Assembly: GCF_964355755.1 (NCBI RefSeq) | Contig: NC_092674.1 | Coordinates: forward strand, 4,159,001 to 4,223,000 | From: Antedon mediterranea | Taxonomy: Eukaryota; Echinodermata; Crinoidea; Comatulida; Antedonidae | Reading direction: 5' to 3' | Length of the DNA stretch: 64,000 nucleotides | In this document: positions 1 through 64,000 of the stretch, piece by piece | Layout of the letters: the number at the start of each line of letters is the position of its first letter | Numbering within the stretch: the stretch's first letter is position 1 | Position numbers and translations under genes: made by a program | Notes under the pieces: model-generated | What the model was told of the DNA's origin: nothing | Seen by the model: the letters and a program-made list of their open reading frames with translations, nothing else | The model's database searches: none

Positions 1-235
1 AGGTTCAGGCAAGTCAATCTAACAACAGGATTCTGAGCTCCAGAGATCAAAGGGTTTATCTGTGGCTGCGACACCATCAGTTCCACGCACCTTAACAGAC
101 ACTGTACACCGCAGAGAATATTTAAATAGTACAGTACTGTTGGTATATCAGTCAGACAGTTACAAGTTCCTATCTTGGCAAGGGGAGCTCAGTGTCCTGT
201 TGTTAGATTCCCTTGGTTCAGGCCACGGAAACCAG
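1..235. repeat. MITE family 4, copy 1 (CTAACAACAGG ends)
   Basis: Ends are inverted: CAATCTAACAACAGGATTCT near the left and CCTGTTGTTAGATT near the right. The interior (TTTATCTGTGGCTGCGACAC, GTACTGTTGGTAT) matches the copies at 44050 and 56402. Confidence 0.75.
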
Positions 236-1792
236 TAGCTAAAGATAGTCTGACATACTGTAGGTGATAAAGTCTAGATAAAATGATAAGGATATGTTTA
301 GGCTCTTTGGCTAAGGTTGTCTTGAATCGCATGTTGATATTATTGGTTCTGACAGTCACACATCTATGAAATCAGCATCTGAATTTAAAAAGAAAGCAAC
401 TATATTAATATTTAAATTCAAAATAATAAAATATATTCAAATAAGGTGTTTTGATATTTAGAAATATTAATGATCAATATTCTGAGGGTAGCAAATATGC
501 AAATTAAAAAATAACTATATTTTCTAATTTATTCACTTACATTTTCTTTGTTTCATTTCACTCCCAATTTATTAATTTACTTTTGACACCAATTCATGGA
601 ATGATTTAATATTTAATAAAATACTATTTTATGTTATATAGACCTAACTTTGCTTGAAATTGTTTACTGTGTGTGACAAAAGAAAAAGCTGTTGGTGATA
701 ATATTATTAAGGGGGTTACACCTTTTAACAAACATGCATTTACTATTGCTTAGGCTACCGGTACTAGCCTAGAATCCCCACCTGCCTGCTCTGCTGAGCC
801 TGTGTGTGGCTGTTGTGTGTGTGTCGTGTGTGGACCGTGGACCCTACTAGGCTAGGCCTACGTACTTTCTAGTAGGCCTAGCTATCCTACTACTACTATA
901 CTCTAAACCTACAGCATATTAGGCTTAGTTATTACATTCTGAATAATATACTATTTTAATCTTATAAACAAAACGGTGTTACTATGAACCTAACTACACA
1001 TTATACTTTTTAGCAAGTGTTTTGTCCACTCACATTAAAAATTGTGCTCGCCATACTTTTGGAATGTGTCTCAACATGAAATTCTGATTCATTAATATTT
1101 ATACAATACCAATTGAAAAGTAAATTAATATAATTTTATTTTTAATAATCATAAAATGTAATAAGTTAATTATTTGATTAAATAAACAAATTGATTTACT
1201 AAATATTTTACAAATTATTGATTTCAAATCTAAAACTCTTTTAGAAAATACTGCATCTTGGGATGTCAAAGCGTCAAAAACTTAGCAACAGTAAATACGG
1301 AAGTGAACAATAACATTCCATAAAAACCTATTACAAATGCATAAATAAGCTTTGGTATTGTTTATATTATAATATTATATGTGTTATAATTGATTTTTGT
1401 TTAAAGTATTGAATGTTAAATTACCAAACGTTAGCATTTAGCAAGCTAGGCCTAAGCTGAACTTTATAACTATTCTCGAGCCTGACTCGGCCGACTTGGG
1501 AGTAAAATATCGGGTATGATGAAGGTCAAAGTCGGTTCGCCCCACATGTTAAATTAATTAAATATTACAATAAATTATGAAAACCTTTCAACAAAAAGGT
1601 ATTTACTGTATAGCTTATAATTAAGAATAGCATGAATAAATGTGAAATTTTTTTTTCTATTAAATAAATTTTTTTCTTCTCAAGAATTAATTCATTATTA
1701 TTACTTAGGCCTAGGCCGGAATCATAATTTATTGATTGTGATATTCTATCTCTAGGCATGTTTGTATAATGGATTCGTGAAAAGTTGCAAAG
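236..1792. other. 5' intergenic stretch, no gene seen
   Basis: AT-rich sequence with short TAGGCCTA palindromes (853-860, 873-880, 1706-1713) and a small CT/GT-rich patch at 770-850. The last few hundred bases probably hold the promoter of the CXorf58-like gene; no clear TATA box or other element could be fixed. Confidence 0.5.
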
Positions 1793-4700
1793 ATGGATAA
1801 CGGCAACAGATCATCAATCAATGTTACTTTACCCAGCGAACATAAAGTATCACGAGAAAACATCCAACCACAGCCCCCACCTCCATCATCACCGCAAGAT
1901 GAACATCAGCTAAAAGAAGAAAATATAATCAGCCCAACATTTATTAAGGGAAGAGAGTAAGTGAGCTCTTCGTACATTTTTAATACATTTAATACAAACA
2001 TTAATAAATTAATTATATAAAATAACTTTAAAATTACATGAATGAATTAAATTATTAATTTTCCTTTTGTTAAATTTTTCTCTTTAGAGCTATCCAGTTG
2101 TTAGCTGCCCACATGATAGAAAGATGCTGGTGTAGCTACAGAGACCGTCAAATGTTTAGACTATTAAAACATGCCATTTGTGCAGCGGTAAATATTCTAT
2201 TTAAACTTTATGTGACAACAAATGTTATGTGCCCAAATGGACATGATGATGTCATATCACTACCATATTTGGGCATATCACTACCATATTTGGGCACATC
2301 ACACCTTTCTTGTCAAACTGGTTTGATACTTTAGACAGAGCTTTACAGTAGAAAATAGGAAGATTAAACGAGACTTACCTGTAAGTTGAAGTTTGATCAC
2401 TATTTTATGAATATGTGAGTGAGGTGTAAACTGAGATCCCGACGCGCACGCGCACCCTCATACTTTAAATCAAACATGTCCAGAGTAATAATTTGCAGCG
2501 ATAAGTATATACTGTATATGATAACCTGCATTGTTCTATAATAATAATTGTTTTACTTGGGGTGGGTTGAGGCGGGCAGTTTACACCTCACTCACATATT
2601 CATAAAATAGTGATCAAACTTCAACTTACAGGTAAGTCTCGTTTAATCTTCCTATTTTATTTCATATACGTTCGCTGTAAACTGAGATGTTTAAAGCCAA
2701 CTCTGGAAACATGTTTGAACTGTAAACCAAATAATTGACGGAAATGTTAGTTTCAATAAAACAACTTTATTTCCAAAAGTCTACATTCATTCATAAGGAT
2801 GTTTGCCCTAACGGGCAACTTAAATATGACAACTATCGTGTTGTATTAATAATAAAGCATTTATTTTGCTTATAATCAATAGTCCAACGTTTTAGGATTC
2901 TCACCCCAAAAACATCAATTAGAAAACTAAACAACAATATTAAACTGGTTCAAAATGCAAACAGGGGCTATTTGTAGTAGCCAACAACAAACACAACCAA
3001 TATTAATGAGTTGATGAATCAACTTTTCTCAACAGTGCCTGTTGAAATGACGGATTTTCTACAAATTTTATAGGCTTATTATAATATCTGTTTAGTGTAG
3101 GCCTATGTTCGTTTCTCCACCCAGCTGTTTTCATTATTAAGTCAACCGGGACATTCCTCAATTTTTTTTGATGGAAGATGCAGCCGCTCGGACCGAATGG
3201 GCTTTAAATTTTGTTGTATCTACTCCTGCTTCTGATAAACCTGTCCTTATCCATCGAGCAATTGTGTCTTTTGATGCCTCGGCATACGATTTTTTATGAC
3301 ATATAAAAAATCTGTCCTTATTTTCCCTTAAATTACTAGTTTTTTCCCTGTACTTTAGAATTGTTCTGACCGGACATAGGGCAGGGTCTTCACTTTTGTG
3401 GAAAACCACCAGTTGACCTGTATTGTTTGGTCTGCTAGTTTTTAGTAATGTACAAATGTAAAAGGTGATTGCTTCATTCTCGATATTCATATTTGAAAAT
3501 TTGAAATTATATAAGGTTTGAAGCCTACTTGAGGACAATAATGCTAATAACAATGCTACTTTTATGGTAAATTCTTTAAGCGATAATGTATCGTCGTTAA
3601 TTGTTCGCCTCAGATAGTCTGTAACTAAGCGAACATCCCAAATTTGTGCATATTTTGGAGTCGGTGGGTTAAAATTGAATAACCCTTTCATAAATCGTTT
3701 CAGTTCAATAGACTCCTTCATGTTTATATCTAAGATTTCGAGAAAGTTTACAATTGCGCTTTTCGCCGTACTGATAGTACTGTAGCCTAAGCCCTCGTCC
3801 TTCAGCTTTATCAAGAAATCGAGGACGTGACCGGTGTTTAGCTGTTGCCATGTGATTCCTCTGATTTCACAAAAGTCTATAAATTTTGTTAGCTGTGAGT
3901 TATATTGCTTCCACATTGACCGTCTCCAGGATTGCAGAATGACGTCTGCTGCAGTATTGCTTATTCCTTTGTTGTAGAGTTCCGCCCTGATAGCCTGCAG
4001 GCAAAAAGGTTAAGTCTGTTATAAAGAGGATGACAATCATCTGAACCATGTATTGTTAAGGCATGTTTGGTATTCTTAAACCTCAGTGGTTCCCCAACCA
4101 TCATTGATAGTAATTTAGGATACCAATACTGTGTTGGCCAGTTTGGGACCACCATGATAACTATGGCATTATCTGTCAATATTTTTTGCAAACATCTACC
4201 TATAAGGCAGAACGGCGGAAAAGCATAGAGCTTGACAGAGGACCAATTTTGTAGAAATGCGTCGATACCAATTGAATCTGGGTCCGGTTTCCATGATATA
4301 TATTTCGGAAGCTGTGCATTGTGCCTAGAAGCGAATAGGTCTATATCTAGTTCGCCGAATGTTTTAGTGATTTTTATAAACAATTCTTTGTTAAGCATCC
4401 ATTCTGTCTCATCTTTAAACTGACGAGACTTTGCATCAGCTATTATATTATCTCTACCTGGGATGTATTCTGCACTTATCCAAAAATTGTTCTCAATGCA
4501 CCAAGACCAGATGGCTTTTGAAATTTTATTGCACGCAATTGATTTTGCGCCGCCCATGTTGTTTATGTAAGCTACTGCCGTGGTATTATCAACCTTCAAC
4601 CTTATGTGCTTAGCTTTTCTCTCACGGGACAATGCTTTAAGGCCGAAAAAAGCAGCCAGCAATTCTAAGTAATTAATATTTAGTGCTCCTGTAGCATATG

Positions 4701-7700
4701 CAATGTCTAGGTCTTTGTTTATCCACCTTCCCCCAGTGTGGGTATGTCCATCAGTGGCACCCCAGCCTAGACCACTAGCGTCTGTCTCAATTGTTAGGTC
4801 GGGGTACCCATGATATATCAATTTATATGCGTCTTTGACATTATTTTGCCACCAAAGAATATCGTCCCGTCCATTGACGGAAATACTAATAGGCCTATCG
4901 TAATGGCCTTTATTTAGTTTTAGAGCTAGTATTTTCTCCTTCTCTAGTGCCCTATAATGAAGCTTTCCATACTCTACAGCAGGTAGTGTTGCTATAATTT
5001 TTCCTAAAAATTGCCCAACTTTCCTAATGGTAGTATGACTTAATGTAAGTATGTGTTTACTTTGAACTCTAATTTCCTCCTTCTTGTGATATGGAAGGGA
5101 AACCGTCATACTTATAGAATTTATTTCAAATCCCAAGAAGGTTATGATCTGCGTAGGATTCATTACTGATTTTTCTCTATTAATGATAAAACCCAATGAG
5201 GCTAGAAGTTGATCACTAGTTTCCCTGGCGGTACCGCCGGCCAAGTCTTCTGACTGGTTTATACACAAAATGTCATCAATGTAAACCAACAGAATATGCC
5301 CTCTGCTGCGCAAAAATGCAATTGGGGGCTTCAATAATTTCGTGAAAAGTCTAGGCCCTGAGCTAAGCCCATTAGGCAATGCGACAAACTTATACAGGTT
5401 GTCTTTCCAAACAAATTATAAATATTTAGTGTCCGACTCTGCTATGGGTACAGTAAAATATGCATCTTTGAGGTCGACTGACGTCATATATACACCTGGT
5501 GAAATTAGTGTCAATGCATTTCCAAACATTTCCATTTTGAAATGTTTGTATGTCACATATTCATTTAATTTAGAGAGGTCTAATATCATTCTGAACCCTC
5601 CATCTTTCTTTGGCCTTGTAAAAATATTTGATACAAGCTGGTCATGTTCAAACATGGCTGGTTTGACCACCCCTTTTGATATCAATTTAACTATTTGATC
5701 ATCAATAGCCTCCATATCCATGCTGCTGAGTTTGTATGGATGAGGTATTTTTCCTTTTAGGTGGTAGGGTATGGCTTTATCAAACTCTATTTTATATCCT
5801 GAAACCGCATTTAGGATGTATGGATCCGAAGTATATTTTTTCCACCTATGTATATATGACCTGAGTCGACCTCCTACTATGTCAAGGTTATTATGTTTGT
5901 TAACCTTATTGTTAGGAGAAATACTTATATTATCAATCGACTCGTACCTCTTCGGCTGTTGTTTTAGGTCCTTTTTCCCCTGATAAAATTTGGTTTGGTT
6001 GTAGTTGTTTGTTGACCATTTGTGTCGCCGGGTTTGACCTAAAAAAGGTTTGCCATTTCTATTGTATGGCTGGTATCTGTAGTTGTTGGACCTGGTCTTT
6101 GGTTGGTACGACTTAAAATTAAATAAGCCTGCCGTAGCCTTCCTTTCCTCATCCAGCTTTTTAACTGTAGTACTCAGGTCACCAAATAAATACTCTGTAG
6201 GCTTAATGCTGGGTTTACATAAATGAGTATATTTGGCATTTATTTCCGGTTTCAACATCTCCTTACGAAGTGCAAGTAACTCGAAGTTCGCATTGGCAAG
6301 TAGGCCGATTGTGTCCTGTGCTATCTCCGATGACTCATTTCCATCAACTAATTTAGCAAGGGCGGTAATTCCCTTTATCAAAGGTTTTTGTACCTTTTGA
6401 AATTTTAGATCGTTAGACCGTGCCCTTGGTGTAATGGAATCCCAAATAGTTGGATTGACCTTTGGCACCATTAGGGCCTCTAGATTTTCCGGTATAGGAT
6501 AGCTTTTGATCAGCTCGGTCATTACACTCTCACTCATATGCGAGTGCAATAAGTATGTTAGCGTGTCAGCCAACTCTTGGCTGACTGCTGGTGCCAATTC
6601 GTTAGAAACAGCAAATCTTGCTGCAAAACCCGGAGGAAGGGGCCTTTGACCTTACTATTACTATTAGTGGCTGGCCGCTCAGGATTTTCATCCTTCTTGG
6701 ATAGTTGTGTACCTGTTACTTCCCCCTCCTCCAGGTCAGACACATCACGTTCGTACTGATGATGCCTATCGTAAATGTTACTCGTGAGGCTAACCACCGA
6801 GCTACTGTCAATGTCATCATATTCATTGTTGTGACATTGTGATGACATTTGTGTCATCAACTGAGATAAAAGGTCGTGCGTTGACTCATTTATTTGTTGA
6901 GCAGCCTTCGTCTCTTTAACCTGCTGCTCAACCAACCGCTCAAGGTTTTCAACCCTCCTAGCCTCATAGTTCAGGCCTACTCCGACCTGTTGATTAGGCT
7001 GCAGCACGTTAGTGCATGATTGCCCGGCGATAGCAACGGCATCGCTGTTGCTATGCGTATTACCTTCTTTAGGAGGCCTAGTAATAGTACAGCTAGACCC
7101 CGCCTTCCTGGCCTTTTTGGTGGGCTTAGCCACCGTATGCTGTACAAGTGGAGTTGTAGCTGCAAATGTTACATTTCCAGCAGAAATCTCCAGCACATCT
7201 TCTTGTATTGCAAGTGATTTTCGTTCCATGATCGTTCGGGTGCACGCCGTCTCCAAACGATGGCGCCGATATGAGGGTGCGCGTGCGCGTCGGGATCTCA
7301 GTTTACAGCGAACGTATATGAAATAAAATAACATTAACAACAAACATTTTGTAGTAAAACAGAAGATTTTATTGAAAAAGTATAAATTAGCCATTGCATT
7401 ATTAATGTCGCAGGGCTATATTGCCTGATTTATGTTATGACAGATGACATCATGAAACATGTTATTATCAAGTTTGATAGTGCAGACAGAGCTTAACACC
7501 AACTTTTAAGTTATAACAAGAAACAAACACACAATGCTCTGTACTTTCTCATAATACCTCTTGAAAGTAGAGTTCTTGGAATCAGAATTTGAACCAGAGA
7601 ACCAGGTAGACTACTATAAGCTATAACAAAATACTGAGAATAATTTTGTTATTTTTTAGGAACATTCTTTGACGTATGAAGTTCTTCGTAAAATCAGTCC

Positions 7701-10700
7701 ATTAGAAGCTCATCTGTTAAAAGACCGAAGTATGAATGCAAGAATACGTTTTAGGTAAAACAACATTCAAAAAAATACTTCAAAACTGGAGCTTGGTGGT
7801 TAACATGCTTGCTTTCCAATCCAATGGTTCAATCCTGACCCAGTGCTAGGGTTGTAACTCACAACTCTCCACTCGCTAAGCCTCAAATTAGACTTTAAAT
7901 AGTTTATCCATCCTGTAATTGGCGAGTTTGTGCTCGCTGTTGGATGCGTATGAATAAAAAAAAATATGGAAAAACAAGCCTGTAAACTTTGTTCAAAGTA
8001 AGGAGAGAACAACCATGAGGACGCATTTAAATTATTTAATTCTATTTTATGAAGTTTTTTTTTACTTTACATTATTGAATCTTTTCTATTATATTGTGCC
8101 AGGAAAATAAATGCTATTGATATTAATTATGCTATTTACATCATTTTCAATTTCATTAATTTTTCCTGAAATTTAGATTTGGTGGAAGCGAATTTCCTCC
8201 TTTGATATTATTCAAGATATTCACTCATACAAAACATGGTATAGGCTTACAGTACTATAGTGGAAAGAAGTGCATTAAGCCAGCATCTGAGGTACTGTAT
8301 ATACAACAGAAATAGTTGAACTTTTGTATTCTTTACAAAACTCAGGCCTAGGCCATTTATTTCACATTGGCCAACAGCCTGTATATACAACATTGTCTTC
8401 TTCCCTAAACCAGATATTATAGTTCACTATAATATCTCTATGCCTAAACTCAGGCCTAGGCCATTTATGTTCAAATACAATTGGCCAGTAGCATGAGGTT
8501 TAAAAATATTGTAATATAAACAATAGCATCAATATTAAATAATATAATTATTTCAGACAAAAGCTCTGCAATTTTTTCTGGCTGTTTTATTTATTGTTTT
8601 GTTTTAGCTTTTTGTGTATTTTATTTGTATCTCCATTGAGATCCAGCCACAGCATTGTCATTTATCAGTGCGTATTTTATTTATATCTATATTGGGATCC
8701 AGCCAGTGACACTATGAACTGCAAAAACGAAATTGAAATTCATGATGTAAATTAATTGCTCTAGTAGTAGTTCATAATTATCTCAGAATATATTACATCC
8801 ATTAATGCATTAACAAGACCACATTAGTGCAACATGTTTTCGATTATTAATTAACGCTTTTAAAACCCTGCTTGTAGGCAGCGGTGGACGCGTGCCAGAT
8901 GATGGGAAACCGTAAATTTTATGATCAGATAATTTCCGACGCTTGTCAATACGAGAAGCACGGGATTACGGAGGAGGTTGATGTTACCACGGTGAAGGAC
9001 TACATGCAAGTAAGAACATAAATCAACTGAATTTGATGAGAATTATTTTATTTATTATTATTTGATGAGAATTATTTTATTTATTATTTTACATTAAAGT
9101 AAAGAGGCTGCATAACATTAAAAAATGTAAAATCAATGTTAGAATAAAAAATAAAAAAACCTTTTATTAATATTAATAATTCATTTTTTATTTCAAAAAA
9201 TTCACTTCCAGGTCAGGTTGAATACAATTTTTACAATATTAAAAAATGTGGTATGCAACTTGGTTGAATGAGTATTGACAATTATTCTCATGTTTATACA
9301 AATACTATGACCCTGATTTTAAATCTGACACAGACGGTCTTTACATTTCCTAAAGCTTTTAATCATTTAAATATTTCCGTACTATTTATGATTAACAATC
9401 ATGTTATGACAGGAAATATAAACAATTTAAATAAAAATTCAAACTGGGGTGACAACATATTTTCTGTTTTTATTTAATTTATAAATGACTAAAGTTTTTA
9501 AGTTGAATGCCATATTATTATAGAAAAAACTATATCATCTAAATTTAAACTTGTATTTTTCTTTTTTTAAGTATCTTAGTGTATTGGATGAGTTACCAGC
9601 TTACATGGGAGGCAAAGAAAACCTGTGGAGGAAGCTGGATCTTAATAGTTAGTATTTCTCTCATTTTTTAATCTCATCTCCATACTCTGTCAAAGGGAGG
9701 GGGAAGGGGAATAGTACTCACTGACCTTTAGCTAAACTACTGTATTAGCAATAAAAACCTATTTAAAAACAGAATTCCAGTGATATTTGCAGAATTATGG
9801 CCAATTTACACAGACATGCGGTAACGGTAATAAAAATATAGAATCTATGTTATTCTTTATGACCATACACACAACGCGGATCGGACGGGCGGTTTCTGCT
9901 CAGGATAAATACAGTTTATGTGGGACAAGTTACATAGTTTTCCGCTCACTGTTACCGCTCGTCTGTGTAAATGATCCTTTACTCTGTTAAGTAAGGAATA
10001 TATCCGATCTCTTGACTGTGTATTATAAAATTTCTAGTTTTAACAAGGTCAACAATTTTGTATGATATTGTGGACTACATCGAAGGAAACCAAGCAAGCC
10101 CTCGTCTAAAGAGTGAAATGAAAGCGCTTATATCAAGACCTATTACACAAGACATGCAACGAGAACATATACGAATCATTTCAGAACTCAGGTATATACA
10201 TAGACACTCAAGACAGCACCACTGGCTCGATTAGTGTGATGTACCCAAATATGGTAGTGATATGACATCATCATGTCCATATATGGGCATATCACAGTTT
10301 TTGTCACATAAATTTGATTTTATTTTTATTTTACTTCAATTTAAGTATTTCTTATTTATTATATAAAGATCTGTAGACCCATTGGTACTTGTGAAGTCTG
10401 CAAACACAGCACGAGGGACGAGCGCAGGCCGGTCCAGTCGAGGTTCACGACAGGCTAAACAAAGAGCTGATAAAATGAAGCGTATGTACCAGTCAGCAAA
10501 TGAAGTGAGTGTTTTCCTTTTGATCTCTTTTTAAAGCTCTGTCTACACTATTAAACTTTATGTGATGTGATGTGCCCATATATGGGGGCATAATGTCATA
10601 TCACTACCATGTTTGGCCATATCATTACTATTACCTAACTATTAACTTATAGAATTTGGTTATCTCGGTTCTATTCATTCTAAGGTAGAATCTTAATTAG

Positions 10701-11683
10701 AAAACGCTCGCTGGTGGTGCTACATCATTCCAAAAAAATTGTGTTTGTTTTGTTACTAACTATTGATAATAACATTTCAAGTTGTTCCTTATTTTATTTA
10801 AATTTAAAAATTGCCTTGTTTAAAGTTCAACCAACCAACATGACACACTTTAGCTTGATACCTGATAAACGGTAAATTGTTAACAAGAGATTATTCTACA
10901 TTGATTTCCTTCCTTTATATGGTTTGTCGGAAAAGATCAATTCTGATAAATCAATTGATACATTATATTTATGTTTTAAATAGTGTAGAATTACAGACAA
11001 TAACATGGTTTGTTACAATGTGTTTGTAATGATGATTAGAAAAAATTAATATAATATTGAAGTATATTTAGTTCTTAGTTCCTGTGGCCTTGGTTTTCTT
11101 TATTACTAAACCACTTAAACTTTAACATTATTCATAAAGTGTAATGATATATTAATAATTACTGTGAGCTGTTTGGGTCGAAAAAATAGATGTAGTTGTA
11201 GTAATGAGTATGTAGTTTTACTGAAAGAAGGAGAGGGTGCACTAAAGGTCATATTCATATTTGTTGTGTCAAATGAATACATTTTAACAGAAAAAGAGAA
11301 TGTACACAACTGACATTATTAAGTTAACAATCTTTAAAAGTAAAAAAAAAATATTGCCACAAGCGAAGATCAAACTCAGAAACTTCTGTTTAAGGCCAGG
11401 AGTACTGTATGTACGCACCCAGAGGAGCGTCTCTAGCCCAGGGGTGCGTCTCTAGCCCAGGGGTGAGTAACCCTTTGTCGAGCATTGTATCTTCCACCAT
11501 AGTGTGTATAATTTTTTATTGTAGAATGAACCGGGCTTACAATTTGACGTTACTCTATTGAATGAAGGGGTAAACAACAGCTTTGAACTACCACAGTCTG
11601 GGGATGAATTAGAAGAGGAAGCTGATCAGCTGTACACATGGACGCAGAATTTATCATACGATGACATTGATTTGACCTCTTGA
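1793..11683 (+). CDS. CXorf58-like protein, 9 coding exons, 376 aa
   Basis: Exons read by GT-AG sites and phase: 1793-1956, 2088-2187, 7660-7754, 8177-8291, 8878-9009, 9572-9647, 10038-10191, 10369-10504, 11525-11683; 1,131 coding bases, in frame, stop TGA. The ATG at 1793 is used because the nearest upstream ATG (1769) meets a stop three codons later. The protein has a proline-rich N-terminus, an IQ-like helix (RCWCSYRDRQMFRLLKHAIC), then blocks typical of vertebrate CXorf58: ISPLEAHLLKD, RFRFGG.EFPP, MGNRKFYDQI, LYDIVDY. A basic serine/arginine stretch and an acidic C-terminus (LYTWTQNLSYDDID) follow. Human CXorf58 is of similar length and its function is not established, so none is assigned. 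The terminal block recalls the related C11orf65 family. Intron 2 holds a DIRS retrotransposon; introns 2, 7 and 8 hold MITE copies. A polyadenylation signal AATAAA lies at 11814-11819. Family call from remembered homologues; exon structure is sequence-based. Confidence 0.85.
2201..2344 (+). mobile_element. MITE-1 copy 1
   Basis: Starts just after exon 2 of the CXorf58-like gene and abuts the DIRS element. The 5' end is degraded; the 3' end AGACAGAGCTTT is intact. Confidence 0.75.
2352..2658. repeat. DIRS terminal/internal complementary region, 81-bp perfect inverted repeat
   Basis: Arms 2352-2432 and 2578-2658 are exact reverse complements and flank a 145-bp GC-richer loop that carries the CGCACGCGCACC block. 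The same block recurs inverted at 7272-7305. In DIRS elements such complementary regions bring the two ends together during replication. Confidence 0.85.
3010..3916 (-). pseudogene. DIRS tyrosine recombinase, frame-broken near the C-terminus
   Basis: The frame 3158-3916 encodes a phage-integrase-like recombinase: an N-terminal SAM-like core-binding region (residues 1-90) and a catalytic domain with the first Arg in SSSRLQTLYNF and the HxxR motif in AHSVRAAAS. It then stops at SSIKKN. In another frame, directly after an A-rich run at about 3163-3170, recognisable C-terminal recombinase sequence continues (DLIMKTAGW, then NRYYNKPI with the likely nucleophile Tyr) to about 3010. The catalytic tyrosine therefore lies beyond the break. 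The homopolymer makes a one-base indel, real or from sequencing, the likely cause. In the parent element this enzyme integrates a circular DNA intermediate. Confidence 0.8.
3961..6597 (-). pseudogene. DIRS pol: gag C-terminus, reverse transcriptase and RNase H, with one in-frame stop
   Basis: Two open stretches (5416-6597 and 3961-5379) share one frame and are separated by a TAA at 5416-5418 inside the RT domain. The first part holds the gag-like region, a basic Tyr/Asn-rich linker and RT motifs such as FTRPKKDGGFRMILDLS and SVDLKDAYF. The second holds the RT catalytic core (VYIDDIL), RNase H motifs (IETDASGLGWGATDG, LELLAAFFGLKAL, DNTTAVAYINNMGG, IPGRDNIIADAKSR) and the conserved post-RNase H segment with DIDLFASRHNAQLPKY. 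The order is that of DIRS pol. The stop lies before the YIDD motif, so this copy should make no active RT unless the stop is read through. Confidence 0.85.
6558..7394 (-). CDS. DIRS first ORF (gag-like, N-terminal part)
   Basis: This open frame of up to 278 codons runs into the next one with a 40-base overlap. The first 55 codons extend past the element's terminal repeat, so the true start is more likely the internal Met at about 7229 (MERKSLAIQEDVLEIS). The product is hydrophilic with a basic patch (KPTKKARKAG), a coiled-coil-like stretch (ENLERLVEQQVKETKAAQQ) and an acidic end (SDLEEGEVTG). It lacks a zinc knuckle, which is common in DIRS gag. Overlap with the downstream frame suggests frameshifting, or a small lesion that has split one ORF. 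Confidence 0.6.
   Translation of the reverse strand: MANLYFFNKIFCFTTKCLLLMLFYFIYVRCKLRSRRARAPSYRRHRLETACTRTIMERKSLAIQEDVLEISAGNVTFAATTPLVQHTVAKPTKKARKAGSSCTITRPPKEGNTHSNSDAVAIAGQSCTNVLQPNQQVGVGLNYEARRVENLERLVEQQVKETKAAQQINESTHDLLSQLMTQMSSQCHNNEYDDIDSSSVVSLTSNIYDRHHQYERDVSDLEEGEVTGTQLSKKDENPERPATNSNSKVKGPFLRVLQQDLLFLTNWHQQSAKSWLTR
7427..7495 (-). mobile_element. MITE-1 copy 2, fragment
   Basis: Only the end AGTTTGATAGTGCAGACAGA and a degraded interior with GATGACATCATG remain, on the other side of the DIRS element. Confidence 0.6.
9793..9975. mobile_element. MITE-2 copy 1
   Basis: Inverted ends GGCCAATTTACACAGACATG and CGTCTGTGTAAATGATCC with ACGCGGATCGGACGGGCGGT in the middle; intron 6 of the CXorf58-like gene. 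Confidence 0.78.
10233..10322 (-). mobile_element. MITE-1 copy 3, ends lost
   Basis: Interior only: GATGTACCCAAATATGGTAG … TGTCCATATATGGGCATATC, in intron 7 of the CXorf58-like gene. Confidence 0.7.
10533..10625 (+). mobile_element. MITE-1 copy 4, 3' truncated
   Basis: Left end AAGCTCTGTCTACACTATTA present; the element stops within the ACTACCAT repeats, in intron 8 of the CXorf58-like gene. Confidence 0.75.
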
Positions 11684-11813
11684 CATTTGAACTGTGGATG
11701 AGTGGTCATAGGAAATAACAAGCATATACTTGATCCATATCTTGTCATAAATTTGAATGTGTGGATGGGTGGTTATAAAAGGAAAGTTAGTTACTCATTG
11801 GAATAATATTTTA

Positions 11814-11819
11814 AATAAA
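11814..11819 (+). terminator. Polyadenylation signal AATAAA of CXorf58-like gene
   Basis: A canonical AATAAA lies 131 bases after the stop codon, a normal spacing for a short 3' UTR. Confidence 0.55.
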
Positions 11820-13544
11820 GTACTTTGGTACTTGTAAATATTAGATGTTATATCTTGAATTCCAATTTGTGTACACTACAGTAAATGCTTCCGTTACTGT
11901 GTAGCGGCCATTTTGTTTTCTTTACCTGCTGTCTCAGCGTAATATTGCAAAGCTTTTGATATTTTGGGCTTGTTTCAAACAAAATAAGTACATAGAGTAC
12001 ATGAGCTATGTTCATTATTTTGAACAAGAATAATTTTAGTGTGTACCATTCTGCACAGAAGTTAATGCAATGCGTAAACTGAATAATTCTAAAATACCAA
12101 AGTTGCTATTAGGACTGAAACTTCCATTCCAATACCATGTTAAATGGTGCATATTTTTAGTCTACCATTGTTTTATTTTGTATAGAGTTATTGTCATAAT
12201 ATATTTTGTCCAGGTCCCTGTAAAACTGCATTTAATGTGCTAAACTTATCCAAAATTCCTAGTATTTAAAAAAAAATTGTAATTTGAAAATTTAAGAGAC
12301 AAATTAAATAATACTAATAACACATTATTTTGCAAATATTTCATTTATTATAAATTTGGTACTGTTCTGCATGAAAGCATATCTTATCGGCTGTCAAGGA
12401 GTATGTATGGAAGGCCATTTGTGCATTAATAACTATGAGTACCTCAGTCCACTTATACTAATATTTTCATTGTTTAAGCATAATGTACATTATTTAAATA
12501 AACAATTCATTTCAAGATCTTACCATATCCACTCTTCCTATAAAACAATCATGGATTCGCTCTGACACACAACATCATATTGTAATTCTACACAAGTTCA
12601 CAATGGAAGAATGAACATGACAGGAAACATACAGTTTACAACAATACCCTTACCAAATCTACCCACATACAAAAATATACCACAATTCGGATTGCACATT
12701 ATATTGAAAAGATATAGGAAACTAAAATAGTATATTAGGCCAAGTCAAATGTTTAATAATCCATTTTTATGTAGCGCAAGTTCTCAATGCCCTCTGTTAA
12801 TTTCTGGCCGATATAAAATGACTCTGCCTTGCCTTGCAAATAAATATTAAAGATAACAGACAGAAAAAACTCTGCTTGTATTAACTGATGACCAATGTTA
12901 AAATATTAGCAGACAGGAAATTGTGTATGTCTGGTATGAATTGAGGACCTTGTGAAATGACTGGAGATAGGCATGCTGATTGAAGCCTTCGTTCACACAC
13001 AACCACCCACATGGTTTGGTTTTACTATACTGTACCATACCAAGACTAGTATAAATCTACCTCAAAAAGCTTTAGTTTGGACTAAATTCCAAGGTATTTT
13101 TGGTCCACATTTAATCCTATATGTAATCCAACATTATCCCCTTCCCTATAAACAACCCAATATAAAAATTACGTAGGTACAATACTTTTTGCAATTTCAT
13201 AATTCTCTATCAGACTGTATTTTATAATGATCTTTCATTTTAAGAAGTCTACTATACTATAAAGCCCAGTTCTTGATTCAATATTCCCAAAAGTCTTTTT
13301 CATTTTAATTTAGTATTACCATTCATCAATCATTCTAGATATCCAATAAAATAACACTTTGCATTTGTATGCAAATTACGTTTGAACATTCTAATCTTCA
13401 TAACTTTTTGTTCTAAATTTATATTAACCATTTTACCAAGAATGTTTAGTACAGTATTCCTTATTTCACTAGGCAATATAAAAACATTTAATAAATAGCT
13501 TTTAAGCACTGTTTTTAAGGCACTACTTGTGAATGGTTGATGGC

Positions 13545-13760
13545 TAACAAATGTGATTACTGAATATTCATAATATTTGGATTATGTAATTACTGAATAT
13601 TCATGACATTAAAATGTAATTATTAAATATTCATGACATTAAAATGTAATTATTGAATATTCATGACATTAAAATGGAATTATTGAATATTCATATAATT
13701 AAAATGTAATTATTGAATATTCATATAATTAAAACGTAATTTCTATATATTCATAGTAAT
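13545..13760. repeat. Minisatellite, about 35-bp unit, around TGAATATTCATGACATT
   Basis: About six units in the order TAATTATTGAATATTCATGA CATTAAAATG. AT-rich and without coding potential. Confidence 0.85.
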
Positions 13761-14222
13761 ATTATGAGTACTACAGTACCTTGGTCCAGGTTTGATCGTT
13801 TGGTTCATTACAATCATGACTCATTCACCTATTAAATTGAACTAGAATATGAGTCACAAAGCAATATTATAGTACTTAAATAATTATACACAATTGAATT
13901 AAATTAAAATTCATATGTATGACACACATAGTATTGACAGAAATTCTAAAAAACCGTATAGCAAAATGACAATTTTACCATTTTTCGTAATAATTTAAAA
14001 AATCATATTTGATAAAAACAAACATTTTTTTCACAGAAAACAAACGACTTGTAATGTAAAATAGTAAGTACATAACGTAATTATTATTTCAGGGAATACT
14101 ACAGTATAACATGCAAAGATGTTAAGATAATGTTATTTAAATAATAATAATAACTTATATTAAAATAACACAATGTGAAACTATAAAAAAAAAGCATAAA
14201 GCTTAAATATTTAAATATATTT

Positions 14223-14354
14223 TTGTCTACACAATCAAACTATGTGACAACAAAATGTAATGTGCACATATATGGACATGATGATGTCATCAATGCCATA
14301 TTTGGGCATATCACACTTTTTTTTATCAAACTAGATTGAAAGTGAAGACAGAGC
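14223..14354 (+). mobile_element. MITE-1 copy 5
   Basis: Both ends recognisable (TTGTCTACACAATCAAACTA and GAAGACAGAGC), diverged interior. Located downstream of PPM1L. Confidence 0.75.
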
Positions 14355-14617
14355 ATTACATACAATTTAAATTAAAGACAATTAAAACACTGACAAATAT
14401 TGCTCACTTATTCAATCTGGCTGAACTGCATTTCATATAAAATATTCCGAGTCTATTATTTCTTTGCGAAAATTAAATGTCAATAGACGTTTAAACTTTC
14501 CTTGTTTTAATTAAAAGTGACCTTTGACATCCAACTGCTTAAGAACCCCTTCACATTGCTAAGTATTTAGCTCTGTTTAAGTATCCTCTTCTGAATAAGA
14601 CAATCATTTATACTCAC

Positions 14618-16483
14618 TCATTTGTTTTTCACTTTATTTCTGGTTTTTTCTCCTAAACGTACAACCATAACAGTAATATTATCAAAAGAGCCTCTATAAT
14701 ACGCTTGCAGGACCAGACTCTTCGCACCTAGATGAGGCTCATCGAGTCGTTCTTTTATAAATTGCACCGCTTCCTCGTTCGTAAACACATCCCATAATCC
14801 ATCAGTGGCAAGAATCATAAACTGCGGTTTTACAGTTGACAAATTAAAAGTTTGTATATCAGGATCGGCAATAACATATTTATGTTCCTTTAAAGGAAAA
14901 TCCCCAAGAGCTCTTGACGTTGCGAGAATACCAGCTACGCGCCACACGCCGTTAAAAGATATAAAACCGCCAGCTTTTTTTATTCGACGGCGCTCCTGCG
15001 GCGACTGAGGTTTGTGGTCGTACGACATGGGTATAGCATTACCGTGTTCATCACATAAAACGCCCCGAGAATCTCCGACATTTGCGACAGTTAATTCGTT
15101 ACCCGATACGACTGCTACAATTGCTGTTGAGCCTATGAAAAGAGATAACAGAAATATTGATTTATACATTTATCTGAGTAGCTCTGTCTACACTATCAAA
15201 CTAAAAAAAAAGTATGATGTACCCAAATATGGTAGTGATATTCCCAAGTATGGTAGTAATATGGTGTCATTGTGTGACTGTCCATATATGGGCACATCAC
15301 ATTTTGTTGACACTTTTCCCTGGTTTTAATCTACTTTCTTTATACAGACTATTTTAATATTATATTATATAATAATACCTGCTACATCATTGTTCGATCT
15401 TGCAACAGTTAATAATTTAATAATCTACCTTCTTTATACAGACTATTTTAATATTATATTATATAATAATACCTGCTACATCATTGTTCGATCTTGCAAC
15501 AGTTAATAATTTTTCATCCAATAATAACATTTCTTCTATTAAAACCTGTGAATAGTTTATATTGGTGTTGCTGCTGTATTTTGATCTATTTAATCTTGCT
15601 ACAACTGTTTGGGACAATAATTTTTCTGCGAATTCTGAAGCGAACTAAAAATAAAATGATGATTTAAATCACATTTTATAGTATAAATATAAAAAAAAAA
15701 TTAACATTCATTAAATTTATTAATATAATATAATTCCAATCAAATAAACAACTATACATTGTTATTTACAATACCACACACAATAAATACAATTTTAAAA
15801 TACATTAAAAAAAATTAAACATATCCAGCTGCATTTCCACAAGCATAAATGCAAAATGGCTACACTTTCAACAAAAGTTTTGTGATGGTGGTCTAATGGT
15901 AGGGTGCCCACATTACCAAGAAATCCTGGTTCGAATCTCTTTTGGAGCACCTTTTTCTCATTCTCACCCTGTCAGGTTTCCCCCATCTTCACCGTTTTAA
16001 TAGATTGTAATTCATTTCACTTGACGGTTTATTAGTATTTATCTTTGTTTTTAAAATAGATAGATAAAATAAATATTATTATATACAAACCGTTCCACCG
16101 TGACCATCATAAACACCGTAAAAAGAAATTCCTGATTGACTGGAATCATCAGCATAATCATAGCGATCTTCCATATGTGACCTTCGACCTTGAATTGCAT
16201 ACACACCAATATTATCTTCTTTAAGTTCACGTTGAATAGTCTCTTGCGCTGACCCGAACACTATATTTTCAAAAAATGGTTTTCTAGGCCCATTTCCAGC
16301 AGACTTCGGAAGGCGTTCGTAACCAACGGTCGAATAGCGTTTTGCCCGTTCGATAACCATTCGGACGTTGTCACCGTTTAGTATATATCGATAGACAAAA
16401 ATAATAAGAGCAATAAGTATAAGTGTTTCGTACTTAAGGAAAACACTTTTAGTAACGCGACTTAACATTGCTAAAAATGCCAT
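14618..16483 (-). CDS. PPM1L: PPM1L-like membrane protein phosphatase (PP2C family), 359 aa
   Basis: Coding exons on the minus strand are 16483-16091, 15644-15473 and 15132-14618; 1,080 bases, in frame. The protein has a hydrophobic N-terminal membrane segment (residues about 19-36, ETLILIALIIFVYRYIL), then a PP2C catalytic domain. Metal-binding motifs are visible: MED at 104-106, DGHGG at 126-130, DGLWD at 299-303 and DN at 339-340. Blocks such as VANVGDSRGVLCD, GGFISFNG and FIKERLDEP..GAKS are close to vertebrate PPM1L, which is 360 aa, sits in the ER membrane and dephosphorylates stress-kinase and ceramide-transport regulators. That role is family knowledge. Oddity: the 3' end of exon 2 with its splice donor is tandemly duplicated into intron 2. 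It is divergently arranged to the receptor gene that begins at 17825. Confidence 0.92.
15180..15318 (-). mobile_element. MITE-1 copy 6, 3' end degraded
   Basis: Lies 47 bases into PPM1L intron 2. Left end GCTCTGTCTACACTATCAAA, two ATGGTAGT units, then CCATATATGGGCACATCACA. Confidence 0.78.
15341..15509. repeat. Tandem duplication (about 78 bp x2) covering the end of PPM1L exon 2
   Basis: Two near-identical units (about 15341-15418 and 15429-15509) each contain, on the minus strand, the last coding bases of exon 2 (…SNNDVA), the donor site and an AT-rich intron stretch. The outer copy is read as the functional exon end. The inner copy lies in intron 2. Confidence 0.85.
15885..15965 (+). repeat. 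tRNA-like SINE head
   Basis: GGTGGTCTAATGGTAGGGTG and CCTGGTTCGAATCTC resemble pol III A and B boxes but the segment does not fold into a full tRNA. Lies in PPM1L intron 1. Confidence 0.5.
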
Positions 16484-17824
16484 GATGACTGGAAAGACGA
16501 AATTTGTTGTAGGCCTGTCGGTGATCGGTTTTCATCAAGGCAGCAGCTGTCATTTCCTGGTATATTAAAACAGGTTGAAAGAGTTTATTCGTGACAGGTA
16601 GGTAGCCTAACAAGCATCACTTACGATACAGTTGTTTACTACTCTCTGTACTCAGTTATAAAAATCTGCATTGCGCCCTCTGTCGTTATCCAGGGCATTA
16701 CAACTTTTAGGTTACATGCAAATTATAGGCCCACCAGTCTAATAATGGGCTAAATGGGGGATAAGTTTACTATTGGGTCGTGCGCGCGTTGTGCGTTTCT
16801 CCCAAAGTATAATATAAAATATTGCTATTTAGCAACGACAGTGGTTATGATAGAGTCAATGACATTGTTATGCATTTACAAAGTGAGACTTAAAAAAAAA
16901 ATAGGAGCGCTTATTGAGCCTGTGTTTTATAATCCGCCTCTGATTCGTGTTTTCCCAGCGCACCTAAGGTATTCAATCTAACCATGATTAGTTAAGATCT
17001 AGGCATATTTGTAGCATTGAGGGGGGCTAACAAATATTTCCAAAGTATTCCACTTATTAGTTAATTATTGACAAAACTAAAGAATGCTTTACAGGACATT
17101 ATACGGTATGGCATAGCTGCAGTTAAAGTTCACCATCCACGTACGTCAGGATTAGAGTGATCCGATCCGGTGGCCAGACAAAAATCCGAACTACGCTACT
17201 GTTTTTACGTGCTACGTTTCAATATGACGTCCACATACGTAATTTTCCTCCGTCACACTTCCGTCCTCCGTCACAACACGACGTATACGCAATGCGAGGT
17301 TGTTAACGCAACGCAACGCAATGACGTAAGCGCAACGCAAGCGAGTTGACCAATCACATGCGACTGTTCGAATAATCTATCGCTTGTGATTGGTCGAATG
17401 ACACTTGCCCCTATGTTGTTTTGTTGTGTCCAAGTGGGAACCACGCATTACATGTGGTGCGGTGACGTCCTTGTGTTTTGCATCTGAGTGGGACGAACGC
17501 CCCTCGAAAAGATCACCATACAATCTCTCTTTGATTATTAACATTTACAAAAATGTGTTTTTTTTATTTGAGGAAATCATGAAATCTTAAATAAAAAACA
17601 CATAGTAAAAAAAATACCAATGTTATAAAATTAAGCCCATGGGCTAATCAAGAGCTTACACTGTCGTATTTTGATCCGGGAACCAACAGGCAGGAAATAG
17701 AAAACAATTGTAATCTTCGGGAAGCAGATCATCACTGTAGAAGAAGGCGTATTGTTATTCAATCAAAGCAGAGGCTACTAGATCAATTGTTTTTACGTCG
17801 CTGCTGCAGGGTGCCTCTTGCAAT
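16484..17824. other. Divergent promoter region of PPM1L and the receptor
   Basis: The two genes start 1.34 kb apart in opposite directions. Only a diverged MITE-3 with CCAAT-type boxes (TGACCAATCACATGCG, GTGATTGGTCGAATG) was noted; no TATA box was fixed. Confidence 0.4.
17215..17485. mobile_element. MITE-3 copy 1, diverged
   Basis: Contains the family core: repeated ACGCAACGCAA, GACCAATCACATGCGACTG, TCGCTTGTGATTGGTCGAAT, and the end GTGGGAACCACGC. Lies in the presumed promoter region between PPM1L and the receptor. Confidence 0.7.
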
Positions 17825-17873
17825 ATGTCCTGGGATCTTATATTAATCCTAGGCCTATATTTACTTTCGAAAG
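17825..17873 (+). CDS. Receptor exon 1: signal peptide
   Basis: The exon encodes [16 protein letters not shown], a short hydrophobic leader, and ends in phase 1 at a GTAAGA donor. The next in-phase exon lies 4.26 kb away (22132) and begins the mature protein at [10 protein letters not shown]. Confidence 0.8.
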
Positions 17874-20800
17874 GTAAGATTTTGTATTTTCTAATGCTAC
17901 GGCAATGTACTATTATTTTAACTATTAAGCATAATATGTTTTTGTGATAATACTATATGGAGTAATTACTCTATGATAATACGTACGACTGGATTGGTTT
18001 TAATTTTATATAACCGCGTCACGTATACTGTTTTCGATTTGGCTTTTAAGACACTGTGTGCAGTAATAGGCTATATGTTAATAATAATAAGATTTTTATA
18101 GCGCACATACCACTCCAGAGTGCTCAAGGCGCATATATGTTAACTAATACTTGATCGTTCAACCAGTACCGTCCTTTGATCAGTAACCATATTGGTACAC
18201 GCATGTTACACGCGTGCATTGTCGAGCGAGGGTAAAATATAAAATCCCGAGTTTAGTTTTAGTGGCTGATTTAGAAGTTAAGCAGAAATTACCGTCAGTA
18301 GGCGAGATAGATAATTTTGATATTACTAGGCTGTATCGTTCGAATTTATATTTTAAATAAAATTCGTATAATATTTGTATTTGAGTATTTGGCATCACCC
18401 TGATATTGTGTCCTGCTTCCATTAAATATCTAAATAGTTAAAAGCACTTAAGTATGTTGGTCTGGACACATTTACAATGCAAATGTGACTCATTATCTAT
18501 ATATAAATTTACGTAAGGGCAAAATTCGGTAAATCGCGCCTTACTTTTAGAATTTTTACTCGATGGTATGTAAAGTTGGTTCGTACTTTCGGTACTGATT
18601 TTAACCGCCTGATGTAACCCTGTTTACTAATTAAATTAAGTTAGATAATTAGTTATTGACGATTAAAACGAATTTAGGTTCAAAGATTTGCCCCAAATAG
18701 GGGTGTTTTCCGATCGTGGTATACACTGTCTAATGGATGTCCATCTTGAAAAATACCCGCCACAAAAATGCGAGGAGGCTTCGCATTTTTCTATCTCCTC
18801 CTACGATAATTGTTTTTAATAGCTGAAAACCGGTTGAACAGTTCGAGTACAGCATCATAATGTTGAAGACAGGCCGATTTTCTTTAAAAAATACTATTTT
18901 GTTACATTTAATATACGTTTTTACAAATGTATTGATTTGTGATGAATGGAACATTCCAAATTATTTGGTTTAACCATACAGGTATAGATTTAGATTTATG
19001 GGCCTCCTTGGAGAATAAACATAAATAGTATTGCAATGCTGTACAATACTGTTAAGGTATTAACCACTTTTGATCGCAATTTGAATCGCAAATGTCTTAC
19101 TGTGAGTGTTGGTACTGTTAGATGTAATATAAAAATATATACAAATAAACTTTATTACTGTGAGTGTGGGTAGGCCCTACTGTTAGATTATAAACATATA
19201 ATATACAAATAAACATTCCAAATTATTTGGTTTAACCATAGAGGTATAGATTTAGATTTATGGGCCCCCTTGGAGAATAAACATAAATAGTACTGCAATG
19301 CTGTACAATACTGTTAAGGTATTAACCACTTTTGATCGCAATTTGAATAGCAAATTTCTTACTGTGAGTGTTGGTACTGTTAGATGTAATATAAAATATA
19401 TACAAATAAACTTTATTACTGTGAGTGTGGGTAGGCCCTACTGTTAGATTATAAACATATAATATACAAATAAATAAACGTTATTACTGACAGTTGCTTC
19501 TCAACGTTTGTATTAATTAATAATTTAAAAATATATAAACGTCGTAGTGGTGTATCGTTACATGTACTTTACTATTTCAATCGACTATGACAGTGAGAGT
19601 TTTAACAAAGTACCGTATTAAATCGTAAATGTTTTACTGTATTTAGTGGTATATTATTTATAGGCCTATAAAACATTAAAAACAATATTTCGTTACTGAG
19701 TGGATAAGAATATATTTTAAAATGTTTCCTCTTTGTACCTATCTTCTTTCCCCATCCCTCAACCCTTAATGTTACATACAAAACACAAATTGGGTTTGTT
19801 TAAATGAGTCCGAATAAAAAAATTTGTTTCTCTCTCGGAAGTAATTCCCAGGGTGCTAATTTTGGTTGACTACATAAATCATTGTGTATATTTATTCGTT
19901 TCTGTAAACGACAATGTATTATAGTCCTGCGGTACGTACATTTGAAATCTCCATTTTTTTCTCGCTGGAAATACTGTGTATTCGAGAACCATCTGTGGGC
20001 ACGACCTAGATGGTACGCGAGCGAAGCGAGCGTGCCATCTAGTCTGAACAATTTACCTATCATATTGAGTCATAATACGCAGATAATGTAACGTTATCAA
20101 CCACCCGGTTAATGCATCCTGTGTTTGTAATCAGAGGGTTTAGACAATGGTTATTAAGCAACTAGTTTTTCTTGCTAATATATCTCTAAAGTGGAAAATG
20201 CAATCTGTCCCGATGTGATTAAGTTTTATAGGCCAAGCCTAAAGGTGGGTACGGTCGAAACAATGTGATATTATGGTAGTAGGAGCTATTGTATTATCAT
20301 CACACAACTATGATAAATCGTTTCCTTGTTTCGCATGTAATGAACCAAATTAAAGTTAAAGTAATATATTTATGAGTATTCATAAGCTTTGCAACTGAGA
20401 GCGGCAATATATTCATGAATATTCATAAACTTTGCAGCAATTGACAACATCAATATATTCATGAATATTCGTAAGCTTTGTAACTGACAACGTCAATATA
20501 TTTATGAATATTCATAAGCATTGCAACTGACAACGTCAATATATTTATGAATATTCATAAGCTTTGCAGCAACTGACAAGATCAATATATTCATGAATAT
20601 TTATAAGCTTTGCAACTGACAACGTCAAAAAATTCATGAATATTCATAGGCTTTGCAACTAACAACGTCAATATATTCATGAATATTCATAAGCTTTGCA
20701 ACTGACAACATCATTGTAGATGTTGTGATAATAGATTTCCTCAGTTTCCAAAGTTAACGACGTGGTCATGTAGGCCCTACTTTCAGTTGTGAGATTACAC

Positions 20801-23800
20801 GATGATTTTAGACTGTACAGTACATGTATGCGTGAGTCTCAATAATTACGTAATATGGCACTCAGAGACAGACATAGGCTTACAAATGTTTCAATAGTTT
20901 TATATCGATCGAGTGGCCATAATGTGATCGATAATTGACTTGACTGATTGGGGAAATCAAATTTGTTGATTCTAAAATTTTCGATCAATTTAGAATCCAT
21001 GAATCGCAAGCAGTTTGAAGGAAGCCGATGGGACTCTACTGACTCTTGTATTCTGACCTACTTTCTTTTTATCTATAAGCGCGCTTAATTTATCATAATT
21101 TAGTTATTCCAAATGCGAAAATGAAAATGATGGTATTTAGTGATATAGATAGCCTTTCCTTGACGATTTACTAATTTCTTTAATGTTCATGTCTATTTAA
21201 AGTTAAACGCGCGAGTTAAAAAAATGATGAAATCGTACAGTTTGTACGCGCACGTTTGCTAATTTGTACGCGCGCGTGTAAGCACTAGTGAAATTATGTA
21301 CACGCGCGTTCAAACATTGATGAAAATCATACATATACAATTTTAAATCATCCAACTTGTACGCGCGCTTCGACTTTACAGTTTTAAATACATTCCAAAT
21401 GTATATTAAAACATATTTTTTATGAAGTTAATGAAAGAACTTGTAATATTTATCCTTGGCTGTAAGATCTTGAACTCCGGAAACAAAACTTGCTGCGAAA
21501 CGGACGTGAACTATCCAATGACATAATCAATTCTCCCATTATGCCTTCTGGTCTTCAAATCTGTGGTTAAAAAATATAATATAATTTTCTAAATTGCTGT
21601 TTTATTATTATCGTTATAAGGCCTCAGTACCGATATAGGGTATAGTGGAGATAACATAACCCCTATTAAAAAGTACCCTTAACAGGGATTGCGGATTAAA
21701 CATGTCCCCTTGAGTCGCTTTACATGCAGCAAAGTGCAATAACGGATATGTCTCTGAAATTTCCCCCAAAGAAGGGGTGCTATTGTATGTTTTCCTCTCT
21801 CCACCCAGGTGTATATGGGTACCCGGTTAGATCAAGACACAACTTTGCGCTGATTACTAGCTGTATTATGGGAGTATGTTTCCATACGTGTTTGATCCAA
21901 AAAAATGACTGGGGTAATAATTTTCAGCGCTTAGAGGTTTCAAAACATTAGGCGCTATATAAATCCTGGATATCATTACCATTATTCTCAATAAGATATT
22001 TGAATTATGTTTCAATCATATTATACACCACTAAATATAGAACACTCTACAAAGCATACGATCACGATCATTTGTTGGTTGCGCTTTTTCAAATAATACG
22101 TTTGTAATAATGTTTTGCCCTTAATTCTTAGCTACTTGCGAAGAAGAACCATGGCCTCGACTGGTGTGGACTGAACTCAGACTGAAAGACAGCACTGCTA
22201 AATTACAAAGCTTACCGGCTGATCCTAACGATTACATTTCATCTAGTTCTATATCAACACGATACTACTATACTAACAAACCAGCGCATTGGATAGCTGT
22301 TACCAATGACTTTGAAGAACGAACCGTCTTCTGGAGTGATAGTGGACAAAAACGGATTATGAAAGGCGGCCTTGGCGATGCTGCTACAGCATCGTCCATC
22401 TACCAGGGCACTTCGTCTTCGGTTGAAGGAATCGCAGTTGACTGGCTAGCGAAGACTCTGTACTGGGTAGATGAAACCTACAATTGGATTGTTGTTACAG
22501 ATTATTATGCTAGTAATATAGCGATATTAATTGATACTGGATTGTCGAAGCCAAGAGGTATCGCAACTCATCCACATAAAGGGTAAGTATTAAAAAACCT
22601 ATAATTTAAAAAAAGTAGTATAAATAAAGATCTAACTGCGCGTGACCTTTTTAGCTCCCTCATTTTAACAAGTCGTTATTTAAAAAATACCATTGATACT
22701 TCGCGTTTATATTAATAAATATCTATAATTATATGTAATGATAATGATGATGTAAACTTTTTGTGCATACCGATAAAGTTTGTTATCAAATCAAAACTAG
22801 AGGGCGTTTGACAATTTACAAAGGGGAATCCCCTAATTTGCAGCAGCCCCACGTGTCGTACCCACATGCGATTGGTTAATCGAATCAGAACGTAACGTGG
22901 CGCGATGCATGAAGTTAATCTTGTGGAATAGGCTAGATTGTTTAGTTTTTTTGAATTGCGGATTTGATATAAAAGTTGTTTAATATATTTATTGCCTTGG
23001 CCTGCGGCTTGATTGATCCTTGCTCAGACATTATTATACTAGTAGCTAAAGCTTGCTTGAATTGGTTACAATATACTATACTAGGTAGGCCTAGCTAGCT
23101 AGGCCTAACCATGGAGTAAATTCTTTACTCCATGGCCTAACTAAGTACGAGGACTCCCTGCGAGAGGCCTACTAGGCCTCCTACACTACTTAGTAGTACT
23201 GTAGTAGTAGTAGTAGACTATATATGTAGTAGTAGTCAGGCATGGTTACAACGGCGGTGTCTAGCAGAGAGTGGGGATGGGGCTAGGCCCTCCCTACCAC
23301 TCTACTAGCTAGCTATATGCTTATCCTGCATTACACTTCTACACTTCTTCTAGTTAAATAATACTATTAGTAATATTCATACATTCTGAAAAGGTTGTTT
23401 ATCAATAATAAATACTAGGCCTAGGATACATACTGAAAAGGTTGTTTATCAATAATAATAATATAGGCCTAGCTAGGCTATATAATGTTTGTTCAATAAT
23501 TAATAAATGGAAATTAAAATGAATATACAGTACAGTACCCTCTAAAAATAAATAGTACAACATGTAAAATCAATATACCATGACATTTAAAAAGTACACT
23601 AATATTTTAATAATTAGGCAAACACTGACAGATGGAAATAATATTTAATTTCAATATATAGCTCTGAACTAAGAAAAAAAAAAGTTAAGTATATCTTTAT
23701 GAACATGATGTCATATCACTACCATATTAAGGCATATCACTACCAAATTAAAATTGTCAAATTAGTTTGATAGCTTAAAAAAGAGACTTTTTAACCCACC

Positions 23801-26800
23801 CCACCCTCCAAACTCTCCTCCATCCACTCCCGTCTCTCACCCACTCACCCGGCTAAGAAATCTAACAATCATACTATTATTAAGTGGGCCTATATATCAA
23901 AAAGTTTGTTCTCATACACATTTTGTTTTTATTTTACACAGTTACCTGTTTTGGACAGACTGGGGTTCAGGAGACCAGAAAGTTGAAAGGTCAACTTTAG
24001 CCGGTGATGATCGAGTTGTTTTAGTCGATGATGATCTCTTTTTTCCAAACGGTTTGACGATTGATTTTGCAACAGACCGGTAAGCTTGCAAGTTTTCAAT
24101 ATTTAAGGAATTTGTTTTAAAAACAATAGGCCTACAAGTTCTAAAGTTTTAGAATACAAAGCCAGTTTACACTCTAAGTTATTTTGCCAAGTAACGCACC
24201 TTCCTAAATGATTAAAATGACAGTGCAAAAGATATAGAATATTCATGTTAAGTTTAGCACTTCATTTTACAATATTTAGGCCCTCACTGCCCACCTAACC
24301 AGCGGCCCTATTTCAAAATCCATTATCGGTCATAATGACAGCTCACAAAATCTGTATTCTTAATTGTGGTTGCTCTTTTATATGAGTGTATTACAACTTA
24401 AAAGAATTTTGTTTCCAACAAGCATGTTAAGCCGATTTTCCACTAGGCGAATTTAGTCGCACGAATCAAAAGCGTCACCTTATACGCATAGAGAGGGGTT
24501 TGGAAGATGGAAAAATGAATATGGATGTGTATAGGGCTGGCACTTTCGATTCATGCAAACAAATTTGCCTAGTAGTAGGCTTCAGGTCTAACGTTCTTTC
24601 AGCCTAATTAACGGTTAACAGCAATCACCCAAGCATTTCTAATATTTCCTTTACAACAGGAATTCTGTCTATTTTGTGTTGGTACTTTAATAAAGAGTAA
24701 AAGAGCTTTAAACGGAAACAGTCAGATACAAAATACCCCCATGTGGTTGCAAATTGAGGAAACGCTTAAACATATTGTTGTTTGAGATTGCTTGGCTATA
24801 CACAGCTAACATACCAGCAGGCATTGTTTCTATGTTATCTAATACATTGCGTTATTGACTACATTCCTGTAAGCCTATACTGTACTACAAGATATAACAA
24901 ACAGTATGTATATACAGTATAACAAAATATCATAAGATTTTTTTATTGTCACACTTATGGTATGATACAAATTCACTAAAAACATAAGGCCAATTTAAAC
25001 AGATGAGCGGTAACACAAATATAGAATATTTGCGAACGGGGGGTTTACGCTCAAGATAGATACAGACTCTACGTGGGACAAGCTACGTGGTTTTTCACGT
25101 ACCGTTACCGCTCGTATGTGCAAATTGTCCATAACTTTCAACATTAATAATAAGACGCTTTTTCAAATTTTTTTCCAAAAAAATTTTTTTGTAGACTATA
25201 TTGGACAGATGTGAACGTTGCATTCAGTAAAATAAAAAGCACAGACCTGAACGGCAACAATCTCACAACAATTATTGAAATAGCTTCAAGTACTGCACAC
25301 TTCTTTGATCTTACAGTCTTTCAAGTGAGTATTAAGCTCTGTCTTGGCTTCAAATCCAAAGGTCTGGTTCAAGTCTTGTCATTCAGAATTTTTTCTAATG
25401 ACAATTTACAACTCCACTCCAAAGACTTGTAATAAGACTTTGTTTATGTAGAGTACCTTGTGTATGTTTGTCTTGTGAACAGGATTGCCACCTTTAAGAA
25501 GGATAGTGAATGAATTCGATTATGGTTATCCTTGGAAATTTGCCAAAATATAATATTTATAACAAAACAAAACTAATAGAACAATCCTACATCATTGTAA
25601 TCATCTTTTTGAGGGATTTAAGTTGGTTCATTTTATGAAGAAAGTTTTATAGTACAGTGTTTTTATGGAAGCAAACTTTTGGGATGATAGGCGGACCAAG
25701 TAATTGTTTAAAAATTTAGTCTACGCATAAAGTGTAATACACACCCTTCCGCTTATTTTAGGGACAGTGTTTGATTGATTCACTGTTCGTCTATTTTCCC
25801 CAAACAAAAGCGGACAATTATACAACCTGACCAATTTGTGGATTTCCAATATATATCGCTATTTAAAACATAACCCTGAAGGATATTTATTTTACATTTG
25901 CAGAATTACTTATTTGTTACTGACTGGCGGAATTATCTACGATGTGTCAATATAAAAGAGAAGTCTCACTACTTCGCCCTGAATCTTGGTTCTCGTCCGT
26001 ATGGAATCATGGTTTTTGGCAATGAAAACCAACCTAATGGAACATGTATGTGTATTTCAATTAATATTAGTAGTCATAGTCATAGTCATATATACTTTAT
26101 TGTCCATTTAAAAAACAGAAATGTGATTTGAAAACTGGCAAAATACAAAAATATAAAATACAATTTACAAAAACACACACAAAAAGTTAAGAGGCTAAAA
26201 ATTTTTAAAATTAGATAAAAATTATCGGTTACATTTTACCTTTGTACTCTGGAGTTATATAAGTGTATAGCATTAGGTACAAACGAGCACCTAAACCGTT
26301 TTGTTTGGTATTAAGTGCACGTAGTCTTATGCCAGAATTCATGAGAGCAAATTGTTTGTGAAGAGGATGTGTTTCATCATCAATGATACTTTTTACTTTT
26401 TTAGCATTATCATAGCATTATAGGTTTAAATGTATTTTTTATATTTACTCTTTAAATCAAATCTATAACATACTGTATGTATTAATTCTGTATTCTGATG
26501 AAATTATTTGCTTTTTGCGATGTAGAATGTAATTTAAACTGTTTTTTCTTTATTTGTGAACCCTTGCTTACTACTAAATACTGCATTGATTTAAGCCTAC
26601 TCCTTTTTAATTATTAATATACCTCTCTGTACAAATCACTTTTATTCGGCTTTTAAAGTCGTTGACGTAGACACTTAAGAACTGTCAACAAGTTGTTTAG
26701 ATTCAGGCCTTGTTAAAAAAATACTCACCCATACATTACTCTTTAAATGTACTGTATTCATTTTTAGCTCCTTGTGCCAGCAAGCCATGCAATCAAATTT

Positions 26801-29800
26801 GTGTTACTGATCCTGGTCCGGATGGCTATAAATGTCTCTGCAAAGAAGGATATGAATTCTTTGATGGGAAGTGCAAAAAACGTTAGTACTGTACCCCCAA
26901 TGGTTGTATTCAATCACAGTTTATTTGCTTTAGATATTGAATATTATATAATACCTAAATAAATTCCTGTCATTTGATTGGATGATTGTGTCACATGGCA
27001 TGCAATAGTATGCACTATTGAACAGTCATTCAATAGTACTCTTTTTGTAAACAAAAAAAATTCACTTTATAAATTAATAAATATTTAAGATTAATTTTAG
27101 AAGTATTTAATTACAAAGACAATTTTAAATCTTTATTTTGAATAGTAATATTCCATGCTGTGGCAGATTTGTTTCTGCTGTTGTTTTTGGTTTACAAAAT
27201 GTAAAAAAATTAATAAAACCACTGGAGATAACCCTAAACTTGTGAATATTTTTCAAGATATTATACAGCAAACGTGTATCTCACTTGCCATATTTGGTAA
27301 TTGACCATAGTCTTGACAACATTAAAAATCAAAGTTACCAAAAAGTATTCTTAGGACATCTTAATATATAATTAATAAATTTGTGTAATAATTGATATTT
27401 AGCTTGACTAATACCCTACTGAATTTAATAATACAATACTTTTATTTTATCAGGAGAAATTGGGTTAAGTTCACCACAAATTATTTTCTCTAAGAGTAAC
27501 AGTTTATGCGGCATTCCTGGCAACTTTCCCGATCTACCGCTACCAGCTGACTTCAGTGCTCCGTGCTTTCTACAGAATCAAACGCACATTGTTGCTCTTC
27601 AATTAGACTCGGAGGAGAAACTGTTGTTTTATTCGGACGCAGAGTTAAGGCGTGTGATGTCGGTGAGACTCACCCATGGGTCCAATACCAACACCATCAT
27701 GGGCGGTGTGGGCAGCGTTGAAGGTTAGTTTTTACTGGATGCTTGCCAGATATACATAATATTTGTAGAGAGAAGAGAAATAAAATAAAAGTTTCTATCA
27801 CTTTCTGTTTAATTTATTCTCACAATAGAACATCTTTGGAGTCCGAAACTGTGATTATCACCATGAAATTCTGTCATAGTTTTCATGTTATTGATTCCTC
27901 TATGTTAAATAAATTAATTTTTTAAAAATGTTGTAGATGTTCAAAAATAGTTAATTCAATTCATCTTTTTATTGATCTAATTCATATAAATCAGAAGATA
28001 TTGTTAATATAATACACTACAGCAGATAAAACATTTCCCAAAACATGCTGTTTGCTTCTGAAAAAAATCAAACCACATATCGATGAAAAGGTCTATTGCT
28101 CTGCCTACACTATCAAACTTTATGTGAAAAAAAAAATGTGATGTCCCCATATATGGACCTGATGATGATGTCATGTCACTACCATATTTGGGCATATCAC
28201 TCACCATATTTGGGCACATCGTCAAACTAGTTTGATAGTGTAGACAGTGCTTAAACTTGTTCTCTTCCAACAGGCATTGCAGTGGATTGGATAAGTAAAA
28301 ATCTTTACATGACTGACTACGCCATGAACCGTATCGTAGTTTCTCGCTACGAGGGCACCAGTCGTAAAATTCTTATAGACACAGATGTCATTTCTCCGAG
28401 AAGTATCGCTATAGATCCTCGTGAAAGGTAATGTATAAAACTGCTATAGATATAATTGGAATAAAACAACCATAAGATATATTTAATCCCCCTAAATAAA
28501 TGATTTTTTTATATATTTTGTGTTGAATATGCCAATTTAATGTCATATAATAATTCTTCACTTTGACCAAAAATTGGATCGGAAAAAAAAATTTACCTGA
28601 AAAAACAATTTAAAGCAAAAAATTAAATAAACTGTTTTGGTTGAATTTACCTGTTTATTTTGTCATTTTGTAAGTGAAAACATTTTTTTTTCTTGAAATG
28701 AAATACATCTTTAACCCAAAAGGTGAAAATTATGTACACAGGACTAAAATAAACAAAGGATACTCTATACATAATGTATAATGTCTTTAGAAGTGGAGTT
28801 TATGAAACAATTCTAACACCTGCTTTCAACCTTGTGATTGGTATCTCAGCATACATTTTACACCATTTCCTGTACTGGTACAAGTTCAAGTTCAAGAGAC
28901 TTTCCCCAAATATTTTGGGCGTTCCAAGGGGCTGTACTGTATTTTACATAACATTTTAATTTGTAAATTATATTAAATGGTTTAAACAAGCGCTTACAAC
29001 ATAGTAAATATTTATGTATGTATTTTATTATATTGTGGAAATATATTGAAATTGAAATATACCAGATTAGGTCCATGTATGAACTTTGCCTTAAATTTTG
29101 TAAATTATATCTGTGCTGCTACGTCAAAGTAAAATCTACACCTCGATTGATTTTATCACTGTTGTTTCTTGTCATTTCTTTTAGTGCAAAGTTTTTATTT
29201 TGGACTGAATTTGGAGAACCAGCACAGATCGAACGATCCTTTTTGGATGGTAGCCATAGGCAGGTGATAGTATCAAAACCTTTGGTATCACCAAATGGCC
29301 TCACTATAGATTTTGCCAGTAAAAGGTAGACACCTTTTTCTCAAGATGTGAAAATAATTTTCATTTTTATCTCAAATAAAAACTTATTCTAAGCTCTGTC
29401 TACACTATCAAACTTTATGTGACAAAAAAATGTGATATGCCCATATATGGATGATAATGTCATATAACTACTATATTTTGGAACACCACTACCCTATTTG
29501 GGCATACCATACTTTTTTTGTGAAACTATGTTAATTGTGTAGACAGAGCTGTAGTTTAGCAATTTATTTAGTAGATGTAGTGTATAATTGTGTATATCCA
29601 ATATAATATGGATATGATGATGTCATCACTACCATATTTGGGCACATCACTACCATATTTGGGCACCTCACTACCATATTTGGGTACATCACTACCATAT
29701 TTGGGCACATCACTACCATATTTGGACACCTCACTACCATATTTGGGCACATCATATAGTTTACAGTAGTAGATGTATATCTAAAATAATAGAGTTTTTT

Positions 29801-32800
29801 GCTGAGACACTGTAAAATAGTAAAATAGTTGAATTGATCATGTGATAAAATGCCAGGTCAAACTTGAGTGACCTCTCGAGCGTCATAACCATGATTAACA
29901 AATTTAAATATAACCTATAGTTATTTTCAAAATTTTGCAGGTTGTTCTTCGGTGATCGCAGTAGTAGTAAAATTGAAAGCGTGGATTATGATGGCTTAAA
30001 TCGTAAACTTGTGTTCGCAAAGCCTGCAGCTCATTTCTTTGATATGGATATTTATCAGGTATCGTAAATTTTAGATTTTACAAATTAGTAATAACCATAC
30101 ATATACTATATTTGGATTTCTGTAAATTGTTATTGATGGTTTTGACCACCATTATAGCTTTGAAACCATTTTCTTTTTTGAGGATTATTTACTTTTTACG
30201 GAATGGAATGAGAATACCGGAGTTCATGCAATTGAATTTGAAAGTGGGCGGGAACAAAAGAGCCTGCTGCATGATGGGATAGCATACGGAATAAAAACAT
30301 ATTCACCTTCAAGACAACCAACAGACGCAACAGGTTTGTACGAAACGAAAGTTTTTATTTTGGGTAAACACAGATGCGGATCCCAGAGGAGGCCTGCCCG
30401 GGCCGTGTACTTGGTGTCTGGTCTGGGCACCCCACCCTATTTCAACATGCTGGACACGCCCCTGAAACACACTCACAATGTTACGTGCATGGGCCCAGGG
30501 AACTACCATGTGTTGATCTGGGCTTCCAGATAATGTTGAATTAAATTAAACTAATCACTGTATTTAAAATCAATATCATATGTCTTGTTTCAGATTATAT
30601 GGGACCAAGTTGCTTGGATGAAAATGGCGGCTGCCAACATCTGTGCTTACCATCATCTGATGCACAAGGCTACACATGTGACTGTAGCACAGGATATAGG
30701 ATACATACAGATGGCAAAACATGTGTCACAGGTACTATATTAACTCTTCAAAAACATTTGTTTGAATAATGATAAAATATATGCTGTGATGGGAAAATGT
30801 CCTAAGGGGGAAATGGTCTAAAATGTCCAGAGGGAAAATACAGAGCAACCAGCTTGCTCCCAGTTACAACAGACCAGTCAGTGACATGAGGGAGACTGAT
30901 TGTCAAAAATAAAATACAGTAGAAATCCTCTTTTAGACATGCCTAATAGGGGAACTTACAGAGTGCATTATGACACTAAGACTATTTTACTTTTTCGAAA
31001 GTGTCATCATCCGACTTGCCTCATCTTACCCTTCCTTCAAATTTCTGCTCAAGAACCATCTTCTTGTTTAGTTCCTTCCTTTTTCCTATCTTTTCTACTG
31101 AGAGGGCCAATTTAATTCATTTTTTTATTCTAAATTATTTGTGCATTATTTTATCAATTTTATTTATTTTAATTTAATTTTTATTGTTACATGTTTATGT
31201 CTTGTCATGATGTATTTCTGTGAGGGTCCCTAATGATCAGCTTCGGCTGGATTGACCACCCTCGTAAAATAGTTGTGGTCCTGATCTGTGTTTTATTTTA
31301 AAAGTAAACTTTACAATAGAGCTTATCCATGATTTATTTTTAAGATAGTGGAATTCCTAATTACTTAGAAGCCCCTCCCCCACACCTCCCTTTCCCTTTC
31401 ATTCATTGCATCTGAGAGGTCCCAGAGTACTTATATACTATAATAGATTATAGTTATGCATCTTAATCATTTTTAAATGACAAAAAGCACTAACAATATT
31501 TGTTTACATTTTTGATAGATATTATGGATGATAATTTTATTCTTTTGGCCGACACGTACCTGCATGCGATTTTCCAAGTAAGCCTTGGGGGCGCCACTAA
31601 TGGTTACACAGCTCTTCCATTGGGAATGATGTCGAATTCTGTTGCAATTGATTTCGATCCAGTTGATAAAATGGTGTACTGGACAGATGTCGATTCTGGA
31701 AGTATCAACCGAGCTAAACTAGATGGAACGATGCGAGAGATTGTTGCACGTAGAGGAGTGGAGAGTAAGTAACTCTTTACACCAGTTTCGTGACTATACG
31801 CAGGTTTTATGGAAGCAAAGAAAAAGTAAACGTCCCATTATTGTGTTTAAAGCTCTATCTGCACTATCAAACAAAAAATGTGATGTGCCCATATATGGAC
31901 ATGATAATGTCATATCACTACCATATTTGAGCATATCACTACCATATTTGGGCACATCCCTTTTTTTGTCAAACTAGTTTTATAGTGTAGACAGAGCAAC
32001 TATACCAAGTTCCAGTACTACTATTTGAATGTTCCGTTGAAGCCAACCTGACCCCCTACTTGACCCTAAGCACTTTGATTGGCTGATCATCATAATACTG
32101 ATGAAATTAAGTTCATGTATTGAAAACCAGTAAATAACTTTAAATTGAAACCAGATGAAAATGTTTTCACATAATCCATACCGTATTATTCAAATTATTT
32201 TTAGGTGCAGATGGTATAGCAGTAGACAGTGTATCTAGACTCCTTTTCTGGACAGATTCAACCAAGAAAACAATAGAAGTATCACAACTTAATGGTCTGG
32301 ATCGTAAGACTATCATTGACACAGATGTTGACAAACCACGTGCTATTGCTGCTGATTCAGTAAATGGGTAAAATAAATCCGTTGTTTTCAATTTGCATTA
32401 TAATTATATTTACTGAAATAATCAGATGATTATAATTTGTGGATTTTGCATTCAGTAATAAAAAAAATTAATGAATTGTTAATTGTATATAAATTTAGGG
32501 TGATATACTGGACAGATTGGGGAAATGAGCCAAAAATAGAAAGAGCAAACATGGATGGAACAAACCGGACTGTTCTGGTTAATTCTGGTTTGGTCTGGCC
32601 AAATGGACTTGAACTTGATTTTCAATGTAGGTATACATACATTAATACAAATTCGATTTGATTCTTAATATTTAACCATGGAGTAAAGAATTTTACTCCA
32701 TGATTTAACTAGGCCGACAAAATTATGTAGCCCCCAAGCATGATAGAAAGTTTAGCCTGTGGCCAAGGTGGTGTAGTAAGTAGTTGATTAAGAAATGTGC

Positions 32801-35800
32801 TTTTTGACTCAACTTAAAAAACATTTAAAGAGTAAACTATCATCTAACATCATCTTATTTTATCTTTGTCATTCAATAGCTAATCGATTGTACTGGTGCG
32901 ATGGGAAAATGTCCAAAATTGAGAGCATAAATTTTAATGGTCAGGACCGGCAGCCTTTGATCGACTTGGGTAGTTCAAAAGAAAACCATTTGTTTGGATT
33001 GACGTCTGATGAAAACAACATTTACTGGAGTAATTGGGCCGCTGGTATGGTAATGACGGTTAAAAAAACGGATATAGATACAAATGGAACATCATTCGGT
33101 TTCAAAGGCTTTACTAAAATCAATGATATATCACTTTACAATAGCAGATTAACAAGACAAGGTATGCGTTTTAAATATTTGATTGAAGTATTTTATATAG
33201 TTCATACAGAAAACCATTTTAATTCATTGTGTGCATGTGTGAAGCATTTGGGAGAAGAGTTGTGCTTCCGATATCCAGGTGGGCTTCTGATATCCAGGTG
33301 TGCTTCAATATCCAGGTGTGCTTCTGATATCCAGGTGTGCTTCTGATATCCAGGTGTGCTTCTGATATCCAGGTGTGCTTCCGATATACAGGTGTGCTTC
33401 CAATATACAGGTGTGCTTCCAATATAAAGGTGTGATTCTGATATCTAGGTGTGCTTCTGATATCCAGGTGTTTCTGATATTCAGGTGTGATTCTAATATC
33501 CAGGTGTGATTCTGATATCCAGGTGTGATTCCGATATTCAGGTGTTTCTGATATTCAGGTGTGATTCTAATATCCAGGTGTGCTTCCGATATCCAGGTGT
33601 GATTCCAATATCCAGGTGTTTCTGATATTCAGGTGTGATTCTAATATCCAGGTGTGCTTCTGATATCCAGGTGTGCTTCTGATATCCAGGTGTGCTTCTG
33701 ATATCCAGGTGTGCTTTTGATATCCAGGTGTGCTTCCAAAATCCAGGTGAGCTTCCAATATCCAGGTGTGCTTCTGATATCTAGGTTTTCTTCCAATATC
33801 CAGGTGTGCTTGTTATTATCCAGGTGTTCTTTCAATATCCAGGTGTGCTTTCAATATCCAGGTGTGCTTCCGATATCCAGGTGTGCTTCCAATATCCAGG
33901 TGTGCTTCCAATATCCAGGTGTGCTTCCGATATCCAGGTGGGCTTCCGATATCCAGGTGGGCTTCAATATCCAGGTGTGCTTCCAATATCCAGGTGTGTT
34001 TCCGATATCCAGGTGTGATTCCAATATCCAGGTGGGCTTCAATATCCAGGTGTGTTTTTGATATACAGGTGTGCCTCTAAGATTTGTATACATCTTCCTT
34101 GCAGGTACTACAGCTTGCTCCGTGCAAAATGGTAACTGCAGTAACCTGTGTTTACCTCTTCCTGGCGAGGACCGTACGTGTGCATGTGCCAATGGGATAG
34201 ATTTGACACCTGAGAATGATAATATCTGCGATGGAGGTAACGTTTATTAATTAAATACTTTATTAAGGGTCACAAACCCGGTGTCATAATTATCTTGTAC
34301 TTTACCACATTACCACAAATGGTTGTATCTTCAGGTAACACTCGCCCCTAGCTTATTTCTCTCAGAAAAACCTGCCCTCTCACCATATTACCACCCTGAC
34401 CTCTCACCATAGTAACGCCCCGACCTCTCACCATAGTAACACCTGACCTCTCACCATAGTAACACCTGACCTCTCACCATAGTAACACCCTGACCTCACA
34501 CCATAGTAACACCCTGACCTCTCACCATAATAACATCCCAACCTGCTCTCCAGAACACATCTACCCCTCACCAAGTCACCTCATCTCCCACACCTGTTTA
34601 ACAAAATATTTTCAATTATTCTTTACCAGCTGTACGGTGTCCTGAAACATTTGAAAACGGAAATGTGTACAACTGCGACCGTTTTCCGTATGACTCTTGC
34701 CAAGTGGATTGTGATATTGGCTACGACATTCTTATCCCAGAAATCGACTGCAAACCTAATGGAGAATGGAACATCAGTTTGAATGATCCATGTCAAAGTA
34801 TGTAGCTTTGTCCCTAAAGCTCTGTCTACACTATCAAACTAGTGTGACAAAAAAGTTTGATGTGCCCAATTATGGTAGTGGTATGCCCAAATATTGGAGT
34901 GATATGACATCATCCTGTCCATGTATGGGCACGACATCACATTTTTTGTTGTCACATAAAGTTAAATAGTGTAGACACTAGAATAAATAAAACTGCAAAA
35001 TGGCCTATTTAAAGTCTGATTTGTTAATCTTAATTTTTCATGTTTTTTGGGGGACTATACATCTTTAAAAATGAAATATGTTTTTAAATGAATCAAGATT
35101 TGTATTATTTCTTACTAGTTGTCAAGTGTCCAGTGCCCATTTTACATCCAAACGTGTATATCGCGGATTGCCTGCCACCATATGAGTATAACACCAGTTG
35201 TACTTTCAAGTGCGGGACTGGTACATCACAAACCAGTGGCAATGCGACCCAGACATGTGGAGTCAGTGGATGGGAGGGTGATCCACTTACCTGTCAAGGT
35301 ATGAATTATATTTCCTGATTTTATTTGTTTTCCATAATTATTCTTCTGCAGTACCTAGATTTTTTACTGAAGTAACATGTGATTTCATTGTAGAAGTATG
35401 GTTACACACAACAAATCTTAATGAGTTTAGTGGTTGCATAAAGCTTGGTTCCCACTATAGATGCAACTCAAGCTAGTTGACCAATCACAAGCGACTGTTC
35501 AAATAATCAATCGCTTGTAATTGGCTATTGACTATACGTTGCGTTACTTCCTTGCGCAGCACCTCTAGTGGGACCACGCTTAAACAGGTTAAAGCGTAAA
35601 CAAAATGTATTTACTGCAGTAACTGCAGTATAATGGAATTTAGATTCTTTCTTAACATTTATTTCTATACCTTTATTTCCAGTTGTGCATTGTCCACCTC
35701 TCAACCCACCTGCCAATGGAGCATATTCTCCCAGTGCTTGTTCCTTGCAAAGTGTGCAATTTAATCAGATTTGTGGGCTAGGCTGCTCTAGTGGCTATGA

Positions 35801-38800
35801 TCTGTCAGGATCTAGGACTCACCTTTGCCTGGAGGATGGTACTTGGAGCAGTGCCTTTGAAGATAACAAATGCATAGGTAAGGATAATAAGTTATGGTTA
35901 TAGTTTATGTTGTTGTGAAGATTATTTTTTGTTCACACAATCCAATAGCACGCACATGATCTGCCAAATACAGGATTGAAAACCATTCTTTCTAAACCAA
36001 GTCTCATGAGGATTTGTTAGTGGTGCTGAAATTGCAGTCAGATCATTGATGTAAAATATCATAGGATTTAAACCAAGGGCACTAGGATTGATAAGCATTG
36101 GCATATCAACTACCTTGCCACAGTGCCACTACTATATTTTGTACAGTAACCAACAAATAATTAATAATTATTCTTTTTAAAAAATAAGATTTTGATGATC
36201 TGTTTATTATTTTATTTGTTCCTTTCAAGTGAAACATATAAAGGAAGCACCAAGGAGAGACAAGAGCTGTCAAAGACAACTATCACCAAAGGGCGTGTCT
36301 CTCCAATTATTATGTTAGCAGAAATAAATTATTTCTCATCATCTCATTTCAATTATGTATATTTTCTTTAAGATGTCGAAACTCCAACGTTTGGAAACAC
36401 TTGCCCACAAAACATCACAGTTATCACACCCCATGGTAAAGATACAATGAAGGTGACATGGCAGGTACCAATCGCAACAGATAACTCAAATGACGTGAAC
36501 GTGACGTCAGATGCTACACCGCCTATTACCTTAGGGGAAGGAGAACGGTTGATAACATACACAGCAATAGATGCATCAGAAAATAAAGCTACCTGTACCT
36601 TTGGTGTAATTGTTGAAGGTATAGTACAGTCAACTTCTCCCAATACTCTTGGGCTGATCTAAAGGTCTGTCTACACTATCAAACTAGTTTGACAAAAAAA
36701 TGTGATGTGCCCAAATATGTTAGTGATATACCCAAATATGGAAGTAATATGACATCATAATATCCTTAAGTTTGATTGTGTAGACAGAGCTTAATATGTG
36801 TTTTCCAGAAATTCTTGTATTCTGAATGTGTTTCCAATGGGAGAGGAAGAGTTTTTGGTTTTCAACTGTATTTCATGAATTATAATTCCTTAGTAATTCT
36901 ATGCCAGAATCCAATGTCTGGGACACATTTGGGACCAAAGTGTCCCCATAATAGAGGTGTTCTAAAGGAGAGGCTCTAGTGTAATTATATAATATAGTAA
37001 TAATTTAGTTCTGTTTTGTACACGAACTATATTATAATAATAAAATAACTCGTTTTCTCTGCAGTTCGACGTTGTAAAACATTACTTGCTCCTATGCACG
37101 GACATCTTGGTGGCGTAAATTGCGGCAACCATCTTGGAACATCGTGTGAAATTGTTTGCAATGAAGGGTATTATATGGTGGGCGGTGATAGTAATCGGAC
37201 GTGTTCTCTACAAAATGGTCAGCCTATCTGGACAGGTCAACAGCCAAGTTGTTCTAGTGAGTTTGAAGAAAAGATCTTTGAATTATGAATTAACTTCATG
37301 TAATATAATAATAATAAAAATATATATTAGTACCACATTTCTATAGTGCCCTTTTCATGAGTAATGCTCAAAGGCGCTTTACAAGCCTTATTACCCCAGT
37401 AATTTTTGCTATCAAACATGTATGGAAACATACTCCCATAATGCAGCTAGCAATCAGTGCAAAGTTGTGTCTTGATCTAACTGGGTACGCATTTAAAACA
37501 CCTGGGTGGGGAGAGGCAAATGTAAATAAAGTGCCTTGCTTAAGGATACAAGCAATGCGGCGAGAGTTGGATTTGAACCACGACCCCATGATTGGTAATC
37601 CAGCGTCCAACACACTGCGCCACAGTGTGTTGAATAATTTAAATTACATAAGTGAAAAATTACTAAATATTAATTTAGAAAAGTATTAAAGAAAAGTGAT
37701 TGTTTCAGTTGATTTTCATACTTGTTTTTTGTAGATGTTATTTGTCCTGAAGTTGAAGCTCCACAACATGTGCTCAAAGCTGCCTGTTCTGCTCCTTACA
37801 TTCTACACACCGAATGCCAGTACATTTGCCAGAAAGGCTACAACAAAGTCAGCGGATCTGACCGGCAAACATGCGGAATAAGCGGCGAATGGACTGGCTC
37901 ACTTATTCAATGTGAAAGTAAGTTGTGTTCATTTAACATGGAGTAGAAACGATATGGGTTGATTGTTTTCAGGGTGTTTAGAAGAAGGTGTTTAATAGAT
38001 GGTGTTTGCATGGTGTTTAGAAGAAGGTGTTTAGAAAAAGGTGTTTAATAGAAGGACGTGTTTGCAGGATGTTTAGTAGAAGCTGTTTACTGGCTTTTTA
38101 GAAGGTGTTTAGTAGATGGTGTTAGCAGGGTGTTTGTAGAAGGTGTTTGCATGGTGTTTAGAAGAAGGTGTTTGCAGGGTATCATTAGATGGTGTCATTT
38201 TATTGATGTTATTTTTATAGCCTTCGAACATATTGATTGATTTTGTCAAGAAAAATGATCAACCAAAAACATAGTACAATGTGTTATCTGCATTATCTTA
38301 TTAAAAATAATAATTGAATAACACCTATTAAGGGGACACTTTTTGGGTCCCAAGGTGTCTCTTTAAGAGTTGTACTGTATTTACCTTACCCCTTTATTAT
38401 TAGAAATCTAGTAACATGTTAAATCTGTTTTCTTCTTGTGCAAAGTTCAAACGTGCAGAGCAATTCCGGCATTTGCACATGGCATGATAATTCCAGCCAA
38501 CTGTACCAATGCTGGTGGTCGCTACAACGATGAATGCACCTTCAGCTGTGTTGAGAACTATGAACTGCAAGGTGAAGCCGTACATGTCTGTGGAGCCAGT
38601 GGCCAGTGGAGTAATATGGATGATGAACATGTCTGTCAAGGTACTGTATATAGTCTGGCTTTTTCAGACACATGCCGCTATTAGTAGAAACCCCCCCCCC
38701 CCCCCCTTTAGGGAACACTTGTGGGAACCAACTAAGTTTCCTCTTAATAGATCTGTTATCTGAATAGGTGTGACTGTAGTGTTAAAATATATATTCACAG

Positions 38801-41800
38801 GAAAGTGTCCTTTAATAAGGGTGTTCTCTGTTAATAGGGGTATCCAAAACTAGTGTATTTCCAGAATGCAATCCCCTGCATTGTTATAATAAGACCCTAC
38901 ATTTGTTCGAATTTTAGTAGGAGGACTTGAGAAACAAAACCTATTTAGTCTAAATTAATATTGATTGCTGCCAATTTGTAATTTTAGTTATAGTAATTTT
39001 AAAATGTGGACAATTTATTTAGAAATATCTTTTTACAGACCTCCAACTCCTGATATTCTTTTTCATTTCAGATCCAACTGCTCCAAAGCTGGGGCAGTGT
39101 CCAGACAATATCAATGTTGTTGCAAATCGCAATGAAACAACAGCTGAAGCATTATGGGTGATTCCAGACAGCTTTGATGAAAACGGTGAAAGGTTAAATG
39201 TCACATCTTCAAAGCCAAATGGAGAACGCCTCTCTGAAGGGAACCACACAATCGTTTTGTCTGCTACCGACTCCAAAGGCAAAAACTCATCTTGCCGCTT
39301 CATTGTTGAAGTAACAGGTAAGTAAAAACATTCTCCATTTTCCCGTGGTAAATATTGAGGGGGGAAAAACGAACACATTTTTAAAAAGATAAATTTAAAA
39401 GTAAATTGTGGCGATAATTTTCACAAACAAAATATTCATTAGGGAAAAAAAGTTATTATTACATATAGTATTCTCTAGATTTACCTCTGTTTTTGTGTAG
39501 AATATTATAGAAAGCCCAAGGCCACAAACAACATGAAAGTGTCCAACAATTCATAAATCTTTGTCTACACTATCAAATTTTATGTGACAAAAAAATGATG
39601 ACATGATGATGTCCTATCATATTTGGGCATATCACTACTATATTTAGGCATATCACTACCATATTTGGGCACATCACACTTTTTATTGTTCAAAACTAGT
39701 TTGATAGTGTAGATGGAGTTTAGATCATTTTACACAAACTAACTATATTATTGTAATTTCTTTGTAGTTCACAGGTGCCCAGAACATCCTCCGTTTGAAC
39801 ATGGCCTCATGATTGGTCAGTGTAACAATCATTATGGGACATCATGTCAGTTTGCCTGTGAGACCGGTTTCCTTCTAACAGGTTCCAGAATCAGGACTTG
39901 TGAACTCTTTGATGGAAATAACAACATATTTGATTGGACGGGAGACATGCCTGGATGTGGAGGTATTCTTTTTTTATTTCATACATTGCTATTTACATGA
40001 TAGGTAAACTATTTTATAATTTATCGTGCTTATAAACTAAGTCTCATTTGAGACTTAGGGAGTGGAGGTGAAAGAGTCATAAGCTACACCCCTTGCACTA
40101 GGTCAGGATTGAACCTTGGACCACCAAGCTACAGCTCCACTACAATATTGCTCATATATTAGAAAAATAAGTCACTCTTGTATTCTCCTTGAAATTGTAG
40201 ACTGGATTTGAATCTTATTTTTTATTTAGCGAATTTGTGTCCGATGTTCCCCTCCCCTGAAAATGGACTAATCCAAGGATGTGATGCAAGCCAACCACAA
40301 CCATACCAGACACAATGTCAGGTGCAATGCTCAGAGGGTTACAGACAGACATCTGGAGACAACCTACGAGTGTGTCTCGATAATGGCACCTGGGATGGAA
40401 TACCCTTAGACTGTCAAGGTACTGTACAGCTCTGTCTACACTATCAAACTAGATGGACAAAAAATTAACTAAATATGGTAGTGATATGCTTAAATATAGT
40501 AGTGATATGACATCATCATGTCCATATATGGACACATCATATTTTTTTTTCACTTAAAGTTTAATAGTGTAGACAGACCTTAAGATAATGTCATGGCATT
40601 TTGTGTTTCTAGATAGGCTTAAGAAATCCCTACATTACAGTTTACAAGAAATAACTTTATATTGTAAAATCTTTCCTGAAATTTTACTGTAGGTGTGGCT
40701 TGCCCAGGAGTTTCGATTGAAGGAGTTTCAGTATACCCGCCAAGTTGTTCAAATGGAGCAGTCTACCGGGATGAATGTCATTTTGGATGCAACCAAGGAT
40801 ATGCTTTGAGAGGTGCACTCTCACAATATTGCTCAGCAAGCGGCCAGTGGACCCAGAATGATAATGACACATTTTGTGAAGGTACAGTAAAGTGGTTGAG
40901 AAACTTTACAAGGATAATTGTTGTCATCATTTAGGTTCCTGGTTAAAGTGTTATTATTATTTAATAGTAGTGTCTTGTAGCTACTGGCGTAATGGCTATG
41001 AGTGCTCACTGGAGATTACCGATATTTACCAGCAAATCAAGGTGGACAGACTGGCTAGTACATAGGTGTTTTCAGTTATATGAGCATCTATCTATAGACA
41101 GACTGTATTAAAAATTATAAATTAGATATTAATAATTTTATACAAGTTCTTTTATAGTGCCAAATTCCAACAAATGGATCAGTGCTCATGGCACTGTGGA
41201 CTCAGATGTTACACTTTTCAACTACCTGCTTCTCCCCTAAGGGTCACCTCATGTCAGTGCAGCCACTTTAAGGCGCTCTCTCATCTGTCCAAAAACAAAT
41301 ATACGAATGTCCACTAATTAAAAACATGCAATTTTCCTTCTTTCAGATATAACACCTCCAGTTTTCACAGATTGTCCTGATGAATTGCCATTCCAGGCAG
41401 ATGAATGCCAGAGACAGGCTCTGGTAGACTTTTCAGACCCAAAGGCAGAAGATAATTCTGGCCAAGTTGTAGTATCAGCATTGACAATTTTGTTTGAAGG
41501 CCTACCCACTTATCTACCTGACGGTGAATTCAAGTTTAACTACATTGCTGAAGACGATGCAAGAAATATAGCAAGATGTTCATTTAAAGTTAAAGTTATT
41601 GGTAATATATACATATAAATAAATATATAAATCCAAAGGCAAATTACTGAATAAATGACAATGCTGTGGGTATCAGTGGCTGGATCTCAATGGAGATACA
41701 AATAAAATAAGCACTGAAAAAATGACAATGCTGTGGGTATCAGTGGCTGGATCTCAATGGAGATACAAAAAAAAATGAAAAGCTAATTCAAAATGATAAA

Positions 41801-44800
41801 GTAAACAATGTTTTGTAGACGGGAATATTTTATAGTCGCACATATGTTGCGAACTCCCATAATGGTCCTTTTGTGTCGTGGACATAAGTAATTGCGCTGT
41901 AATTGGCTGCTGGTGACACGATGGAACCCTTGATAAGGGAGAGAAGTGATGTTAAAAGGGTGTAACATCTAAGTCCACAGTGCTCTGATCTTCATGAAAT
42001 AGTGCTATATAAATGTCGCATTATATATTATATATTTCCTTCACTTGCATTAATGAAGGGCTAGTGTTGCCCGAAAGCTCTGCTAATTTTTCTGGCTGTT
42101 TTACTTTATCGTTTTGATTTAGCTTTTCACTTTTTTTTTGTATCTCTATTGAGAGCCACTGATACCCACAACATTGTCATTTTTTTCAGTTATTTGCCTT
42201 TGGATTTATTAAATATTTGTGTTACACTGCCATCAAATGGCGCTTATTCGAGGTTGACCTGTGCACAGAAGATGCACTGTGAGTTCTTTATAACTTTACA
42301 ATTACAATAGTTTGTTTTTTCATCTCCAATGTAATCCAATGTACAACCCAGCTAATCATTAAGAATGGAGTGGAGTTGTGGCTTGGTGGTTGTGATTCTT
42401 GGCTAACAATCCCAGGGTCCTGGGTTTAAGTCCTGTCATCCACTCTCAAAGACTTGTAATAAGACTTTGTTTATGTAGAACATTTTGTGTATATGTTTGA
42501 ACAGGATTGCCACCTTTAAGAAGAATAGTGATGAATTAATTATGGCCTAAATATATAAACAAAACAAAGAATAGTAACTTTGTGGCTAGGCTACATTCAT
42601 CAGTCACCCTGACCTGTGGTACTGTGGCTCACACTCTATTCTATCATCCTTCTTCACTCCACAGTGACCCAATGTCCAGATCTGCCAATCACCAACAGCT
42701 TAGACATCAACACCTCTTGTAACAATCTGTACGGCTCAATAGCTAAGTTCAGGTGTACAAGAGCGTACTCCACCCTAGAAGGACAGTCAAACGTAACGTG
42801 TCTCTCTACTGGGGAATGGAGTGATTCAACTCCACATTGTAACGGTAATACACATTTTCTGTTGTTAATTAATCTCTCATACATGATCTTAAGGCCAATT
42901 TACACAGATGAGCGGTTATGGTAATAATAATATAGAATCTGTTATCCCTTATGACCATTTACACAAAACGCGGAGTGGACGAGCGGTTGCTGCTCAGGAT
43001 AGGTAAAGATTCTACGTGGGACAAGCCACACAGCTTTCTGCTGTTACTGCTCGTATTTGTAAATTGGCCTTTAAGCCATATGAAATCAGAAGAAATTACA
43101 AGAGTTTGCAGTAAAACATTTTTAAAAAATGTACAGAAATATAAATATGAAATTTATAAAAATCAGTGAGATATAAGAAAAGTTACCTTTTATGATCACA
43201 ACCTAAGTATTGCTCACATTATCATTCAATTTTGATGTCTTTCTTTTACAGAGGTGATGTGTAATCCACTTCGTAATCAAGATTATGGTAAAGTAATGCC
43301 TTTTGTGTATCCATACTCATGCAGTGCACGACGTCACCCTGTAGGCAAACAATGTCACATTCGCTGCCCTTTTGGTTACCAGTCACGTGACGGGACAACG
43401 TCAGTCAGGTGTCTGCCAAATGGCCAATGGACTTCTCTTCCTGACAGTCTTTGTGTTGGTGAGTAATATAAGGTTGTTGGTTAAATTAAAAAGATTGGTT
43501 GTCAAATTAAAAAAAAAATTTTATTTTTAAATCGTTGCCATGACTACGATTCTTTTCAATCTTATTTTGGTGACCTACGACTCACTGTATTCATTGAATG
43601 TTCTAACGCTCTATCTACACTATCAAACTTTATTTGACAAAAAAATGTGATGTGCCCATGGACATGATGATGTCATATCACTACCTTATTTGGGCACATT
43701 ACACTTTTTTTGTCAACTAGTTTGATAGTGTAGACAGAAACTTTGGATTCAATGTGTGTGGTAAACAAATAAAACAAACAATCAAATGCTTTATTATTTC
43801 CACAAACAATATATCCTGCAACGGCGTAAGGTTTTACTCCATACAGTACACCGTTTTCAACCGCAAGGCATTGCCAATATTCCATATATTAATTGATTAA
43901 TTATTTTTCAGATATAACTCCTCCCAGATTCATCAGTTGTCCCTCTGCGATAACTAAATACCTTTCACCGAGAAAGTCAACCGTGAAGGTTACATGGAAT
44001 AAGCCAAGACCATTTGATACTTCAGGTAATTTAAGCTCTGAATTACAGGATGATGTATAGTTTGTTTGAGCAAGGCATGCTGAGCTCTGGAGATCAAAGT
44101 GGTTATCTGTGGCTGTGATACGATCAGTTCCACGCCGTGGAGAATATGTACATAGTACAGTACTGTTGGTATTTGTTGCAGCCAGACATAAGATCAAAGG
44201 ACTGTTACGGGTTCCTATCTTGGCAAGGCGAGCAGTCTTCTGTTGTTAGATTGCCTTGGTTTGAAGTACTGGTGTTTTTATTTCTCTTGACAATAACTTC
44301 ACGACCGTTATGCTGTGTTTATATTTTGAAATGAATTGAAATTAATTTCCACCTATATTGAGCTCTGTCTACACTGTCAAACTTTGTGTGACAAAAAATT
44401 GTCCGTGACCGTATATGGAAATCATGTCATATTGAGAATGTGCGCTACAGCTGATCTTTTAAATTATTTATTATTCCAGGTGTATTCAATCTAACTTCCC
44501 CTGATGTTGAGCAACCGTTACAACTTGGACCTGGTATAACACGGCTTAATTATGTTGCCACAGACGGTAGTGGAAATGAGGCTCATTGTATTTTTACCAT
44601 TACTGTAATAGGTAAGTATTTTGATAATTTTTGATATATGTTTTTTTTTATTCAATATTTCACTCAGAGGCTCCTCACAAGGCACAGCTTTAGTCTAGAG
44701 GAGCCTCTGCAACATTCAACAAATAAAAGCTTACCAACAGAAGGTGGAAATATATAACAACAAAATCTAAATAGTAAATCTTTATTATATGTTTCCATCA

Positions 44801-47800
44801 TTTAATATGCTCATCTAGACTTTAATGATGAGAGTAATGATCTAATTCTTTGTTATATAATTCAATAGATGCTCAAAAACCGACAGTTAAAGGCTGCCCT
44901 GAAGTTCAAGCTTTGAAGTCCGACACGCTTCCTATAGAGTTCAAGTGGCATCATTCGCCAGTGTTTGCCGATAACGTGAACGTGACGGACATTACGTACA
45001 GTAGGCAGAAAGGTGATCTTGTATACGAATGGGGCGAGTACAGCGTTGATATTACCGCTACCGATGACAACAACAACGCTGCTACTTGTACAATGCTAGT
45101 TGAAGCTGTTCCAAGTAAGAATCTTTTTTGTTATTAAGTCTCAAGTCCATCTTTCAAACATAAAGAAGCCTACGATTTACCACCACTATACACGATCTTT
45201 CTACCTTTATTCTATTGCCAACACCGTATAGTATTGTGAAGGCATGTGGCGCAGTGTGTTGGACGTTGGATTACTGATGGTGAGATCGTGGTTCGAATCC
45301 AGTTCTCGCTGCATTGCTTGTATCCACTTTACTTGCATTTACCTCTCTCCACCCATGTGTATAAATGAGTACCCAGTTAGATCAAGACACAACTTTGCAC
45401 TGATTATTAGCTCCAAAACATTACTGGCTTTGAGCATGATTATTCATGAAAAGCACCTAGAGGGGTCAGTGATCCATTAGGCGCTATATAAATATTGTTT
45501 ATTTTATTATTATTAAAAGGGCACTATAGAAATGTGGTATTAATAAAAAATAGTATGCACCCGTATTAAGACTATTCTTATTTCTAGTGTACACTTATGT
45601 CCTTGCAGTCGTTGCCAACATAGTTAAATTTTCTTTTATTATTAGCTGATCCTTGTAAAACTTTGGATGCTCCTAAGAATGGACAGATGAACTGTAAGGC
45701 ACACCACTGCACAGCGACCTGTAGGGACGGATACGTATTCCTCGATGGTCAAACTAGACACAAGTATAACTGTAATACGGTGCTAGGCCGTTGGAACCAT
45801 GGCAATCCAACCGATCCACAACCATTCGCAGCCAGCTGTTCAAAAGGTTTGTCAACAATGTCTCAGTAATATCCTAAAGCTCTGTCTATCAAACTAGTTT
45901 AACAAAAAAAGTGTGATGTACCCAAATATGGTAGTGATGTGCTTAAATATGGTAGTGATATGACATCATCATGTCCATATATGGGCACATCACTTTTTTG
46001 TCACATAAAGTTTGATAGTGTAGACAGAGCTTTAGCCTAGACTGCTGCCTCAACTAACTACTACTGCAGGGGTGGATCCAGGGGGTTGGTTCCCCTTTGA
46101 CAGCTAAAATGAAATTATGAACTACTCTTTGATATCTGTTTTTGACAGACTATTAATATAATACTATTAACGAAGGTGATATTATATATATTTTTTTTTA
46201 AATACTTTTTATTATTTTTTTTCCAGTTATACCTGGCAATGAGATTCGGTTGGAGCGCCAGGATGCATTGGTTTTTTCCCATCCTACTCCGATTGATTGC
46301 CGTAACACCTCTGCCAGTCGACAAACACAGATTCAAAATCTGTTAGACTCAAGCAAATTTATAGTAAGTTATAATTAATATGATACGGTAATGATACCTT
46401 TGTTTTTATTAAGGGCGTGTGGCGAATTATGTTGGACATACAACTACTAATCGTGAGATCGAGGTTCGAATCCAACTCTTGACGCATTGCTTGAATCCTT
46501 AGGCAAGATACTTTACTTACGTTTGCCTCTCTCCACCCAGGTGTATAGATGGGAACCCGGTTTGATCAAGACACAACTTTGCGCTGATTACTAGCTGCAT
46601 TATGGGAGTATGTTTCCATACATGTTTTATCCCAAAAAAAATGACTGGGGTAATAATGTTCAGCGCTTAGAGGTTTCACAACATTAGGTGCTATATAAAT
46701 CCAGGATATTATTATTATTATTAAAATGAAAATTATTCTTACACTAATAATTTTTTCAATTATCAGACATTTTGTCAAAGTCATGAAGATATTCAGTGTT
46801 CGTTTAAAGACATTTCGTCACTATGTGCGAACAACCGTGTCAAACGAACAACATTGGCAATACTCTCAAATGAAGTTGGGGTGATGTTTACCTATGTGGC
46901 CACAAGGTACTGTATTGGTGTCAGTTTTGTTGTTGTTTAAAGGTCTGTCTACACTATCAAACTTTATGTGACAAAAAAATGTGATATGCCCATATATGGA
47001 CATGATGATGTCATTTTTGTAAGATACCCTCTCCTATATAATGTAAGATATTATTTTTTTAATGCCCTCATTTTTCTTATTTATTTATTTATTTATTTTT
47101 TTATTTTAGTTCCAATGCAGATCTCTTGGACCAGATGTTAAGAGCCATCAACATTTCCATCAATGACCTTTGGCCTGAAAGTAAAGCTTATTTGGATATC
47201 AACGGAGACAGGGTTACTTTAGCTCCCTCCATATCAGAAAAGGGAACAGTTAGTTCAGTATGTCCGAAAGGTCAGAGTGCGGCCAATAAGAAGTGTGGTA
47301 AGTAGTTTATACTGTACTTTATTTGTAATAACACTTTTCAATATATTTACGTTATTATTGTAATGCTTTTAATATACGCTGTCAATACTATCAAACTAGA
47401 TAGACAACAAAAGTGTGATTTGCCCATATATGGACATGATGATGTCATATCACTACCATATTTAAGGATATCACTACCATATTTGGGCACATCTTTTGTA
47501 AGACTAGTTTGATAGTGCAGACAGAGCTTTAGTACTATAAAAAGTGCATTCACTGGCACTGTAAGATATTTTAACGGGAAAAAGAGGAGAAAGTTAGTCA
47601 AACTTTCTGAAGATTTGAAACTTGAAACTTTAGATTATGTCTTTATTGTTAATATCGTTTTATACTGTTCTTTCAGTGCAATGTTCACCAGGTACATTTT
47701 ATGATATACACTTTGAGAGGTGTCTCCCTTGCCAAGTGGGAACCTATCAGGATAAGGAAGGTCAACTAGCCTGTGTACCATGTCCAAGAGGGACAAGCAC

Positions 47801-50427
47801 TCCAGGGTCAAGTGCATTTAGCCTAGACAGTTGTACACGTAAGAATTGTGTTATTTAAGAATATTATGCAGTTGTCAATTGTATGACCCACTATACAACC
47901 ATGAAGAGGTACGTCATTTGTCCGATGTGCATCATACTTTATGAATACCATATTATGATGAATACCCCTGCATAAAAAAATTGACTTACCTTTAGGTGAC
48001 CATGACGCACCCATTTTGAAGAACAATGGCGCGTTGTGACCATGTTGTTCATGATATGGTGGGTGGTAAAGTGATGGACATTGACACACCATTGTTCATT
48101 GATGTGATGTATCATCTAGGTTTTTTGACGCACCCCAGTGTCAATAATTTTTATTTAATTTTTTTTTTATTCAATCGAAACCAACAGCGATAATTACCGC
48201 CACTAACAGGTTTGATACAAACAAAGCCAGGAGAGTTTAAAGCACCTTGATTGGTCCTGACATTGATCAAGGGCTTCTCTCGTCCAGTGCCCACCTTGAC
48301 CAGAGGTCTGAGGCAGATACTAGATGCAGGGGCTGCCATAAGAGTCAGCAGTGCTGATTTCAAATGCCTAACGGGACCCCATCTCCGTATACAGCACCCG
48401 CTATTCCCAGATGGTCTCCCATCCAAGCTCTAACCAGGCCCAACGTTGCTTAACTGACGAGAACCGGTGTTTCAACGTGGTAAAGCCGTATATAAGATGA
48501 CAACACATTATTTGTAAATGACGCATCCATAATGCACCTCTCCCAGGAGTCGTATAGTGGGTCATACAATTGACAAGTGCATTACTGTTGCTGTATAAAT
48601 AAGATATACTTTAAACAAAGTGTCCCATTAATAGGGGTTGTCTGTAGTGTTAATGCATACAGTATATTTCCCTGTGTTTGTTTTACAGAATAGTGTCCCC
48701 TTAATAGGTGTTTCCCTACTTAATACTTTGTCTCAATGTTTTGATAGCTATGTATACCAATATATTGTCTTTTTTGTTAGGTTCATGTAGACCTGGTAAC
48801 TATTCCTATCTTGGTATAGAACCATGTAACAAGTGTGCCGTTGGCACTTACCAGACGCGGTACAACAGCAGGTTCTGCACACGATGTCCGAAAGGTGTTG
48901 AAACACACGATGAAGGATCATCATCAATAAGAGAATGCATAGGTACAGTCATTATACATATAAGATATACATATAAAGCTCTGTCCACACTATCAAACTA
49001 GTTCGACAAGTGTGATGTGCCCAAATATGGTAGTGATAATGACTTCATCATGTCCATATATGGGCACATCACAAAAGTTTAATAATGTAGACAGTGTACA
49101 GTATTTCTTGATTATAATTTTCTTTGTAGTAAAATTGTTCTCTTTTTAGGTTATGAAACATATTCAACAGCAAGCCCAAGTGAAATTCCAACAGGCTCTA
49201 TCAAACCAACAAAGGGCCAGATGACAACACAGGCCATGACTACAGCATCCAGCAATGATAGCGAAGTAGCAACCTTAAAAGACAGTCGAGAATTTAGCAT
49301 CATAATAGTCGTAGTATGTGTAGCAGTTGCCTTCTTTGTTATTGTTGTTATTGCTATATGTGTTGTAAAAAGAAGAAGGTAATTAATTTCATTTTTTTTT
49401 GTAAACCAATGTGACCTAGCCAATTCTTGGTTCTACAATGTTTACAGTATCATAGGCAGATTCTGTGATACAGTGTCACATATGCATCACAAGTGATGTC
49501 TGTATCATTAGTCTAAACTAACCCTAACTTTAACATATGTAACACTGTATATTTTAAGTTATTTCTATTTTTAAATTATTTCTATTTTAAGTTATTTATA
49601 TTATAAGTTATGTATATTTTAAGTTATTTATATTTTAAGTTATGTATATTTTAAGTTATTTCTATTTTTAAATTATTTCTATTTTAAGTTATTTATATTA
49701 TAAGTTATGTATATTTTAAATTATTTATATTTTAAGTTATTTATATTTTAAGTTATGTATATTTTAAATTATTTATATTTTAAGTTATTTATATTTTACA
49801 GGAAAAAAGGAACGTTTAAACCCCACCGCCTAAATGATGACTCACAGCCTGTGAGCAACATGTTCCAGGAGTTAGGAGAAATGCAAACTCTCTGCTTTGA
49901 GAATCAAACATACAGTGCTGATAATGGTAAGCGTGACAGGTTTAGGCCTAGAGTTAAGCTCTGTCTACACTATCAAACTAGTGTGACAAAAAAGTGTGAT
50001 GTGCCCAACTATGGTAGTGGTATGACATCATCATGTCCATATATGAGCACATCACATTTTGTTGTCACAAAATGTGATAGTGTAGACAGAGCTTTAGAGA
50101 TTTAGTACAGTAGAACGAGTTGAAATATATGTTTTAATACTCTGGCTAACCTCTATTCAGGGGCCATCAATGGTTCTACTATAGATAGAAAGATTAACAG
50201 TACATATACAGCATTACAGATACAAAGCTCTTTAACTAATAATAATTAGATAATAAAACAATACAATAATAATACAATTTAGTAATAATAATTTGTTTTA
50301 ATTAGTAGATAAAAACATTGAAGATGATTTTGGCTATTCGATGTTGGAAAACGACAACACATCAATTGGAAAGCCGCTTACGTCATTCAAAGTAGATGAA
50401 AATGATGATCTTCTCGCCACTTTGTAA
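17825..50427 (+). CDS. Large type I receptor: 3 YWTD propellers + EGF, CCP/HYR array, GCC2/3, TM; 43 exons, 2,574 aa
   Basis: Forty-three exons were traced by splice sites and phase; the summed length, 7,725 bases, is a multiple of three with no internal stop. Order: signal peptide (exon 1, 17825-17873), three LDLR-class-B propellers each closed by an EGF exon (exons 2-17), Sushi/HYR array (exons 18-35), an unassigned cysteine-containing region (36-38), two GCC2/GCC3 modules (39-40), TM (41) and an 86-aa tail (41-43). Propellers are typical of LRP-family endocytic receptors; CCP, HYR and GCC2/3 together are typical of SVEP1-like adhesion proteins and complement-type proteins. No LDLR class A repeat is seen, which separates it from LRP5/6. 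An endocytic or adhesion receptor for large extracellular ligands is inferred, not shown. Alternatives: two adjacent genes fused by my exon chaining, though phases and absence of intervening stop/UTR argue for one. Confidence 0.85.
18951..19471. repeat. Tandem duplication, about 260 bp x2
   Basis: ATTCCAAATTATTTGGTTTA begins both units (about 18952 and 19215); units differ by a few substitutions and an 8-base indel. Receptor intron 1. Confidence 0.85.
20365..20705. repeat. Minisatellite, about 42-50-bp unit with palindrome ATGAATATTCAT
   Basis: Eight units built on CAATATATTCATGAATATTC ATAAGCTTTGCAACTGACAACGT. Receptor intron 1. Confidence 0.88.
21788..21990 (+). mobile_element. tRNA-derived SINE (family A), head missing
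   Basis: CTCTCTCCACCCAGGTGTAT … ATCAAGACACAACTTTGCGC … TTAGGCGCTATATAAATCCT, as in the full copies; receptor intron 1. Confidence 0.75.
22132..26045 (+). CDS. Receptor exons 2-5: first YWTD propeller
   Basis: Exons 22132-22582, 23942-24079, 25195-25324, 25904-26045 (residues about 17-303). YWTD-type blades appear as VFWSDSG, LYWVDE, LFWTDWG, LYWTDV and LFVTDW, with typical LSKPRGIA and [10 protein letters not shown] loop motifs. The exon borders fall between blades as in LRP genes. Confidence 0.88.
22583..23941. other. Receptor intron 2, no exon seen
   Basis: Rich in CTAG/AGGCCT palindromes and TAGTAG runs (23075-23240), a CCATGGAGTAAA hairpin at about 23111-23140, and MITE-1 copy 7. Confidence 0.5.
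23660..23789 (+). mobile_element. MITE-1 copy 7, degraded
   Basis: GATGTCATATCACTACCATA core and a right end AGTTTGATAGC remain, in receptor intron 2. Confidence 0.6.
24430..24590. mobile_element. Short inverted-repeat element in receptor intron 3
   Basis: CCACTAGGCGAATTTAGTCG plus CACGAATC at the left pairs with GATTCATGCAAACAAATTTG plus CCTAGTAG at the right. Single copy in this window. Confidence 0.55.
24987..25130. mobile_element. MITE-2 copy 2
   Basis: GGCCAATTTAAACAGATGAG … ACCGCTCGTATGTGCAAATT; receptor intron 3, about 30 bases shorter in the centre. Confidence 0.75.
25408..25530 (+). mobile_element. SINE family B, body only
   Basis: CCAAAGACTTGTAATAAGAC … AACAGGATTGCCACCTTTAA matches the 42373 copy; receptor intron 4. 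Confidence 0.6.
26046..27453. other. Receptor introns 5-6, no further exon seen
   Basis: Except for exon 6, this is AT-rich intron. 26066-26410 has a (TAGTCA)n start and looks like an old dispersed repeat; its class could not be set. Confidence 0.4.
26768..26881 (+). CDS. Receptor exon 6: EGF-like module 1
   Basis: The exon encodes six cysteines in EGF spacing ([12 protein letters not shown]…[16 protein letters not shown]), the module that normally packs under an LRP propeller. Phase 1 at both ends. Confidence 0.85.
27454..30333 (+). CDS. Receptor exons 7-11: second YWTD propeller
   Basis: Exons 27454-27723, 28274-28427, 29185-29325, 29941-30058, 30183-30333 (residues about 342-619). Blades read [30 protein letters not shown] and YLLFTEWNE. 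An unusual cysteine-containing insert ([12 protein letters not shown]…PCFLQ) lies at the start, before the first blade. The tryptophan is lost in several blades, so this propeller is the most divergent of the first two. Confidence 0.85.
28098..28252 (+). mobile_element. MITE-1 copy 8
   Basis: Near-complete element 21 bases upstream of receptor exon 8, so its right end lies close to that exon's branch-point/acceptor region. Confidence 0.85.
29391..29551 (+). mobile_element. MITE-1 copy 9
   Basis: Complete, 66 bases after receptor exon 9. Flanked by TA on the left and TA one base beyond the right end. Confidence 0.85.
29608..29755 (+). mobile_element. MITE-1 copy 10: internal repeat expanded to six units
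   Basis: Ends are missing. The interior unit CACTACCATATTTGGGCACA is repeated in tandem six times, against two in most copies. Confidence 0.8.
30594..30731 (+). CDS. Receptor exon 12: EGF-like module 2
   Basis: [16 protein letters not shown]…[19 protein letters not shown] shows canonical LRP-type EGF spacing. Phase 1-1 exon. Confidence 0.88.
31519..33161 (+). CDS. Receptor exons 13-16: third YWTD propeller
   Basis: Exons 31519-31764, 32205-32367, 32499-32626, 32880-33161 (residues about 666-938). Blades are ILLADTY, VYWTDVD, LFWTDST, IYWTDWG, LYWCDGK and [17 protein letters not shown] and [10 protein letters not shown] are typical connecting loops. It is the most LRP-like of the three propellers. 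Confidence 0.9.
31850..31997 (+). mobile_element. MITE-1 copy 11
   Basis: Complete copy in receptor intron 13, left end AAGCTCTATCTGCACTATCA, right end TAGTGTAGACAGAGC. Confidence 0.85.
33262..34080. repeat. 19-bp minisatellite, about 40 units
   Basis: Unit GTGTGCTTCCGATATCCAG with frequent C/T and deletion variants, ending 24 bases before receptor exon 17. All six frames stay open over parts of it, which creates false ORFs. Confidence 0.93.
34105..34236 (+). CDS. Receptor exon 17: EGF-like module 3
   Basis: [18 protein letters not shown]…[18 protein letters not shown] has EGF cysteine spacing and closes the propeller section before the Sushi array. Confidence 0.85.
34375..34545. repeat. 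About 21-24-bp tandem repeat
   Basis: ACCTCTCACCATAGTAACAC recurs about seven times in receptor intron 17. Confidence 0.85.
34630..35877 (+). CDS. Receptor exons 18-20: CCP/Sushi modules 1-3
   Basis: Exons 34630-34797, 35119-35298, 35683-35877, each one phase 1-1 module (residues about 983-1163). Each starts with a Cys-Pro pair ([30 protein letters not shown]) and holds the later Cys-X-W pattern (GEWN, GWEG, GTWS). The extra cysteine pair in each resembles the six-cysteine CCP variant of SVEP1-like proteins. Confidence 0.85.
34817..34978 (-). mobile_element. MITE-1 copy 12
   Basis: Complete copy starting 19 bases after receptor exon 18; two ATGGTAGTG/ATTGGAGTG units. Confidence 0.85.
35443..35583. 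mobile_element. MITE-3 copy 2
   Basis: AAGCTTGGTTCCCACTATAG … CTAGTGGGACCACGCTTAA with two CCAAT-type boxes around TGACCAATCACAAGCGACTG; receptor intron 19. Confidence 0.8.
36373..36618 (+). CDS. Receptor exon 21: HYR module 1
   Basis: The exon reads [14 protein letters not shown]…[12 protein letters not shown]…[19 protein letters not shown], the hyalin-repeat signature with two cysteines and the conserved A-x-D-x-x-x-N-x-A-x-C end. One 246-base phase 1-1 exon. Confidence 0.88.
36662..36792 (-). mobile_element. MITE-1 copy 13, internal deletion
   Basis: Both ends present; the CCATATATGGGC segment is deleted. In receptor intron 21. Confidence 0.82.
37065..38640 (+). CDS. Receptor exons 22-24: CCP/Sushi modules 4-6
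   Basis: Exons 37065-37256, 37735-37917, 38446-38640 (residues about 1246-1435). Starts are [26 protein letters not shown] and [14 protein letters not shown]; all carry the G-x-W near the last cysteine. Same three-module block as before HYR 1. Confidence 0.85.
37338..37630 (-). mobile_element. tRNA-derived SINE (family A)
   Basis: Minus strand: TGTGGCGCAGTGTGTTGGAC (A-box-like) and GTGGTTCAAATCCAACTCTC (B-box-like) head, then the same body; 3' end differs from the other copies. Receptor intron 22. Confidence 0.78.
37965..38185. repeat. Irregular GGTGTTT repeat
   Basis: GTGTTTAGAAGAAGGTGTTT and variants recur in receptor intron 23. Confidence 0.75.
38690..38707. repeat. Poly-C run
   Basis: An uninterrupted cytosine homopolymer of about 17 bases in receptor intron 24; length is likely unstable and error-prone. 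Confidence 0.8.
39072..39317 (+). CDS. Receptor exon 25: HYR module 2
   Basis: [21 protein letters not shown]…[19 protein letters not shown] is a clear hyalin repeat, exactly the same exon length (246) as HYR 1 and HYR 5. Confidence 0.88.
39556..39720 (+). mobile_element. MITE-1 copy 14
   Basis: Complete; ends 47 bases before receptor exon 26. Three CATATTTGGGCA-type units. Confidence 0.83.
39768..40881 (+). CDS. Receptor exons 26-28: CCP/Sushi modules 7-9
   Basis: Exons 39768-39962, 40230-40418, 40693-40881 (residues about 1518-1708). Starts are [28 protein letters not shown] and [13 protein letters not shown]. Third copy of the three-CCP block. Confidence 0.85.
40020..40145 (-). mobile_element. 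SINE family B-like head
   Basis: Minus strand TGTAGCTTGGTGGTCCAAGG, then TTCAATCCTGACCTAGTGCA; similar heads at 7793-7870 (+) and about 36000-36125 (-). Confidence 0.5.
40427..40581 (-). mobile_element. MITE-1 copy 15
   Basis: Starts 8 bases after receptor exon 27, immediately behind the splice donor GTACTGTACA. Confidence 0.84.
41347..41601 (+). CDS. Receptor exon 29: HYR module 3
   Basis: [16 protein letters not shown]…[21 protein letters not shown] is a hyalin repeat. It has one extra cysteine (ADECQRQ), leaving an odd count that may pair with a neighbouring module. Confidence 0.85.
41623..42215. mobile_element. Foldback element of about 590 bp in receptor intron 29
   Basis: AAATCCAAAGGCAAATTACT at the left pairs with TTATTTGCCTTTGGATTTAT at the right, and long inner arms (ATGACAATGCTGTGGGTATC… / …GATACCCACAACATTGTCAT) extend the fold. 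The left arm is duplicated in tandem (63-bp unit). A relative of the right arm lies at 8560-8720. Confidence 0.7.
42373..42550 (+). mobile_element. tRNA-headed SINE (family B)
   Basis: GTGGCTTGGTGGTTGTGATT and GGGTTTAAGTCCTGTCATCC give tRNA-like A and B boxes; body AAAGACTTGTAATAAGACTT recurs at 25418. Receptor intron 29. Confidence 0.65.
42665..43458 (+). CDS. Receptor exons 30-31: CCP/Sushi modules 10-11
   Basis: Exons 42665-42844 and 43252-43458 (residues about 1794-1922). Starts [13 protein letters not shown] and [14 protein letters not shown]. Only two CCPs here, so a third module seen in the other blocks is missing or was never gained. Confidence 0.83.
42891..43075. mobile_element. MITE-2 copy 3
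   Basis: GGCCAATTTACACAGATGAG … CTGCTCGTATTTGTAAATTG; receptor intron 30. Confidence 0.78.
43608..43738 (+). mobile_element. MITE-1 copy 16
   Basis: Complete short form with a single ACTACCTTATTTGGGC unit, receptor intron 31. Confidence 0.83.
43912..44611 (+). CDS. Receptor exons 32-33: HYR module 4, split by an intron
   Basis: Exons 43912-44025 and 44480-44611 together make [14 protein letters not shown]…[13 protein letters not shown] | [13 protein letters not shown]…[18 protein letters not shown]. Their sum is again 246 bases; the internal intron is unique among the HYR units and holds a repeat at its start. Confidence 0.87.
44050..44275. repeat. MITE family 4, copy 2
   Basis: This copy sits in the intron that splits HYR 4. 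GCTGAGCTCTGGAGATCAAA at the left and CTGTTGTTAGATTGCCTTGG at the right match copy 1 in the same orientation. Confidence 0.75.
44361..44436 (+). mobile_element. MITE-1 copy 17, 5' half
   Basis: AGCTCTGTCTACACTGTCAA, then ACTTTGTGTGACAAAA; 3' half absent. In the intron that splits HYR 4. Confidence 0.7.
44869..45114 (+). CDS. Receptor exon 34: HYR module 5
   Basis: [20 protein letters not shown]…[20 protein letters not shown] is a 246-base phase 1-1 hyalin repeat directly after HYR 4. Confidence 0.87.
45241..45520 (+). mobile_element. tRNA-derived SINE (family A)
   Basis: Head TGTGGCGCAGTGTGTTGGAC and GTGGTTCGAATCCAGTTCTC, body and GGCGCTATATAAATATTG tail; receptor intron 34. Confidence 0.82.
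45646..45846 (+). CDS. Receptor exon 35: CCP-like module 12
   Basis: [17 protein letters not shown]…[23 protein letters not shown]…[18 protein letters not shown] is the atypical CCP that precedes the GCC2/3 section in SVEP1-like proteins. tRNA-derived SINEs of the same orientation flank it in both introns. Confidence 0.75.
45876..46033 (-). mobile_element. MITE-1 copy 18
   Basis: Complete; six bases of the left end deleted (CTGTCTATCAAACT). Receptor intron 35. Confidence 0.85.
46227..47297 (+). CDS. Receptor exons 36-38: unassigned cysteine-containing region with furin-like site
   Basis: Exons 46227-46363, 46767-46906, 47110-47297 (residues about 2154-2308). I do not recognise a named domain. 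It has cysteines at DCRN, TFCQS, IQCSF and SLCAN, a basic R-V-K-R at residues 2223-2226, and a helical stretch [17 protein letters not shown] before SVCPKGQ…KKC leads into the GCC2/3 modules. Phases 0 and 2 here break the phase 1-1 rule of the array, so it likely has another origin. A SEA-like or SVEP1-linker fold is possible. Confidence 0.75.
46413..46715 (+). mobile_element. tRNA-derived SINE (family A)
   Basis: Head GCGTGTGGCGAATTATGTTG, GAGGTTCGAATCCAACTCTT; ends in an ATT microsatellite. Receptor intron 36. Confidence 0.82.
46940..47018 (+). mobile_element. MITE-1 copy 19, 5' half
   Basis: Left end to GGACATGATGATGTCAT, then lost; receptor intron 37. Confidence 0.75.
47377..47530 (+). 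mobile_element. MITE-1 copy 20
   Basis: Left end altered (GCTGTCAATACTATCAAACT), right end intact; receptor intron 38. Confidence 0.83.
47677..48942 (+). CDS. Receptor exons 39-40: two GCC2/GCC3 (ephrin-receptor-like) modules
   Basis: Exons 47677-47838 and 48781-48942, both 162 bases. They read CSPGTFYD…[27 protein letters not shown] and [37 protein letters not shown], the conserved GTYQ…C..CP pattern. The intron between them carries a TIR element with a 5S-derived SINE. Confidence 0.88.
47872..48576. mobile_element. 705-bp element with 25-bp perfect TIRs
   Basis: Bases 47872-47896 are the exact reverse complement of 48552-48576 (core TGTATGACCCACTATAC). The interior holds no transposase frame but carries a 5S-derived SINE. 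It lies in the intron between the two GCC2/3 exons of the receptor. Confidence 0.85.
48157..48490 (-). mobile_element. 5S-rRNA-derived SINE, nested
   Basis: On the minus strand the head (48490 to about 48376) reads like 5S rRNA: GGCCTGGTTAGAGCTTGGAT, GGGAGACCATCTGGGAATAG and CGGGTGCTGTA keep the box A-internal element-box C promoter area, with several bases deleted in the 5' third. About 200 bases of unrelated body follow and end in an A-rich tail at 48157-48172. This is the plan of SINE3-type elements. Confidence 0.75.
48976..49094 (-). mobile_element. MITE-1 copy 21
   Basis: Short form with one ATGGTAGTG unit, 33 bases after receptor exon 40. Confidence 0.82.
49150..50427 (+). CDS. Receptor exons 41-43: Thr/Ser stalk, transmembrane helix, cytoplasmic tail
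   Basis: Exons 49150-49378, 49802-49926, 50306-50427. A Thr/Ser-rich stalk is followed by a single helix ([21 protein letters not shown], residues about 2466-2488) and a basic stop-transfer KRRRKK. The tail holds FENQTY (2525-2530, fitting FxNxxY), YSML (2545-2548, YxxΦ) and ENDDLL (2566-2571, acidic dileucine). No kinase, TIR or death domain is present. Stop TAA at 50425-50427. Confidence 0.9.
49410..49540. mobile_element. MITE-5 copy 3, partial
   Basis: AGCCAATTCTTGGTTCTACA … AGTATCATAGGCAGATTCTG … GTGATACAGTGTCACATATG; inverted relative to copy 1, receptor intron 41. Confidence 0.5.
49550..49798. repeat. AT minisatellite abutting the exon 42 acceptor
   Basis: Units TTATTTATATTTTAAG / TTATGTATATTTTAAG repeat about 15 times, and the last unit supplies the sequence just before the ACAG acceptor. 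Confidence 0.88.
49955..50095 (-). mobile_element. MITE-1 copy 22
   Basis: Complete and well preserved, 28 bases after receptor exon 42. TA flanks both ends (GTTA-AGCTCTG … CAGAGCTT-TA), the best case for a TA target duplication. Confidence 0.87.
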
Positions 50428-51548
50428 AATAAAACACACAAAAAAAGAGTACATCTATGAAAAAAAATTATGATGGAAGAGCATTGGTTACATTTACTGT
50501 AAATTATAGAAAGATAGGGACGGGTAACGCATATTTATTCAGGGAGAGTTGGCAGTGGATTAACAGAAAGACATGAGGCCCCTAGTTTTGGAACCTAAGT
50601 TTCCCTCCAATGCTGGAGGCCTTGGGCGTTTTTAGCCTTTTTCGACATAATTTTAAGCCTGTTTTTTCCTTTGGGCACTGCACAGGGGCCCCATAACTCC
50701 GGGGACCCTTGTTTTAGCCATTGAGCTCAAAGCCGTTACGCTACTAAGAGTTGGATTGGATGGAATGGCTTCTTCAACTGTACTACAACACAACCATATT
50801 TAATTGCTTTGTATTGACTTTAAAATATTCCAGTTATAGTTAATTGTTGCAGAAAAAATATTCGTTATGCTGCTCCACCAACCAGATGTTATCAATTTCA
50901 GGAGGGTATTTAATACTTTGTTAATATGGAATTCAACTTTTATATCCATGGGTCCAGGGGAGGGAGGGGGAAGGGAACACAGGAATTTTGAGCTGGCTAC
51001 ATACCAAACCCTATGTACATTGAATAACTGGCATTTGGTGTAGTATGCTATTTATTACTCAGAGACTGCAACCAAACGTTTTCTAAAGTTAATTTTAATT
51101 TAATATTGAATCATATTTTTATTGTAAAAGATTTATTTTTAAATTTGATTATATTTTTTGTAATTGTTATTGAATATTATATATGTTTTTTTTAATAAAA
51201 AAAATAAACGAAGTGTGCTTAAAAATATATTACAAATTGTTAATTCACAGATGAGTGCATCATAGTGATAAAGAATACAGGTTTATATGTAAAAAGGATA
51301 CACTTACACCAAAGATAAAAACTGGAAACATTTGTAAATTATAAAATTTATGAAAAAGTAAATGAAATTAAAACTGTTTTTTAGTTACATTTTTACTTGC
51401 TTCTGTTTATTAAATAATATTATATTGTCACAACTAAATACAGTATTGTGTTTTAGCTGAAAAAAAGTTTGCAATTCTTTAAACTCTAGAGGGGGTAGTT
51501 TATGCAAAGTGTTTCTGCTGTGAACAGCTGGTTGCACAACGTTGAAAT
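50428..51548. other. Receptor 3' UTR and UFM1 upstream region
   Basis: Most of it is probably 3' UTR up to about 51220. The UFM1 first exon is noncoding except for its last two bases; its 5' end was not determined. Confidence 0.45.
51196..51201 (+). terminator. Candidate polyadenylation signal of the receptor gene
   Basis: AATAAA in an A-rich run about 770 bases after the stop codon. No better signal was noted in between. Confidence 0.4.
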
Positions 51549-52927
<1,379 letters not shown>

Positions 52928-53479
52928 AGATGGACAGTAGACAATTATTTAACATTTTAAACATTTATATTATAAAGAAAAAAAACAGATAATCAGGTGA
53001 CACAAAGAATAATTTGCTTGTTGACAGAAAATTATTTGGCTGTAATCTTGTAACCTGCACTTTGGTGCTATGGTTTGTGTAAATTTAGACGAGTGTGTTA
53101 TATCCAGTATAAAACACTTGCCTTGATAGTCAGATGTTGAGGTTCGAATCATGTCATTTGCACACAATTGATTATGGGACGATATCTGTTGAGAGGTGAA
53201 AATCTGGGCTAAAACACAGTATATATATATATATAGGTATTTTATTCATAAAAAAAACACATAAATAGTACAAACAGAAGGCAGCCAACGGCTGAATAAT
53301 TCTGCAAACAACGTACAAAGTAAAAATTTAAAAGACTCTAACAACAATATAATATATACAAGTACACAGTAAATCAAATCATTAAAAAGTCGTTAACATT
53401 CTTTAAAATGCCAAAAGACCCAGATAAACCAAGGCATGCGGTAATCACTAATTCGTTAATTACTATTAATGTTATAAAC

Positions 53480-53768
53480 CTACAAAGTTTTAGTTTTAGA
53501 AGCTTCATTCATTCTATCAGTAATGTCAGGGATGGTAGAGCGTTTCCAACGATTGGTTTTACACAAGGGGGCATCCAACAAATTAACATTTCTGAAATTG
53601 CAACCGCGGTTACGATAAGGGGGAAGCATATCACGATAGAGTTTAAGGGAGTAGAGCCCCTTCCCAAATTTCATCATCAAGTTATCTCTTCTGGCTTCAA
53701 AGGAACATAATCCAGACATGGATAAAGCATTTTTATAACTGATGTACTTAGCGCCGTAAATACATCTT
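53480..53768 (-). pseudogene. LINE reverse transcriptase C-terminal remnant
   Basis: On the minus strand the frame reads RCIYGAKYISYKNALSMSGL, then CSFEARRDNLMMKFGKGLY, NVNLLDAPLCKTNRWKRST and IPDITDRMNEA. This is the C-terminal tail typical of non-LTR retrotransposon RT proteins in marine invertebrates (…L..RR..L…F…, DAPKCRTxRYxxSxIPYLTxLLN). It is cut at its 5' side by a MITE at 53771. The matching plus-strand frame at 53408-53710 is judged a shadow. About 260 bases after its stop (53215-53480) are probably LINE 3' UTR. Confidence 0.65.
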
Positions 53769-53770
53769 AG

Positions 53771-53874
53771 AGCTCTGTCTACACTTCCACTACTGTACTA
53801 ACTAACACTATATCACTACCATATTTGGGCACATCACACTTTTTTGTCAAACTAGTTTGATAGTGTAGACAGAC
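53771..53874 (+). mobile_element. MITE-1 copy 23, internally deleted
   Basis: Inserted into the LINE remnant; both ends present, about 50 interior bases missing. Confidence 0.8.
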
Positions 53875-54885
53875 CAAGATACCACTGAGACTATGTGAAG
53901 AATAGATCGAGGAAGCACCGCCACACATCATTAAACAATGTGATCTAACTTGTTCCTAGGTCGCAATTTAAAAGCCCCCCCAGAGACACAGTATAGTGAA
54001 GATACAGGACCAATCCGTTTTTTCTTTTAAAAGGTGTATTTTTGAAATGTCAAAATGATCATATTGAATTTATATTGTTAATTGCTTGTTGTATGTAAAA
54101 AGTGACAGTAGGAATCTATCCTATATGCATGCAATTTATTAAATATCAATTTAAGCCCGTCTATAATATAAAGGTAAGGTAATTTTAAACAGTTTTATGC
54201 CACTGATTCCAGGTATTAATTTGTTTAATTGAATATATATTATGTGACTAAAGTGTCTTTCAAACCTATTCCGACACACGGTTTCGGTCCGGAGTCGTCA
54301 AATCGGACGGTGAATGTTTCGTTTTCACAACGCTCCACGTCTATGACCCAATACATTTATGCGCGTAGCCATGTAAACACAAAACATTGACGTTTTATTT
54401 TCAGGTGCCGCGTCAGAACATGTGTGAAAGACCCTTTAGGAAATACAGTACTGTATACTGCAATCTAGTGTTAAAAGGATTTCACAGTATTGTTGCGGAA
54501 TTGGTACTTATTGCATATTATCAATGGTTTTTTTTCTGAAAAAGATCACATATTATTAAATGACAATAAAATCCAACAATTGTATTTGACTCTTGAGTAT
54601 ATCCACAACATGTTTACAAAAATGAATAGGTATACAGTGGATAATAAAATTATTGAATCACATTTGTTTTTAAACGTCGAAAATGTATTATTTATTTGAA
54701 ATTACTAAAGTATGTACTTACAGTACTAAATCAGCATAATATTGAGTTTTGTAGTTGATCCCTGGAGGTCATGATATATAAACAATCAAATTTCACGAAT
54801 CGTTATTTATAAATAAATCACCGCACGTACAGACCTGTTAACTGTATACACCTATATTGATTCGGATACTGAAGGAGCGCAAAAC

Positions 54886-57800
54886 ATGGCATACTGTATT
54901 GATAACATTGGCCAAATAAATGAACTTAGTAGCGGTATTTCTCGGCCACATGTATATGAATCGGTAACTGAGACAACGAAAGAAAGTAGGCCGAACTCCA
55001 TGGGCGATATCTCTTTGTTTCGGTTGAAGCAAGAAGTGATGTTCGTGCCAAGGGAAACGGATCACTACCCGGACCCGACGACGATGTCTTCGGCGGTAAG
55101 TCAGCCTAGGTTTGTGTATTGCTCTATAAAGTAGGCCTAGTTTTTTATAACAAAATCTACTACAGTACAGTACACTGACATTACATACAGGTAGAGCAGT
55201 TACAATTAACGTTTATTTAATGCATGCCCCTACGTACGTACTATAAAACAATTTGAAAATCCAGTTAGAAATAACCTTTTTAGCCGATCCCTAAAAGTCA
55301 TAAATAATTATTTTGTAGAACAACATGGTTTATAAATAATTCATGGATATTATGTAGTGTAATGTTTCTAATTGAATAGAATAGGCGTATACATTCACGT
55401 ATTTTTCAATATTGAAAAGAATTAATACATTTTTTTCAACAGGTAAAAATTGAGCCCGGTGGTAGTGCTACCGAACAATACAGCTTTTCTAATGGTCTTC
55501 AAGATGAATCAAGAACAGACCCTGCATTTGATGACGTCCTGCCTGCTCACTCTGCGCCAACGGTAGGTAAAAGACGTTGAATTACGGGTCTACCTTCAAT
55601 TAAAGACCACTTTAAATTAATGCATTTTTATGGTAGCCTATAGCCATTGAAAATGTTAAGAAAATGATTGTAGTTGTTTAAATACACATAAATGGACAGA
55701 AGAAACCAACCTGATTACACTACCCTCACCATCCTTCAGGGCAAGAAAACTATTATACCATTAAACTGATTCCCCTCTACGGCCTTTCGTTAGAGGGATT
55801 CTAATAAAGACCAAACCACTAAAACGTCCAATCAAAGACCAAAAATGGTCTTTAATTGGACGCAGACCTGTAATAGGCCTAAATATATTTTCTTCCGTTT
55901 TTAATAGTTGTTTTTGTTATTGAGATCCAATCATTGCTTGTTTTTCTCATTAATTGCTTGTTTTTCTCATTAATTGCTTGTTTTTCTCATTAATTGCTTG
56001 TTTTTCTCATAAATGTATTGTATAATACCTAAAATATAAAAAAAATTTTGAAAAAGCAACCGTACAAATAATTATTTTTACAATTAGTTGTTTAATGACT
56101 ATTTTCAATAGACACATAAAAGATCAGATTCGACGAGGAAGAGAAAACATAGAACAGCCGTTGTCAAAGTATTAGATCGACTCGCAACAAAGGATGTTGT
56201 ATGTCTTCCACACGAAGACGGAGATACGATAACCATACCACGAGGAAAGAGAAGAAGCCGGTTAGCTTCTGCAGGGATGACTGGTAACATTGTCCTGACA
56301 AGAAGACTTTCACCGCAGGCTGTGGTCGACGCAATATCGGCAATTTTCAGAGATACGTTCCAGATAAAAGAGGAAGATAGTTTTGACTTTATATTTCTTA
56401 GGTTGGTTTAAACAAGACAATCTAACAACAGGCCACTGAGCTCGCCTTGACAAGATAGGGACTCATAACAGTCCATTGATCTTATGTCTGGCTGCGATAA
56501 ATACCAACAGTACTGTATTCTCCGCGGTACGTGGTGTCTGTTAATAAGGGTCGTGGAACTGATCGTGTCGCAGCCACAGATAAACCCTTTGATCTCCGGA
56601 CCTCAGCATCCTGTTAGATTACCTTGGTTTAAATAATATCTCCTAATTCGATCGGTTCTCCATGCAAAATAAACGTCCCCAAAATATTGATTACATGCGT
56701 AAGGAAAAGAGTTGGTAGGTTGAAGGGAACATTGCATTGCACATCGCTGGTCCACCAATGCTTTCACAGACACCAATAATTGTCATATTGTGATCATTTT
56801 CTTACAGCGGGTTGGTTGGAAGTTTCAAGAAGCTACAGCGTTTGAATGCATCTTCTGATCTTGAATGGGGCGGTGCAGAGGTGATCTCCGCCTGCGGACA
56901 AGGCTCTCTGTATATAATGTGTGATGCTAAATATGGAGTAACATCTCAAACTTTTCCGGTACATATTTTTAGTTTGGAAATATGGGCGATTCCAAGGCGA
57001 AAACATAGCTTGGGTGATCAGACTTTCAGTTGGCCCTTGAACAATCTTTTAGACTTTAGACACTCATCATCATGAGTCACTTTAAAAACTCACTTGTTCT
57101 GATTCTGTATTAGCAATGATCTCTGGAATGGCGCTATGAAAATGGAATTGATTGAGAGTTGGTAGTAAAAAACATACTTTTTTTAGGCCCTACCATTATC
57201 ATAATCCTGGTATTGTTAGACACAACACTCATACTCAAGCTTGGTTCCCACTAGAACGTAACGCCAGGACGTAAACGCAACGCAAGCGTTTTAACCAATG
57301 ACAAGCGAAGTTATAGACAGTTAGCAATCACAAGCGAATAAGCCATCGCTTGTGATTGGTCAATTCACTTGCGTTGTGTTACGTCCTTGTGTTGCGTCGC
57401 TAGTGGGAACCACGCTTAACTAAAATACACGTAATTGTCGTATAAATTCTTTACAGGCACTCTTTGAACAGACAACTGAACGACACTCTATGGATCAGGA
57501 GGTTAGAGGTTACATTGTTTCTTTAAACAGTATTATTGTCGATATTCAGATACAGTTAGAGTTTTTTAATTTTTAAATGACATTAAACAGTGAGCATAGC
57601 TATACATATTTAATATCGACTTCTCTTTCCATCATCAGGACCCTATTACATCATCCACAAACGAAGTTACTTTATCTACGTTATCTAATCTGTTGGCCAT
57701 CTCAGATACCAGTTCACCCTCTGCTCGGTAAGGTTATTGTTAAAACTTAGTTCTCACTTGGATGAAACGCGATGGCGTAGACGCAACGCAATGACGTAGA

Positions 57801-60401
57801 CGCAACGCGATGACGTAGACGCAACGCGATGACGTAGACGCAACGCGATGACATAGACGCTAACGCGTGGTTCCTTAAAACGCAACGCAGCGACGTATTG
57901 ACGCAAAGTTCTGTATTGCGTAATCACAAGTGGAACTGACGACGCAGCAGTGCTGCAAACATCGCAGGCTTGATTTCACGCAGGCGGAGCAAACAAAAAG
58001 CGCATTTTCTTTACGTTGCGTAGGCTGCATTACGGAAACCATGCTTAACGCAAGTTTGTGTTGCGTCCATGGTGGGAACCAAGCCTTAAACATGTTGCTT
58101 TACGGTTATTTTCGTTTGAGGTTCTTTCAACTTGATTTTAAATGTTATCCTACAACTATCCAGACGCCTGGAAACTCATATTATTTAAACCATGGTAGGC
58201 CTAGCCTACAGCTTATTGCCACAGAGTTGTGATAGCAAGAAGGTCTAATTGAATTGTTATTCATTTTATAGAACATATTTAACATTGTTGAAGAACGAAG
58301 AAATGGTGTTTACAGATAATGTCACGAACGAATTATTACCTTCAGATTATACCACTGCAATGGTGTAAGTATAGATTTTGTTGTAAATTGTCTATTTGGC
58401 AAAACTACACATTTACGTAAAAGATACTGTAGAAGTTTAGTAGGCCCAATGTATATAATTATTTTGTGTTTTAAAAAATAATTTAGCGATGAAGATACAA
58501 TGCGGACCAGCTTACAACGATGGTACAATGTGCAATGCACTGTGACTGACGACGAGAGAGCAAGGATCATTGTCCGTACAAGCCACGAGGGCGAGGATGC
58601 ACTTCGCGCCTTTAACAATCGTGCGTTTAAATCCAAATGTCCATTTTCCGTCATTGTTGTCGATGATTGTGGTTCATATAGACAGGTGCCATCGAGGGAG
58701 TTGTTCACTCTTGCCATTCCTCAAATCAGAAACCGGTTCTTTTGCGGAAAACAAGGTTTTCATTTTTAACATCTATGTCTTTATTCATGTCTTTATTCAT
58801 TCGTCATTGTCATCAGTTGAAATACATTTAACTAAATAAGCACTAAATAGGCCTAAATATTTCACTAAAATAAGCCTAAATATTTCACTAAAATAAGCCT
58901 GAAATATTTTTATTAAAATAAGCCTGAAAGCCTCAATATTCCTAATAGCTAAGTGATACTAAATAGATCTGATGTCATTCAATTAGACCTAATACATTTC
59001 ACTAAAATAGACATGTGCAATGTCACAAGTTTCAACATTTGTTGTTTCGTTTTAGAGAGAATGGTGCCAATAAACAAAACATCTCCTGTCGTTGACGGAA
59101 CATTTTATGCCGTGGGACAACTCCTGGCAGCAGCAGTACTACACGGCAATCATTCACTTTCATTTTTAAATCCAATCGTTACTGAAATTTTAATAAACCA
59201 AGAAAACCCAAAGTTATGTATATCATGGATTCCTTGTGATTCTGTGAAGACTACAGTCCAAAAGGTAAGGTTAAAATTCGAAGTTTACATTAGTATAATT
59301 AAAATTACACCCGATTCCTATATCTTCATATACTATCTATTTCCGAAGTATATATATAAAGAAATATTTTGTACTACAGCAACTCATTTATATCACATGT
59401 GGTGCCTGTATCATGTAAGGTTAGGTTAAAGGTTAGGTTACTACTAGATACTTGTGAGACACACTTGTTGTATTACCAAATATTCCTATGATACTTCGGA
59501 AATAGATGCAGTACCGAAAATCGACTAAAAATTAACCAAACGTTGTTAAATGTAACTTGTAGGCCTAAGATCACAGTATTGTTCAGGTATATGGTTTTTG
59601 ATAGCCATTCGATAAAGTTTATATACCAATTGTTTAGATTAACGATGTCACAGAAGAGGGTGAGCTACAATATCTGTCTAATAATGCCAGTTTCCATGAA
59701 CTGGTAGCTGATGTGGGCTGGAACAAATCACTCAACATCACCAATAAATTAGAATTCGTAACAACTGCATGTAATCACTATTTGATCTTCAAGCAGAAGC
59801 CACAACTTGACGCACTTGTTAAAGGGATGGACTTTTACGGAATGAAAGCGTTTGCGCAATTTTACCCAGGTAACATTATTTTACATCTATACATGTTTAA
59901 CGGTTTTCTTCGATAAATCAGCTTTTGTGGCACAATTTAATTTAATACCTAAACCCCATCGAAATATTCAGTGTTTTTAGTCGCGTGCAAAGAAACTCTA
60001 CAGCTCACTAAACACTAACTCAAATTTGAGAACGCGACTGCAGCCATGTATATGACCTTGTTTATATAGTTGAGAGAGACTATTTAAAAAAAAAATTAAT
60101 CTCAAGCATTGTTCATGAATTCTGCCTGAGAGTAATACAAAATTAATAGTTCATCGACATCTTCATCGTCATTTATTGTCATTTCCAACATTATTCAAAA
60201 TCATCATCACATTCATCGTTTTCATCATTATCATTAAGATATATGATTGTGTTAAATATCTAATTGTATGCTTTCTTCAAACTCCTACAACTTCCAGATT
60301 ATTACAAACATTATTTCATGTTTAGATTGTATACGAAACATAATAGGATTTCAATCAGACACACACGTACCTTGAGGTTCCATCAGTACACTGTACCCTG
60401 A
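54886..60401 (+). CDS. Divergent HECT-like protein (G2E3-like), about 596 aa, C-lobe short or missing
   Basis: Exons: 54886-55095, 55443-55562, 56112-56401, 56808-56937, 57457-57501, 57639-57727, 58272-58364, 58487-58755, 59056-59264, 59638-59869, and a tentative last exon 60298-60401. The N-terminus is acidic/serine-rich with a basic, nuclear-signal-like cluster (KRSDSTRKRKHRT). The middle holds SFDFIFL…GLVGSFKKLQRL, found in G2/M-phase E3 ligase-like proteins of fish and invertebrates. From exon 8 a HECT N-lobe-like region is visible: VDDCGSYRQVPSRELFTLAIPQI, FYAVGQLLAAAVLHG, FLNPIVTEIL. It should recruit E2 or act in ubiquitination, but no catalytic C-lobe cysteine was found. The last exon (DYYKHYFMFRLYTKH) fits by phase only. 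AATAAA lies at 60765-60770. Confidence 0.7.
55935..56012. repeat. 20-bp tandem repeat x4
   Basis: ATTGCTTGTTTTTCTCATTA in intron 2 of the HECT-like gene. Confidence 0.85.
56402..56640. repeat. MITE family 4, copy 3
   Basis: The element starts at the exon 3 donor of the HECT-like gene and fills much of that intron. It is in inverted orientation to copies 1 and 2 (…TGATCTCCGGACCTCAGCAT near its right end). Confidence 0.75.
57237..57420. mobile_element. MITE-3 copy 3
   Basis: Well preserved: AAGCTTGGTTCCCACTAGAA … GCTAGTGGGAACCACGCTTA, with the inner pair ACAAGCGA / TCGCTTGT; intron 4 of the HECT-like gene. Confidence 0.83.
57745..58090. mobile_element. MITE-3 copy 4 with internal minisatellite
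   Basis: Starts TTAGTTCTCACTTGGATGAA and ends GTGGGAACCAAGCCTTAAA. The first 120 bases are a 19-bp tandem repeat (GACGTAGACGCAACGCGAT, about five units) grown from the family's own ACGCAACGC motif; intron 6 of the HECT-like gene. Confidence 0.75.
58835..58935. repeat. About 25-bp tandem repeat x4
   Basis: AAATATTTCACTAAAATAAG followed by CCT(A/G), in intron 8 of the HECT-like gene. Confidence 0.75.
59385..59530. mobile_element. MITE-5 copy 2, partial
   Basis: GGTGCCTGTATCATGTAAGG to CTATGATACTTCGGAAATAG matches the UFM1-intron copy; intron 9 of the HECT-like gene. Confidence 0.65.
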
Positions 60402-60764
60402 AGTAACCTGTGAGAGAAACCCACCACCTACTCAAAGTAGGCTTACCCTGAAGTAACCTATCTTCAATGAGAGCAAACCAATGCTAAAAACCGGTCTTTT
60501 AGTATTCTGCTGAATATATTCTTAGAAGGAGCCAGTTTGCGCTTGTATTTTTCAGATTGAGTGACACACGCCTACATTGAATTAATGTATTTGATAGCAT
60601 AATTAAAATATTTGTACGATAATATATATGTATAGCTACCATCAGGACGGTATGTAAAATATATATACACTCCATGTTCAAAGGCAATACAAAACAACTG
60701 TAGAATATCTTTGATTTAGAAATTACTTATCATTGTGTTTATTTTGTAATGTACAGCGCTTATT

Positions 60765-60770
60765 AATAAA
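60765..60770 (+). terminator. Candidate polyadenylation signal of the HECT-like gene
   Basis: AATAAA follows the tentative stop by about 360 bases, with a T/G-rich stretch shortly downstream. Confidence 0.45.
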
Positions 60771-62269
60771 ATATGAAAGAAACTTACGATGTACAGTTTT
60801 TATTTATATTTAATGACTTGAAACAAACTTTCGAAATATTCCGAGAACGTTTACGGTTTTCGATATTTCGTGGTATATTATACCACAGAGGAAATTATAT
60901 AAATTATGTATATACAGTATTACACGGTTCCACGTGAGGATTACTTGTCCTTAAAGCTAATTTTTGCAAGGTAATTATTTTTGTGATATCGGATGTAAAA
61001 TTATTCATTTTAATTCATTTGAGTGAGTACTGTATTAATTAAAGAATTGTTACATTAAACGGTTATAGTTCAATGTACTGTATTATTATGGTAAATGTAT
61101 TTATTTGCGATTGTTGTATTCTTAATATGGATTGTCGTTTTATTATATTATGCCTTATAAATATTAATATCATTATATCCTTCTGTATATCTTGTATGCT
61201 ATACATACTTAAGTGCATCGAATGATTACAGTATTGTAATTTATTTCCAATCCCAAAAAAACGGAAAGAATGTGCCACTTACTAATAATTTTATTTATTT
61301 TATTTATTTATTTATTTAACAACATATTTATACAGGATTATGCACAATCAAGTAGAAATATACCTGTTTTGCATAAGTTTTATATTATTATACGTATACA
61401 ATAGATACGTTTGTTACATTATATAGCGAATGTATGCTAATTTATCAACATGCAAAACCATCGGAAGAAATGGGTGACGTCAGCGATTAACTTTTTTTTT
61501 TTATCATATTATAGTTTATTATGTTAGCGCGTGTAAACTAAATCACCAGAAGTAAATCGAATGAAATTCGACACTGTGGTTAAATTTAATTAATTATAAT
61601 AGTGCTATATTGTATGAATATTAATAATATCCTTATACCATTTTTTGATTGAATTGAAACGGGATTTAATAGATCAGCATATTCATCAGTGACGGGGTTT
61701 ATAGAGATCAACATCGTCATTAGTTTCGCTTCTCGTCTACTTTCTACTATTTTTTTTTAAATTTTCCTGTTGTTTCATTGGCAGGATGAGTTGTTTTTTG
61801 TCTGTTATGTTTTCTATTTCCTTTTTACCTTTAGGCTTACCGTACCTATCTATGCAAATGTTGGTCATCACTCTCGGCAGTCTTACTTGATTTTTAATTC
61901 ATTTAGTGCAATTTGACATGAGCCTCTTTGTGTGGTTTTAACATGGAAATCTCTCCTCCATTCTTGACGAAATCATGTTTTCACAGTACGACAAAATAGT
62001 GTACAACAATTGTGTCCATGAATAAAAAAATAATTACTGAATTCTGAAAAGCTTTATTTGTCCATTATCATAATAAAATAACAATAGAAATTCTTCAAAA
62101 CAAATGGTATTCTAGAAAACACGCTCCAAATCAGTTATCAAGATATTTGCGTTTCATAAAACCAAACGTTTTCTACTAGTCTAAAATAGTCGTTTGTGTA
62201 TACATTTACCGCGAATATATTCCTGAAATTCATTTTTATATTCATATATGCGTAGTTGAATAGGCCCAA

Positions 62270-62455
62270 ATGCCATTTACACTAACTAATTCGGTAACGG
62301 TAAGCGAAAAGCAATAGAATCTATGTTATTTCCTATGAGCATTACGCGGAGCAGACGGGAGGTTGAGCGGAAATGCACAGGATAGATACAGATTTTTCCA
62401 GGGGAAAGCTACGTAATTTCCCATACCGTTACCGCTCGTTCATGTATAAATTTAA
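62270..62455. mobile_element. MITE-2 copy 4
   Basis: GCCATTTACACTAACTAATT at the left and TACCGTTACCGCTCGTTCAT at the right, upstream of the GPCR; left end diverged. Confidence 0.7.
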
Positions 62456-62747
62456 AGCGAATATATTCCTGAAATTCAGTTGTATATTCATATATGCGTA
62501 GTTGGCAGGTTAATACTCGTATTGTGATTAGCAATGATACTTCAACGGAATTCCGAAATAGACATACACGAGCCATGAGCGAATAATTTATGAAAATCAG
62601 TATTAGGCCACTCCTCTTCACTTCTGGTGATACAATCCATTAGTACATATTGCGTACGAAAGTTCTAGGCAGATTTGTCGAACATGAGGATGGTGTGTTG
62701 TTAGGATTAGTTGTGTCTCGTAGGCCGATGAAACTGACGAAAATACT

Positions 62748-63689
62748 ATGATGACTTGCCTATTCAAGGGCATCTTTAGGACCTATCTTCATTACATTCG
62801 TGTTTTGGAAACTAACAACAATGCAACGATACCCGAATGGCTCGAAACCACAGACCAATTCGATCGTATCCTTGCGTCTATCATATTCCTGATTTCTTTA
62901 GAAGTTGTAGTATCAAATATACTGGTACTGCGCACGCTCATCAGAAGTTCTCGCGTGCGCACGAAGAGGAACATCGTACTGTGCAGTTTAATACTATCGT
63001 ACATTTCAAACGCAATCGTTTGGTGGGTCCTTCTATTCGTAAATTCATCAATCATAACAATTCGACTAAATTATTGTCTGGTTGCGATATCGTTTCTGCA
63101 TATACCGACGATCGCTATAGATCGCTACATTGCTATTGTAAAATCACCGGCTAAATATCCTTTCCTGATGACGAGAAATAAGTACATTATTCTCTGTGCA
63201 TTTTTATGGATCAGCGTCATGCTTATGTTTCTTTTATTTTCTATTATTGAACCTTTTCGATTTTACGGAGAACATCTAGCGGCTCAAGTGCTGTATCTGT
63301 ATACGTTTATATGTGTTGCGTTTGTGTATAAACGTATATACAGTTTGCTAGCGACAAGAGAACGAAAACTGAACGATAAGAGAGTGGTGCATTCGATTAG
63401 TCGGACCCGAAGTCGCCTGGGATTGTTCGCAGCAATATTTACGGTTATGTTTATATGTCACACGCCAATGACGATTTTATGCATCATTGCAACAATTGGC
63501 GGCATTGAAATCTGTTATAATCCGTGGTTTTACTGTTTTTTTGTAGTCGGTTGGTTGTTTCTGGCCTTTGCACCGGCCATCAACCCGTTTGTCTACGTTT
63601 GGCGTTTGCCCGGATTCCAAGCAGCGTTTACAAACAGTATTAAATTAAAACGATACAAACCAGCAATTGATAAAGACACGGTATCGTAA
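62748..63689 (+). CDS. Rhodopsin-class G-protein-coupled receptor, single exon, 313 aa
   Basis: One uninterrupted frame with seven hydrophobic segments. TM1 carries the conserved Asn (N57 in VVVSNILVL); TM3 ends in DRY (125-127, AIDRYIAIV); TM7 carries NPFVY (279-283, the NPxxY motif) followed by a short amphipathic helix 8 and a 25-residue tail. An N-glycosylation site (NAT, 25-27) lies in the short N-terminus. Departures from class A norms: TM2 lacks the sodium-site Asp (SLILSYISNAIVW) and TM6 has FICHTP in place of CWxP. Ligand is unknown; it looks like one of the many lineage-expanded orphan receptors of invertebrate deuterostomes. Codon 1 or 2 (tandem Met) may start translation. Confidence 0.88.
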   Translation: MMTCLFKGIFRTYLHYIRVLETNNNATIPEWLETTDQFDRILASIIFLISLEVVVSNILVLRTLIRSSRVRTKRNIVLCSLILSYISNAIVWWVLLFVNSSIITIRLNYCLVAISFLHIPTIAIDRYIAIVKSPAKYPFLMTRNKYIILCAFLWISVMLMFLLFSIIEPFRFYGEHLAAQVLYLYTFICVAFVYKRIYSLLATRERKLNDKRVVHSISRTRSRLGLFAAIFTVMFICHTPMTILCIIATIGGIEICYNPWFYCFFVVGWLFLAFAPAINPFVYVWRLPGFQAAFTNSIKLKRYKPAIDKDTVS

Positions 63690-63724
63690 ATAAATAACAA
63701 ATAATTACTATGCAGATTTTTTAG

Positions 63725-63982
63725 GGATTTGACCAATCACAAGCGATGAATTATTCGATGTGTCGCTTATCATTGGTCAATAAACGCTTTTATGTTGATT
63801 TAGGTTTATAAGTGAGGAACGTTTGGTTCAAGTTATATTAAATACGTGGTCCCACTAGAGACGCAACACAACGACGTAACGCAACGTAAGGGATTTGACC
63901 AATCACAATCGATTAATTTTTCGACGTGTTTTCAACTCGCTTGCTGTTGCGTCTACGTCCTTGCGTACGAACCAAGCTTAAC
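63725..63982. mobile_element. MITE-3 copies 5-6, overlapping
   Basis: Two sets of the CCAAT-type core (TTTGACCAATCACAAGCGAT and TTGACCAATCACAATCGATT) lie in tandem just after the GPCR stop; the second set ends in TGCGTACGAACCAAGCTTAA. Confidence 0.7.
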
Positions 63983-64000
63983 TTTTTATAGTAATGGTAT

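Follow-up and report, generated by a model that had tools for sequence, protein, structure and literature searches.

The window, the whole stretch of 64,000 nucleotides of Antedon mediterranea DNA that was analysed, carries on its plus strand, at 17825-50427, a receptor gene that we call A and whose coordinates below are window positions. To chain its exons, candidates were set by module, splice site and phase on that strand. The resulting model has 41 exons, 32 of which start in phase 1, all separated by GT-AG introns; joined, they encode a protein of 2,477 aa in one frame without a stop. A single open frame had been proposed in an earlier note and stands, while the 2,574 aa given there is replaced by the length from splice-site chaining. 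The coding sequence ends in a TAA (50425-50427) with AATAAA directly after it. Exon 1, which sits 4.3 kb upstream of exon 2, is the least certain exon and not proven, and the donor of exon 40 is likewise putative. A minisatellite at 33261-34074, with about 43 copies of a 19-bp unit in the intron ahead of EGF 3, yields false exons because it is open in several frames; candidate exons there, and others in a repeat within HYR 4, were judged spurious and dropped from the model. The remaining elements of the window, recognised by eye, are listed with the modules of A and its paralogues in Table 1.

Table 1. Modules of gene A, loci sharing its propellers, and other elements of the window
Feature	Position	Strand	Content or evidence
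Retroelement remnant	3158-7415	minus	Reverse-transcriptase/RNase H-like and recombinase-like open frames (by eye)
PP2C (PPM1L-like) phosphatase gene exons	14618-16531	minus	Upstream of A (by eye)
Exon 1, signal peptide	17825-17873	+	ATG, hydrophobic core, donor AAG/gtaaga, phase fits exon 2
Exons 2-5, propeller 1	22132-22582, 23942-24079, 25195-25324, 25904-26045	+	LDLB 2e-13 to 9e-17
Exon 6, EGF 1	26768-26881	+	Module model
Exons 7-11, propeller 2	27454-27723, 28274-28427, 29185-29325, 29941-30058, 30183-30333	+	Module models; PDB LRP4
Exon 12, EGF 2	30594-30731	+	Pfam FXa_inhibition/EGF_LRP2
Exons 13-16, propeller 3	31519-31764, 32205-32367, 32499-32626, 32880-33161	+	Best Pfam Ldl_recept_b stretch
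Exon 17, EGF 3	34105-34236	+	Module model; paralogues in same phase
Intron at propeller/CCP join	34237-34629	+	Contains 24-bp minisatellite
Exons 18-20, CCP 1-3	34630-35877	+	CCP 4e-16 to 2e-20
Exon 21, HYR 1	36373-36618	+	Module model
Exons 22-24, CCP 4-6	37065-38640	+	Module model
Exon 25, HYR 2	39072-39317	+	Module model
Exons 26-28, CCP 7-9	39768-40881	+	Module model
Exon 29, HYR 3	41347-41601	+	Module model
Exons 30-31, CCP 10-11	42665-43458	+	Module model
Exons 32-33, HYR 4	43912-44025, 44480-44611	+	44025/44480 splice gives complete HYR; best Pfam HYR stretch
Exon 34, HYR 5	44869-45114	+	Module model
Exon 35, CCP 12	45646-45846	+	Module model
Exon 36, spacer	47121-47297	+	Cys pattern similar to SVEP1-like gene, C5:23171.6k
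Exons 37-38, GCC2/GCC3 (Ephrin_rec_like) 1-2	47677-48942	+	Pfam; genome search E=1.1e-12, 1.9e-9
Exon 39, Ser/Thr-rich stalk and TM helix	49150-49378	+	Hydropathy peak 3.66
Exons 40-41, cytoplasmic tail	49802-49926, 50309-50427	+	FENQTY, YSML, ENDDLL; TAA then AATAAA
HECT-domain (G2E3-like) gene-like exons	54817-59916	plus	By eye
Rhodopsin-type GPCR-like open frame	62724-63689	plus	Single exon (by eye)
Locus B	C7:21.28-21.297M	minus	3x propeller-EGF, CCP, three further CCP, Ig, trypsin domain
Locus C (L007)	C8:22578795-22587400		3x propeller-EGF, Ig-like exon, protease-like domain, no CCP
Locus C2 (L008, L018-L020)	C8:22597541-22622140		3x propeller-EGF, at least 3 CCP, protease-like domain
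Locus D	C5:7.622-7.6326M	minus	3x propeller-EGF, CCP, Kunitz, TM, tail with repeated PYYLTV
Locus L011	C5:1069501-1079500		Two propellers, EGF, TM, tail with 51-residue repeat (PKLPEKKPKEKRPNPPRSIHEYAGV...)

Modules, membrane anchor and tail of A

The domain search that the earlier note had proposed, run with Pfam on the joined protein, recovered Ldl_recept_b (1.9e-63), HYR (1e-55), Sushi (2e-51) and Ephrin_rec_like (GCC2/3; 1.6e-19), together with FXa_inhibition/EGF (1.9e-13). Models built from A's own exons counted three propellers (17 blade matches), three EGF, twelve CCP, five HYR (one of them split) and two GCC2 modules, all on one strand, in line with the three propellers with EGF, about 12 CCP, five HYR and two GCC2/3 reported before. 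LDLR class A (LDLR-A) repeats, already noted as not seen in that first reading, were found neither as Ldl_recept_a by Pfam on the protein nor, in a regular-expression scan of both strands of the window, as an LDLa-like motif; nor did the protein give a Pfam match to VWA or pentraxin. Among solved structures, propeller 1 had LRP6 as its top single-propeller match (154 bits), propeller 2 matched LRP4 (194 bits) and propeller 3 matched LRP6 and LRP4 (207 and 204 bits), while the CCPs were nearest complement receptors and factor H.

Hydropathy gives a signal-like N-terminal peak and one TM (mean 3.66) followed by tail exons 40-41, the arrangement of TM and tail described earlier, and A is predicted to be a single-TM type I protein. 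The tail of 83 aa contains FENQTY (FxNxxY), YSML (YxxPhi) and ENDDLL ([DE]xxxLL). All three motif classes occurred jointly in 0.064% of 100,000 shuffles of the tail residues, and singly in 1.1% (FxNxxY), 42% (YxxPhi) and 15% (dileucine); chance thus readily produces YxxPhi and dileucine motifs in a tail of this kind, but not FxNxxY. The tail lacks NPxY, FENQTY being an NxxY without the proline, and it holds no PPPSPxS motif.

Relatives of the two halves of A

The CCP-HYR-GCC2 portion had been compared with SVEP1-like and complement-like proteins, a likeness that a colinear SVEP1-like gene at C5:23.163-23.178M sharpens to the SVEP1/polydom core. This gene reads CCPx3-HYRx2-CCP-spacer-GCC2x3 and the 3' end of A follows the same order, CCPx2-HYR-HYR-CCP-spacer-GCC2x2, with a similar cysteine pattern where the two spacers end (FCTNGSILQKRTKCVNC in the SVEP1-like gene); EGF exons and one LamG/pentraxin-like exon were further recognised by eye in the SVEP1-like gene. 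The match is one of order and not of every intron, because a different HYR is split: HYR 4 in A, by an intron holding a repeat insertion, and the second HYR in the SVEP1-like gene. Published cnidarian polydom-like proteins include some that retain only the Sushi-HYR-TKE core, with other domains added at either end (PMC12549020). Judged by sequence, A is a chimera of a polydom core and an LRP head.

The three-propeller-EGF block was found at four diverged loci besides A (B, C, C2 and D), with a CCP exon next in three of the four; a full gene model exists for A alone, B to D having been read by order, strand and phase. Exons 2-18 of A recur in B in the same order at 29-53% identity (CCP1 at 8e-6), and for most of them the top match is the colinear exon. 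The trypsin domain of B keeps its His, Asp and Ser (TAAHC, NADIAMIKL, GDSGG) and an RVVGG activation site. The protease-like domains of C and C2 read GEDGG where GDSGG is expected and have lost the catalytic Ser, and they are likely pseudoproteases, alongside the intact protease of B in the family. The Ig-like exon of C is a weak match, under the Pfam cut-offs.

On the contig that carries B, we also observed a calcitonin-type peptide precursor exon (L014, C7:21171245). Its context, KR-GCDVFGGCAQLKVGRELAIDTLQKGSGGMFGSSGP-G-RKRR with 35 residues, fits the description of AmCT of A. mediterranea, a 35-residue peptide with two N-terminal cysteines and the C-terminus GGMFGSSGP-amide (PMC9793003); the nine-residue pattern with its amidation Gly matched the genome once, and a control pattern did not match. 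The many HYR candidates of the genome also fit an echinoderm; a COX1 search returned no mitochondrial contig.

When exon 2, which opens propeller 1, served as the query and all 109 candidates were scored, 15 loci reached at least 62 bits; from 43 bits downwards came other LRP-type exons. About nine of the 15 form a tandem gene cluster at C5:1.01-1.17M, whose two-propeller form is known from L011, the sole copy read in detail. A locus at C1:39584001-39604000 (L009-L010) was considered as a relative and set aside as a different type, with two LDLb and about 28 HYR modules and no EGF or CCP seen; a further copy of this LDLb-HYR array lies near C1:39.66-39.67M.

We then compared single propellers of A, B, C and D in a tree with two LRP2 propellers, the LRP2 rows being taken from PDB match alignments. 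Propellers grouped by position (propeller 2 at 100%, propeller 3 at 99%, propeller 1 apart from the rest at 99%), arguing that the three-propeller order predates the split of A, B, C and D; same-position propellers of these loci differ at 26-68% of sites. On this grouping, the three-propeller head is an inherited block, and it is shared within a family of about 15 loci. It recurs in this genome in front of proteases and other ends, which suggests a reusable recognition module undescribed in the literature searched; the protease paralogues B, C and C2 likewise point to a unit for recognition whose outputs have been exchanged.

More tentatively, and with somewhat more doubt than confidence, we propose a crinoid recognition system of immune or clotting type, parallel to MASP/complement, in which the ancestral three-propeller head was fixed as a block and phase-1 exons join it to effector ends—a polydom-like endocytic receptor, serine proteases both active and inactive, a Kunitz receptor and a two-propeller array. 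Interest in A would rise if the head family proved to be such a system. A in any case shows LRP propellers at work beyond the canonical receptors, in a portable head for ligand binding that has no LDLR-A repeats. Because one head is paired with ends for uptake, proteolysis and signalling, what it binds can be asked directly, and its family lets the origin of new receptors by exon shuffling be asked in a poorly studied echinoderm class.

Function of A and competing readings

We consider it probable that A is one gene for a large type I endocytic recognition receptor of about 2,480 aa, and infer that it sits at the cell surface in that orientation. Ligand would be bound by the head, with its three YWTD propellers and EGF modules, at the faces of the propellers, as happens in LRP5/6 and LRP4; the CCP/HYR rod with its GCC2 stalk, akin to the polydom (SVEP1) core, would keep the head off the membrane, and the rod may contribute further ligands. 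The short tail might recruit clathrin adaptors via FxNxxY, YxxPhi and [DE]xxxLL, so that bound material—self debris, microbes or matrix—could be internalised. Through shuffling of phase-1 exons, the head would also have come to precede proteases, a Kunitz domain and further tails, giving one type of recognition head different outputs. Most cargo of LDLR, LRP1 and LRP2 binds LDLR-A repeats; A is without them, and its cargo endocytosis would therefore differ in mechanism from theirs. A scavenger role is not readable from the head alone, because other ends in the family (proteases, a Pro-rich tail) are not endocytic.

Alternatively, A could be an adhesion or matrix receptor whose propellers and HYR/CCP modules bind extracellular or skeletal matrix, endocytosis being minor. 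Lrp-like proteins, possible relatives, in echinoderm skeletal proteomes (PMC5460417), the great expansion of HYR in the genome (1,417 candidates at first look) and the fact that polydom is itself a matrix protein (PMC12549020) agree with such a role; however, the predicted TM and the tail bearing sorting motifs lead us to regard it as rather unlikely. A signalling co-receptor of the LRP5/6 type, for Wnt or similar, is improbable: LRP6 and LRP4 are nearest to A's propellers among solved structures and the propeller comes first, as in LRP5/6, but A has three propellers, no LDLR-A repeats and no PPPSPxS in its tail.

The endocytic receptor reading takes A as a single gene, whereas two neighbours—one for a secreted protein of three propellers with EGF, the other for a polydom-like receptor with CCP, HYR and GCC2—might have been wrongly chained. 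The two halves do resemble two different known families, and exon 17, if left unspliced, meets a stop a few codons past its donor, close to an ATTAAA. Yet the intron between exons 17 and 18 measures 393 bp, is mostly a 24-bp minisatellite and offers no usable signal-peptide exon or in-frame start ahead of CCP1; the phases of the two exons match (1-1), phase 1 being common to all EGF3-to-next-module junctions that were read; and in B, C2 and D three propellers, EGF and CCP stand in the same place. Because of this shared order and the want of a usable signal-peptide exon, a gene boundary at exons 17-18, which would have refuted the single propeller-CCP/HYR/GCC2 gene of the earlier note, is very unlikely, and the propeller-to-CCP join is real at the sequence level. 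That A is a decaying gene or an assembly artefact is scarcely credible, for although several introns hold repeat insertions, including that within HYR 4, its 2,477 codons are stop-free, its splice sites intact, every module readable and a terminal polyadenylation signal present.

Comparison with known systems

In the open-access literature, we found no published protein with YWTD/Ldl_recept_b, Sushi and HYR in the order of A. The LDLR/LRP core family shares with A the EGF-flanked YWTD propellers (by Pfam and PDB) and a single TM (predicted in A), whereas A is without LDLR-A ligand-binding repeats and cytoplasmic NPxY. LRP5/6 and LRP4 are closer: these are type I membrane proteins, as predicted for A, with a propeller-EGF chain at or near the N-terminus, and LRP6 and LRP4 are the nearest solved structures to A's single propellers. 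In contrast to them, A has three propeller-EGF units instead of four and no LDLR-A repeats, with CCP next where LRP5/6 have three such repeats, and it differs from both LRP5/6 and LRP4 in its CCP/HYR/GCC2 rod, in lacking PPPSPxS and in an FxNxxY without the NPxY proline.

With SVEP1/polydom and the cnidarian polydom-like proteins, A shares the order CCP-HYR-HYR-CCP-spacer-GCC2. Unlike SVEP1/polydom, it has no VWA, pentraxin or EGF array but three additional CCPx3-HYR blocks, carries LRP propellers in front and ends in a predicted TM and tail instead of being secreted.

In CCP serine proteases such as MASP/C1r and horseshoe-crab factor C, the recognition part consists of CUB or lectin modules. 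Paralogue B resembles them in its succession of recognition modules, CCPs and a trypsin domain last, with three LRP propellers and Ig replacing the CUB or lectin modules.

Lrp-like proteins whose domain order varies are also known from the skeletal proteomes of other echinoderms, namely sea stars, sea urchins and brittle stars (PMC5460417). Those of Patiria and Strongylocentrotus carry LRP-type domains that differ in how many there are and how they are arranged, and they are annotated as LRP5-like; the text of that source states no CCP/HYR/GCC2 fusion. They are the best lead to possible relatives of the A family.
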